DNA of 64,000 bases from Undaria pinnatifida (Eukaryota; Sar; Phaeophyceae; Laminariales; Alariaceae): NCBI GenBank assembly GCA_012845835.1, contig JABAKD010000002.1:496001-560000 (forward strand), in the 5' to 3' direction. Shown piece by piece: positions 1 to 64,000 of this stretch. The notes under the pieces are model-generated. The model had not been told where the DNA came from. It saw only the letters and a list, made by a program, of their open reading frames with translations, and made no database searches. How positions within the stretch are numbered: the first letter of the stretch is position 1; each line of letters opens with the position of its first letter. A program made the translations under genes and the position numbers.

Positions 1-146
1 GCGGCATGGATGGCTCTCGAAAGATAATGAGGTGATATCCTGTGCGTGAAGTTTTTATTAATGTGGCGGATTTCGATATTTGGTGGGGCGTTTGAGTATA
101 TTATTGTGGACAGTGTGTTGCCCTCACAAAAACCGTTATTTCTATA

Positions 147-1188
147 AATACATACATACATACATACATACATTCATACATACATACATACATACATACA
201 TACATACATACATACATACATACATACATACATACATACATACATACATACATACATACATACATACATACATACATACATACATACATACATACATACA
301 TACATACATACATACATACATACATACATACATACATACATACATACATACATACGTACATACATACATACATACATACATACATACATACATACATACA
401 TACATACATACATACATACATACATACATACATACATACATACATACATACATACATACATACATACATACATACATACATACATACATACATACATACA
501 TACATACATACATACATACATACATACATACATACATACATACATACATACATACATACATACATACATACATACATACATACATACTACATAATACATA
601 CATACATACATACATACATACACATACATACAATACATACATACATACATACTACATACATACATACATACATACATACATACACATACATACATACATA
701 CATACTACATACATACATACATACATACATACATACATAACATAACATACTACATACATACATACCTACGTACGTACGTACGTACGTACGTACGTACATA
801 CATACATACATACATACATACATACATACATACATACATACATACATACATACATACATACATACATACATACATACATACATACATACATACATCATAC
901 ATACATACATACATACATACATACATACATACATACATACATACATACATACATACATACATAACATACATACATACATACATACATACATACATACTAC
1001 ATACATACATACATACATACATACATACATACATACATACATACATACATACATACATACATACATACATACATACATACATACATACATACATACATAC
1101 ATACATACATACATACATACATACATACATACATACATACATACATACATACATACATACATAGGTACATAATACATTCATACATACG
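147..1188. repeat. CATA tetranucleotide microsatellite, about 1 kb
   Basis: Almost uninterrupted (CATA)n/(TACA)n for about one kilobase, with a few single-base interruptions and a short CGTA-rich patch near 770-795. All long open frames here (Tyr-Ile-His-Thr repeats on +, Met-Tyr-Val-Cys repeats on -) are artefacts of the repeat. Confidence 0.98.
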
Positions 1189-2700
1189 TGCCCAACGACA
1201 TCAGTTGTAGTTGTTGTTGTTGTTGTTGTCACATTAACTCTTGTCAAAAATTTAGAGTCCGTGGTCACACAAAGGTGCTGGAGCCCTAGGAAGATCCGCA
1301 AAACCAAGTGAAATCAAAATTCGTCAGGGAAATACTACGCTTTCCCGCCTAAAAACGCACGATACTGATTGCGCTGCCGGGGTTGTAACGAGGACCAATG
1401 ATAGGGACAGCTTACGCTATACCTACAATGGGACTCGAAGGGTGCGCCAGCTAGCGTTGGGCTGCGAAAGCAACTGAGTTAAATCAACACACGACGCGTA
1501 TGAAAATACGCGGAAGTGTGGTGAGCTAAAGCTTAATTTTTCCCCATCCGCCGGAGGATAAAAAAAAAAAAAAAAAAAAAAAAGATACGATTAGTGTGTG
1601 TGTGTTCTTCACATTAAACCGTTCTTCTACTCGCCGACATCCAGCACACCCAGTGTCCGTACTGATTCTTCACCCTAGAAAGATCAGCTCTGTGGTCACA
1701 AGCCACGACACAGAGATAATGCATCGTAATGCATTCGACAACGCAATGTCATGCCCTAGTACTGGGTACGACAGGCACAACATACATACGTCAGCAACAG
1801 AAATACATTGGAAGAGAGAAATACGAAATAAACAAAAACAAAAACAAGAACAAAAACAAAAAACAAAAAACAAAATAAGAAAACAAATAAAAACAAAGAT
1901 AAAAATAAAACAAAAAATGAAACAAACAAAATGAAGGGGAAATCGAAGAAACAACCCAACCGCAAAGGAGAGCCAAAGCTCGGAAAAGAAACATAATAAA
2001 ATGAAATAAAATAAAGTAAAGTAAAACCAAAATAAGATAATCCGAACACGAGCCAAAAACCTGGACACGCAAGGAGGGAACAAAGGGGAAAAAAAATACC
2101 CCAGAGAAAGACGAAAAGTGCTATGTACCTACTAGTCGGCCTGGTACCTTGCTACCCTGTCTGCCATCTCCTTCCTGCCTTCGTCCACCGCGGTCTCCCT
2201 TCTATTCCTCCTGTTGCCCCCCCTGCCCCCATTCCCTTGGACGGCTTTCCTTCTACTCCTCCTGTTTCCCCCCCTCCCCCCTTTGTGTTCTTCTCATTAA
2301 ACCAAAATACCTTGTAAAAGAGAGAAACAACGAAAGAAACCAAGACAAAATAAATAAATAAATAAATACAAAGGGGAGCCAAAGCACGGGAGATAGAAAC
2401 ATACCCCGAGCATGAGCCAAAATGGACATGCAAGGGGGAAAGAAAGGGAAAAAATCCCCCGGAAAAACGAAACAAGTAGAAGAAGGAAGACTGGGAGGGC
2501 CAAATAAAACAGGCTCGTCACCTACCCACCATGCAAGACTCCCTTCATAAGGATAAGAAGGGGAAAGAAAAAAAATAAAATAAAATAGAATAAATAAATT
2601 CACGGAAAAATCAATATTATTAATAGGACACCCAGAGCCCGTGCTGATTGTTCATCAATAGATAGATGTGGTGAAGGAGTGATAAAGGAAAAATGATGAA
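1189..2700. other. Low-complexity intergenic stretch without a gene
   Basis: Contains a short (TTG)n run near 1212-1230, a poly-A run at 1560-1583, an A-rich AAAAC/AAAAT stretch (about 1825-2040) and a C/T-rich stretch (about 2195-2285). A segment with 'gagccaaag ... cggga/cggaa ... gaaacata' occurs twice (about 1970-2110 and 2370-2475), so part of it is an old local duplication. Open frames on either strand are compositional. I see no splice-supported coding sequence. Confidence 0.7.
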
Positions 2701-3339
2701 AACCATAAACGTAATACCCCGAACAGCCCCGAAGCTCTGCACACTGCTGAGACCACGGACTTGATTATGAGAGAAACAACAACACCACGCGACGCGAAAT
2801 CCAAGCCTGTCTGTGAAGCCTGATATATTTTACTCCATCACAACTTGCAAACTATTCAAATGATGTACCAAAAAAACGATATTCTATACCTCGTACGAGG
2901 GGGTCCTGGTTTAAGAGAGACATTTTTTACATCAGGTAAAATGTCCTTTCCACGTGTACACTTGATACCTGATACCAAGTATAAACTAAAATACATACAG
3001 CCAGTAACTGCTGCTGCTGTAGTTTTCACTCCTTTTCCCTTCGCTTAAATAGCAGCCTCGCCTACCGCATACTCGTATTATAAAAGAATACCATAAAATA
3101 CACGACAATTGATACGTAATGTACGTAGACTATACGTACCAGGTTTTTAGGACGGACTAACAGCGAAGGCTTCGAGGGACCTTGGGACCACCCCCCGCTT
3201 CTCCGTAGAACGGCGGCGCCCGCTCTACTGCTGGCTCTTCCTCGTGCTCCCCACCGCGCCCTCACTCCGCCCACACCATTCCCTGCACGTATTTGTTCTC
3301 CGACCCTACTGACTGCTGATTGTGCTGAAGAAAGCTACA
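2700..3339 (+). promoter_or_regulatory. Upstream flank and probable 5' UTR of gene A
   Basis: This flank aligns, with gaps, to 42310-43007 upstream of gene B, so the duplication includes promoter sequence. The best-conserved part is about 3160-3339: the run through 'gcgcccgctctactgctg' to 'aaagctacaatg' is clearly related in both copies. A TATA-like 'attataaaagaa' lies near 3074-3085, about 260 bases before the ATG; I do not see it conserved upstream of B, so its role is unproven. The transcription start cannot be fixed from sequence. Confidence 0.5.
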
Positions 3340-3489
3340 ATGAAGACTGCTGTTGGGCTGGTGGCGGCCCTGGCATGGGCGCATGCCTTTGCCACTGCTC
3401 AGACTACTTACAGCGTGGAAGACTGCTCTGAGCTCGAGGCGTTATCTCCCTTCGCAGAAGATGCTGTCGTCGACTTCGCTGCATCACCG
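3340..3489 (+). CDS. Gene A exon 1: signal peptide
   Basis: Residues 1-50, phase 0, donor GTGAGT. It holds a hydrophobic signal peptide followed by TTYSVEDCSELEALSPF. Gene B exon 1 has the same length and three amino-acid differences. Confidence 0.9.
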
Positions 3490-5650
3490 GTGAGTTTTCA
3501 CGAAAACCTGCTGGTATTATTATTGTGCACTGTAAATATATTCTAGACTAGATATTTATTTGTAGCTGCGATGGCACAACTCTCTTATAATACTCACTCT
3601 GCTGCTTCTGCAGACTGCTGGATCAGTTGATCACAGGGATAATCTGTACTACTGTCGATACCCTTTTGTGTACATTTGTGTACATAGACACTACGGTTCC
3701 ACGCATTGCTCTAGCCTTAGGAACCGAAATGACCTTGCTGCTGCTGTATTTCGCAAGATATATAGACTATACGCACTGCTCTAGCCTTAAGAACCGAAAT
3801 GACCTTGCTTCTATCTGCTGTATTCCGCAAGATATGTAGCCTATGTGCACTGCTCTAGCCTAGGGAACCGAAATGACCTTACTGCCGCTGTATTTCGCAA
3901 GATATATAGTCTATATACGCACTGCTTTAGTGTATAGCCTTGGGAACGGAAATGACCTTGCTGCGCTGTATTTCGCAAGATATATATACGCACTTCTCTG
4001 GCCTTGGGAACTGAAATGACCTTGCTGCTGCTTTGTTTCGCAAGATATAGACTATGCGCCAGTCTCATAACGCGCACACTAATAACAAGAATAGTTGCAG
4101 TTAAATATTAGTAATACTGGAGTTGTGCAGGTTGGGGATTGTTGGAAATATCAGTTTAACATCAAGAACACACAATCAGAACACTTTCAAGCTGGTGAGA
4201 TGTGCACTGCTCTAACTCGCACCTATAGTTAACAGGCACCAGCCAGGTACTGCATATAGCAGCAGTAGCAGCATTGTAGTAGATCGAAGGGGTCGGTCAC
4301 CGATCAACAACTGCAACGAGCACAGACGCGCCCAATAGCGCGCGTGATCGGAGCACCTGCTAACCGCTATCACGCGCGGTTTTTAACAGAGGGGATTCGA
4401 CGAGGTTGTATATCTCAGATTCGCGACGATCTCCTGGCACATCGTGGCCTGACTCCCGACTTTATTTTTTTTATTTTTCTGGCGGAGGCATGAATTGCGT
4501 CAGCTATGATATAATTGTACCCAGTATGCGTGTACCACCTTTGGGTTGCTCGTGTTTTTTCCCTGGGGTATTCCTCCACTCTAGAGTGACTGGAACCTGT
4601 CCTGCGACCACGGACTTCATAATGGGTGATGATTAGAGACTAACAACAACAACAACAACAACAACATCTATCTCCAGATCTATTATTAGTCGCAGCTTCA
4701 AGTGTACCTGTTGTATTTGTTGCTCTTTCACCACAGAACAATTGAGCTGGAGACCCCGGGGTGAGTTCCAGACAGATGTTTTGCTGGGTAATTCTGATTG
4801 GCTAATCCTGACGCGGGAACGCAAGAAAAGGTATGCACTTTGATGTGTCTGGTAGAGTTCATCCTACCAGTTCGCGGTATGCAGTACGAGGTAGACAGAA
4901 GAGTAGTAGTCGTTGTTGTTCTCACAGGACAGGATTCAGTCACTCTGGAGCCGAGCAATAATGCCCCAGGGAAAACACAAACAACCCAAGGTGGTACACG
5001 CAAATAATACCACAGCTGACGCAATTTATGCCTCCACCAGAAACATGTAAAAGTGAAATCGGGAGTCAGCCTACGATGTGCCGGGTCCATACTGGTGCAT
5101 TCCTCTCACTCCTCGCGCCTGGAGAAACCGACTTGACCGCTTGCCACCCAAGAAGGACTACCGCGTACATATTGCACGTAGAGGTACTTACCTATCACTA
5201 CGCATACGCACGACAGACGCAAGTCAATTGGAAAGAAAAAAACAAAAAATGAACAGAAGATAGAAGGAAAGAAAAGGCAAGAAAGCGAAAAACGAAAAAA
5301 AAAGGAAAAAAAAGAAAAATACAACAAAAGTAAGAGACAAGACAAGACAAGAAGAAGAGGAAGAAAGGAAAGGACGAGAGGAAAAACGTCATACTATTAA
5401 TATGTAGCAGACCCTAGGAGCTGACAAAAGACGGCATTGGGCTCATAGAGGGTGTCAAGTGCATCGTTAATGACACTGGGGAGAGAACGCAACATGGCGA
5501 AGAAGTCAGGGCGGCCTTACGCTAGCTTGTGACTGCCATTAGGACGCCCACAAATTTGTAGTACCAGGTATGGACCATCCACCACGATGAAATGGGCCGG
5601 TTGGTTCTGCCTCCATCGATTTAATATAGCGAGAACAACAACAACAACAG

Positions 5651-5682
<32 letters not shown>

Positions 5683-8600
5683 AGAACAACAACAACAACA
5701 ACAACAACAGCAACAACAACAAATTCTACCATCTTGAAATTGGTACAGCTATGGACACTCCATCAAACCATACCAGGACGTACTATTAATGTCACAGCTG
5801 GAGTGTATATTTTCATTTTTTATAATACTGCTCTGTAGGCAGTTTGTCAGGCGTAACCACAGCAGTAGTAGCCGCCGGTTCCAGTACTGCAGTTAACTTT
5901 GCTGTAGAATGAGCTCGGTACTGGACGGGTGCTGGTGCTGACTGGGCTAGCTGTTGTATGCCGTGTGTGCAGTAGTTCAAGTCGGAATACGATGCTACTG
6001 CGAGCCTGGTGTGTACCAGGTGTTGAACTACTCTAGTCCCTGACCACGTGATGATATGTCTTCCACGCTAATCGTTTCATCACCCAGTCGTTCCGTCGGT
6101 TTGTGTCCGCACCATTTCTGGCCAATATCGATTGCGCCAAGGCCATTTCTTTTCAGGACTTTGTTCGTGGTCATAGTTTTCGTGCAAATTATCCCCAAAC
6201 AGCAGTACTTCCCGTTCATCAGGACGATAGACATCGCCATCAAGCACACAACACAACACAGGCGGGTTCCGAGCTAAAGCCGGACTGCTCTTCCGAGCTT
6301 GGAAAAAGGAGAAAGAAAAAAAAAAATCGACCTCATGGTTCGCTTTTAAACGGCCAAATACGACGTTTAAAAAAATGGCCCAAAAAAAAAAAGTTCCCCT
6401 TCGGATTTTTTTTTCTTTCTCCGAATTGCCGAACTTTTTTTTCTCGGACTTGGCGGCAATCGCTTCCGCTTGGTCGAATTAGGGGACGCAGAAAGTTGTT
6501 CAGACAAAAACTCGAGCCCGGAACCGAGAATAAAAAATCCCAGGAAATTTGAAATTGCTCAACTAAGGTCAGCTTTTGGGCAGCCGTAAGTCGACTCCAA
6601 AAACATAACTAGGACAATCCACTGATATCTTCGTGTTCCCCACCCTAAAATCACCTCATCAAATCGAAGTTTTACGGAGCTCTAATCAACGTGTGGATTG
6701 TTTTCCACGGGTGGGAGTTTTTCAGTCTAATCCTTAGTAAATCCCAGGTTATGCCCTCTTTTTGCACGTATCTTTGCGCAGCTGTATCAAGGTCAAATCG
6801 ATCCCGATCAAAAATCTAACGACGGATTCGTGATCTACACCCCAAAGTTACCGTAATATGAACATTTTATAAGATTCGGAGGCGTTTGAAATTTTTCTTG
6901 GGGGGCCCGCGGATGCTATTTTACCTCAATTTTAGCCAATTATTCGCGAGTAACTTACCATCACGACGGCCAAATAAAAAAAAAATGTATATTTCCGTAA
7001 TCCGCACAACCTAGCGGAAGTTCGTGCAATTTTTCAGAGCTCAAGTCCTCGTGGTTGCCGCGTTCTGAAAATCTCGTGAAAAATATCCGGCTTTACCTCG
7101 GAACCCGCCCCCACAGGTTCATCACTTCCGCACAAGTGATTGCTGACATTTTTAAATCGCTGGTTGCACCCAATCACGGGCTCCTCCTTCTGCCCCTTTC
7201 GCATATGGTTGTTTTTTTCCTTGCGTGTGCGTAGCGGGCAGCGTCAGCCGCCAGCGGAGCGAAGCTCTTATATTCCATGTATGCAGCAGTTGCGTGTAAA
7301 ACTTCGTATTTGTCCGCCTAATCCCCCTAACTAAGTTGGCGCCCCCCCAAGGCCTTATATGGTCATACGTTATGGTGGAACGGTTGATTATCGAGTGACA
7401 TGAAAGGTGTTTTGCATCCGTTCTCATTCAGCAAACGACTTGTTGCACTCTCATGAAAATGCCGTGATCACAGAAGTATGCGCTAAAAGAGTCCGGGCGT
7501 GTGTGATACCACAGTATACTGGAGGGCGAGTGGACGAGTGATGTCTGCGGCTCGTTTTTTGTCATTTGTCGCATTAGTTTTTACGTTATCTTCGTACGGG
7601 TTGGTCAATGGTCAGTCCCAAAAAAACTGGCTCGACACAGAAGGGTGTCTTTTTGAACCGCCAAAACCGCCTACAACACTAATCCCAAGTGGTTTGCCCC
7701 CCAAACCGTGTTTCCAGTTGTAGAGGCGGCAAGACACATCCGTCGGGGGTAGGGATGGACGCACGCTAGGATGTCATAGAGGTGGAACGTTTTTGCTAAA
7801 GCGGTTTCTAACTCGACGGGTTCGTTAACCCCAAAATAATGGCGGTATGTTCATTATGTTCATTTTTGTTCATTAATGTACGGCAATAGGTATTTCTCGT
7901 TGTGTATATAGGCCATGGTATTGGTACTGGTCGATCATGGTGGACCACTTGCAACTTGTTCCAACTCATAGTTTTGGTTACATATTCTGTATCATATCCG
8001 TATGAACGATATGGTACCTCAAGTTGAGGGCCTCAGCAACAAAAGCGCCGCACCTCTAGGGTATCGCAGCCAGCCGTAGCCTGCGTCGCCTTATTTGTAT
8101 CGTTGGTTTTTGTGGTGCTTGAAATTCGAGGGGCGCTGTACCCCACCCAACAGCGAACCTTGGCACAGATATCAAACATTGAAAAATGCAAGCTGTGTGT
8201 GATACTTCGTCGCGCTTGTTACGGGGTATGTTCGTCCTTTTGCAGTGCTGAATAACTCAAGATATCAAACAATTTTTAGTGCTGTTGCACCGTGTTCTGC
8301 CGTCTGGTTCAGCTTTGTCGGAGAAATTGTGGTTTCTCCAGCCCATGCGCCCGCCCCTCTTACTCATTATTTGTGGAACCGAGATGCACATGGCGGTCAC
8401 GGCAGTGCCTCCCTCCCTAGACTCGAATGGCTGTGAAGAATATGGCCCTTGGATGGGGCTATCTCACCATCACCACCGCGGCACGGCAGAAAGGACGCCC
8501 GGGTGAAGCGGTGTTGTGCCAGAGCAATATAATATGACACCTTTACTGGTGGCAGCAGCAGTTCTATTCGTTTCGTGTTCCAAGCACAATACCCCGGTCG

Positions 8601-11600
8601 CGATACGCGGTTTGGATCGCTTTGTGTGTCGATACCGCCTCACTCACACCGCAATAATATGGTACCCTTAGAATACACTCCAATGTTTCGACCCTATATC
8701 TGGGCCAGTTGGTTGATAACGGTGACGTTGCTGCAGGGCATGCAGAGCATGTCACGTAATCACGCCGACGCAAATATCTCGGCAATTCTGCTCCAGTATG
8801 AAATCAATTGCAGCACGTCCTTAGCAACGCGCATCCCCATCTGCTACGTGCTGCAATTTATTTCCCACCGGAGCAGAGTTGCCGAGACATTTGCGTCGAC
8901 TTGATTACGTGAAATACTACTGCTGTGTACCGTGCAACAACGTCGTCGTTATCAACCACCTGGCCCAGAGAAAGGGTCAAACCATTGGACTATACAATCA
9001 CCATAGGGCAGAAGCATCCGCCCTGCCGGCGGTCATTCACCACATGTGCCGTCCCTGAGATCTGCCTGGTTAGTACAGTTTTGTTGTATACCTGTAGCTG
9101 TTCGATGCAGCGTTCCCAAAACAGCATGTTCCTGCAAAAGAGTGGTTACCGCCTTATTGAGTGGAAATCGCAACCGTAAGCTGAGAAGACCATAATATTG
9201 GAAATCTTTCACCAAAAGACTTCATCAGCTTTTTTTATTAATGATACTTACCGCAGCGGTGATTGAGTCGTGATGAAAGGCGTGGAGGGCCGCCGGGCTT
9301 CCTCTCGACGGATTGTTTTCGTGTGTTCAAGTCCATGTTTGGTTGATGCTTTAGGTGACTATCCGTGCTAAATAGTTACTAATCCACCCGACCCCCGCCA
9401 CCCTGCCCGTTTCCTGCCTAACAGATATCATGCGATACCAATACCAACATGAGGGTGACGGATGGCGCCACAGTGGAGTTAACATCGTCTCTTGCGGAGT
9501 TGAACCTCGTCAACGTTCGATTCGTGCTGAGAAGCGCCTCCTCACTGGTGGTGTCGGCAGCCAACATTCAGTGGCAAAGCGAGGAGACAAACGATGTGAG
9601 CTCGGAGCTAATATCAATGCGTACTGGGCGAACTGGGTTCTTGCAATCGTCCACTCTGTAGTCGATTTAGTTTGAACAATTTGCGCAGGTACATTGCATG
9701 CAGGTGCACCTCGTGCACATCACCTATATATTCCGGTCGCGATACACAGATCGGGATTCGTCAACTCGCACTCGTCCGATTTTGATTCTCGCTTTGACGA
9801 GTGATACGAATAGAGATGCACATGCACCACTTTTTTTCAGAGATGTTCCTCAATTTGGGAGCTTAAGACCTCCCCCAAAAAAACTTATTTGGTGAAAATG
9901 AAACTGCTACCGGATGAAAAATGCCGTGGCCTAGGTGCACGACACGACAATCATCATCCAAAATAACGATAATGTTGTTTGTTTTTTCCGACCGTTTTGG
10001 GTTAAGGAGCCCCTTTATTCACGAAACGACAGTAGCCAAAAAAAGGTATACCTCTATCGTAGCCTGCGTCATTTCCAATACCAATTTTTGTATTCCTGGG
10101 ACATGGGATTGTAAAATCGGGGTTGGCCTTTAGTTTTCACAAAATCGTTTTTTCGGGGTGAGTGCGGTGCGGACTCGTAGAGCTGCTCATATATATGAGG
10201 AACCTCAGAAATAAACAACCTCGTGCAGCTCTACCATTGCAGCATGTCATCCTCATATTCTTCATATTTCCTCTTAATCCTTCCTCTTCATCCTTCTTCA
10301 TCCCTATCCTTCATCCTTCCTCTTCATCCTTTATCTGAATCCTATCTCTTCGGCTTTAACATGTGTCGTGCTGCCAACGGCCAGGACCGGAGTGGTGCTG
10401 CGCTAAACGTGAACTCGGGATGCACAGCAACCTTCAAAGAAGCCGTCACGTTCACCGGGTGCACCATAGTGGTAAGAAGATGATGCCAACCTTCAGCCTC
10501 ATGACGCCTGCTACAAGAGAAGGGGCGCTCTTTCGTCGAAAGCGTATATCTGACCGAGGAGCCTTTTCAAAACAGGAACTTCCCTAAACCGTTGGAAAAC
10601 GTTTTGCGTTTTGTGACACTATCTCATGTTTAGCTATCATAGGCGACAGAGTTGCACGTTGGTCAACTTATATATGTTTAGTCAACATCAGGTTTGGGGT
10701 GAGGTGTGTAGACGAGATTCCAACATCCGGGTACAGAGATAGGATAGTCCCAATCTTGCGGGTGACTCGGCCCGCTGAAAGCGGGGCACCAAAACATGCC
10801 CCTCCCACGGTCAAAACCCCGACTACTCACTACAAACCAATTGTCTTCGAATTGGAGCGAGACACCCACAGCGCTACGTCCACACTCCTGAGCTCCGCAA
10901 GAGCCCGGGGCTCTCAGCTGATGTAGGACACCCGACTTGATAGGTGGACCCAACGTGAGAAACAAAGCCGGAAACCCAGTGGGTGAATAAGTGTGTTCAT
11001 ATTCGGCGGGGCTCCCAACGGCAGTTACACTGTTAAGGTTTTTATGAATCTGCATGCCTATTCGTGTATAGTAAGCCCAGAATGGTTTTGGTGTATCTGC
11101 CCCCAGACGCTGCGGCAGGCCTCTTTTGTACCCTGGTACGCCATCACGTCATATATTTGAGTCCGTCGCCGCCATACCCACCGTGCCCCTTCCACAGAGC
11201 TATCCATGGGCAGACAAGGGCGGGGCCGTTTCTAACCAGGGAGATCTCGAGTTCCTGGGTGACGTCGTGATCATCGGGACGACAGAGGTGACTCAGGCGG
11301 CGGTAACGGGGGGCACGTGTAGGGAGCCTTGTGCCCTAGTGACGGTTGCTATGATGGAGCTAGCGCGGTTTGGTCAAACACGAATACGGCTTAAAGGGAT
11401 CCTCCTCAACTGCCGAACGATGCATTAGTTTGCCGGAATGGTGAAATGGTTTTCGTGACGTGCATGGGAATGTTAACCGATTTCTGCAACCGCTTTCGAT
11501 TGTTTTCAGAGTCAGCCCTTGAGCGAGACACCTTGTCCCTTTAGAGATTATAATCCCGATTATTGTACTGATTCCGAGTAGTTTGCCGCTGAAAATGAGT

Positions 11601-14600
11601 TGTTAAGGTCGTTTTTAGTCCGGTGCCTCCGGAGGATTAGGTTTTACCCCTGTCGTCCTGCAGCACGATGCGTCCGATTTCAACACTTCAACACTTCAAC
11701 GCCGCTCGCGCGAGTGTCTACTCCATTTGCTCTGAACACCGCGAGATTTTGTGTTTTTCTATGTTCCATTTTCATGCCATCATGCAAAATATGTTTGTTA
11801 TCCTCGCGTTTGCGTTTACGGCGGTAAATCGGCTTGTGAATACAGGTTACTAGCCTTAAGGTTCCCCTGAGGTACAACGTGGTACAGTGCGCATTCGCGC
11901 AAAGGAGACACCTTTGGCGTGGCTGGCTTCATACTGTGATGAAAATACTTCTTTTCATCTTGAGACACATCATAGCATGTAGACGAGCGCAGTTCAAAAG
12001 CAACATAATTCAGGTGGCAACTGTCCACTAGCTATCTCCAACAAGAGGAATTCGAAATATCAATCGCAGGACGGTTGCAATCGAACCTACTGGCTCTAAA
12101 CTTGAACTTTTTAAAGTTTCGTCTCGGACCTCCGTCTAACGCCCTTCCACTGGCACCCGGCCGGACCTAATCTGTGTCTAAAAGACCATCCGTGCACTAC
12201 GTTATTTGCTGTCTGACACGCCGACCGACTTGATTAACCCTAACGCCGACGTTATTGCTCCTCTGAAGCGTTTTCTGGTATCCCCCTCTTCTCGCTCGTT
12301 GTGCACACCTTTCCCAACTCGGCAATGGTGCAGGGCGGTGGGCTGTACAACACTGGGACTGTCACGGTGAGTAACACGTATGGAATCGTTTGGTGTATAC
12401 CAACGAACGCAAATCCTTGGAGATATTACCATATACCATGGTCGCATCGTGACGTGTTTTACTCGTGCGGCGTTGATGCATGCATATGGGGATCTCTAGC
12501 GCGGTGTATTTATGCCGCAGTGCCCATGTGCCCGCCACACATTGTTCAAAACGCTCCCCGGAACGGTTTGCGGCCGCATGCACATACTATAAATCTTTAT
12601 GTGTTGTTTTAACACACGTTGATCAGCTTTTCTTCATGCCGTGACAACGACGGAGACATTAAGAGGCCTGAAAACGCCCTTGTGTAGGGCCGTCAGATGC
12701 TGGCCGGCGATGTCAATAACCTGGTCGCATATGTGTGGGGTCGACCTAGAGTCTACGGTTGACGTTTCCCCAGATCTCTCCGCTGTCGGGCTACTTATAG
12801 GGATAGTATAGGGCGTCTGCAAAAGGCGCCATTTCACCTGTTAAAAGCATACACAGCACGGGATAAGCTGCCGGCATACATACGTTCGCACTTGCACTGG
12901 GAGCTCCGCATGCGACTTGTGCACGAGACAGGACACTGCGACAACGCCAGCACCTGGTATCTCATCTATTTTGTGGATGTCTGGGCTTGTTAACCAATGG
13001 TCGTGGGAACGCCATTCTTGTTTGGTGAAAATTCATCGTTGGTATTCCTATCAATAGGCCTCGACGTTTATGATCTGGTTGCATTCACGGTATACCATTA
13101 CTATTAAATACATATCCTTCTTTGATGGGGTAAATATATCCTCGAGCAAGTAGTCTCAAGAGTTTAGTGGTGCACCTTCATCGTAGGACGTGTCTCAGCT
13201 TGTTACTTTATTATAAACGATTCACAGCAGCCGCTCTTTCGGGTTTTCCTTGTGCGCTATATAGTGGACGCGATAGTCCAGAGTACCTCGACGCCTGCTG
13301 AGGTGGGGGTTGCATTGGTCTTGGCCAAACAGACTCGACGGACCCGATTCCTCCACCGTGCGTAGGTCCCGAGATATTGCCGTGATGAATGTGATTGGTG
13401 TCGTTGTTCACCGATTATTATAGACCATTGGGCTGCACGTGGGGTTGAACTTCCCCTTTGTTTGCTTGAGATGTACTGGTTTGACCCTCGCGTGGGATTT
13501 TCGCTGCTCTTTCTCCCGCCGTGCAGTTCCACGGAGATGCCACGTTCGAAGACAACCACAACGCCAACGTGAGTGCCCATCTACGGTACATTAGGAACTA
13601 GACGTTAGCCCAACGACGGCTGGACAAGGAGGGGCGACAAACATGTCCATCTTTTTTGTCACCCAGCACCATCACCATGACCGCCTCTAGCACTCGTTTG
13701 CTACGCGAGGGGGGGGCTGCACATGCAGGCCAATATGGTTGGAAACCCCTTTGTGTTTTTTGTCCGTGTCGTGTATAGGCCATGGTGCAGGTCATCGATC
13801 CGTTCTTGAATTTTTTGTCGCAGACATGTTTTCAGTGAGTGAGGTGCTTGTTATGTCCCCACTAATGTCCCGAACTAAAGAACATCACCTAAAATTAGGC
13901 CCACCCCTCTACCGTGTAGCTTGCTATTATTAATATTAATAGTGTGGCTTCAACTTCATATCATCGTTACTGTTAATAATGTACTTGCTACTCATTCATT
14001 AAGCTGCGATTCCACTCAAATCGGCTGCGAAACAGGTTCTCAGACGCCACGGACGCGAAACATTATGCATGAGTAGCACGTTTCATCAAGACCATGTCAG
14101 ATGGACGGGGAACCCCAACCGGTTTTCTCTATACCCAGTATCGCGAAATTCATGATGTGATTAACGCTAATTTTCGCTATACACCTACCTATACGGTAAA
14201 GCATGGGGTTGCGTTACGTTTGTGATATTTACGCTTAAGTTTCACGATACAATTATCGGTGTCGTAGATAATGGGATTGCGCACGTTTGCTGTCTAAGTA
14301 CGGTGTTGGGCGAGGACCGTAGAAAATTACACAAGTAAAACGGCTGAGGACCAATTCCTGCACCACTGTCGTGTCCTGTATTGACCCACACTAGCACATT
14401 GTAGTGGTCCCTCTATGCACTAGTGACGGTACGCGCCAGTCGGAATTAACTACCGCCACTGCTGTAGCACATACGAGCACTACTCCGCAAACTGCTGCAC
14501 TACCCACCGGCTGTTCTTATACGAGTCCAGTGATTTCACAGGCAATGTAACGGCCACCAGCTCAACTAACCCGGCACTGCGGCGGGAGCCTTATTGTACC

Positions 14601-17600
14601 CCGAACCCCGCAAAATCAACCTTGCATATTTTCTCGAACACGTGGCCCCCTGATATGTAGAACTACAACGACGGCGGCGGTGGGCTTTTCACGGAAGACG
14701 GACTGGTCACGTTCAAGGGGGCCGCCAGCTTCATCGGAAACGAAGTGGTAGAGTTCCTTGACTATGCTTCGGAAGGTAAACTCTTCTTCGGTGGCGAGGG
14801 AGGCGGCCTGCACGTCGATGTTTCGGACGACGACGTCGGCGTGATCTTCGAGGGTCCCGTGCTCTTCAGCGGCAACACGGCAAAGGTGAGAAGAGTTGGC
14901 TTGTGACCAAAGGGCATGGTAGCGAAGCGTGCGACGATACGTTTCGTATTGTTTTTAGCTTTTTTGTTCTGAAACAGTTGTATCGTTAGGGTCATGACCC
15001 GACCGGCGGATCGAGTCTCGAGTCGGATCGGGTCAGGAGGTTTCCAACCCACGTCTTTGGTCAAATCGGGTCGGTACTCAAGATATGATGGATCGGGGTC
15101 TTGTCAGGAGATTTCCGAGTATCACAAGTTGGGTCGCATCACCTGGACCGGACCCTCTAGAAGCGAACTGGCCCGTGAAAACTCCCGGTATTGTCGCTGC
15201 TCATATTTCGCAATAATATGTACCTCGAGTATGACTTATTTTATACCTGCCATGAGATATCCATCGACTTGGACGTTCGTACTCTTTCGCTGCCAAGTTA
15301 ACTCCGTGGTTTCACCATATGCATTTTTTTTACTGTGTGCACGATACCAAGCAATACCGCACGTACAACGCAATAATATGACTTGTTAGGCTGTGCCAAT
15401 ATTACACACATGTTTTCGTCTCTGTTTGATCGAGGTACGGATCGGTCCACTCTCAGAAATGATCCATCTTCATTGTGCCGGAAATAGGTGCATGTAATGC
15501 TATTTAACAGCATACCGTAGCCTTGGTCGATACTTTGTCGAAAACAAGTGTTTGCGCATCATACAACAGGATTCCATGGCGTCTCCTATCGAGCAACCGC
15601 AAAAACGAAAACGCCAGTCACTCGCGTGATTGGCTTCGAGACGCTGGAAAACAACAACCCCTTAACGGTGACCCCTGTACCGTAACCTCTTAATACCCAT
15701 GGATCCTCCGTTCAGGTGGCGAATGCGAACAGCCAGAACTAGAGTACGGTAGGGGTGTTAGCAGAACGTTTATGAGCTTCTACCATGACCATCAAGACCA
15801 TCATCACTATCACCCGAAACACGACCTTGAAGACATTCGTTCGCGCAACCGGACCAACATTTGTACTGTATACTCCATTATAGTCCATTATAGTCCATTA
15901 TAATCCTAAGAAAAATGTCCTGGTAAAATTGGTTAGACCAACCGGTAGTTTCACGCCTGAGTAGGTCAGACGGCTAGATCGGCTAGATGCCTTGAGTAAC
16001 CCAAAGAGTGCAACACCTACTGCACTATGGAGGGGTGGATCTCGCGTCATACTGTTTTGTTTCCTTTGGTTGCCTCCAGCGTGCACTCAAAAGCGTCGGG
16101 CAGATCTCACGTACTCACATGCTTGAACACTCTCAGCGCGCTGCGTTCCTGTTGTTTGCCCATCATTGCTTGGATTTGACGGGAAAACTGTGCGCCAGAG
16201 GTTATTACAAGGCCGGCCCGTTCAGGTGTGTTTCAGTTGGTGTACAACGCATATTTGTCACACAACAAACCTTTCCCCCTCCCCTCCCCCCCCCCCCCCC
16301 CCACGCCCGGCCCCTCGATCTCGATCTTTATCAATGGTGTCACACCACAACAGGAAGGAGGCGGTATGTATGCCTCGTCTGGTATGGTTATTTTCGAAGA
16401 TCTGGTGACGTTTGAGGATAATATGGCCACGGTAAGACCACCTGGTACATACATGCACATCGATGCCAGCGCACGCTTCCAGCGTCAGAGGAATCCACCC
16501 ACGGTTGCAAACGCACTGGTCCTGCATGTCCGATACATGGCAGGCCAGTCATGGCAGATTTCCGGCCGCCGATCGCTGGTTGTTGAATCCTCAAAGTGTA
16601 TGGTTGACAACGGCAGGGCATCAATCGAACACACGCTTTCACGCAAACATAGAACTTGACGATGCTTCTCTATCTTCGGATCGTATAATGCGTCATAGCT
16701 GTGATTATCCCTGGCTACGCGCTCATCTCCTCTCTATGTGCGGTACTTCCCCGAACCGTTCACACCACAGTCCGTGGGCGACACCTCCGGCGGAGGTGGG
16801 ATGACAGTGTATTCAGGGAACGTGGATTTCCAGGCAGGCGTTACGGCTACGGGTAACATCGCCAAGAACGGCGGCGCCTTCAAGATCCGGGATGAGTGAG
16901 CATATATGTAGGACACATATAGGGTATATGTACGGAATATGTACGGTATGTGCACGGAACTCGGCTCAGGCTACGGAACAGGTGTTCCCATTGCTTCGAC
17001 GCACCTCTCACTTTGTCGTCGGTATGTCTGACCGTTTGCTCGGGTACGAGAACTTTCTAGGTGCCATTGGATGGTCGATCCTCACTGATTATGTATTTTT
17101 GAAGCTATACCCTCGTTAAGGCTAGTCGATGCTACGCACCGGGTCCCGGGTTACCCGGCGCGGTGGCTAATTATTTTCTGTCAAGTTTTACAGTAATTTT
17201 ACATGAGCTAACCTAACAAGTTGGTCGTCCGGATCTTTGGGGCGGTAGGCTGTTGGCGTTTTCGATCAGAGAGCACCTCCTGGTCGGAGAGGGATACGGG
17301 TGTAGACCCAACCCACCCCCTAACACTAACCCTAACACTAACTTTAACCCTAACACTAACTTTAACACTATCCCAACCCTACCCCAACCCTACCCTAACC
17401 CGGATCAAAACGGGCCAAGAACGGCCGAGAAACGCGGCACCGCCGCTTTCGGCAAATATTTTGTATTCCAATTTGCGGACAACCTCATCGACCTCGACCT
17501 ATGAGAGAACGTAAAACTATCCTCCATGACCCGGGCGGCCACTATGTTAGGTCATCTTTTTTCAAGAAAAAATCCCCCGTCATTTAGCTTTAGACACCCT

Positions 17601-20600
17601 CGTGATTCTAAGCCAACCACATGCCGGAGGGGAACCTTGTACATTATAGTAATGCATTAAACATTCTTGTTGGAATCCGCAACAACCAGGTATGTCCCGA
17701 TGTGTGGGGCCCCGACAGGCAAACATTTTTCACCCACCAAATCGTTGTTCCTATCGTTGTATGCGTCACTCGAGGCGGCGGTAGTCATGAAGCGCCCCCA
17801 TGGGTGGTGTGTCTAGAGATTTACATCGAAGCAATTCAGTTGCTTCGATTTTTTATAGTTTACGACATCGGCCGGTCCGACAAACCAAAATTTGCTTCAT
17901 TTCCCAAGATTGCTTGTGTGCCAGAACTTTGCCCCATGTCCCGTTCGACCTATCTTAAATCTCCAAAATGACGAAGTTGACTTTTTGGTAAACATTGATA
18001 CGGAATCACCAGTGTAACAGCGTAGGACTGTACGAGCATGGTTGGGTTGGGTTGGGTTGGATTTGATTGTCCTGGGTTGGGCTCGCAACCCTGTTCCATA
18101 TACCCCCGAGCCCGGGTACCTGCTCATAGCCACAACTGCAGTGCCTTGTATCGTAGTTTCTCCAGAGAACAGACTTTATGGCCACGCAACAGTAGTGGCT
18201 GGATGTGATGTTGGACATCTCCACCTTCAAACAGGCGGTGTGTTACCGTTAGACCGTGAAATAGGTAAGAACCTTGACAGACGCTACAACAGTGGTAGCA
18301 GCTACCGGGTATGGCACCTGTTAGTCTTTATGAAGCTCCACCCCTGGTTTAAACTTCAGAGTGCAGCCCGTTAAACAGTCCTATGGCCATGAGTACCCAA
18401 CACACAATATTGCAAGCAACTCGCATAGCATTTCAACGAAATTTGGTGGTGCAATAACCCAGGAGCTCCACCGGTCAGAAACAATGAGTCTCAAGTGTCA
18501 TGCCCCCACCCTAGCACGCTTTCCATTGTACAACAAAACTCATAAAAGGGTGTCCGACTGGCCGGCAGGGACGGTGTGATCAAGATGGAGGGACCTGTGA
18601 CGATCACCGCTAACGAGGCCCGCTATCAGGGTGGCGCCTTTTGGAACAGGGGCAACGTGTCCCTTCCCCAGGATGCCGACATTTCAGGAAACACGGCCGT
18701 CTTTGTGAGTAGCTCCCATGCGGTGTGAAAGGCGATGTCTTCTCTACGAACTCTCGTGCGGCCTATGATATGTTACTGTATAATGTTTGCCCTATTCTTC
18801 AGAGTACAGTACAGTACAGTACAGAACACCAAACCTAAATCAGATCCACAACACTCGGTGAAGGAATTCCCTTTTTCTTCATTAAGCTCAACGTACCGGC
18901 ACTCAGATGTTTTGTTCGGTGTCTTGAAAAACCAGCTTGCCTTTCCTACGATATTACCCTGCTTCTTATTGGATGTCTTGTTCGACGGTACGTTGGAAAG
19001 GTCAAGGTCACAAGACGCCACGAATTCACCTTGCACAGGCGTCCTGCAGCAGACGAACTCCTCAAAAGACAACATCGGTTAATCAACCCCCCCCCCCGGT
19101 CTTCTCACTCCTTCCGTCCATGTCAAAACCCACTGCCAGTGCCCCGGTATCAAGAACTACGAAGACTGGGAACGGAGCTCCCCCGAATACACTAGACGCT
19201 ACTCGGACCCCAGCGGTTTGGTCGAGTTCTCCGACGGGTCCAGCTACTACGGCAGCGACATCGCCATTTGCTACTTTGGAGAGGACGTCGGCAACGGTGC
19301 GGATACGGCAGTAACAATTGATTCTGACGCGACCGACTGTGATGCGCTGTTTGGAGAGGGGAAGACTCTTGGCGGCTACTCGGTGTTGACCTGGGACACA
19401 AGGTTGATATCCGCAGTTAACCTCGTGGGAGGTTCGAGCGGCTTCGACGTGTCGTGCACCAACCACTCGGTGAGAAGAGAGCAGGAAATACATGAATCAC
19501 GTGCTGTCAAGTTCGTTAGTTTGTTCTGCCCTGGTTCCCTGAACCACGCACAAACGCAACCGTTTTTTTGACCCAGTGTAAAGTGCCCTCAGGCTATCAT
19601 AGCTCCGTAGGGTATTCGATGTATTGCGCAGAACAACCTCGATGAACGGCATGGCAAATAAGTTGTATGCAATTATAGTAGTCTAATGGAGCACCTCAAA
19701 TTAAAGAAGACCGACTTTCGTTTTGTTTTGTGTGTTTCACCGTGCCAAGATTATCTTCGTGACGGGAGGTGGTGAAGTGACGGTCACATCGACGGCCGAC
19801 ACCTCGACATTCTCCAACATCCGCTTCGAAGTTGGCGGTTACTCCAACCTCTACTTTGATGTGCCAGAGCTGATCATGACGGGCATTGAAAACTCGGTGA
19901 GTGAGAAGCGTTGTGTGGCGAAATACACAGAAGTGGTACCGCTGTATAGCATTGCTGTGTTGCTGTTGCATGATGAAATGTCGGCGCGCGCCGGCGCTTG
20001 GGGTATGCGAGCGGTCCGATGTTGGATGCTCGGGCAGAGGTTCAGATATAGGCGTCAGGGGTGCATATGTAATTTTCTGGGCGTCCCTTGCTTGGGGAGC
20101 TTTATACCTCGCCCCAAATCTGGCGCTAACAACATAAAAAATTATGTAATTTTCTGGGCGTCCCTCGCTTGGGGAGCTTTATACCTCGCCCGAAATCTGG
20201 CGCTACCAACATAAAAAATTATGTACAACCAGACGAAACAAGCCCATGACGCAAAGCACACAAACAATATCACACAAAATACTCCTACATTATGGGAGAT
20301 TCGTTACACAGGTAAACGTTACGCCAAAAATTCGGTATGCCCGTATAGCATGATCGTAACAAGCCGAGTGCGAGTCGTACCACAGTAGGGGAGGTCTCCC
20401 CCAACGAGAAAGTTTGGCCTTTTCTAATGGGACGTCGAGTACGCACATGTGATAGGCATACTTCACGTGGAACGAGCCAAGTAACGGTGGCGTATATTTC
20501 TTTGCAACAGCGGCCGACCGCAAGACTGCCTGACCCTAACCGCAAGACTGCCTAACCCTACAAGCAGCATCCCTCCTCGTGCCGGAAGAGGCATATTTGC

Positions 20601-23600
20601 CGCAGTGGGACTGGTTGGGGTGCCACTGCAGTCCTACTACCTTGTCTCTCATTTGCCGCATTTTTTGTTGGATCTTACTAACAGTGCGGTAGGGGTAGCA
20701 CCAACGCCTTTCCGACAATACGCACCTCAGGAGGACTCTATACTTTCACCTGAAAACACTCCTTGAGCAATACGCGACATGGAATTACAACCCGATGAAA
20801 TAATCCGCGGCCTAGGTTCAAAGTTGATCACGCTATGGTAAAACTCATCGACGTCCAACACGTCCTGGGTTGGGCATCCCCGCGTTAATCAGATTTGTTC
20901 TTATCCTAAATGTGCTAGCACCGTTCTCCCAGCTTTCCATGATTTTCTGGTACGCGGTGCTTGGTCATGTTCTGCTCTCTGCTACTCGATCAAAAACGGT
21001 ACGTGCTCTCGCCTCGTGACCTGTCTCGATGATCTACCATTCTGGCACAGCCTATCGGGGGGTCCACGCACGTGGACAAGGGCAGCTCCTTGGAGTTCTG
21101 GTGGGACGTCAAGTTCCTGAGCAACACGCTCTTCTACCTCACGGACTCTTCCTGGGTGAGATTCGCCTAATGGTAGATGACGCGTGTGCTACGATAGATG
21201 TGCCACTTATTCGGCTAGATATTCTGCTGAAGCTGCTGAATGACGCCGCCCCTCAACGAAATATCGTCGAAAATTCATTCATAATGCCATTGATGCCATT
21301 GATGTCATTCTTGTTTTATGCAAAAATGTCGACTGAATAGCGGCTATTGTCATAGTAGGTCGTTGTGGTGTTCATCAGGCTGCGCTGGCATTCCTTAAAA
21401 GAAATGTATTCGGGTCAGTTGCAGATCTCAAGAGGCCACCCCAAGAAACGTTAAAGGGGATGGATCCTTACGGTCCTGTTCGTCTGCGAGTGCAATGTGC
21501 CAGAGTCTACAGTCGGTACGACATACCGGTATGTCACCAACTTAAGTTGGAGTGTCGGGCGAAGAGTTAGTCATTTCCCGGAGAGGTGCAGACTATCCGA
21601 CCTACTGGGTTTCCATACTTGCAGGAAGGTTGTTCAGTGCGGGATGCATTTTGTTTGTTTTGAGCAGAAGCTCTTTTCGCTGAGGGGGGCGGATATGTCT
21701 GGCTTTGCTCTTTTCACTTTGGTCGGCCCATCGACTGCCTATCAGGTTGCCTCGCTGGCCAACTTCCCGACTATTGTCACTTCTTTGGCTGCCGGTACCT
21801 ACCGATTAGTGATCGGTGGTGAACTCTGCCGACTCACAGCTGAACCAGATTGTAAATGGTATCCATGGTACAGAGCTTGCCCGGGGGGTGGTAGCATCGG
21901 TCAACCCGGTTTGCGTTCTGTTATCGTATCTGCTACGCTTACGACAGTAGTGTTGTGTTATTCCGTGTCCAGTCTTTGAAAATGCGCACGCGTTCTAAAT
22001 GTTCAACGTGCAGATTTTTGTTTCCGACTCTTTGTATCTCGCATCGACAAAATTATTCCGAGATTTCCTGTTCGTGAGGACGGACGGCGCTCAGAGGCCA
22101 TGCTGGGGAGTTCAACGAAATGGTCTGCTCATTCCTGGCCAGTTCAGCTGCTAATTGTTTGTTTGTTGAATGCAATCTTTGTTCGTCGAATGCAATCTTT
22201 GTTTGTCGAATGAAATCTTTGTTTGGCGAATGCGATCTTCGTCGAGTGCAATCTTTGTTTGACGAATTCAATGTTTGGTGGAACGCATTTTCGGTAAGAG
22301 GGTACCTTTAAATATATACATGTACCAGGTACATGCATATCAGCGACTCAGAAACACTTGCGCTAGCATCCCCCATCTTCTTCATCTGTTTTTGGTTGGC
22401 GATATGTACGGCGAAGGAAACTGTTTGGTTACATACGCCAGCAAACCATATAGATATATCTGGTATGTGCGATTTTGGTATGGTACAAATAAGCTCCATA
22501 CATATGCTAGTAGTAATGGAGGCATGTGCTAGTACAGTAACCTGGGTCTGGAGTGGTTACAAATGAACACCCACACTGCCTCACGAATCTCTTGCCGCAT
22601 GCAGAACGAGTACGGTGGCGCCGCTGTGTTCAACGCTGGACTAGTCATGTTCCGCGGACAGGCGTACTTTAGGGACAATGGACTGTACGAGCAGGATGGG
22701 CTGTATTCATCCAACCCGCCCGGTGGGGCCATCCTTAACGTTGGCGACATAGAGGTACAGTAGAGGCCCTCTCGATATCACCGGTTGAGTAGAGCTGGTT
22801 GCCCGGTACAGTTGCCGTGACACAGACGGGACCGAGAAGGAGTGGCCGCGTGGGCGGAAGTGCCCGTTGCCGCTGTAGTGTTGGCATTTCCGGCTGACTA
22901 TTCGTGGAGCACTACCTTCGTTTTCTTTCTCCGGCATAGCTTCGATACTATGCTCCAAACTGCAGGTCTGTGGGGAGGGGTTGTGAGGCGGGGCGGTATG
23001 CGTACGCTCATGCAGCGCTGCAGGCTTGCCGGTGTTGCGCGTGCACTTGAAATCCACATACCATATGACGACGTGCAGCTGATTGTGGCGTATTGTTATT
23101 CGAATCGTCCACTTACTCTGACCGCTGATGACGCTGTCGAATATCTCATTGCTTCACACCGAATTGATTGACATGTCATGGTTTGGATTCGTCCCTCGCG
23201 GTTACCTATTGTTTTCAATCTTGTTATTCAATCGTCCACCTACGCTTATCCCGGACGTCTTCTTTGATTGACGTCCTGATCTTTGTTTGTTGCTTTCTCA
23301 ATATAGTTCGTGGGTAAGACGAAGTTCTGGTACAACTTCAACCTTGGCGGAGGCAATGGAGGCGGTATTGCCAACGGTGGACAAATCTGGTTCAACAAAA
23401 GGACCGTCTGGCGCAAGTGAGCACCAACACACGCAACTGCTATTAGTGGACTGTAATTTGGGCGGTCCTCCGACACAATGAAAATGCTGACGCTGGTTGC
23501 ATTACGGGATGTGCGTCGGCCGAGTTGTGAACGGCTAATATTGTGCATGAACGACAGGAACGTTACACAGTGTCGTTTACAGTGCATACACAATAAGAAC

Positions 23601-26600
23601 GTTTTGCAGTGTTGGTCGCCGAAGTACTCAATTTTTTGGCGAGCATGATATCGTGCCCGCTATGTGCAATGTCATCCCGTGCTATCACAACTTCGCTTCG
23701 TTTTTCGAAGGCAGTACGCTCCGCTCAACCTGCATGATTATGTTGTCCCTGTTTTTCGACTGCTGCGAATGGCCAATTTGGTCGTCGTTGCCACAGCGAT
23801 TACTCTACCCACTGTGATCAATTGTTAACATTCGCCATGTATGTACTGAATTGACAACAAGTCCAGTTACAGCCTACCAGGTACACTTGAAATATGCTGT
23901 GGGGGTCCAGCTGTTGTATAACAACAAACGCGGTATGCCAGACGCCAGACATGTTATATGCCAAGCCCCTCGCTATCCTATCGTCTTACGTCTTTGGTTT
24001 GGTCTCGTTCAATTTCGCGACTTTCAGCCAAAACAGGTGATGCCGCACTCATCATGCGGCATGCATATGTTTGACCTAAGCCCTCTCCGGGTTCTGATCA
24101 TGTGTGCATAGGCGATTGCCAAAAGCGTCAAAACTGCTTGCCGTATGTGTGTCTTGCTGACTCGACTCATTTAGCTCGTAATAGACTACTCTAGTGATGG
24201 GGGATAAGATACGGTGTCACAACGTTATTGCCATGTTTTTCGCTGCCCAGAGCCGTTCACGTAAACGTGTTCCTCGTTTATCGACAATTCGATATGCTCC
24301 GTGTTACAAGTGGCTGTTGATGGTTTCGTTTCTGACGTTGTTATAATGTCATATTGCTATAATGTTGTGTTGTTAGCTGTAGAGACCTACTCAAACTGTG
24401 GAATTATCGTTTCGTATGAAATAAATGCGAGCATAGTTGCTTTAGAAGTTTCATAGATCAAAAAAACTTCGGTCGGGTTGGGAGAACGAATGCGTTCGAA
24501 GTCACGTTGTTTTCGGTGAAATACTGAGCTCCACATGTTAGCAGCTTAATTGAAACTTCTGCAGCACCCTTCGTATGGTGTATAACTCCATTTGTCAACC
24601 TCGGGGCACCCTCCCGGCGTTTGAAGGTCCTGAATAACACTGACATCCTATCCGCAATTGACCTGGTTGTGGATGCGCCCGTAACAAAATGCGCAGCAAC
24701 TTGGTCGAGTGGAAAAACGCGGAGGAGGGTTCCTCTATTTATGGCGGCCATGGAGCGGCGCTGTACAACTATGGGCCTTTCGGGACGACCGAATTCTACA
24801 GCAAGGCCTACTTCAGGGACAACGTCGGCGGATTCGTGAGTGTTTTCTTATTTTTGCCACCTGCATATTGGCCTGCCGTGTCGGGTTGGTCGCGCTTCAT
24901 GGTTGGATTTAATCCGCCGGAGTAGATGTCGAGTGTAAAAACACTCCGGGTTGTCCGTTGCCAAGCTGGTTGACCCGTCGAACGATGGGATACTTTATGT
25001 ATGTACGTACACACCTAGTCGATTACCGTCTCCCTCGAACGCCAAAATTTTTTTTCTAAATTACCAAATGTTAATAGTGATTTTAACTGTTAACTCGAAC
25101 CCTAACTTTATAATTGTAAGTTTCACCGCCTCGTCATGTAATACATGTGTGTTATTTAATATTCTCTTCCCCCGGTTCTGGTTGGCCGCCCGTGTCGTCG
25201 GTGTCTCTGAAGTTGTCGTTGTTCTTCTTTACCAACCAGCATTGTCGGCAGTGATGTAGAAAATATCATAACTTTGTTTGTGCTTCGTTATTTCCGTTCC
25301 GGTTCCTCAGCGAGGCGGTGCCGTTGCCGCCGACGGAGAAGGTGGTGACGAATCTACTGAGGTCACAAACAAGATCACCTTTGGACACAAGACTACCTTC
25401 AAAGACAACAGCTTCGACGTGCGTATATTTTTGTTGGCCTGTGCTCACTGAGAAGGGAAGGAAGGCGTACCCATTGTTTGGTCCCATTGCAAGCGATCAA
25501 TCAAGTCACACGTTTGCTCTGGCAATTTCGACAAAAAAGCAGTCATTTTGACTTACGGTTCCTTCAGTTACACTTCTTGCGCCTGAACTTGTTGTCTTTC
25601 GTGGATAATTTATTAGTTGACTGCCGTTTTGGTGAGGTCACCTTTAGCTGCTTTTTCTACAGTAGCACGCGGCCTACGACGTGTTGTGGATTTGATGCTG
25701 CACATGGATACGTGTGGAGCTTCCATCTTAAGCACGTTTTGTTTTGTTCCTTGCATTTTGGATGCACACATGATTCAACATTTCATCACGTCGACAGTTG
25801 TTCAAACGTTTGCAATGCTGACTTGATACCCTCGTGTGCAGATACCGGTATTTTCGTCGTACACCTCTTACTATATATTGTTGATGGTACAAGATGCGTG
25901 TTGCTGGGAGCGTGAACGCCCCTCCGCTTGTGATTCAATACGTATGTATGTATGACTTTTATGACTGTACTACTATACATAATCTTTCGTTTTTCCATCA
26001 CAGGTTACTCTCTGCACATTGCCTATAGGACGATATACTCCAGTAGTCCTTTTTTCGAGCAAACGATGTAGGTACGAGGGACATTCATTTGGTTGTCATA
26101 TATCGTTCCCGACGCACAGGTTGACCGCCCGGACACCGGAGGCGCTGGACTGTGGGTCTACCAAGGGGCGTCGGTGGAGTTCCAGGACAAAGTCGTCTTC
26201 AGGTGGGTCAAGACCAAATGCTTTTAATACAACACAAAGACTAACGCTAACTTGTTCGCGCCCTGCCTCACTCCAAGAAATGCATCACTCGTACGAAACA
26301 CTGACCTCAATCAGAAACCTATGAATTGCAACCGGATGAACAATCTCACTCGGCTATGTCATGGGCTTTGGAAATGTCGACTTATTGCGCAAAGTACGAC
26401 CAGATGGGGTACTCATTCGACTGACGCGCCACGGCAGTCACGGCTACAACTAGTACCTGGTAGTAGTTTTTAAATGATGTAATATCCTTGTCGGAGCACG
26501 TGTCCAAAGATTGCGAAGGTCTGCTCCTACCGGATCTGTATGTCTAATAGTCTATTATTATTATTATGATGATGGGAAGTGTCCCCCTAAACCACCGTGG

Positions 26601-29600
26601 TCGAGGTATTCACCTATAGTGACGAACAAGCCGCGTGAAAGACGATAACGAATTATGAACGGCCCGTGCCTAGATAGGATTGCCTTCATCGTCGCACCCC
26701 AATACTGAACAACAACATTAGAATGTATGCACGCATCACCTGTTAGTTTTTGATAGCATACTCATCAAACGCGTGTTAATTCACTTTGTATCTTCCACTT
26801 TGTTTGGTTCGCTTGTTCGGAGTTGAAGATCTGTTGGTACTCAACACGCAAGCGACTCAACAATAATGTATCCAACACAACGACAGCGCTGTGTACTATA
26901 ACAGCACAATGCCGAGCGCGATCTCCGCGAACGTCTTTAGACCCTACCAAGGCTAGGGTAAGCGCGCCAGCATCCGGCGATAAATGGGCACAGCAGTACT
27001 GCGACGTACGATACGTACTTTTGGATCATCTCTAACTTAGTACCGGGTATTTCGTAATCTACCGATCGATCTCTCTCTGTGTTGTTACGGTTACATTTCC
27101 TTTACCGAACAACTGGTATCAATATCCCAACCGGGAGTTATATAGTCCGATCTCCAGAAAAAGGCTGTACAATAGTGGGATGACTTGCTTTTCCGTCTTT
27201 TTGGACTATTTTTATACGACTCGGGGCCATTCGCGAGCTTGGCTACCCTATTTCTCTGGGGGTTTTACAGATGAACTGGGCATGGAAGTGCCCGTTACGT
27301 TGCGCCAAGAAAACGTAGACATTTGTCCAAGTGCGGCGTTGAGTGCCTCGAAGTTCTTGCCATCACATCATATGTGAAAAAGGGCACGTACCTCTGCTAC
27401 CATGACTGAAGTCTCGCCTCAGTCACAAGTCGTGTCCCGTTTAGTATATTAATATCGACCCTTCGCCACCAACAAGGCGGACAGGACAGCCTCATGGCTT
27501 TGTGTTCTTATTCGAATCGTGATGTTTTGGCGTCAACAAAAAGAGAGCATTTTATAATGGGATACACCGTTTCCGACCTTGGTTGCAGACTTTTAAAGAA
27601 CGCGCTACACATGCTGCTTCCGTTCCTGTTTGTTCCCTCGCGCTAATGTTTCGCCAGGCGAAACTTGGCCATCAACGGTGCGGCAATCATGAACGGTGGC
27701 GGCTATGTCAACTTTTCGTCGGCCGACATCATCAACATGATCGACAACGTCGCCACGGAGTCGGTGAGGAGTAATGAGTGAGGAGTGCCGTACGCTACAT
27801 AATATGTATACTAATCATATCATAACTGCAGAGGTTCATTACGCCTTTGTCGGAGGCTGTTGACTTGACCTGACCTGACTTGCCTTGATAAACTATTAAT
27901 GAACTGATTTGACCTGACTTGATTTGATTTAGTTAAACTAAACTGACTTGACTCTAATCCTGACCCAGCACCTGCTTGTGTTTGAAAGTAAACTGCAATC
28001 CCCACGCGTTGAGCAGGCTCATGACCTAGGTACAACATAAACATTTATACTGCGAAAGAAGAAGGACGTTCCGGTGTTTTTGCGGCAAGGAGCCCCTTCT
28101 TGCAGATAACACTTTAGCCATAAATGTTGCGCTGCAGTACCTCTTTCGTAGCACGCCTCGAGTTCCTATTTTATTTTTATCGGATTAACTCACCACTGTT
28201 TTTTTTATGGCGAATCTGACGCGTGGTGCGACAAAGATACAGTACCCCTCTTTGTCCCAAACCCCTTTATCGACCGCCGGTGCTCTCCACCTGCTGTACG
28301 TATTTTTGGCGGGATACCGTTTTCGACGGACGGTGCTCCTAACCTGGAGAACTAGCCAGCATATGTACTTTTATAGTACTATTTATATACTAAGTATTTA
28401 AATTTGTATAATATATACTGCTCCAGTATATATTATGTGTGAGTTCGGTACAATCCCAAGGTACTTTTATAGTACAATTATATATATAAATTTTATGTGC
28501 GTTCGGTACAATCCCAAGGCCACGGGAGCACTGATGCAATAGGGTTCAACTACGGGTTTTTTTCCGTCGGTTTCAGCCACTATTTGGGTTCGATATGGAC
28601 TTCCTGAAGCAAGGAGCCTGAGAGAACGTTTAATGCACCTGTTACGTACAAATCGTTCGACGAAATTTCAAGCAAATGTCGACAAACGCTTGGGGAAGGG
28701 GGGGGGGGGAATCAAGACAACCAGTTAGCACATTTGTACCAGTCCGAAAATAACAATGATCACGACGCGTCTTCCTTTTTAGTGTTTGAAACTCTGTGAT
28801 CTTACGCAGTATGTAATAAAAAAAACATACCACAATAGATTGAATAGATGGAATAGATGGTTCCATCACGCAGGAGGTGATAAGTAAACACACTCAATAA
28901 ATAGGTGGTGCCATCCTTTGATATATATTGATGGGTGTATTGGATTAATGACGATAGATAACCCTACTGTTCGGGGGGCACCCACCCACGTTTTCCACGC
29001 CGAGGTCGGAGAATTGGCATGCGTGGCTCGGTACCCCACTCGACAGGAAAGAATTGAACACTTTCTCGACGTACAAGTCAGCATCGTAGAAACAACAAAA
29101 TATTTGCATGGGGAAGCATGTCGTGGAACCGAAAAAGACATGTAGACGAAACATATACCAGTAAGTATGCTTTGTAGGTAGTTACATTCAATGATACAAA
29201 AGGCTCGAAAAGTGACGGTCATACCGTGTGCCAATATATGCTGTATGGTAGTACACGAGGTTCTCCTTCGGGATGCGGGTAATCGTTAAATCTCGCGGGC
29301 GTCGCAAGGCCAAATGGGAGACACCGGTGACACACGGGTATATACACATTTTCCCACCTATAATGGTGTTACGCGTACTCACATAGATTAACCCTACTGC
29401 TCTTCTTAGAGGAAACGTGTGGCTCCAAAGGAAGAGTAGCAGTAGCAGTAGTAGTAGTACTAGTAGTAATCAGCGGGAAGAGTGTGATAGCGGTGGGTGC
29501 ACGTTGTACTGATGTACGCGCAAACCAGTTATCGGTGGTCAGGGGATGCTGTGTATACCCTACGTGTAATAGAGGTCGTTGCTATATAGTACGCAACATG

Positions 29601-31753
29601 TGTATGCACTTGGTTCTTATGGATAGGGTTGACCAGCCGATGTCAGTCACTCTTGCACGTTGTACAATAATTAATCGGTAGGCGACAACATTTTCGGAAT
29701 GTGTGGTGCGCACGTGGTAGTTCTTTCCGTGAGCTGAATGTAGTGGTCAACGCTTTGGTACTGCAACCGGGAAACCTTGATGTATGTACTCCTCACTCAT
29801 CATTTACCCCCCCCCCGTAGAAAGCAGAGCTATTAATATTAATAATATAATAGATCGATTGTGCTCCTATCTGAACCCGCCACCACTTGATGCATGTGGT
29901 CAGAAATGTATATTACAAAAATTAAAATACACTCCAGCTGTGAGATCGAATATTTTTTCGAAACTCATCTTTGCAAGCTGTTTGTGATACTCCGATCGCG
30001 CGTATATGTGTATGATATGTATGTACGACAATAGCAACAGAGCTAGAACCGATCCACCCAGCCCATCAGATGACGTCCTGGGCGCGTGGCGAACGCTCAA
30101 ATAGAACTGTACCCGATTTTGGCCACAGCAGCACCGTGTATATGTATCTGATTTTGGCTATCGCCAATTAGGAGTTATCTATCCTTGAACCCTACCCGTG
30201 GTTCCACTCTGCCCAAAAGAAATATTCGACGTGGTCGAGGCTTGCGTACATGCTGCGATCGCGATGCCTGCCACCCTCGCCGCGCTCGGGGCCATCTTCT
30301 AAGTTTTCCCCTCTCTATGTCCGTGTGAGCCGTATCCCGCGCGGAGAGATGCAAGCCGTGCTCTGTGGCACTCGTTCCAACACTCGGCTGCTCTCGGCCT
30401 CTACCTACCTGCTGGCATTCGCTCTGTCCGGAAATATACCACCGAGATAGTCTGTTAATATATGTTTTTGTTGAATCGAAAACGGTCCTTACATTCGGAC
30501 ATGTCTATTAATAGTTACCCCGCCAGAGAAGAAAGCACACACTGGGTCAACCACGCCCACAGACTATTTCGCTCCTGCCTCGACCTCCGGCCGCCTGCGC
30601 GAAGGGAGAGCGCAGGCCGGATTACCCTTGTCTGCACCCATGCCCACGCACCCACGTGGTGATCCGGGGCAGAAACGGCCCAGGGCGGCGCGCCGCCAAA
30701 CACTACACTACTCCGATCCACATGTATGTGTACTGCTGCTATTATACTACTGCTGTATGTTGCTGCTACTGCTGCTGTTTTTGCTGCCGCTGCTGCTGAG
30801 GTTAATGTAGTCCGGGCGGTTGCCGCTACTGCTGCTGTGCTACTGCTGAAGTTAGTTGAGTAGCGGGGCATTTTTTCAAGAACAAAACAACGATGTACAA
30901 TTTTATCAAATATCATTTCAAAGTTTAAAATACAATTTGGGGTGTTCTAAGTTACCTGCGCGTCTCAGGGGAGCGGAACGGAATCCTTTGCAAAATGGAG
31001 CCAGCTAAGCGACGTTCAATGCGCCGAGCGCCGCCACGGAGCTTGGCGGAGATTCCGACATGCTTCGTAATGAACCAATGGCAGGCCAGCTTGCCCCGCG
31101 GCCGAAAGTGCGAGAAGAAACACTTGGCCGACGGAGGGCAACGATCCAAAGTAAAACAAAGATAATATTTTGCATAAGCATAATATAGCGTACCTGGTAC
31201 AGTATATCCTTCGTAACTGTTGGGTCGAATGCGCCCTCAAAATTGCTTCCATTGTAGAGGTCAGAGAACCGGGGAGGTGGATGTGCTGTTACAAACGACA
31301 GTAGACGCGTGCAACACGATATATAATATAGGTAAAAGAACAGGTTTTCGACAAAACAGCAGTTCTGCGTGGAGGTGTCATTGTTGATCGGGCTGCACTT
31401 TTCATGATTTTTCCGGAGTTTCATTTCACTTCTCGAGTTTTGGGATGGACCTCCTTGAGCGCGGATCTTCATATTCGGCAGATTGCAACCTCAACTGTTG
31501 TGACACCCGTCGCTACCCCATGGTGACAACCTTCATTTCCAATACGCCTCATTTATTCTCTCGCCTACAGTGCCCAGACATCAAGAACTACGACAAAGGT
31601 AGCTTCTACAACAGAGACCTATTCGGTGACATCGACGACCCGGAGGGGGAGTGCGGCTCGTCGAGCGACCTTTGCACCTGGTTCGAAGGCACGGTCACAA
31701 TCGGCAGCGCTGACCCGATCGTTGGCGAGACTTCCGACATTTGCGAGTTTTAA
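3340..31753 (+). CDS. Gene A: secreted Pmp-like right-handed beta-helix protein, 20 exons, 865 aa
   Basis: Joined CDS of 2598 bases from 20 exons (listed separately). Every junction keeps one open frame: 16 introns are phase 0 and three (after exons 9, 15 and 18) are phase 2. Residues 1-21 form a signal peptide (MKTAVGLVAALAWAHAFATA, then Q). Residues 51-805 carry repeated beta-helix rungs with GGA/GGG starts and FxDN or SGN ends, for example GGGLYNTG, GGGMYASSG ... FEDN, GGAAVFNAG ... FRDN and GGAVAADG ... FKDN. These match the chlamydial Pmp repeat pattern. Residues 380-489 are a Cys-containing insert domain. The C-terminus (residues 806-865, ending SDICEF) shows no transmembrane helix, GPI signal or autotransporter barrel, so an extracellular or cell-wall protein is inferred. 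The start is the ATG at 3340, conserved in gene B. No catalytic function is visible; carbohydrate binding or adhesion are possible roles for such helices but undemonstrated. Confidence 0.85.
3697..4060. repeat. Minisatellite in gene A intron 1, about 5 copies of a 65-80 bp unit
   Basis: Units share 'gaaccgaaatgacc', 'tatttcgcaagatata' and 'cgcactgctctagcctt', starting near 3722, 3792, 3866, 3944 and 4008. The matching place in gene B intron 1 (about 43825-43880) holds one diverged unit, so the array expanded in copy A. Confidence 0.9.
4432..4668 (+). mobile_element. SINE-like retroelement insertion with (AAC)n tail
   Basis: A segment of about 235 bp ending in 'accacggacttcataatg' and an (AAC)n run. 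Gene B intron 1 has an uninterrupted site at about 44780-44800, where sequence matching the A left flank ('gacgat') runs straight on to that matching the right flank ('ctccagatct'). A related copy lies in inverse orientation at about 4895-5150. A simple-repeat tail and an empty site suggest retroposition; no RNA polymerase III boxes were verified. Confidence 0.7.
4895..5150 (-). mobile_element. Inverse-orientation copy of the (AAC)-tailed element
   Basis: Read on the minus strand this matches 4432-4668, including 'gcgtcagctgtg', 'accaccttgggttg', 'ttccctgggg' and 'agagtgactg'. With the copy at 4432-4668 it makes an inverted pair. It is shared with gene B (about 45000-45255), so it predates the duplication. 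Confidence 0.7.
5634..5722. repeat. CAA/AAC trinucleotide microsatellite
   Basis: About 30 AAC-type triplets with a few substitutions, in intron 1 of gene A. The corresponding place in gene B has only a few triplets (near 46995). Confidence 0.95.
6262..7108. mobile_element. 847-bp DNA-transposon-like element with 23-bp terminal inverted repeats
   Basis: The left end at 6262-6284 ('gcgggttccgag', one mismatch, 'taaagccgga') is the inverse of 7086-7108. Flanks share 'cacag' just outside. Gene B intron 1 reads continuously across the position near 47450-47465 ('aacacagcaca' into 'catcacttccg'), so B is the empty site. No transposase frame is visible inside, so it looks non-autonomous. Exact ends and target duplication are uncertain because four C residues separate the right TIR from the direct repeat. 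Confidence 0.8.
8185..8245 (+). repeat. Diverged member of a short interspersed repeat family
   Basis: The segment with 'gcaagctgtgtgtgatactt', 'cgtcgcgcttgttacgggg' and 'tgttcgtcc' resembles the second half of the repeats at 43245-43400, 43465-43610 and 43985-44150. The gene B counterpart is at about 50110-50175. Confidence 0.5.
8672..8993. repeat. Long inverted repeat (foldback), arms about 147 bp, loop about 28 nt
   Basis: The left arm 8672-8818 is inverse-complementary to the right arm 8847-8993. It includes 'gggccag(t/g)tggttgataac', 'cgacgcaaat(a/g)tctcggcaa' and 'ttgcagcacg'. It lies in intron 1 of gene A and is kept at the homologous place in gene B (50600-50923). It could be a foldback/MITE-type element or a template for hairpin RNA. 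Confidence 0.85.
9425..9595 (+). CDS. Gene A exon 2
   Basis: Residues 51-107, phase 0 at both ends, acceptor ACAG and donor GTGAGC. It encodes beta-rich sequence with VTDGATVELTSSLAELNL, a beta-helix strand/turn pattern. One residue differs from gene B (T to A near the end). Confidence 0.88.
10385..10471 (+). CDS. Gene A exon 3
   Basis: Residues 108-136 (SGAALNVNSGCTATFKEAVT), phase 0, acceptor CCAG, donor GTAAGA. It is one beta-helix rung. Two residues differ from gene B. Confidence 0.85.
11198..11287 (+). CDS. Gene A exon 4
   Basis: Residues 137-166 with KGGAVSNQGDLEFLGDVV, a Pmp-type GGA rung; phase 0; acceptor ACAG, donor GTGACT. One residue differs from gene B. Confidence 0.88.
12334..12366 (+). 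CDS. Gene A exon 5, 33-bp micro-exon
   Basis: Residues 167-177, GGGLYNTGTVT, exactly the GGG half of a rung. Acceptor TGCAG, donor GTGAGT. Amino-acid identical in gene B (54122-54154), where the donor is GTAAGC. Confidence 0.85.
13527..13568 (+). CDS. Gene A exon 6, 42-bp micro-exon
   Basis: Residues 178-191, FHGDATFEDNHNAN, the FEDN half of the rung begun in exon 5. Phase 0, acceptor TGCAG, donor GTGAGT. One residue differs from gene B. Confidence 0.85.
14661..14885 (+). CDS. Gene A exon 7
   Basis: Residues 192-266, two rungs: GGGGLFTEDGLVTFKG ... FIGN and GGGLHVDVSDDDVG ... LFSGN. Between them, residues 227-233 hold a cluster of replacements relative to gene B. Phase 0; acceptor TGTAG, donor GTGAGA. 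Confidence 0.9.
15000..15215. repeat. GGGTC-rich repeat segment in intron 7
   Basis: A roughly 200-bp segment starting 'gggtcatgacc' and ending 'agcgaactggcccgtgaaaa'. Gene B intron 7 has two relatives, at about 56665-56880 and 57450-57655. Confidence 0.7.
16354..16431 (+). CDS. Gene A exon 8
   Basis: Residues 267-292, EGGGMYASSGMVIFEDLVTF then EDNMAT: one complete Pmp-type rung in one exon. Acceptor CAACAG, donor GTAAGA. One residue differs from gene B. Confidence 0.92.
16771..16895 (+). CDS. Gene A exon 9
   Basis: Residues 293-333 plus two bases of codon 334 (phase 2). Rungs SGGGGMTVYSGNVDF and NGGAFKIRDE. The donor GTGAGC overlaps an apparent in-frame TGA; splicing restores GAG. Five residues differ from gene B. 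Confidence 0.9.
17320..17402 (+). repeat. Degenerate telomere-like CCCTAA tract in intron 9
   Basis: A run of CCCTAA, CACTAA, TTTAA and CCCAA variants. It is present in gene A intron 9 and not seen in gene B intron 9. Confidence 0.75.
18569..18704 (+). CDS. Gene A exon 10
   Basis: Completes codon 334 (GAG) and encodes residues 335-379, including GGAFWNRGNVSLPQDADISG then NTAVF. Acceptor GGCAG, donor GTGAGT. Five residues differ from gene B. Confidence 0.9.
19140..19469 (+). CDS. Gene A exon 11: 110-residue insert domain
   Basis: Residues 380-489, beginning CPGIKNYEDWE and ending DVSCTNHS. It has four Cys and an acidic, Gly/Asp-rich composition, unlike the rungs. Phase 0, donor GTGAGA. Its start resembles that of exon 20 (CPDIKNYDKG). 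Five residues differ from gene B. Confidence 0.92.
19750..19896 (+). CDS. Gene A exon 12
   Basis: Residues 490-538, starting IIFVTGGGEVTVTS, with GGYSNLYFDVPELIMTG. The acceptor is CCAAG/TCAAG rather than CAG, and is the same type in gene B. Two residues differ. Confidence 0.88.
20069..20222. repeat. 77-bp tandem duplication in intron 12
   Basis: Two adjacent copies of a 77-bp unit ('gtaattttctgggcgtccct' ... 'aacataaaaaattat'), with a handful of differences. Gene B intron 12 has one diverged unit. Confidence 0.9.
21051..21155 (+). CDS. Gene A exon 13
   Basis: Residues 539-573, PIGGSTHVDKGSSLEFWWDV onward to TDSSW. Acceptor CACAG, donor GTGAGA. Its first 23 bases are identical to the partial exon at the end of the window. 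Confidence 0.9.
22161..22275. repeat. 20-bp tandem repeat in intron 13
   Basis: Units of the type 'gtttgtcgaatgcaatcttt' repeat with exact 20-bp spacing for four copies, followed by two shortened copies. Confidence 0.9.
22605..22754 (+). CDS. Gene A exon 14
   Basis: Residues 574-623: GGAAVFNAGLVMFRGQAYFR then DNG, and PPGGAILNVGDIE. The acceptor TGCAG is good. The donor GTACAG is non-consensus, and read-through would stop after two codons, which supports a splice here. Confidence 0.82.
23307..23416 (+). CDS. Gene A exon 15
   Basis: Residues 624-659 plus two bases of codon 660 (phase 2). Contains NGGGIANGGQIWFNKRTVWR. Acceptor ATATAG, donor GTGAGC. The donor overlaps an apparent TGA. Confidence 0.85.
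24697..24835 (+). CDS. Gene A exon 16
   Basis: Completes codon 660 (AAC) and encodes residues 661-706, with YGGHGAALYNYGPFGTTEF and YFRDN. Acceptor CGCAG, donor GTGAGT. Confidence 0.88.
25311..25418 (+). CDS. Gene A exon 17
   Basis: Residues 707-742, RGGAVAADGEGGDESTEV ... TTFKDNSFD, a full rung with a GG start and FKDN end. Acceptor CTCAG, donor GTGCGT. Confidence 0.88.
26120..26202 (+). CDS. Gene A exon 18
   Basis: Residues 743-769 plus two bases of codon 770: DTGGAGLWVYQGASVEFQDK then VVF. Acceptor CACAG, donor GTGGGT, phase 2. Confidence 0.85.
27658..27763 (+). CDS. Gene A exon 19
   Basis: Completes codon 770 (AGG) and encodes residues 771-805, INGAAIMNGGGYVNFSSADI ... NVATES. Acceptor GCCAG, donor GTGAGG. 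Confidence 0.85.
28366..28520. repeat. AT-rich local duplication in intron 19
   Basis: The order 'gtacttttatagtac', an AT-rich stretch, then 'gttcggtacaatcccaagg' occurs twice in succession. Confidence 0.75.
29240..31190. mobile_element. Dispersed 1.9-kb element in gene A intron 19
   Basis: Co-linear with 48185-49925 in intron 1 of gene B, from 'ttcgggatgcgggtaa' to 'aagataa(t/c)attttgc/acg'. Because the two copies sit in different introns this is a dispersed element, not part of the tandem duplication. A 95-bp segment (29909-30003) is a nested insertion absent from the B copy. No transposase, reverse transcriptase or terminal repeat is recognised. CTG/CTACTG triplet runs lie near 30728-30845. 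Confidence 0.75.
29909..30003 (+). mobile_element. Nested 95-bp short interspersed repeat
   Basis: Contains 'cactccagctgtgagatcga' and 'catctttgcaagctg'. It matches repeats in gene B intron 1 (43245, 43465 and 43985 onwards) and interrupts the 1.9-kb element relative to its B copy, so the short repeat has moved. Confidence 0.7.
31571..31753 (+). CDS. Gene A exon 20 (terminal), stop TAA
   Basis: Residues 806-865 and stop. It begins CPDIKNYDKGSFYN, close to the start of exon 11, and ends GETSDICEF. Acceptor CTACAG, four Cys, no hydrophobic tail. Confidence 0.87.
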   Translation, partial: CPDIKNYDKGSFYNRDLFGDIDDPEGECGSSSDLCTWFEGTVTIGSADPIVGETSDICEF

Positions 31754-33660
31754 GCTGACGCCAATTTTTTTTTTTAGGGGTGGAAAAATGGCGGCCTGGG
31801 GGATGAAGGAAATAGGTCGATTTCGTGGACCCAGGAGATGAAACCTCACAGCAGTTGGTAGTACCTTGTGCATTCTTTGTCGGCGGTTTGGCACAGAAGT
31901 TGCGCTCCTGTGTGGGTCCATGCGGATGCGTCATAGGCCATGGTATGAAATATGTGGTGTATTCGCGGCAAAACGTAGGCGGACCGGAGGTTTGAACCGA
32001 GCTCCCTTGATAGCCTTACTGTCGCTCGAAGCCTGCCGCGGACGTGAAACTCGGCAACGATGTACTTTATGCAAGGACGTTTTCTTGGATAGAGGTAGAA
32101 CTTGTTTTGTGACAACCGTTCTTTTCCTCATAATATACGGGGTTTGCCAACTGAACATGTACCGGGTGGTTGTTGGAGTACCGGCTGTGCTTTGCATCTT
32201 TTTTCGTATTATATATACCCAGGCCATGGAATTGTTTTCACGAACAATCAGTTGGTGTTGGGGTACCAGCTGTTCTTTGCATAATTTTTTTCAATAGTTG
32301 TAGACTTTAAGTCTAGTCTAGCGTATACCTTGGCCGTGAAGTTGGTTGTGGGGTTCTGCATTCATCCTGCTTGAAGGTCAGTTTCTGGGTGGGGCGAATC
32401 TCCTCACGCCAAGGGCTCCAGGATTACGTTATTTATGTACTACGCTCTGGTACCTCCTTGCTGCGGTACTTGTATTGGATATCTGCTTTTCAGTAGAACC
32501 CGACGTGTCATATGATGATAAAATAATTGTGCTAGCACGCGATTCGTGTATCTTGTACTTCGTATGCTTAAACGAGGCGTTTGTAGTCACGTTTCGACAT
32601 AGGTGCGGTTCGACCGAAGCCGGATTTACGTACACGTGGCTGTGCCTGTATGAGATTTGGGTTTGACAGACGGCATGCTCCGTCGAGGAGATGCTTTACA
32701 GCAGATTCGACGTACTCTGACGAACCGTACGAATTCGCCATGTCTGTATCTTGGTATTGTGTATGTAGACTATACGTGGCGTGTGCATTTACTCAAATAG
32801 CCCAACAGTTGCGAGTCGACGTATATGCGGTTACACCAAAATCGGGCCGACAAGCTGCAATTGTGGCGCTACGGAATTTGAAATATTCAACAGCAGGAAG
32901 ATGCTGGCGAACAGTTGAGATACAAAGGAGCTTGAGTGCTCTCCATAGCCTCACTCTCCCTGTCAACCCCCGTTGCGGAACTCCCAGCAGTTCATCGTGA
33001 TCGGTTTTTCCTTGGCCGGAGAGCGCCACTCAACAACTAACATGCCACGTCTCGCTAGCCCCTGAAGTCCATCATCGGCCACGTCTGAGTTCACCTCTCC
33101 TCGTCCAACGACTTGGGTGGAGCACAGTCACCACCAGACGCCGTGAACTTGAAGAGGTTTTGAGTTCCGTTAACGTTCTAGTGCACTGCACTGAGACTGG
33201 GGGAACTACAGAATTTATTGAAAGCGAGATATAATCCTCGTGCCCTACAACGAGTGGTCCTCTTGTGGCGTCTTCTGGACCCCACCTCTACAGCCACCTG
33301 CGCTTCGAACTACCACCTGTAAATGGGAACGCCTCATCACGCCGCGTCTTCCCTGCGCCGCTAAGCACGTACCTGGTAAGTGATAAACTGGAAACACTTG
33401 AACCGAAACTTCAACCGCGACGAGAAGACGGTTTTACCAACAAGCACGTGAGTGAAGAGTACTGCCGTTTCGAAGCCCAAACTCGGGATAGCCGTTACTC
33501 TTCGTCGACATACCTTCGGCAAAATCAAGTAGGACCACTTCTCGAGGATACGATAACTTTTGTAAGCTCTAGAAATCCGTTACTTACGGCGTTCGCGTGG
33601 GAACTCGTACTGTTTTCGAGCGCATTCCAACTGACTGTATAGGACATTAACTAACTGTGG
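31754..33660. other. Intergenic sequence after gene A, no gene seen
   Basis: Short open frames on both strands lack splice support, repeats or recognisable motifs. A poly-T run follows the stop at about 31767. No clear polyadenylation signal was found. Confidence 0.5.
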
Positions 33661-33667
33661 TGTACTG

Positions 33668-33833
33668 CGGGTTGCCACATGAAGAAAAACGCTGACACGG
33701 GCGGACGTTTGCAGTATACCACACGGGTTTGCCACATCAACCTAGCGATGCCACGGGCGGGCGTTTGCGGTATACCACGGGTTTCCGCATAAAATGAGCG
33801 ATGCCACGGGCGGACGTTTGCGGTATGTCATGG
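33668..33833. repeat. 55-bp tandem repeat, 3 copies
   Basis: Three units sharing 'cgggttt(g)cc(a/g)cat', 'gccacgggcgg(a/g)cgtttgc' and 'ggtata', starting near 33668, 33724 and 33778. Confidence 0.88.
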
Positions 33834-34185
33834 GTACGAGTACTCCAGCATCATGTTGAGCATATCTCTCCGGGACATCGATGAGGTGTATTGGACGTAC
33901 AGACCAGGTCAGCCGAGCACACACCCGGAGATGACACCTTGGCTTCACTGCCTTCTACAACAGCCGCGGACATCCCTCATTCAACGATAGGCCGCTTACG
34001 ATCGAGCTGACCATGAACCGTTCGCCACTTTGGACAATACTTGGTGAAAGAGGACCCCGCATATAATCTGGCACAAAAGCACGGAAAGGGAATGACAGGA
34101 ACCTGTGGCCGTAGACAAATGGCATGCATTCCACGTATAGACTAGTCTAGGCACATACGAGTTTCTTTTCTGCAAGCCTGCAGAA

Positions 34186-35756
34186 CTAGTGGCCACGACC
34201 TTGAATCCCGGACAAGACCCGGACGACTACTTACGAATACTTCCTCCGGCACCCCCTCCTTCGCGACCAAGTGTAGAATATGGGAAATCTCATTACACGG
34301 CCAGAAAGGTTAAGGGTGTCATGGTTCGAGGACTAACGGAGGACTACAACGATATCAAGCTCGTGATGTGCGGGGATCGTTCATTCGACATCGACCCATG
34401 TACCATGAGGCACCTGTACCTCAATGATCTGTCAGGAAAAAACCCCAAGGAGAGTAGAATAGCTGGCTACCGTTCAGACATGGTAGCTGAATGAACCAAT
34501 TCTTGACCGCAATCAACCGGTCTGCCGTCATTGCAACATACCGGGATACTCTCGGAAGGGTTGCGTCTTGCTGCTCAAAAGCAGGAAGGAAGAGCAATAG
34601 TCATTCCTATAAACGACGCAAGGCTGTTTCGGAAGGCGCCGCCGGGAAGAAACGGCTCTCCATCCACACTTCTGCCACCAACAATGACGCTCGGCGCAGG
34701 AGGCTGGGACACATTGACCCCTGAAATGCGGACGTGCATCGCCGCAAGGACGGCAACGGCATCAACTAACTACACCGGGACCACTTCGGGATGCTCCACC
34801 TGCGCTTTGGGGAAATCTCAACTAATAGCCCACACACAGACTATTCATCAGAAAAAAAAGCCCATTGAACTAGTAAAGAACGAGCTTATGGGCGGCTGAC
34901 TCTACGATACCCCCGCTCCAAAAAAAACAGTGATCATCTTTAACGAACTTTTCATGGTTGCTCGACCCAATGAAGGGACATACTATATAAAACAAAGTAT
35001 CTACATTTATTTTGTGTGCAAAGGTCTATCTATCGATTACGTCGGGGCGTCAAGGGACATCGTATTTCAGGTGATACGATCTGGAGCTGGTTCTGAAACC
35101 GGCGATTTCGTCAAAGAAAACATGGGGGGCCAACCTTAGAACGACTCGGGGCCTATCATCCCGGTGGCGAAAGGGGGATATTTGTACGTCGCTGAGTTCA
35201 CTGAACACCTCAATGAAGAATATGTTCCCACGAAAACTCCAAGGTCGAAGGTATTGCTTCATTGCGCCCGGGGAAAATGACACAAATTGCTGTTCGACTA
35301 GGACTCCGCATTGAACGCTTACGAGATTGCTCAAGGACGGAAGTTTCCCCGCATCCTGTGGGGAGAAATGTTCTCCACCTCTACCTCCATTAGCAACAGA
35401 ACGCCGCATTCCGCATTGAGCGCAGCAACGCTCTACTTCAAATGTACAACAAGGACGAAGATATGACCGTCCTCTCCGCCGTCGGAGCCAGGGTGTTCGT
35501 ACACGTTGAAACACATACGCCTTCACTAGGGGGCAAAGCGTGGGAAAGAAAGCTCTGCGGAATTAGCCACAATAGTAGAGCACATCGCTTTTACAACGCG
35601 TCGAAGAAGGAGACTATCGCGGAACGTCAAAACGTCAGTTCTTTGGAAACACCACACATCATGCCCATGCCGGATAATGGGATCGACCCAAGTACAAGAA
35701 AATTAAAACCATTATTGGACTGCACTTTCATGGTCCCACCTTCTATGGATAATTAA
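34186..35756 (+). pseudogene. Decayed Ty1/Copia-type retrotransposon, gag and integrase region
   Basis: Protein fragments in several frames are in Copia order. A gag-like piece (LVATTLNPGQDPDDY ... LTEDYNDIKL ... TMRHLYLNDLS) lies at 34186-34494. A GAG-pre-integrase piece (NYTGTTSGCSTCALGKS ... IELVKNELMGG) ends at 34899. The integrase start (GPIIPVAKGGYLYVAEFTEH) is near 35145. The C-terminal integrase part (TPHSALS, then VGARVFVHVETHTPSLGGKA ... SSLETPHIMP) covers about 35375-35670. Frameshifts, stops and about 245 bp of foreign sequence split it. No reverse transcriptase, RNase H or LTR pair was recognised. It is non-functional. Confidence 0.8.
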
Positions 35757-38700
35757 GCTCTTTTGGCGCGGAGCGCAAGAGTACATATCACAGGACGACA
35801 GGGCTGTGTCTTGGCAACTTATCACGTTACCCACACCTACGCTCATGAGCTCAGCAAGAGCTCGGAGTCAGCATCGCTTGACAATCGGGTTGGTAGATGG
35901 GCCGATAAATGTATGTGTGTTTCCAAGAAAGAGAGGGGCAGAGTTAACTTGTGCTTGTACTTGCAACCGACAATATACAGACAATAGTGCACAGTGATCG
36001 TCATTATTATTAACAAAAAACGACGACGAAGCGAGACAGGAAGACGACCGAGTTCATACCCCAAAGCCTAAACTTGCGTCAAACACACACTTGAACGCAC
36101 CCAACGCACCCGAACCAAGCCCCCCGTAACCAACATCCTTACTCCGTTGCATGATCCCTTTCCATCCCTCTTCATCCCTCTTCACCTTTTTTCATTCCGC
36201 TTTATGCTTCTTCCTCCTTCTTCATCTGCCAAACTAAACTATGACCAAGCTGTCCCCCGCAAACTGGAAAGAGTACCTTTCACCGAAAACGCGCTGTCCA
36301 TTTGGTTCGCTCTTCTCCAAACGCCAGCGAATCCTTTACACACTACACACACTGCTGTTGCATACGTCGTGAAGTGGGGAACAATAACGACTCCGCCCAC
36401 ACCCCAGTGACACTGCTTGTTACAAGGGATATATTGACAGCCCCCCCGGTGGTCTGTGCCGCCCACGCGTTTGCACTCCCCGCCGAACTCTCTGGTGGCG
36501 TTGTTTTCTCTCAGCCTCTTATCTTGGGGACTGAGTTCTAACTGTAAGGTGCAGGCTGCCCCCTTCGCTTGTGAAAAAAAAAAAAATGTGGTATTTTTAA
36601 GGCCGACTAGCATCTTGTGCCCGCAAGTAATACAATGCTGACGATTGCGGGAGCGCTTGGTTTCTCTGGTGACAGGACCACCCTATTGCGTCGCCTGTCC
36701 TCCAGTACCCTGAGTCTCTAAAGTCGGATCAAGGAACTGAAACGAGGGTGCTCCGAAAACCCAAGGTTCCGCCATAAAACCTGCAGTTCCTCCAATATCT
36801 ACAGTACGGAAGTTGCGCGAGGTTGATTTTTGGTGGGCTCATTGTGTGCCCGAGCTGGCCGTAAGGTTTTCTTGACTTTGATGTGGTCGTGGTGCCAGAA
36901 TCGCCGCCGGTGTCAAGAGGGACATGGGTAGTTTGCGTTGTCAGTCGCAGAAAGATCATGCTATAGAACCACGTTACCACTATAAAACTATAATAATCGC
37001 AGACTATTTGCAAGCGACTTGCCGCTGAACTTGTGGTCGCAACCCTAAAGGTGTTAAAGCGGCCGTGTAACTACCGTCAATCGGGGATGGATCTAACACT
37101 ACGCTGGCGTGCCTGCTGTATCATTGCTAAACACAGGTAGTAACTGCTCAAACTCGTTGAAGAACGTGACAACCGGTTGGATGGGTCTTGAGTCGGAAAC
37201 AGCGCCAGCACTACGTAATCGAAGCAGCTTTGGAAGCACGTTGGAGGCGTCCACCTTGAGCACGACCCTGTCGACTTACTGCTAAGCGTCGTTGAATGAA
37301 ATCCTCGCGCGTCTATTTACTCTGAGAATGCAACCACAGAAAACAAAGCAATTTCGGTTAAAAAAATGTCAACTATAAAGCTTCGCCAGACAAAGGACGG
37401 ACCCTAAACCTTCCACAAACATTATCGCATCCTTTGTCCTCATTGAATTCGCCCAAACACATCTCGCCCTCCACTCCTTGGACTAGCTGGTCGAATTTTG
37501 GCACGGGTGCTCTCTCCATCCCACTGCAAACAGGTAGTTTGCTGAAAAGTAAATACCATTGTATCCGCTGTACGGATCATCGAAGCACTCGAATCCGTTT
37601 CCCGCTGTCGTTTGAACAAGCGCCAGCCCCTATTCCGCAATATCCTGATGGAGTAGTATTTCACCTCTGGATCGTGAAACATTCTCGAATGCGCCTGCGC
37701 GAAGGCGTCGGTTGACGCGACAAAACCCATTGGGTACACCACGTTCGCACAAACCTCCGCTACCACGTCGCGGTGAACTGCAGAGTTCCGAAAAAAAAAA
37801 AGAGGTCCTGGACGAAAAACGGAAACTGTGACAGTACCCTCCGCATCCCATCCTTGGACCGATTCCGCAACCCGTACCTTGCAGTTTTGGAGACGGCAAG
37901 CACAACTAGAGAACGGCGGTAAACACGAGGAGGAGGGGTCGGCAGCTTGTGCTAGGAGAAACGGTTGTGCGCGCGATTAGTTGCTTCTGCGGCAAGTAAG
38001 AAAATAATATCACAAAGCACGCTGAAAAACAAACCACCTTGGGCTTCCTTTCTTTTTGTTGTTCTTTCCGTAGTTTCGGCATTTGTAGAAGTAGTCCATA
38101 AAATCGCAACAGAAACCCGTAGAACAGCCCTCCGCGTCAGCCTCTGCGTCCGTCCCTTGACACCCACGTCTCTTGTTCTCTTGCAACGCGGACAGGGCGG
38201 CCGTCTTTCTGGTAAGCCGCGAGGGTGAGTTTGCTCGGGCACCCAGACGAACACGAAACGGAGGTGGTCGTCGCCAACGTTGACCTTGTTGCGTCATCAT
38301 GGGATCGGAAGGATGCACCTACAAGTTGTTGTATGGATCCGAGCCCGTCAGTTTTTGCCTGCCGGCCTGTTGGAAGATCTCATGCTTGATGTGTGCGAGA
38401 AATTCCTCCTGCGACGTCGAAGACACCTCCTGGTATACGAAGTACCGAGACATGAGCGGAGCGGCCAGACGTGTCACAACGTCTGTACCCCAGAAAGAAC
38501 GACAGTACCGCCTGCCTCCGTATACCGGAACGAGAGCCTACGAGTACGTAGCATTGCAAAGTCTACTGTATGTGCATACTGACCAGGATGACTAGCCTTG
38601 AGTGTCCATCTATTCGTGAACGTACACTAGAGCAAGCTTATATCTAGAGTAAACATCATACACCAGACCACAACAGTAGGGTGCGTAACTTAATACTGCT

Positions 38701-39003
38701 GTACTATAGTAACTCCTGGACGTGGAGGAAGCGGCGGTTCACCACAAGGCAGCATCTTCTCGTTGCCCGTGTCGTGAATCATGCCATGCTGATGGTACTC
38801 GTCGATTTCCAGGGTAATAGGAAGGCAGACTGAATTTTACCATTTACGTGGAGAGCACACAGAGAAAGTCGCGGGCCGTTGTACTGAAGTTATTATGGTG
38901 CAGAACGCACCTTTTCTAGAAAGAAACAAGCCCGACGAGCCAAGGGCGCACATTGTTTTTTTTCGACAACTACGTACCAAAACATTTATTTCCCCCTTCC
39001 ACA
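35757..39003. other. Intergenic stretch without a confident gene
   Basis: Holds pyrimidine-rich sequence (36145-36235), poly-A runs near 36574 and 37791, and open frames that I cannot assign. The minus-strand frame at 37440-37766 (HRDVVAEVCANVVYPMG ...) is preceded by an acceptor-like CTGCAG and could be an exon of an unidentified minus-strand gene or a transposon remnant. No reverse-transcriptase motifs of the Copia element were found downstream. Confidence 0.45.
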
Positions 39004-39036
39004 GGGGGGGGGGGGTACGAAGACCCCCCCCCCCCC
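39004..39036. repeat. G12 / C13 foldback
   Basis: A run of 12 G, an 8-base spacer, then 13 C. It can form an all-GC hairpin or a quadruplex. Confidence 0.95.
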
Positions 39037-39226
39037 ATTACGCCACATAATTTCCTATGCAAACAACCCTCTATACTAAATCATATATAATAAAAGGGCA
39101 GGGGGGGAGGGGGTACTATAGAGCAGACACGCAGCCCCCTGGTCGCGCTGCAGCAGCCTGCGTACCAGCAAACGCACAGCGCAGAGCAACGGAGAAACAT
39201 GGAGAGAGCAAGAGAGAGTGGTCACA

Positions 39227-39592
39227 ATGAGCACAGTCTCCACGGGCAAGGGACCCCTGCTACAACCCTCCTTCGGCAAGGCAGCTTTGCTACAAAGCGT
39301 CCGCGGAAAGCCAGCCGATGGCGAGGACTTTATCTGCTGCTGCGGGACCAACCTCGGTGACGGTTCAGGAATGGACGAGGGCCAGGCCATTGAGCATGAT
39401 GAGTGTTCGGCACAGCACAGAGAGGGAGTGTGGAGGCATGAGGGCTTTGGTGTGATATTGGAGGGTATCGTGTGCCTGGTACCTCGCATCAGCAGCAGCA
39501 GCGGCAACCACTGGAAGACAAAACTCTGGTTTATCATACATAAAAGTGCTCACCATCGAGCAGTGTGTGTCGTGCTGCCTCCTCCCCAATAA
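39227..39592 (+). CDS. Unassigned 121-aa open frame
   Basis: ATG at 39227, stop at 39590-39592. A TATA-like 'catatataataaaagg' lies about 140 bases upstream. The protein (MSTVSTGKGPLLQPSFGKA ...) has a CCC cluster and an acidic middle, and no domain I recognise. It may be a chance frame in GC-rich DNA. Confidence 0.25.
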   Translation: MSTVSTGKGPLLQPSFGKAALLQSVRGKPADGEDFICCCGTNLGDGSGMDEGQAIEHDECSAQHREGVWRHEGFGVILEGIVCLVPRISSSSGNHWKTKLWFIIHKSAHHRAVCVVLPPPQ

Positions 39593-39668
39593 CTGACAAC
39601 ATCAGCAGTAGCAAAAGCCTAGCCTTGGCAGCAGCACCACCAGCAGCAGAGCAGCAATACCACAAACG

Positions 39669-39947
39669 GTGGCCGCATGGCATGATCAAAATCGCCAAAG
39701 AAAAACACGCACGAAATGCGAACCAACCAAGTTACTCCGCGTCCCTGTTGGTCCCCGCCCGCCTTTTGCACGCGAGCGCCTTTTGCATGCGAGCAACGCA
39801 CTGTTTTTGCCTGACGGAAAAATCGCCGCGAAGACCAGCAGCGGCAACTGGGTGTACAAGAAGTGCAAGCGCGATTTCAGACTCAATATAGACCAACTGA
39901 GCCGGACCCACGTGGAGACTCACGAACAGTCGCTTCAACACAAGTGA
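39669..39947 (+). CDS. Unassigned open frame with a C/H-rich C-terminus
   Basis: The last 30 residues (NWVYKKCKRDFRLNIDQL ... HVETHEQSLQHK) faintly resemble a zinc-finger-like CxxxF ... H ... H end, but a Cys pair is not complete. Possibly a transposon-derived exon; low certainty. Confidence 0.22.
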   Translation: MAAWHDQNRQRKTRTKCEPTKLLRVPVGPRPPFARERLLHASNALFLPDGKIAAKTSSGNWVYKKCKRDFRLNIDQLSRTHVETHEQSLQHK

Positions 39948-40214
39948 GGACTTGTTAGGACAGCAGTTGATGCATTCCCTAGCACAAGCAGTTTCGAAGA
40001 AAAAAAAACGTCATCTGTGAGAACGACAGATTGAATGGTTGAAGCTCACCCTCGCCCGAGCTGCGTGGTACATTGGATCTATGTTTCATTCATGATATGG
40101 TGTCTGTGGAATATATCTGGTTGTTAATACACTCCTTCACAATTTTTACGGGAGGTCGTTCTCGCGTGATCAGCACTTTGGGAACTGCCACGCTGGGCGT
40201 ATTTTAGTCGAGCA

Positions 40215-40757
40215 GTGTATGAGGCTGCAGGCCTTTCGATGTGTGTTTGTGAAAAGCAGGAGCAAAATCGTATTTTCTTTCCACGGCTGATCAACTGCTA
40301 TTGCTCATGTCGCAAGTTGCATGTCGACCAACGTGTGTCGATAGGGGTGCTAGTGCCGCGGCGGCGGTGGGGAGCGGGCGCACATGCTGGATTTTCCAGA
40401 CCGAAGAGCGCCACGGACGGCGCGAAGGAGTCGCCGGTGTTGATGGACAGTAGTAGCGGCGGCGGCGCAAGCGGTGACGCTGACGTGGTGGCGACGGGAG
40501 TTGTGTGCAGGCGTGACGGTTGGGCGGGCGCGAACAGTGACGCCGACGTGGTTGCAATGGGAGTTGTGAACGGGCTTGAGGATTGTGAGGGCGCAGGCAT
40601 TGATATGGATGGTGTTTTCTCCGAAGCTGCAGACGGGAGTGGTCCCGCCGATAGGACGCTTGTCCACGCTCCCATCTACTGCACAGGGGTACGCCCGGCT
40701 GTCCGGGAGCCTGTTCTCCAACACTACCCATCAACTCTCCATGGTATTGGCAACTAG
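40215..40757 (+). CDS. Unassigned 180-aa open frame with internal repeat
   Basis: The middle has an imperfect duplication (GDADVVATGVV / SDADVVAMGVV). The region is GC-rich and three minus-strand frames are also open (for example 40298-40675, Ser/Thr/Pro-rich), so coding strand cannot be decided. No homolog recognised. Confidence 0.25.
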   Translation: MYEAAGLSMCVCEKQEQNRIFFPRLINCYCSCRKLHVDQRVSIGVLVPRRRWGAGAHAGFSRPKSATDGAKESPVLMDSSSGGGASGDADVVATGVVCRRDGWAGANSDADVVAMGVVNGLEDCEGAGIDMDGVFSEAADGSGPADRTLVHAPIYCTGVRPAVREPVLQHYPSTLHGIGN

Positions 40758-41189
40758 GGGGTGTCGTGGGAGGTTCGGATACACCCGAATCGCGGGTCTC
40801 TCCACGCGGTGCCAACTGCCTCTCACGGCATCTTGAGCCCAGTCTGTGCGGGAACGGTGGAACAACCAGGAGGCACGTGCGCGCCGTGTTTGGACATCAA
40901 GGGCACGAAGGCTTACAGGGTTTCGTGCCCAAGCGCGGCGCTTGCCCACCATTGATTATTTCTGACTACATTGACCACCTTGCATTGACGCAAGGATTTA
41001 CATACCTAAATAACCTAAAGTACAGTTAAAAACCCCTTGATCTTGCAATGTTGGCTTGCTTGCCAAGCCTCATTGTTAACGCAAGAGTGTGCAGTAAACC
41101 ATCCACGAGGGCACAGCCAAGAAACAAACCACCAAAAAAACAAACAAAGTAAAAAAAAATAAAAAAAAAATAAAAAAATGCGTCTCGGG

Positions 41190-41335
41190 TCGGGGGGGGG
41201 GGGGGGAGAGGCGGGGGGGGGGGGGGAGAGAGGGGGGGGGGGGGGGGGGGGGGAGGGGGGGGTGAGGGGGGGGGGGGGGGGGGGGAAGGCGGGGGGGTGG
41301 TTGGGGGGGGGGGGGAGGTGGGGGGGGGAGGCGTA
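41190..41335. repeat. G-rich tract, about 145 bp
   Basis: Runs of up to about 20 consecutive G on the + strand with rare A, C or T. Pro- and Gly-rich open frames here are artefacts. It may form G-quadruplexes; run lengths may also be sequencing-limited. Confidence 0.95.
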
Positions 41336-42309
41336 CGGGAGACCATTTCTTGTGCGCCCTCGCCCGAGCCAGAATTTCTAGTTCTTACTACTCTACCTGG
41401 TAGGCTTGACTCTAGGTGTCCTGCACTATACCTGGTACAGGACACCGACATAGTGCACAGAAAATGACAACTAATAAGAAACAGGGTAATGAGGAAACCA
41501 GACTATTGATAGCAGGGCATCAAGAGTTCGGAGCAGTTTTGCCGACGTATAGGTAGAACGCACCGTTTCCAAAATATAATGCACAGGCGGGGTCGTACTT
41601 TTATTGTTTCTTATGCGGCGTCCTGCGCTGTTAAATGGTACCTGGTACGCCAGTACGCCCGAGAGTACGGGCTGTTACCTGGTCACGTCTTACTGTACAC
41701 CTGGTTTGACATCCTCCAGTAAAAATATGTATCCAGTACAGGACGCTATTGATAAAAAGAACCGTTTTTTTTCTGGGGGTAGCAAGAAAGTCAGACTGCC
41801 ATTGAACGCAAGTAAAAAAGTCGCAAACAGTCACGATACGCTGACGTTCGTGTAGAACGTACTCCTCCCCAAATAAGAAACCCAGCCCTGGAGCTTCTTT
41901 TTCTCATTATGATATTAATAGATATCCCGCAGAAACACGTTACTCGAGCATTGTCGGTGGCAGCCTTCAAAATCCAAAGAAAAGGCACTTGCAACCGGAA
42001 GTAGACATACGTACGTATACCCACGTATCTGGTATTTGCTCTGGTGTACATATCGTAGGGAGCTGCGCCGTAGGGGGTGTTAACTAAAGTACAAATATTG
42101 AAGCACTAGACGTAACACCCCAATCAGCCCCCGAACGGCCTGCTTTTTAAAAGATATAGTCTAGACTATATTTAATCTCCGGCTGGTGTGATGGGGAAAA
42201 ATTTTCCAGGTCAAGGTCACACAACAACAAAACAATTACGCGTATTTCCATACACCACGTGTGTCGTGTAAATTTTTACGGTGGGAAGCGTTGAATGAAG
42301 TAAAAATAT

Positions 42310-43007
42310 GGAAACACGACGTATCTTAACAATACCCCGAAAAGCCCCAAACGGCCTGCACGCGGAGGTACCTTATCGAGTTTTCGACTAACACGGTTGA
42401 CACACTCTCTATAAATTGTACCAGTCTATACCTGGTACAGTACGTATTGTTATTATTGTACCCTAACCCTAACCCAACGAAAGGCGCGAAGCGAAATCGA
42501 AGCAAGCCTGTGAAGCCTGATCCATCTTCTGTCAAATTGAAAATTACAAAAGTACATTTTTCTAGTATACGTGGGGTGTCCTGACGTTATATCCAGGTAG
42601 AGGTCAAATGTCCCTGGCACGGGTACACGAAAATCTCCATAGAATTCAATAGTTATCCCTGCCACGAGGTGACTAAAAATTAGACAGAATAATTACACTC
42701 TGCTGTAACCTGGTACCTCGTACCTGGTATGTAGTTATCTCTCTTCCAGTTATTGCAGTCTCCCCTCTACAAGAGGTATATACGACGACTGACACGCAAT
42801 ACGCACGAGGTAAGGAAGGACTTGAAGCAACAGCTGTGAGATTGGACCACTCCTCGCTTTTCCGGAGAATGGCTGCGCCCGCTCTATTGCTGACTCTTCC
42901 TCGTACCCCCCTCCGCGCCCGCACTCCGCCCGCACCCTACCCCGCACGTAATTGTAACAACAGTTGTTCGACACTACTGGCTGCTGATGATACTGAACAA
43001 AGCTACA
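42310..43007 (+). promoter_or_regulatory. Upstream flank and probable 5' UTR of gene B
   Basis: Aligns with gaps to 2700-3339. Shared words include 'aagcctgtgaagcctgat', 'gcgcccgctcta', 'ttgctgactcttcctcgta' and 'aaagctacaatg'. The 3' 180 bases are best conserved, which suggests a shared core promoter and leader. A second partial copy of its start occurs at about 42115-42160. Confidence 0.5.
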
Positions 43008-43157
43008 ATGAAGACTGCTGTCGGGCTGGTGGCGGCCCTGGCATGGGCGCAAGCCTTTGCTGCTGCTCAGACGACTTACAGCGTGGCAGACTGCTCCGAG
43101 CTCGAGGCGTTATCTCCCTTCGCAGAAGATGCTGTCGTCGACTTCGCTGCATCACCG
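43008..43157 (+). CDS. Gene B exon 1: signal peptide
   Basis: 150 bases, donor GTGAGT. Differs from A by H15Q, T19A and E27A. Confidence 0.9.
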
Positions 43158-46100
43158 GTGAGTTTGTACGAAAATTTACTATTAATATTAGACTGGTCTA
43201 TACCAGTGTTATTTTTGCCAACTGTAAATATTATATTATAAAAATTAAAATACACTCCAGCTGTGAGATCGAAGATTTCGTCGAAACTCATCTTTGCAAG
43301 CTGTGTGTGATACTCCGATCGCGCGCATTACGAGTTGTGTGTCCTCATTAAGGATATAGGTCGGCGACTCCCCTTACAGCTACAGTGTAGCTATCAGGGT
43401 CAACAGGATGATTTTAGTCAGTCTGTGCGCGGAAACTATAAAACCCGTATATAAATAGTATCATCACACTCCAGCTGTGAGATGGAAGATTTTGTCGAAA
43501 CTCATCTTTGCAACCTGTGTGTGTTACTGCTCCGATCACGCGTATTACGGGTTGTGTGTCCTCATTAAGGATATAGGTCGGCGACTCCCGTTGGAACTAC
43601 AGTGTAGCTTATCAGCAAATGTAATGTATTTGTAGCTACGTATAGGATGCTACAACTGTCTACAAGGTTTATTGGATCACACGCATTGATTTTACCTACA
43701 ACATGTACTGTCGATACACTTTTGTCTACATATTTTATCAGGTAAACAATGCAATACGGTGCATGCAGCAATGATATACCAGGTATTCTTGATAGGCACC
43801 AGGTTATACCACATACACATACTCTGCTCTAACCACGAAATGGCCTTGATGCTGCTGTATTGTGCAAGATATATCTCTGTCTCACGTACTCGTCGTGTGT
43901 GATCACAGAGCTCGTCTCTCATGGAGATATTGGCGCACACACTATTAATATCAACACATTATTATTAATAGTCGTGCCGTGTTACAAAAATATAAATACA
44001 CTCCAGCGGTGAGATCGAAGATTTTGTCGCAACTAATCTTTGCAAGCTGTGTGTTACACTCCGATCGCGCGTATTACGGGTTGTGTGTCCTCATTGAGGA
44101 TATAGGTCGGCGACCCCCCTTAGAAGTACAGCAGTGTCGCTTATCAGGGTCAACAGGATGATGATAGATAGCCAGTCTGTGCGCGGAATCTACAAAACCA
44201 GTTTTTGAGGGGGACAAAATCTGACAGCTGTGGAAGGAAATGCTTCAGTTTATAAGGTGGTGTAGACTAAAGTCCACTGTAAGTCGTGTAGTCTAATCGG
44301 TGAGGGGAGGGCGGAGTTTTTTATCACAGCTGACGCGATTCGTCCCTCCGCAGGCCCTGAAACATACGAGTATAAGAAGTGAAATCGGGAGTCAGCCTTC
44401 GATGTGCCAGATCCATTATGGTGCTTACGTCTCACTACTCGAGCCGAGAAAACCCCACTACGTATGCCGCTTGCCACCCAGGAAAGACTACGGCGTGTAT
44501 ATTACACTTAGTACCTGTCACTAGGCACACGCATGTCAGACACAAGTCCCAATTAGAAAACAAAACAAAGAAAAGATGGCAAGTACCAGGTACCGGCCAC
44601 GTTCTACAGTACAGTAGTAGTAACAGTAGATCGAAGGGTACGGTCACCGATCTACAACCGCAACGAGGACATACGCTCCCCATATCATAGCACGCGTGAT
44701 CGGAGCACCGGCTAACCCGTATCACACTCGGCTTTTCAACGCATGGGCTTCGACGAGATTCTATATCTCAGATTCTCGACGATATCCGCTTGCCTCCAGA
44801 TCTGCTCGCAGCAGCTTCAAGCATACCTGGCATTTGCTGCTGCTCTGTCACCACAAAACAACGGGACTGGAGACCTGTCTGGGTTCCAGACAGATGTTTT
44901 GCTGGGAAATCCTGATTGGCTAACCTGATGGAAAAACGCAAGAATCGAAAATGTACCTCAGGTAAAATTAATCTTACCAGTTCGCGATACCGTATGTTGT
45001 CGTTGTTGTTGGTGGTGGAGTGTTGTTCTCGACTAGCATAGACTAATCAAGTCCGTGGTCACAGGACAGGCTCCAGTCACTCTGGAGGAGAGGAATACCC
45101 CAGGGAAAAACACAAACAAACCAAAGGTGTGTCGCATGCATATATTACAGCTGACGCAACCCATGCCTCCGCCAGAAACATATAAATAAGGAAATCGAGA
45201 GTCAGCCTACGATGTGCCAGGTCCATACTGGTGCGCGTGCGTATCACTACTCGCGACTAGAAAAAAACGACTATAGCGCTTGCCACCCAGGAAAGACTAC
45301 CACGTATATATTACGCGTCCTACCACAACACATTCGCATGTTAGACGCAAGATTGAAAAAAAGAAACAAAGAAAATAGAAAAAGAGAAAGGAAAGGAAAG
45401 GAAAAAAAAAGAAAAGACAAGAAAAGCAAAGCAAGAAAAGACAAGACAAGAAGGGGATCCTGAAGAAAGTGAAGGAAAAGAGGAATAAATACTCATACTA
45501 GTACCCTCTATGAGCCCAATGCCGTCTCTAGTCAGTTCTCAGGGTCTGCTAAACCGCTTGCTACCCAGGAAAGACTACCACGTACATATTACGCGTAGTA
45601 CCTACCACAACACATTCACACGTTCAGACGAATGATTGGAAAAAAGAAGCAAAGAAAATAATATAAGAGAAAGGAAAGAAAAGAAAAGAAAAGACGAGAA
45701 AAGCAAAGCAAGACAAGACAAGACAAGAAGAGGAAGAAAGGAAATTAAAAGATGGAAAAATTGTCGCACTGCCAGTACCCTCTATGAGCCCAATGCCTTT
45801 TGTCAGTTCTTAAGGGTCTGCTAATAGCAGACCTTAAGAACTGACTAAAGACGGCATTAGCAGACCCCAAGAATTGACTAAAGACGGCATTGGGCTCGTA
45901 GAGGGTATCACGTGCATCAATGGCACTGAAAATAGAACGCAAGAAGGCGAAGAAGTCCGGGCAGCCTTACGCTAACTTGTGACGGCCATTGGAAAGCCGA
46001 CAAATTTCAAGACGATGATGGCCAGACCAAGACTTCAGTCTCTGGGGAAGGACGCCCCTCCTCACCCCCCCCCCCCCCCCGAGCCCCCCGGCTGCTTAGC

Positions 46101-49100
46101 GATGCCGACGGTGGATAGCGCTGCCGCGGCCTTTGTGTGTCGTTCTTCAGCTCTTCGTCTCTTATTCTTATGTCATTTCCACACGAACAACTCGGCTCCC
46201 TCCTCTACCCGTTGAGGCCATTCGCCGGCTTTCTGAGCAGCCTTTGGTCACCCTTTACATTTCATTCCAAAGACCGATTTGTCCTCCTTCAGATGCACCA
46301 ACCAGTCCTTCTCTTGCCCCCCTGAGTAGCCGTTACCCCCAATGAGCTCCCAAAACACCACCCTCTGTGGCAGACACTCCTCCCACATACGTGCTACGAA
46401 TCCCGAAACCAATATCCTCTGTTTGCGCACTATCGCCTCTATGCTCATCTCGAAAGCTGTTTAGGCAAGCACGTCGGCGTACGATAGGGTGTGGTCGTCG
46501 CTCAACCGTTTTCGCCACCCGAGGCATCGGAGGATCATGAATCGGAGGAGCATGGAGTGGTGAACCCGTCGCAGCCTGTCATAGTCAGGCTTGTTGGGGT
46601 TCTACGTCATGCAACCGTAGAGTAGTGCCTTGACCACCTCGGCTCTCAGCAACCGCACCTTCAACCGTAAGCGCATACACGGGCGATCACAGATTTCCAT
46701 ATTGCACCGCTGAAAGCGCCCCCAGGCCCGCTGAAGACGCCGGGCTATTTCACTGCTAAGTTCTCTGTCTGCGGTGATAGCCCCGCCCAAGTACAAAAAC
46801 TCGATTGTTTGTTTGTACATGTGACCGGCTGCATTGATGGTGAATGACACCTTCCCCCCGCGTCGGGTTTTGCTAGTGTGTTTTGCCTTGGGGCATTCCT
46901 CCACTCCTGAGTGACTAAAGCCTGTTCTGTGACGACGGGCTTGATTACGTGAACAACAAAAACAGTCCCAATCGAGTTAATATTCCGGAATCAGCAACAA
47001 CAACATATTCATCATACCATATCAGAACGTACACTGTATGTATGGTGTTAGTCAGACATAACCACAGCAAGCAGGGGCAACCGCCGGTTCCATTCCTACT
47101 GCATGCAGTTATTCTAATGTTGTATAGAAGGACTTCGAGGTCGATACTGGACGTGTGCTGGTGCTGGCCGGATTAGTTAGTGTGTGCCTTGTATGCAGCA
47201 GGTACGTCGGAATATAATGCTACTGCAAGCGCTGATGTGTACCAGGTCTGTCCCTAACTACATAGGCTATGATACCATCCACGCAAATCGCGCCATTACT
47301 CAGTGGTTCCATCGGTTAGTGCCAGTACAAACTGGTCAGTACTACGCTAAGGCCGTATGTTTACAGGCCTTTCTTCCTCGTCGTTTTTTCGCGCAAATTA
47401 CTCGCACTGGTGACCAGAACGAGGCATCGCCAGCTAACACGTAACACAGCACAGGGCCATCACTTCCGACGATAAATCGCTGGTTGCAACCAATCAAGGG
47501 CCCTTTCTCCTGCCCCTTTCGCATGTTGTTTTCTTCCTTGCGTGTGCGTAGCAGGCGGCGTCAGCCGCCAGCGGAGCGAAGCTCTTCAATTCCATGTATT
47601 CAGCAGTAGCGTGGTACGACTTCGTACTTTTCCGCCTAAGTAGCACGGTTGATTGGCCATGCAGCTGTTTTTGAGGCTTTCCCATCCAGCGAACGATGTG
47701 TTGCATTCCCATGAAGATCGCGTCATCACATATAAGTATGCGCTGAACGAGTTGGGGTGTGCGTTGATACTACAGCAGGCGTGTGGTCCAAAGAAAGCAG
47801 GCCAAAGATAAGCGTGTTGACTGCTTTGGAAACTCACAATCCCTTACTCTACCAATCCCAAGTAACATGTCCCCAACCGCGGGTTTCCACTTGTGGAGGC
47901 GGCAAAACAGATGCTTCGGTAGGTGTGGATGCACGCTGCGATAGCCTCTAGGTGGAACGTTTGGTGGCTGAAACGGTTTCTGAGTTAATGAACTCCTTAC
48001 CCACAATCGCCGGAACTTCGTTCATGTACGGCAATATGCTTCTCGTTGTATACCTAGGCCATGGTATTGGGGTTGAGGGATCATGGTGGAGCATTTGCAA
48101 TTCGTTCCAACTCATCTTTTTGGCGAGCTATTGTATTAAGTATCAATATCAATGATACGATACATTGTATTGTATACCAGTATGATACAAGCTTCCCCTT
48201 CGGGATGCGGGTAACCTAAAATCTCAGGGGCGTGGCAAGGCCAAAATGGAGACACCGGTACCACACGGGATAAATATGTTCCCGCCGATAATGGTGTTAA
48301 GTGTTATCACGTAGATAAACTCAACTGCTGTTCTTAGAGGAAACGGGTGGCACGAGCTAGTGGTGCATTGCTCGAAAGGAAGAGTAGTACTCAGCGGGAA
48401 GAGTGTGATACCGGTGGGTGCACGTTGTACTGATGTACGCGCAAACGAATGAGTAGTAGTCAGGGGATGGATGCTGTGTAACGTACGTGGAATAGTGCTC
48501 GTTGCTATATAGCACGTCACATGTGTTTGCTCTTAATCTTGGTAATGGATAGGGTTGACCAGTTGTTACTTGGTTCGCGGCACCACCGTCGGTATGTGTG
48601 GCGTTCGTGGTACGATTTTACATGAGTTGGAGGTAGTGTTAAACGCTTTGGTACTGTGTTTGAGGTGAACTAAAACCTTGATGTACTCCTCGTTTATTCC
48701 CATAGATTGTAGAGCTAGATCGATTGTGCTCCCGCCTGAACCCGCCACTACTTGGTGCATTTTGTCACAAATGTTTGCGTGTATGATATGTGTGTACGAC
48801 AACAGCAACATAACTAGAACCGATGCACCCAGCTCACCAGATGGCGTCCTGGGCGCGTGGCGAACGCTGAAATAGAACTGTACCCGATTTGGACACAGAA
48901 GCACCTTGTCTATGCCTGATTTTGGCTATCGCTAACACTGAGTTGTATATCCTTGAACCCTAACCATGGTTCCATCGTGCCAAAAAAAAATATTTGGCCA
49001 AGTCGAGACTCGTGTGCATGCTGCGCTCGCGATGCCTGCCACCCTCGCCGCGCTCGGCGCCATCTTCCAAGCTTTCCCCGCTTTATGTCCCTGTGATCCC

Positions 49101-52100
49101 TGTCTCCCTCGCGGAGAGAGGCAAGCCGTGCCCTGTGGCGCTCATTCCAACACTCATCTGTTCCCGGCCTCTACTTCCCAACCTCCTCCTGCTGGCATGC
49201 GGATATAAAATGCCGGGATATATATGTGTTTTTTTTGTTCAAATAATAACGGTCCCTTCTTTCCGACGCGTCTAGTTATCCCGCAAGAGAAAAGAAAACA
49301 CACTGGGTCAACCACGCCCACTGAAGCTTTCGCTCCTGCCTCGACGAGCGGCAGCCCGCGTGACGGGAGAGCGTTGGCCGGATTACCCTTGTCTGCACCC
49401 ATGCCCACGCACCCACGTCGGCATCCGCGGTCGAAACGGCCCAGGGTGGCGCCCCTCCAAACCCCACACTACTCCGATCCACCTGTGTTTTGCTGCTGCT
49501 ACTGCTGCTGCTGTTTTGCTGTTTCTGCTGAGGTTAATTTAGCCCGGGCGGTTGTTGCTACTGCTGCTGTGCTGCTGCTGAGGTTAGTTGAGTATCGGGC
49601 CATTTTTTTACACACAAAACAACGTGAAACAACAATTTAAAAAAGTTTATCCAAATATCAACATTTGAAAAATCAATTTGGAGTGTTCCAGGTGAACTGC
49701 TCGTCTCAGGGAGGCGGAACGCAATCCCTTGCCAAATGGATCCAGTTAAGCGACATTTAATTCACCTAGCGCCGCCACGTAGCTCGGCCGAGATCCAGAC
49801 GTGCTTCATAATGTACTCATGGCAGGCTAGCCTGCCCCGCATTGAAAGTGCGAGAAGAAACAATCGGCCGCCGGAGAGCAGCGAGCCAAAAAAATAACTA
49901 AGATAACATTTTACGTATACATACTGTAAATGGCATGTAGCTCCTCAGTTGGAGAGCGTCAGCAAAGAAATGGTGCACCTGTACTCTACTAATACCGTAA
50001 CCAGCCGTAGCATGCGTCGCCTTGTTTGTATCATTGGTTTTCGTGGTGCTTGAAATTCGAGGGGCGCTGTACCCCGCCCAACAACGAACCTTGGCACAGA
50101 AATCAAACATTGGGAAATGCGAGCTTTTTGTGATACTTCGTCACGCGTGTTACGGTGTGTGCTTGTCCTCTCGCAGTGCTAAACAACTCAAGATATCAAA
50201 CGAGTTTGAGTGCTGTTGCACTGTGTTGTGCCGTCTGGTTCAACTTCGTCGGAGTACGTACTGTCTTTCCGGTCCAAACACCCGCGTCTTACTCGATATT
50301 TGTGGAACCGCGGTGCACATGGCGGTCACGGTAGTGCCTCCCTCCCGACACTCGAATGGCGGTGAACAATATGGTCCTTGGATAGGGCTATCTCACCACC
50401 GCCGCACGGCAGAAAGGACGCCCCGGTAAAGCGGTGTTGTGCCATAGCAATATAATATGACTGCTTTACTGGTGGTCGCAGCAGTTCTATTCGTTCCATG
50501 TTCTAAGCACAATACTCCGGTCGCGATACGCGGTTTGGACCGCTTTGTGTGTCGATACCGCCTCCCTGAAACCACATTACATGTATGTGGTACCCTGCAA
50601 ATATACTCCATTGTTTTGACCCTATATCCGGGCCAGTTGGTCGATAACGATGACGTTGCTGCAGGGCACGTAGCAGCTTGCCGCGTAATCACGCCGACGC
50701 AAATATCTCGGCAATTCTGCTCCCGTATGAAATCAATTGCAGCACGTGCTTAGCAACGCGCATCCGCATCTGCTACGTGCTGCAATTTATTTCCCACCGG
50801 AGCAGAGTTGCCGAGACATTTGCGTCGACTCGATTACGTAAAAAACTACTTCTGTGTACCGTGCACCAACGTCGTCGTTATCAACCAACTGGCCCAATGC
50901 TTGGGTCGAACTATTGGACTATACGCTCATCATAATGCAAAAGCATCCGCCCTGCCGGCGGTCATTCACCACATATGCCGTCGCTGAGCTCTGCTTGGTT
51001 AATACAGTTTTGTTGTATATACGTATGAAGCTGTTCGATGCAGCGTACTCAAACAACACGTTCCTGCAAAAGAGTGGTCGCCGCCTGATGGAGTAGAAAT
51101 CGCAACCTTAACCTGAAAAGACCCTAATATTGGATTGTTTCAATGTAAGGCTCCTTCATCAGCTATTATTGACAAATCTTACCGCAGCTGTGTGATTGAG
51201 TCCTGATGAAAGGCGTGGAGGGCCGCCGGGCTTCCTCTCGACGGATTGTTTTCGTGTGTTCAAGTCCATGTTTGGTTGATGCTTTAGGTGACTCTATCCG
51301 TGCTAAACAGTCATTATCCACCCGACCCCCGCCACCCTGCCCGTTTCCTGTCGTACAGATATCATGCGATACCAATACCAACATGAGGGTGACGGATGGC
51401 GCCACAGTGGAGCTAACATCGTCCCTTGCGGAGTTGAACCTCGTCAACGTTCGATTCGTGCTGAGAAGCGCCTCCTCACTGGTTGTGTCGGCAGCCAACA
51501 TTCAGTGGCAAAGCGAGGAGGCAAACGATGTGAGCTCGGAACTAATATCAATGCGTACTGGGCGAACTGGGTTCTTGGAATATTGTCCACTCTGTAGTCG
51601 ATTTAGTTTTAATAATTTGTGCAGGTGACGACCGCGGCGTTGCATACAGGTTCACCTCGTGGACATCACCTATATATTCCGGTTGAGATACACAGAGACT
51701 CGTCGACTCACACTCGCCCGACTTTGATTCTTCCTTCAACAAGTGATACGAATAGAGGTGCACATGCACCACTTATTTTCTGACATGTTCCTCAATTTGG
51801 GAACTTAAGACGTCCCCCCAAAAAAACTTATTTGGTGAAAATGAAACTGCTACCGGATGAAAAATGCCGTGGCCTAAGTACACGACACGAGAATCATCAT
51901 CCAAAATAACGATAATGGTGTTTGTTTTTTCCGACCGTTTTGGGTTAAGGAGCCCCTTTATTCACGAAACGACAGTAGCCAAAAAAAGGTATACCTCTAT
52001 CGTAGCCTGCGTCATCTCCAAAACCAATTTCTGTATCCCTGGGCCATAGAATTGGATGAGAGGGGTTGGCCTTTAGTTTTCCCAAAATCAGTTTGTGGGG

Positions 52101-55100
52101 GTGAGTGCAGTGTGCAGAGCTGCTTCATCCTTCCTCTTCGTCCTTCCTCTTGATCCTTCCTCTTCATCCTTATTATTCATCCGCACTCTTCATCCCTTTT
52201 CTGAATCTTTTCTCTTCGGCTTCAATGTGTGTCGTGCTGCAAACGAACAGGGCCGGAGTGGTGCTGCGCTAAACGTGAACTCGGGATGCACAGCAACCTT
52301 CAAAGAAACCGTCACATTCACCGGGTGCACCATAGTGGTAAGAAGATGATGCCAACCTTCAGCCTCATGACGCCTGCTACAAGAGAAGGGGCGCTCTTTC
52401 GTCGAAAGCGTATATCTGACCGAGGAGCCATTTCAAAACAGGAACTTGCCTAAACCTTTGGAAAACGTTTCGCGCGCTTTGTGATGCCATCTCATGTTTA
52501 GCTATCATAGGCGATAGAGTTGCACGTTAGTCAACTTATATATGTTTAGTCAACATCAGGTTTGGGGTGAGGTGTGTAGACGAGATTCAAACATTCGGGT
52601 ACAGACATAGGATAGCCCCAATCTTGCGGGTGATTCAGCCTGCTGAAAGCGGGGCACCAAAACATGACCCTCCCACGGTTATAACTCCGATTACGCACGA
52701 AAAACTATTTGTCTTGGAATGGGAGCGAGACACCCACAGCGCTACGTCTACACTCCTGGGCTTCGCAGAAACCCGGGGGTCTCAGCTGATGTATGACACC
52801 CGACTTGATGGATGGACCCGACGTGAGAAACAAAGCCGGAAACCCCGTGGGTGAAAAAGTGTGTTCATATTCGGCGGGGCTCCTAACGGCAGTTACATTT
52901 TTACGGTTTTTATGAATCTGCATGCCTGTTCGTGTATCGTAAACCCAAAAATATATTGGTGTATCTGCCCCCAGACGCTGCAGCAGGCCTCTTTTTCACC
53001 CTGGTACGCCATCACGTCAAATGTTTGAGTCCGTCGCCGCCATACCCACCGTGCCCCTTCCACAGAGCTATCCATGGGCAGACAAGGGCGGGGCCGTTTC
53101 CAACCAGGGAGATCTCGAGTTCATGGGTGACGTAGTGATCATCGGGACGACAGAGGTGACTCAGGCGGCGGTAACGGGGGGCACGTGTAGGGAGCCTTGT
53201 GCCCTAGTGACGGTTTCTATGATGGAGCTAGCGCGGTTTGTTCAGACGAAAATATGACCTCTGACTTGAAGGGCTTTTCCTCAACTGCCGAACTATGCAT
53301 TTGTTTGCCGGATGATAAGAAACATTCGTATCGCGTTTAAAGCATGGGAATGTTAACCGATTTGCACTTTCGATTGTTTGCAGAGTCAGTTCTTGGATGA
53401 GGCGCGTTGTCACTTTAAAACCCACATACCCAGTTCCGGTACTGATTCGGAGTAGGTTGCCCCCTAAAACAAGTTGTTAAGGTCGTTTTCATCCGGTGAC
53501 TCCGAGATACTAGGTGCTACTCTTATCGCCTTGCAGCACCCGTCTTATGCACGGTTCAACGCTGCTTGATCGAGTGTCTACTAATTTTCTCCGCAAACCG
53601 CTAGGTTTGATGTGTTGCTGTGAAGTATTTTCATGCCGTCATGCGAGTTTTGTTTTTGGCTCCCGCGTTTGCGTTTGTTGCCGTAAAACGCCTTGTGAAA
53701 ACAGGTTACAACCCTTGAGGTACACCGTGGTAAGCTACGTACTCTTGCGAAGGAGACTGCTTTGGCGTGGCCGGCTTCATGCTGTCATTAAATTCCTGTT
53801 TATTCTTCTCTTTTTCAGACAAATCGTAGAACCTATGCGAGCGCAGTTCAAAACCAACATAATTCAGGTGGCAACTGTGCACTGATTCTCGCGGCGAAGA
53901 GGAGTGCGTGCTATCGATAACAGGACAGGTGCCATCGAAGCCGTTTGCTCTTAACCTTTCAGGGTTTTGTATCGGACCTCCATTTCCACGCTCATTGTTT
54001 TTGCTATGTAAACCACTAAACGACTTGATAGAACGTCGTTATTCGTGTTCTCAAGATTTTTCTGGTATCCCCGTCTTCTCGCTCGTTGTGCACACCTTTC
54101 CCAACTCGGGCACTCGTGCAGGGCGGAGGGCTGTACAACACCGGGACTGTCACGGTAAGCAACACGCATCGTATCGTTTGGTGTATACCAACGAACGCAA
54201 ATCTATGGAGTGATAATCGTGTATCATGGTCGCATCGTCACGTGTTTAACTCGTGCGCCGTTTAGGTGTGTTACGGCGAACTTTCCCGCGGTGGCTTCAT
54301 GCTCCAACGCTTGTATGCATGTCGCACATTGCTCAAAGTTTCCCGGGAAACCTTCTGCGGCTGCATGCACATACTATACATTGTTCATGCCGTCAATCCA
54401 TGTGTTGTTATAGCACGCGTTGCTCAGGTCAGCTTTTATGCCGTGACGATGAAGGAGACAAGAGGCCTGAAACAAGGCTTGTGTAGGGCCGTCATGTGCT
54501 GGCTTGCGATATCGATTGCCTCATGATATAGGATAGGTGTGGGGTTGACCTAGACTTATGGATTGACGTATCCGCAGCTCTCTCCGCTGTCGGGCTAGGG
54601 GTATGATATGATGTCTGCAAACGCACCATTCACCGGTGCAAAGGAATCGAGCTCGTGACAAGCTGTCAATATACGTACACAGTCGCAGTTGCGACGCGAG
54701 CTCCACGTATGACTTGCAACGGCTGTGCAGGAGTACACGAGGCAAGACGCTTGCTGCGATAAAGGTCGCGCTCTTCGTGTCATTTTTGTTTTGGAAGGCG
54801 GGGCTTCTGAGCCCATAATCGTGGGAGCATCATTCTCGTTTTTGAAGATTGATTTTCAACTGGTATACCTAATGATCGGCCTTACGTTTTGTGATCTGGT
54901 TTCATTTGATGTTTACTATTTCATACAAATCTGTTTTTGGTTGGGGTATATAGACTATAGACTATACATTTATCCTCGAGGAACTACCACCAGTTTCATC
55001 AGTATGAAATAGTTTCAGCCGCCGCTGTTTGGGGTTTGACCCTCGCGTGGAATTTTCGCTGCTCTTTCTCGCGCCGTGCAGTTCTATGGAGATGCCACGT

Positions 55101-58100
55101 TTGAAGACAACCACAACGCCAACGTGAGTGCCCATCTACTTTACACTTCGGGAGGTTGATGATATCCCCCAACGACAAACTAGACGAGGAGGGGCGACAA
55201 ACATGCCCTTTTTCCTGCTACCCACCGTGATCATCATTGTCTCGTGATCGTCTTCAGCACTCGTTTCTTTTTGCGACGATCGGGGGTTTCACATCCTGGC
55301 CAAAATATTCGCAAACCCAGTTGTGTTCTATGTCCGTTGCATACATAGGCTATGAAATAGTTCATCAGGGTATTCTTGCATTAGTTCTCGGAGTATTTAT
55401 TTTAGTGACGAGATTTTTTATTCTTGATGGTTGATGTTTGATATTTGATGCTTATCGCCCCAACTTAGGAACCTCGGGTAAAAACATTAATTGCCGCACC
55501 CCTCTGCCGTTGCATGCTATTGAAAGATTTAGAGTGGGCTCAACTTCGTACCATTACGCTTTTAATAGTGCACTTACTACTTATTCATTAGGCTGCGATT
55601 CCACTCGAAACGGCCACGAAACACTTTTCCAGCCACCACCTACGTGAAGTACTATTATTGGAGTACGAGAGGTAGCACCTTTCGAACACGCCATTTCGGA
55701 TAAACGGGGAACATCAACCGGTTAGTTACTACCCAGCATCGTCAACCCACCGTTAGGACCTTGCGCTAGATTTTCGCGATACACCTATCTGAACGTTAGA
55801 TCATGGGATTGCGTCCATTTGTGATATTTACGGCATGTTGCGCAATAGAATATTCAGTGTGGTAGATCGTGGAGCTGCGCGCGTTTGCGATCAAAGTCAG
55901 GTTTTTACCGAGGAACGTAGACAACTACTCGAGTAAGACGGCTAATGGACCAATTCGTGCCCCACTGTCGTGTCCTGTGTTGACCCAGACTATTATTATC
56001 GATGGTAAGACAGTAGTGGGACTCTATCCTCTATAGACTAGTGGCGGTATGCGCTAGCCGGAAATAAATACCGGCGCCAGTTGCCGTAGCACAAACTGAC
56101 ATTGATCCGCAATCTGCCACACTATCCACTGGTCGTTCTCATCATACGCGCCGAGTGATTTCACAGGCAGCACAAAGGGCGACCGGCTCAACAAACCCGG
56201 CGCTATTGAGGGAACCCTATTACACCCCAAATCCCGAGGAATGACGAGTCATCCTTACATTTCTTGCTCAACGTGCGTGTGTTGTCCCTCTGATCTGTAG
56301 AACTACAACGACGGCGGCGGTGGGCTTTTCACGGAAGACGGACTGGTCACGTTCAAGGGTGCGGCCAACTTCATCGGAAACGAAGTGGTAGAGTTCCTTG
56401 ACTACGATTCCGTAGGTATACGCTACTTCGGGGGCGAGGGAGGCGGCCTGCACGTCGATATTTCGGACGACGATGTCGGCGTGATCTTTGAGGGTCCTGT
56501 GCTCTTCAGCGGCAACTCGGCCAAGGTGAGAACAGCTGGCATGTGGCCAAGGCCATGGTAGCGAAGCGTGCGACGATACGTTTCGTATTGTTTTTAGCAA
56601 TTGTTTGCCGAAACAGTGGTGACTGACAGGGCTGTCCTAACTAGGAGGAGGTACTTTTTTCGGGTCATGACCAGACCCGCGGATCGAGTCTCAATTCGGG
56701 TCGAGTCAGGAAGTTTTCAAAAAAGCCTCTTTAGTCTAATACGGTTTGGGTAACGAGGTACTAAAGTTATCGCGTGTCGACGTCTGGTGAGGAGGTTTTC
56801 AAGTGCCACAACGTCGCGTGGCATCACCTGGACATGACCCGTTAGAAGCGAACTGAACCGTGAAAACTCCCGGTATTGCCGTTACTAGTGTTTGGCAATA
56901 GTACGTATTGATAGGAATTATTTGTATGTCTACACTGACCCAGGCTACACGGTACCATAAGGGTTATGTTGGTTTTATGTTGTTTTGTATCTTGTTTTGT
57001 ATGTTGCTTTGTTGCTGGTATGTTTCATTATGTTTTACGTTGTTTTATCTTGTTTTATGTTGTTTTTATGTTGCTTTTTGGTTGTTTTTATTGTGTTGTT
57101 TTTACTGGACTTTTTTTTGCCGTGGCTCGGGGTCGCTCGCGCGAGTAACCCCTCTGTTCCTTGCGGTCTTAGGTTTTCTTCATGCCTCATTTAACTTTCT
57201 TCACGATATCAAAGCGCAATAAAAATTTTATCGACGATGCGCGCTAAAACAATGGCCTATCTAGATAGAGTAGAATCGAGTAGAGTAGGTAGAGTGGTGT
57301 AGTTTCGTTTTATACTGTACCTGTGGTGAGGAGGGGAGTACCTCCCGCCGTACCGTAGCCTTGGTGAAACAAGGGCATTTATTACCATTTATTTCCATTT
57401 CTTAGCTGATACATTTACGCTATGTAAATTTGGAGGTCATTTCTTACGGTCATGGCTCAACCCGCGGATCGAGTCTTGAGCCGGGTCACTAAGTTTTCCA
57501 GAACCTCTTGGGTCGAGCCTTGGTGGGTCAGGAGGTACTCAAATTATCACGGCTTGGGTTTGGTCAGAACGTTTTCTAGTGTCAAACTTCGGGTCACATC
57601 ACTTGGAGCCAACCCCTCGAGAATCGAACTGACCCGCGAAAAACCCTGCTTTTGTTAACAATCATCTACAGAGGAATATAATATATTGCTCGTGTTTGGC
57701 ACTGTTTATGGTAAGAGTCATTGTATACTGTTATAAGGCTTAGTTTGGGTAAGCTATTGGTTAACCTTTTGCAAGTGGTCAAACGGACTAATACCCCACT
57801 AAAGCCTTATAACAATACCCTAGACAATAGGATTGTCCATCAGCTTGCACATTCGGATTTTGTCGCTTCCAAGGGTGTTGAGGTATTCAAGCGACAATGG
57901 TTATGAAAAGCTCCATGCATGCCCACCGTAGCGTGGTGTTATAGATTGCTCTGCCGTGCTGGTGCTGGCCTTCAATTTTATTTGCTAATCGTAAGCTTCT
58001 GTGCGGTTACATATCGTGATATGCCCAATTGACACCATGGTTTCGCGATATGCACTGTTTATACCACATAACCCCATGCAACACCGCATATGCACTACCA

Positions 58101-61100
58101 TAATATATAGACTAGTTTGTTATTATTCGGCGGCTATAAATGCATAAATGTTTCCGTCTGTTTTTGAGCGAGATACAGATCGATCCACGCGCACGAGTGG
58201 CTCATTCTCGGTATTGTTTTGAAAATAGGGATATAACAATACAATACCAGTGGTACCGCAGCCATAGACTAGTGGTAAACTGCCCAGTCGGGGACGTGTT
58301 GCTTGCTTTCTCGACGACAGGAGGGGTAAACCCAAACTGCACTGCCAAACTCAGGCAACGTAAACTTTGGGTTTAACATGCATACTTCTCCGGAACATTT
58401 GTCGGCGTATCATCCAAACAATCGGTTGCAATGCGGTGCTTTTCTAGACACCGGAGAACACAGAAGCGGCATCCACTCGCGCGATTGGTTCCGAGTCGCT
58501 TGAGAAACAATGCCCTAACTGTGACTCCATTACCGTATCCTAAAAAACTAGTTATAATACTAATACTCCGTATATTTATCTTCGATCCTCCCTTCAGCTG
58601 ACTATCGCGACCAGCCACGAGTCGAGTCCACGGCTTGTTCCCTGCCAGGCCATGTGTGTATACTCTTAACGTTGGAGTGGTGAGATGGTGCATTTCCGGG
58701 GAATAGCATTAGGGACAGATGATGCCTAAGCGATAACTCGGACGGTTAACGGTGCGGCATCATTCTGTGATCCAATATGACATCGATCTTCGGGGTACAC
58801 ACGTCGATTCTTTATCTCAGATGCGTACCGCTCAGCTCCCTGCCGCTTTTTGTAATATCTTGTTTCCTTCGGTTACCCCCCACGCGTTTACTTGCAAACA
58901 TCTGGCAGGTTTCAAATTCTCTCTTTCATTACAACTCTTGGCACTATGTTCCCGATTTTTCGAGAAACAACTTGGGTTTTGACGGGTAATCTATTGACGA
59001 GGTGTTTGTATTCCAAACTGGGCCCTTTCAGGTGTTTGCAATCAACTCCATGGTAGACATAACGGTGCGATACTTGTCAGATAACCAACCTTATCACGCC
59101 CCCACCCGGTCCCTCGATTATCGCCAATGGCCACACCACAACAGGAAGGAGGCGGTATGTACGCCTCATCTGGTATGGTTATCTTCGAAGATCTGGTGAC
59201 GTTTGAGGACAATGTAGCCACGGTAAGACCACCTGTACATTTACATCGATTCAAGCATTTCCGGCGTGAGACGAATCCACCGACGGTAACCAACGCACTG
59301 GTGCATACCGGGTACATTGGGAGGCCAGTCTTGCAGTTTTTCCGCCCCCCGATCGCTAGTCCTCGAAGCCTCATCATGTTTGATTAAACAAAGGAATGGC
59401 ACTAATAGATGACACGCATACGCACCGTAACGGCCGGAAGCATAAACCTTCGAAGTATGTGACAAAGCTTCTCCACCTCCAGATCATATAATTCGTCATA
59501 ACTGTGACTACACCTGACCACGCGTTCAACTCCCCTCGTTGTGCGATATTGCCCTCAAACGTTCAAACCACAGTCCGTTGGCGACACCTCCGGCGGAGGT
59601 GGGATGACAGTATATCATGGAGCCGTGGAGTTCCAAGCAGGCGTTGTTGCTACTGGTAACATCGCCAAAAACGGTGGCGCCTTCCAGATCCGGGATGAGT
59701 GAGCATATATATGTAGGGCATATATAGGGTATATGTAGGGTATATATGGGGTACTCGACCCAGCAGGCTTAAGTGTTGTGTGCCCATTTCTGCCCCGACG
59801 CACCTCTCACTGATGTGTCTGTGTGTCTGCCCGTTTGCTCGGGTACGAGAACTTCCTAGGTGACATCGGATGGTCCAGTCACTGCTTAGGTATAGATGAA
59901 CCCCTTGTGAGCCACAAAACCCTCCCCACACTAAAGACAAGGTAATTTCCCCCCCAAAACCGGGTTTTCAGTTGCGAAGGGATAACGCTATAATATCGTT
60001 TCGGCTAGTTGGTGGTACAGGCCGAGTTAATCGGCGATGTACCTCATTATCGTTTTTTTTTTTCAAACCACTGTCACCCACTTTTTGGTGGTACAGGCCG
60101 GGTTAATCGGCGATGTACCTTGTTATCGTTTGTTTTGTTTTCAAACTATTGTCACCCACTTTTTAACTTGCGAACCCCCCCAGATTTCAAGGCAAGCATA
60201 TCTTGTACATTTCGAAAGGGGGAACCTTGTACATGCGAATCACTCAATTGAAATTATTGTCGGAATCCAGCGATACCGGGTAGTTCCTCATTATGTGAGG
60301 CCCCGAGGTCAGAAACGTTTTATTTTTCACCAGAAATCGTCATTCTTATCATGGTATGCGTGACTCGAGGCGGCGGTAGTCATTAAACGCTTGGGTGGGT
60401 GGGGTGTTGAGAGACCTTTTCGACGGAGCGACCCAGTAGCTACGAGTTTCAAACTTGCGGCGACGGCAGGTCGCATAAACCAAAACTTGACTCCTTTCCC
60501 AAACTTGCGTGCCGTATTCTTGCCCATGTCCCGCTCAACCCTTTCAATCTTTTCCAAAATTCATAATTAAGCATATTTGTTGCCACTGAGGCTGAATTAC
60601 TTGTGCAGCAGCGTGGCATCATGAAACCAGAAAGGCTAGGTTTGGTTGGGTTTCGTTTTGTGTTGGGTCAGGGTAAACAACAAATGAAAATGTCTACCGG
60701 CCGGGAGTACCTACTCAAAGCGAGAACTAAAGTCCCTTGTAACGTGTTATCAAGAGGAGGGCCGTTGTGGCCACGACACGTTAGCGGCTGCAAGTCAATT
60801 GACCACCTTCCGAAGAGGGTACGATACCGTAGACTGACATAGGTGCAAGGTCCTTCACGCACGATGGCGACGACAGTGATAGCATCAATTGCTGCTGATT
60901 CATGATGCTCTTTGTCTGAATAATTCAGTTATATCCTCCTCCAAAGCCCTCCGCGGAGATAACAACCCCAAGAGCAGTCGTATCATATGGCCTACAGCAA
61001 CAGGCATTTAATCAGCAATACATACAGAAGTCTGTCGACCCGGTGGCGTATCAGATTAATGTCGAGCCTGGTATAGGTCAGTTTCCGGAGTTCGAATCCC

Positions 61101-64000
61101 CCCGAGTGCATACTCGAATAGTTTCGTGGGGATTTTTTCTCGTACACAAATTGACTTGGGGAAAGCGCGATGAAAAATCGACGATCAATGGGATTGCTGA
61201 AGGAACCCTACGCCCGATAATAAACGAAGGCAAGAACGAGGGGGGAGAAGGGGCGACACCTGTGACCACGCCTTGGCCAGAAGCGTGGAAGGTAGATGTG
61301 TGTGAAACATATATACATACATTTTATATACACACATACTGTAGCGCCATCCCAACGATACTTGGTAGGTTCATAGGGCAGAAGCTCCGCCGGTCAGGTA
61401 TCATGTGTCCGAAACGTGACGCCCCTGTTGTGGCATGCCCCCGTTGCACAAAGAACCTCATAAGATGGTGTCCGACTGGCCGGCAGGTACGGTGTGGTCA
61501 AGATGGAAGGACCTGTGACGATCAACGCTAACGAGGCTCGCTATCAAGGTGGTGCCTTTTGGAACGGGGGCAACGTGTCCCTTCCCCACGATGCCGACAT
61601 TTCAGGAAACACGGCCGTATTTGTGAGTAGCTCACTTGCGGTGTGAAAGGGCCTGTCTTCTCTACAAACTTCTCTACAAACTCTCGTGCCGCCTACGATG
61701 TGTGGATGCATTTTTTTTCACCATTTTTTCAGAGAACACAGTACAGTACACCCAACCTAAACTAGCAGGCTTGGTTTCTTTTTCGGGAGCATTTACGATT
61801 TCTACACTGATCCCAGCGCACCGGAACTAATTTTCTTGTTGGGTGTCTTGATAAGTACCAGCTCGCCTTTTCTACGACATTACCCTGCTTCTTATTTGGT
61901 TCTTGGTCCGCAGTATGTTGGAGACGTTACAAGACACGACGAATTCACCTTGCACAGGCGTCCTGCAGCAGACGAACTCCTCAAAAGACAACATCGGTCA
62001 ATCAACCCCCCCCCCGGTCTTCTCACTCCTTCCTCGTCCATGTCGAAACCTATTGCCAGTGCCCCGGTATCAAGAACTACGAAGACTGGGAACGGAGCTC
62101 CCCCGAATACACTAGATACTACACTGACCCCGACGGGTTGGTCGAGTTCTCAGACGGGTCCAGCTACTATGGCAGCGACGTCGCCATTTGCTACTTTGGA
62201 GAGGACGTCGGCAACGGTGCGGATACAGCAGTAACTATTGATTCTGACGCGACCGACTGTGATGCGCTATTTGGAGAGGGGAAGACTCTTGGCGGGTACT
62301 CGGTGTTGACCTGGGACACAAGGTTGATATCCGCAGTCGACCTCGTGGGTGGTTCGAGCGGCTTCGACGTGTCGTGCACCAACCACTCGGTGAGAAGAGA
62401 GCACGGAATATGTTTATCACGCGCAGCCAAGTTCGTCGGTTTTTCTTCCGTCGTGGCCCCCTGAACCACATACGGAAAAGGCGTTTATACCCACGCACCA
62501 CCGGAATGAGTTTTTTTACGCGCACAAACGGAAAAGGTTTTCATTCCCAGCGTAAAATGCCCTCAGGCTATGATATAGCACCGTAAGGCATTTGATGTGC
62601 TGTGCGGAGCAACCGTGATGAAAGGAGCAACACGCTCTTGCATCATACACAATGAAAATATTTGATCAGCTCAAATCATCTAAACCTGCCTCGTGCTTTC
62701 GTTTGCTTGTTTGTTACCCTGTCAAGATCATTTTTGTGACGGGGGGTGGCGACGTGACGGTCACATCGACGGCCGACACCTCGACATTCTCCAACATCCG
62801 CTTCGAAGTTGGAGGTTACTCCAACCTCTACTTTGACGTGCCAGAGCTGACCATGACGGGCATTGAAAACTCGGTGAGTGAGAACCGCCGTTTGTCGAAA
62901 TACAGAGAAATGGTACCGCGACACTGAATTGCTGTGCGTCCAATACATGACGATATCTTCGCGCGCTGCCTCGGGGGTCGTGGGGGTATGCGAGCGGTCC
63001 GAGGCTGTATGCTCGAGCACGGCATCAGATATTTCTCGGAAGACTCTTGCTACGGTAGGGGACGCTGTTACTGTTTTAAGAGCATCCCTGCTTGGGAAGC
63101 TGTACATACTTCTCCCGAGTTAGGACGCTTACGTCATAGGACCCTATACACAGCCCGACAAGCGGTCCCATGCTGCAAAGTACGTAGGCAATAGCACGCA
63201 AAGGTACTCCAATGGTATCGAGTGGAAGATATCAATCACATGCGTAGCAGTTACGCCGAAACGCGGTATGCTCCTGTGGTGTTATTGATAGTAGCACACA
63301 TCGTAACAACACGAGTGCAAGTTGAGCCGCAGAAGGGAGGTTCCCTCTCAACGAGAAAGCGTAGTCGTTTCTAATGCGACGTGGAGTACGTATACGGGAT
63401 CGGCATGTTTAGGCGTGGAACGGACCTAGCGACGGAGACATATATCTATTTGGTACAACGGCCGACCGCAAGACGTTCTTACACAGCATCCCTCCTCGTG
63501 CGGCAAGAGGCAAGGCCTACATGCCGCAATGGGGTTGGTTGCGGGGCGCTGTTGCAGCCAGCCCTTATACCTTCGCTTCCCGTTTGACACATACACGTCA
63601 CGAATATATTAACTCGTTCCTACGATATTTACTTCAGGAAACCTGTACACACGTAGTCTATACCATACCCAAAAACTGTGTTTGAGCAATATGCAATGAT
63701 GTGGAAGTACACCCCGATGAAAAATTGCACGGCCGAGGTTTGAAGTGGAACGTTAGTATAATAAATTTCAACGATGCCCAGTATTTTCGCGGTTGGGCAT
63801 CCCCGCGTAAATTAGTTTTTTAGCCAAAATGTGGCACACCGTTCCCGTAGCAGCTTCTGTCATTTTTTGGTACCCGGTGCTTGGTCGGGTTCCGTTGTAC
63901 ATTGCACTCTACCTCACCAAAAACGGTTCGTGCACTCGTCCCGCGCGCTCTCGCGATGATCCATTATTCCGGCACAGCCTATCGGGGGGTCCACGCACGT
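43008..64000 (+). CDS. Gene B: tandem paralogue of gene A, 3' end beyond the window
   Basis: Twelve complete exons and part of exon 13, each the same length and phase as in gene A. The 538 residues of exons 1-12 differ from gene A at 34 positions by my count. The signal peptide is intact (MKTAVGLVAALAWAQAFAAA). No stop, frameshift or lost splice site was seen, so gene B appears functional as far as visible. Introns differ: intron 1 is 8.2 kb against 5.9 kb in A, and intron 7 is 2.6 kb against 1.5 kb, through repeats and insertions. Function as for gene A: secreted Pmp-like beta-helix protein. Confidence 0.85.
43245..43400 (+). repeat. Short interspersed repeat, copy 1 in gene B intron 1
   Basis: Runs from 'aaaattaaaatacactccag' through 'gatactccgatcgcgcg' to 'ataggtcggcgactcccc'. 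Further copies lie at 43465-43610 and 43985-44150. Confidence 0.85.
43465..43610 (+). repeat. Short interspersed repeat, copy 2
   Basis: Same family: 'cactccagctgtgagatgga' to 'ataggtcggcgactcccg'. It sits about 220 bp after copy 1. Confidence 0.85.
43985..44150 (+). repeat. Short interspersed repeat, copy 3
   Basis: Same family: 'tacactccagcggtgagatc' to 'ataggtcggcgaccccc', then 'gtcaacaggatgat', which also follows copy 1. Confidence 0.85.
45000..45255 (-). mobile_element. (AAC)-tailed SINE-like element, minus orientation, gene B
   Basis: Orthologous to 4895-5150 in A. Read on the minus strand it ends 'gtcctgtgaccacggacttg' followed by a degenerate AAC run. A further partial relative is at about 44330-44510. 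Confidence 0.65.
45772..45908. repeat. Foldback with near-perfect 44-bp core palindrome
   Basis: Core 45802-45845 reads 'gtcagttcttaag', 'ggtctgct', then the inverse. Outer arms 'ccctctatgagcccaatgcc' and 'ggcattgggctcgtagaggg' are also inverse. A duplicated inner piece ('actaaagacggcatt') makes the structure compound. A related single arm lies at 45500-45551 and at 5407-5452 in A. Confidence 0.88.
46248..46904 (-). pseudogene. Truncated LINE (non-LTR retrotransposon) reverse-transcriptase C-terminus
   Basis: The minus-strand frame reads FLYLGGAITADRELSSEI, RLQRAWGRFQRCNMEICD, RLRLKVRLLRAEVVKALLYG, then NPNKPDYDRLRRVHHSML and LRCLGWRK. This is the usual end of a LINE reverse-transcriptase polyprotein. 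Two in-frame stops (after GCMT and after ADVLA) and a small insertion break it. The upstream end (about 46880) runs into sequence resembling the (AAC)-tailed element. Gene A intron 1 lacks it, so it entered copy B after duplication or was lost from A. Confidence 0.85.
48185..49925. mobile_element. Dispersed 1.7-kb element in gene B intron 1
   Basis: Homologous to 29240-31190 (gene A intron 19). Gene A intron 1 reads across the corresponding place (about 8000-8065) without it. No coding motif recognised. The best plus-strand frame (from about 48966 to 49208) is only partly conserved in the other copy. Confidence 0.75.
50600..50923. repeat. Long inverted repeat (foldback), gene B copy
   Basis: Homologous to 8672-8993. 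Left arm about 50600-50746, right arm about 50776-50923. The loop 'tgcttagcaacgcgcatccg' and both arms are preserved. Confidence 0.85.
51359..51529 (+). CDS. Gene B exon 2
   Basis: Same 171 bases and phases as A exon 2. One replacement (EETND to EEAND). Confidence 0.88.
52251..52337 (+). CDS. Gene B exon 3
   Basis: 87 bases, acceptor ACAG. First residue G instead of D, and KEAVT becomes KETVT. Confidence 0.85.
53066..53155 (+). CDS. Gene B exon 4
   Basis: 90 bases. One replacement, EFLGD to EFMGD. Confidence 0.88.
54122..54154 (+). CDS. Gene B exon 5, 33-bp micro-exon
   Basis: GGGLYNTGTVT, identical protein to A. Third-position changes only. Confidence 0.85.
55082..55123 (+). CDS. Gene B exon 6, 42-bp micro-exon
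   Basis: FYGDATFEDNHNAN; one replacement (H to Y). Confidence 0.85.
56301..56525 (+). CDS. Gene B exon 7
   Basis: 225 bases, eight replacements against A, five of them at residues 227-233 (DYASEGKLFF becomes DYDSVGIRYF). Confidence 0.9.
56665..57655. repeat. Two GGGTC-rich repeat copies flanking a TGTTTTA-rich tract, gene B intron 7
   Basis: Copies at about 56665-56880 and 57450-57655 match 15000-15215 of A. Between them, about 56965-57115 is a degenerate TTTTATGTTG-type repeat not seen in A. This accounts for most of the extra length of B intron 7. Confidence 0.75.
59145..59222 (+). CDS. Gene B exon 8
   Basis: 78 bases; EDNMAT becomes EDNVAT, otherwise identical protein. Confidence 0.92.
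59574..59698 (+). CDS. Gene B exon 9
   Basis: 125 bases, ends in phase 2 before GTGAGC. Five replacements, including YSGNVDF to YHGAVEF. Confidence 0.9.
60009..60168. repeat. 76-bp tandem duplication in gene B intron 9
   Basis: Two units, each 'ttggtggtacaggccg(a/g)gtt' ... 'gtcacccacttttt'. Not seen in gene A intron 9. Confidence 0.88.
61487..61622 (+). CDS. Gene B exon 10
   Basis: 136 bases, completes the split Glu codon. Five replacements (for example FWNRGN to FWNGGN). Confidence 0.9.
62060..62389 (+). CDS. Gene B exon 11: insert domain
   Basis: 330 bases, starts CPGIKNYEDWE. Five replacements, three of them in RRYSDPSG to RYYTDPDG. All Cys are kept. Confidence 0.92.
62727..62873 (+). 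CDS. Gene B exon 12
   Basis: 147 bases, acceptor TCAAG; E to D and I to T replacements only. Confidence 0.88.
63978..64000 (+). CDS. Gene B exon 13, partial at window end
   Basis: After the acceptor GGCACAG the 23 visible bases equal the start of A exon 13 (PIGGSTH). Confidence 0.85.

What the first reader, a model, noticed from the sequence alone, without database searches (positions are those of the whole stretch)
3340..31753. A eukaryotic, 20-exon gene for a Pmp-type beta-helix protein with one-rung exons
All 20 exons join in frame to 865 residues, and most exon ends fall between a rung end (FEDN, FRDN, FKDN, SGN) and the next GG start. The repeat pattern is the one that defines the chlamydial polymorphic membrane proteins, yet here it sits in an intron-rich secreted eukaryotic gene without the autotransporter barrel. 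Rung-per-exon structure with mostly phase-0 introns would let rungs be duplicated or lost without frameshift.
Basis: partly seen in the sequence, partly recalled or inferred. Interest (0 to 1): 0.75.

Follow-up and report, generated by a model that had tools for sequence, protein, structure and literature searches.

The report
Intron-rich algal beta-helix-like gene family
The window holds a real 20-exon gene, probably from a kelp, for a large and probably secreted repeat protein of likely beta-helix fold; copies with the same exons lie beside it and elsewhere on the same contig, and it looks like a divergent, intron-rich branch of a repeat family already annotated in brown algae rather than a gene that swaps its repeats by exon.

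Summary
The 20-exon, 865-residue gene is real. A tandem copy, B, starts in the window at 43008 and ends beyond it: 20 of 20 exons have identical lengths, 19 of 19 introns are GT-AG, 817 of 865 residues are identical, dN/dS 0.028/0.200. Exons are 93.8% identical without indels; introns 67.3% with 405 indels. Copies D and E on the same contig (66% identical) keep the same exons. The product has a signal-like N-terminus and two homologous modules. 5 of 8 module-2 introns match module-1 introns in place and phase (0.36 expected; 4 of 20000 under a stricter null): an intron-bearing module was duplicated as a block. 'One-rung exons' is overstated: by hand 5 of 20 exons hold exactly one rung; a strict test puts 6 of 19 introns between rungs (2.5 expected). 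Rung gain or loss by exon is not seen in the four copies read. Pfam Chlam_PMP fails its cut-off, NCBIfam POMP_repeat barely passes; the genome holds many Chlam_PMP frames, distantly related. Fold, species and function are inferred; structure prediction was off.

The parts
3340..3489 (+). Copy A exon 1: start codon, signal-like stretch, start of N-cap
9425..9595 (+). Copy A exon 2: N-cap of module 1
10385..10471 (+). Copy A exon 3: one rung
11198..11287 (+). Copy A exon 4: one rung
12334..12366 (+). Copy A exon 5: first half of a rung (GGGLYNTGTVT)
13527..13568 (+). Copy A exon 6: second half of that rung (FHGDATFEDN...)
14661..14885 (+). Copy A exon 7: two rungs
16354..16431 (+). Copy A exon 8: one rung
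   Evidence: E copy; D copy by eye
16771..16895 (+). Copy A exon 9: one rung and the start of the next; ends in phase 2
18569..18704 (+). Copy A exon 10: end of a rung and one further rung
19140..19469 (+). Copy A exon 11: C-cap of module 1 (CPGIKNY...), leads into the N-cap of module 2
19750..19896 (+). Copy A exon 12: N-cap of module 2, similar to exon 2
21051..21155 (+). Copy A exon 13: one rung
22605..22754 (+). Copy A exon 14: one rung and the first half of the next
23307..23416 (+). Copy A exon 15: second half of a rung, start of another; ends in phase 2
24697..24835 (+). Copy A exon 16: end of a rung and one further rung
25311..25418 (+). Copy A exon 17: one rung
26120..26202 (+). Copy A exon 18: most of a rung; ends in phase 2
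27658..27763 (+). Copy A exon 19: end of that rung and the last rung
31571..31753 (+). Copy A exon 20: C-cap of module 2 (CPDIKNY...), stop codon
3185..3339 (+). 5' flank alike in copies A and B: candidate promoter / 5' UTR (inference)
   Evidence: part of the 347-column, 85.9% blastn match 3185-3522 to 42844-43190
43008..43157 (+). Copy B exon 1
51359..51529 (+). Copy B exon 2
52251..52337 (+). Copy B exon 3
53066..53155 (+). Copy B exon 4
54122..54154 (+). Copy B exon 5
55082..55123 (+). Copy B exon 6
56301..56525 (+). Copy B exon 7
59145..59222 (+). Copy B exon 8
59574..59698 (+). Copy B exon 9
61487..61622 (+). Copy B exon 10
62060..62389 (+). Copy B exon 11
62727..62873 (+). Copy B exon 12
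63978..64000 (+). Copy B exon 13, first 23 bases; exons 13-20 continue to window-equivalent 79407 (L009, L010, L011 region)

Best explanation
The feature is a 20-exon gene kept by selection, one of at least six copies on one contig of a eukaryotic genome, inferred to be that of a brown alga, probably a kelp. It encodes an acidic, probably secreted repeat protein made of two tandem modules, each with an N-cap, about eight or nine GG...FxxN repeats and a cysteine-bearing C-cap beginning CP[GD]IKNY. Each module most likely folds as a right-handed parallel beta-helix. It is a divergent, intron-rich relative of the Chlam_PMP repeat proteins of the same genome. Shown: exon structure, purifying selection, tandem and older copies, homology of the two modules with shared intron positions, weak but significant similarity to Chlam_PMP frames. 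Inferred: secretion, beta-helix fold, species, and function: most likely a structural or adhesive protein of the cell wall or extracellular matrix that presents a rigid acidic solenoid, rather than an enzyme, a membrane autotransporter or a hypervariable receptor. The double module arose by duplicating a block of exons that already had introns.
For: Exon model: 20 of 20 exons the same length in A and B, no exon indel, dN/dS 0.14; copies D and E. Copies on one contig. Two modules: local score 200 against a maximum of 88 in 300 shuffles; hhalign 320 columns, 28% identity, probability 97.3, E 1.9e-11. Shared introns: 5 of 8 within one residue and in the same phase, 0.36 expected, 0 of 20000 uniform placements; with placements restricted to loops between rungs, 4 of 20000 reach 5 of 6 phase-0 introns. 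Kinship with Chlam_PMP proteins: 46.6 bits to L022 against 29.3 best of 100 shuffles and 23.9 reversed; 7 of 8 frames compared exceed the best shuffle; L020, L021, L022 score 98.5, 57 and 62.2 bits for PF02415; POMP_repeat 15.5 and 15.9 bits vs 15. Hydrophobic N-terminus, pI 4.15, C-terminus without a hydrophobic segment among the top windows. Genome of 511,146,479 bases fits the 511.3 Mb given for Undaria pinnatifida in a table of PMC12116465.
Against: Pfam Chlam_PMP is below its cut-off. No RNA evidence. A rung profile from module 1 does not score module 2 above shuffles (whole-sequence 0.5 bits; best shuffle 9.0), so the single rung is weakly conserved between modules. 3 of 8 module-2 introns do not match module-1 introns: one lies 7 columns off in the same loop, and both phase-2 introns lie elsewhere; with a tolerance of two columns the stricter null is reached 134 times in 20000, and without the mid-rung intron 547 times. 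Some introns are nearly as alike as exons between A and B. Species: the same table gives 114 scaffolds for Undaria, the genome here has 68 contigs, and the search for a brown-alga marker family did not complete. The most hydrophobic 19-residue window is residues 78-96, not the N-terminus. Function rests on class knowledge alone.
Confidence: 0.7

Rival explanations
1. Rung-per-exon structure is an active modularity device: exons are duplicated, lost or alternatively spliced to vary the binding surface, as described for LRR exons of brown-algal ROCO genes.
For: 16 of 19 introns are phase 0; 12 of 19 by hand lie at rung or cap borders; ROCO genes of brown algae are reported with one LRR per 72-bp exon, exon shuffling and alternative splicing (section 11 of PMC11378527).
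Against: Same exons in A, B and D (20 each) and E (19 of 19 fetched), to dS about 0.86; copies C and F were seen only in part. Exons vary from 33 to 330 nt and by hand 5 of 20 hold exactly one rung; low dN/dS. Skipping exon 9, 10, 15, 16, 18 or 19 singly would shift the frame (lengths).
Confidence: 0.12
2. The gene is really two adjacent genes (exons 1-11 and 12-20) that the reader and I joined.
For: Each half is a complete module with caps.
Against: The exon 11 donor and exon 12 acceptor are kept in A, B, D and E; exon 12 has no methionine or hydrophobic stretch at its beginning; the tandem copy repeats the whole 20-exon unit.
Confidence: 0.06
3. It is a cell-wall polysaccharide-modifying enzyme of beta-helix fold, such as a mannuronan C5-epimerase or a lyase.
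For: Brown algae have families of such enzymes (recalled), and the fold would be shared.
Against: None of the three Pfam families listed at E up to 10 is an enzyme; the epimerase motif DPHD (recalled) is absent and no D.HD occurs.
Confidence: 0.1
4. It is a member of the 'imm upregulated 3' family expanded in kelps.
For: That family is called brown-alga specific and expanded in Saccharina japonica (passages of PMC4421812), and 10 'imm upregulated' copies are given for Undaria (passage of PMC7929912).
Against: No sequence of that family was at hand to compare; copy numbers are no evidence of identity.
Confidence: 0.1

Closest known systems
Chlam_PMP repeat proteins of the same genome (PF02415; e.g. 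frames in L020, L021, L022)
   Same: GG...FxxN repeats; similar N-cap by eye in the alignment; clustered copies
   Different: The three scanned pass the Pfam cut-off strongly and many listed matches lie in long uninterrupted frames, up to 2089 aa; the present gene has 19 introns, two modules and a CP[GD]IKNY C-cap, and fails the Pfam cut-off
Chlamydial polymorphic membrane proteins (autotransporters)
   Same: Repeat style; the POMP_repeat model just passes
   Different: No autotransporter barrel found, 19 introns, Chlam_PMP model below cut-off
Brown-algal LRR-ROCO genes (PMC11378527, section 11)
   Same: Solenoid repeats in a gene with many short exons in the same kind of organism (if this is a brown alga)
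   Different: ROCO LRR exons are reported as uniform 72-bp, phase 2, shuffled, with positively selected sites; here exons vary in length, are mostly phase 0, are neither gained nor lost in the four copies read, and show low dN/dS

Membership tests
Chlam_PMP repeat (PF02415) | Whole-protein score at or above the gathering score of 20.6 bits | tested here: not met
   10 bits, E 1.3
POMP_repeat (TIGR01376) | Score at or above the curated cut-off of 15 bits | tested here: met
   15.5 bits for copy A, 15.9 for copy B; marginal
Chlamydial Pmp autotransporter | C-terminal outer-membrane beta-barrel | tested here: not met
   no barrel among the three Pfam families listed at E up to 10; the C-terminus is a cysteine-bearing cap ending in ICEF
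Right-handed parallel beta-helix | Solenoid of three-strand rungs in the structure | not testable with these tools
   structure prediction switched off; no PDB match by sequence; repeats and kinship only suggest it
Secreted protein | N-terminal signal peptide and no membrane anchor | tested here: inconclusive
   hydrophobic windows starting at residues 1-5 (best 1.25) and none near the C-terminus among the top 12, but residues 78-96 score higher (1.31); no signal predictor was run
Exon-shuffled repeat family (ROCO type) | Exon number varies between close copies | tested here: not met
   same exons in A, B, D, and in E as far as fetched; copies C and F seen only in part
Imm upregulated 3 | Sequence similarity to the Ectocarpus IUP3 proteins | not tested
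   no such sequence was fetched or compared

The most novel reading that the evidence does not exclude
A kelp contig carries a family of double-module extracellular beta-helix proteins whose rungs are written partly as separable exons, built by duplicating whole intron-bearing solenoid modules, and used in the alga's matrix or in recognition (for instance of cells or gametes), with isoforms made by splicing.
Probability: 0.12. Interest if true: 0.65.

Novelty: new variant of a known kind. Interest (0 to 1): 0.4.

Why it matters
A repeat style best known from chlamydial surface proteins occurs in one algal genome both in long uninterrupted frames and in a 20-exon, double-module gene family. Intron positions shared by the two modules record the order of events: introns first, block duplication after. 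That gives a clean case for asking how solenoid proteins grow in eukaryotes, and a defined set of genes for probable matrix proteins of unknown function.

Tried and rejected
Pmp membership as such: rejected on the Pfam cut-off and the missing barrel. Relatives elsewhere: none confirmed in viral contigs (2 pattern stretches) or prokaryote genome contigs (16 stretches); none in phages with residues 1-489; PHROGs with residues 1-489: one match, E 0.016, unknown function, not followed. PDB by sequence: none for the protein or a two-row profile; two genome relatives gave one weak shared chain, 7w5z_U2, E 0.0029 and 0.0025, and L020 also 9if7_67 at E 0.68, not enough to assign a fold. A rung profile did not lift module 2 above shuffles (one search failed). 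Missed exons: conserved ungapped blocks exist in introns 1-4, 7 and 10 of A against B (introns 1-11 examined) and were not tested for coding, so a further exon is not excluded. Rfam (gathering) and tRNA scans of the window: 0 hits. A search for the brown-alga marker family PF19114 (marker status recalled) did not complete. Literature: the listings showed no description of this intron-rich family; most listed papers were not opened. Zambounis 2012 was not held and is known to me only through citations.

Full report
Observation. I rebuilt the gene by reading exon ends and splice sites; 20 exons at 3340-31753 give 865 residues and a stop, 19 of 19 introns are GT-AG, 16 in phase 0 and 3 in phase 2.

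Independent test of the exon model. A tblastn of the product against the window found a second copy, B, on the same strand from 43008. Its first 12 exons lie in the window; the other eight lie wholly or mostly in DNA fetched beyond it. In 20 of 20 exons the length is the same, and 19 of 19 introns of B are GT-AG. The proteins share 817 of 865 residues; 162 base differences fall 33/21/108 on codon positions 1/2/3, dN 0.028, dS 0.200. Exons are 93.8% identical (2436 of 2598) without an indel; the 19 intron pairs are 67.3% identical over 23135 aligned columns with 405 indels, 305 not multiples of three. The contrast is uneven: introns 2 and 3 are 89.4% and 91.9% identical, intron 7 is 50.9%. A chance chain of open stretches would not behave so.

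The family. The window is bases 496001-560000 of contig C26 of a genome of 511,146,479 bases in 68 contigs. A search of that genome with the protein listed 52 matches, all on C26 (150 candidates, 52 scored, so a lower bound). By place and strand they sort into A and B, a third copy C at 627-678 kb on the minus strand (10 exons seen), and a second cluster near 2.72-2.95 Mb with D (minus), E and F (plus; 6 exons of F seen), plus a terminal-exon match alone at 696 kb. A diverged terminal-exon-like stretch lies upstream at window-equivalent -39630 to -39505, minus strand; no other exon of it was found in the 40 kb fetched upstream. I read D and E: D has 20 of 20 exons (exon 8 and the start codon placed by eye), E has 19 of 19 in the DNA fetched, exon 1 not being found there. 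Exon lengths equal those of A or differ by multiples of three; one D donor is GC. A-D identity is 554 of 839 (66.0%), dN 0.239, dS 0.864; D-E 657 of 793 (82.8%), dN 0.105, dS 0.434; both without D exon 8.

Anatomy. The N-terminus is hydrophobic (windows starting at residues 1-5), as in a signal peptide, though residues 78-96 score slightly higher; pI 4.15; 12 cysteines. Residues 51-489 and 490-865 are homologous modules: local score 200 against a mean of 53 and a maximum of 88 in 300 shuffles; hhalign aligns 320 columns at 28% identity, probability 97.3, E 1.9e-11. Exons 11 and 20 both begin with CP[GD]IKNY. On that alignment, made without knowledge of introns, 5 of 8 module-2 introns fall within one column of a module-1 intron of the same phase; 0.36 are expected, and none of 20000 uniform placements reached 5. 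The other three do not match: one is 7 columns off, both phase-2 introns lie elsewhere. Because introns may favour loops, I repeated the test with placements drawn only from hand-set loops between rungs: 5 of 6 phase-0 introns match, mean 1.09, 4 of 20000 reach it; with a tolerance of two columns 134 of 20000; leaving out the mid-rung intron, 4 of 5 match and 58 (tolerance one) or 547 (tolerance two) of 20000 reach it. So an intron-bearing module was most likely duplicated as a block. The rung-exon match itself is weaker: with strict motifs 6 of 19 introns lie in inter-rung gaps, 2.5 expected, P 0.02-0.03. By hand, 12 of 19 are at rung or cap borders and 5 of 20 exons hold exactly one rung; two half-rung introns (exons 5|6 and 14|15) sit at the same place inside the rung in both modules. 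A rung profile made from module 1 did not score module 2 above shuffles.

What it resembles. Pfam Chlam_PMP scores 10 bits, below its 20.6 cut-off; NCBIfam POMP_repeat scores 15.5 (A) and 15.9 (B) against 15. The same genome gives 53 listed PF02415 matches (196 candidates, 150 scored), 48 marked over the cut-off, 13 of these only with their neighbours; they cluster on several contigs, often in long uninterrupted frames, up to 2089 aa; none lies at a copy of the present family; of 14 control genomes only Escherichia coli gave a match. Eight loci were fetched; L020 and L026 hold the same frame. Compared with composition correction, the best frame scores 46.6 bits, and 7 of 8 exceed the best of 100 shuffled queries (29.3); the reversed query reaches 23.9. 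Six of the eight (five distinct frames) were picked by a pattern and aligned with exons 1-2 and 11-12; the likeness of the N-caps is judged by eye. Three frames scanned in Pfam (L022, L020, L021) score 62.2, 98.5 and 57 bits for Chlam_PMP; L021 also has a Notch LNR domain. Four further loci with PF02415 matches in short frames show repeats split over several frames, so other relatives may also have introns (not modelled).

Organism and literature. The species is inferred. Mean intron length in copy A is about 1.36 kb (from the lengths); PMC4421812 gives 1,057 bp for Saccharina japonica (passage). [quoted passage not shown] For ROCO genes of brown algae, one LRR per 72-bp phase-2 exon, shuffling and alternative splicing are reported (PMC11378527, outline and section 11). 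The ten search listings named under Tried and rejected showed no account of the present family.

Interpretation. The most likely role is a secreted, rigid, acidic repeat protein of the wall or matrix, kept by purifying selection and multiplied by tandem duplication. The fold is inferred, not shown. Rung shuffling by exons is possible for phase-0 exons but is not seen in the four copies read; exons 9, 10, 15, 16, 18 and 19 could not be skipped singly without a frameshift (lengths).

Noticed in passing
window 4433-4667 and 4922-5340: Repeated element with inverted ends (MITE-like) in intron 1 of copy A; matches of 84-87% identity on many contigs (6327 candidates, 40 scored).
   Followed up: partly
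window 144-1187: Very long ATAC microsatellite, 263 copies.
   Followed up: no
window 3703-4049: Tandem array of a 70-base unit, 4.9 copies, in intron 1.
   Followed up: no
window 30008-31182 and 48779-49923: Intron 19 of copy A and intron 1 of copy B share about 1.2 kb at 78% identity, perhaps a mobile or repeated element.
   Followed up: no
window 8679-8994 and 50602-50918: An intron 1 segment also matches copy B in inverted orientation at 77%, as a palindromic element would.
   Followed up: no
window 41192-41328: G-rich tract of 137 bases.
   Followed up: no
L021 409-3051: Chlam_PMP repeat frame with a Notch LNR domain near its N-terminus; by eye the frames in L024 and L025 have a like cysteine-rich start.
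   Followed up: partly
window-equivalent -39630 to -39505 (L018), minus strand: Lone diverged stretch like the terminal exon of the family.
   Followed up: partly
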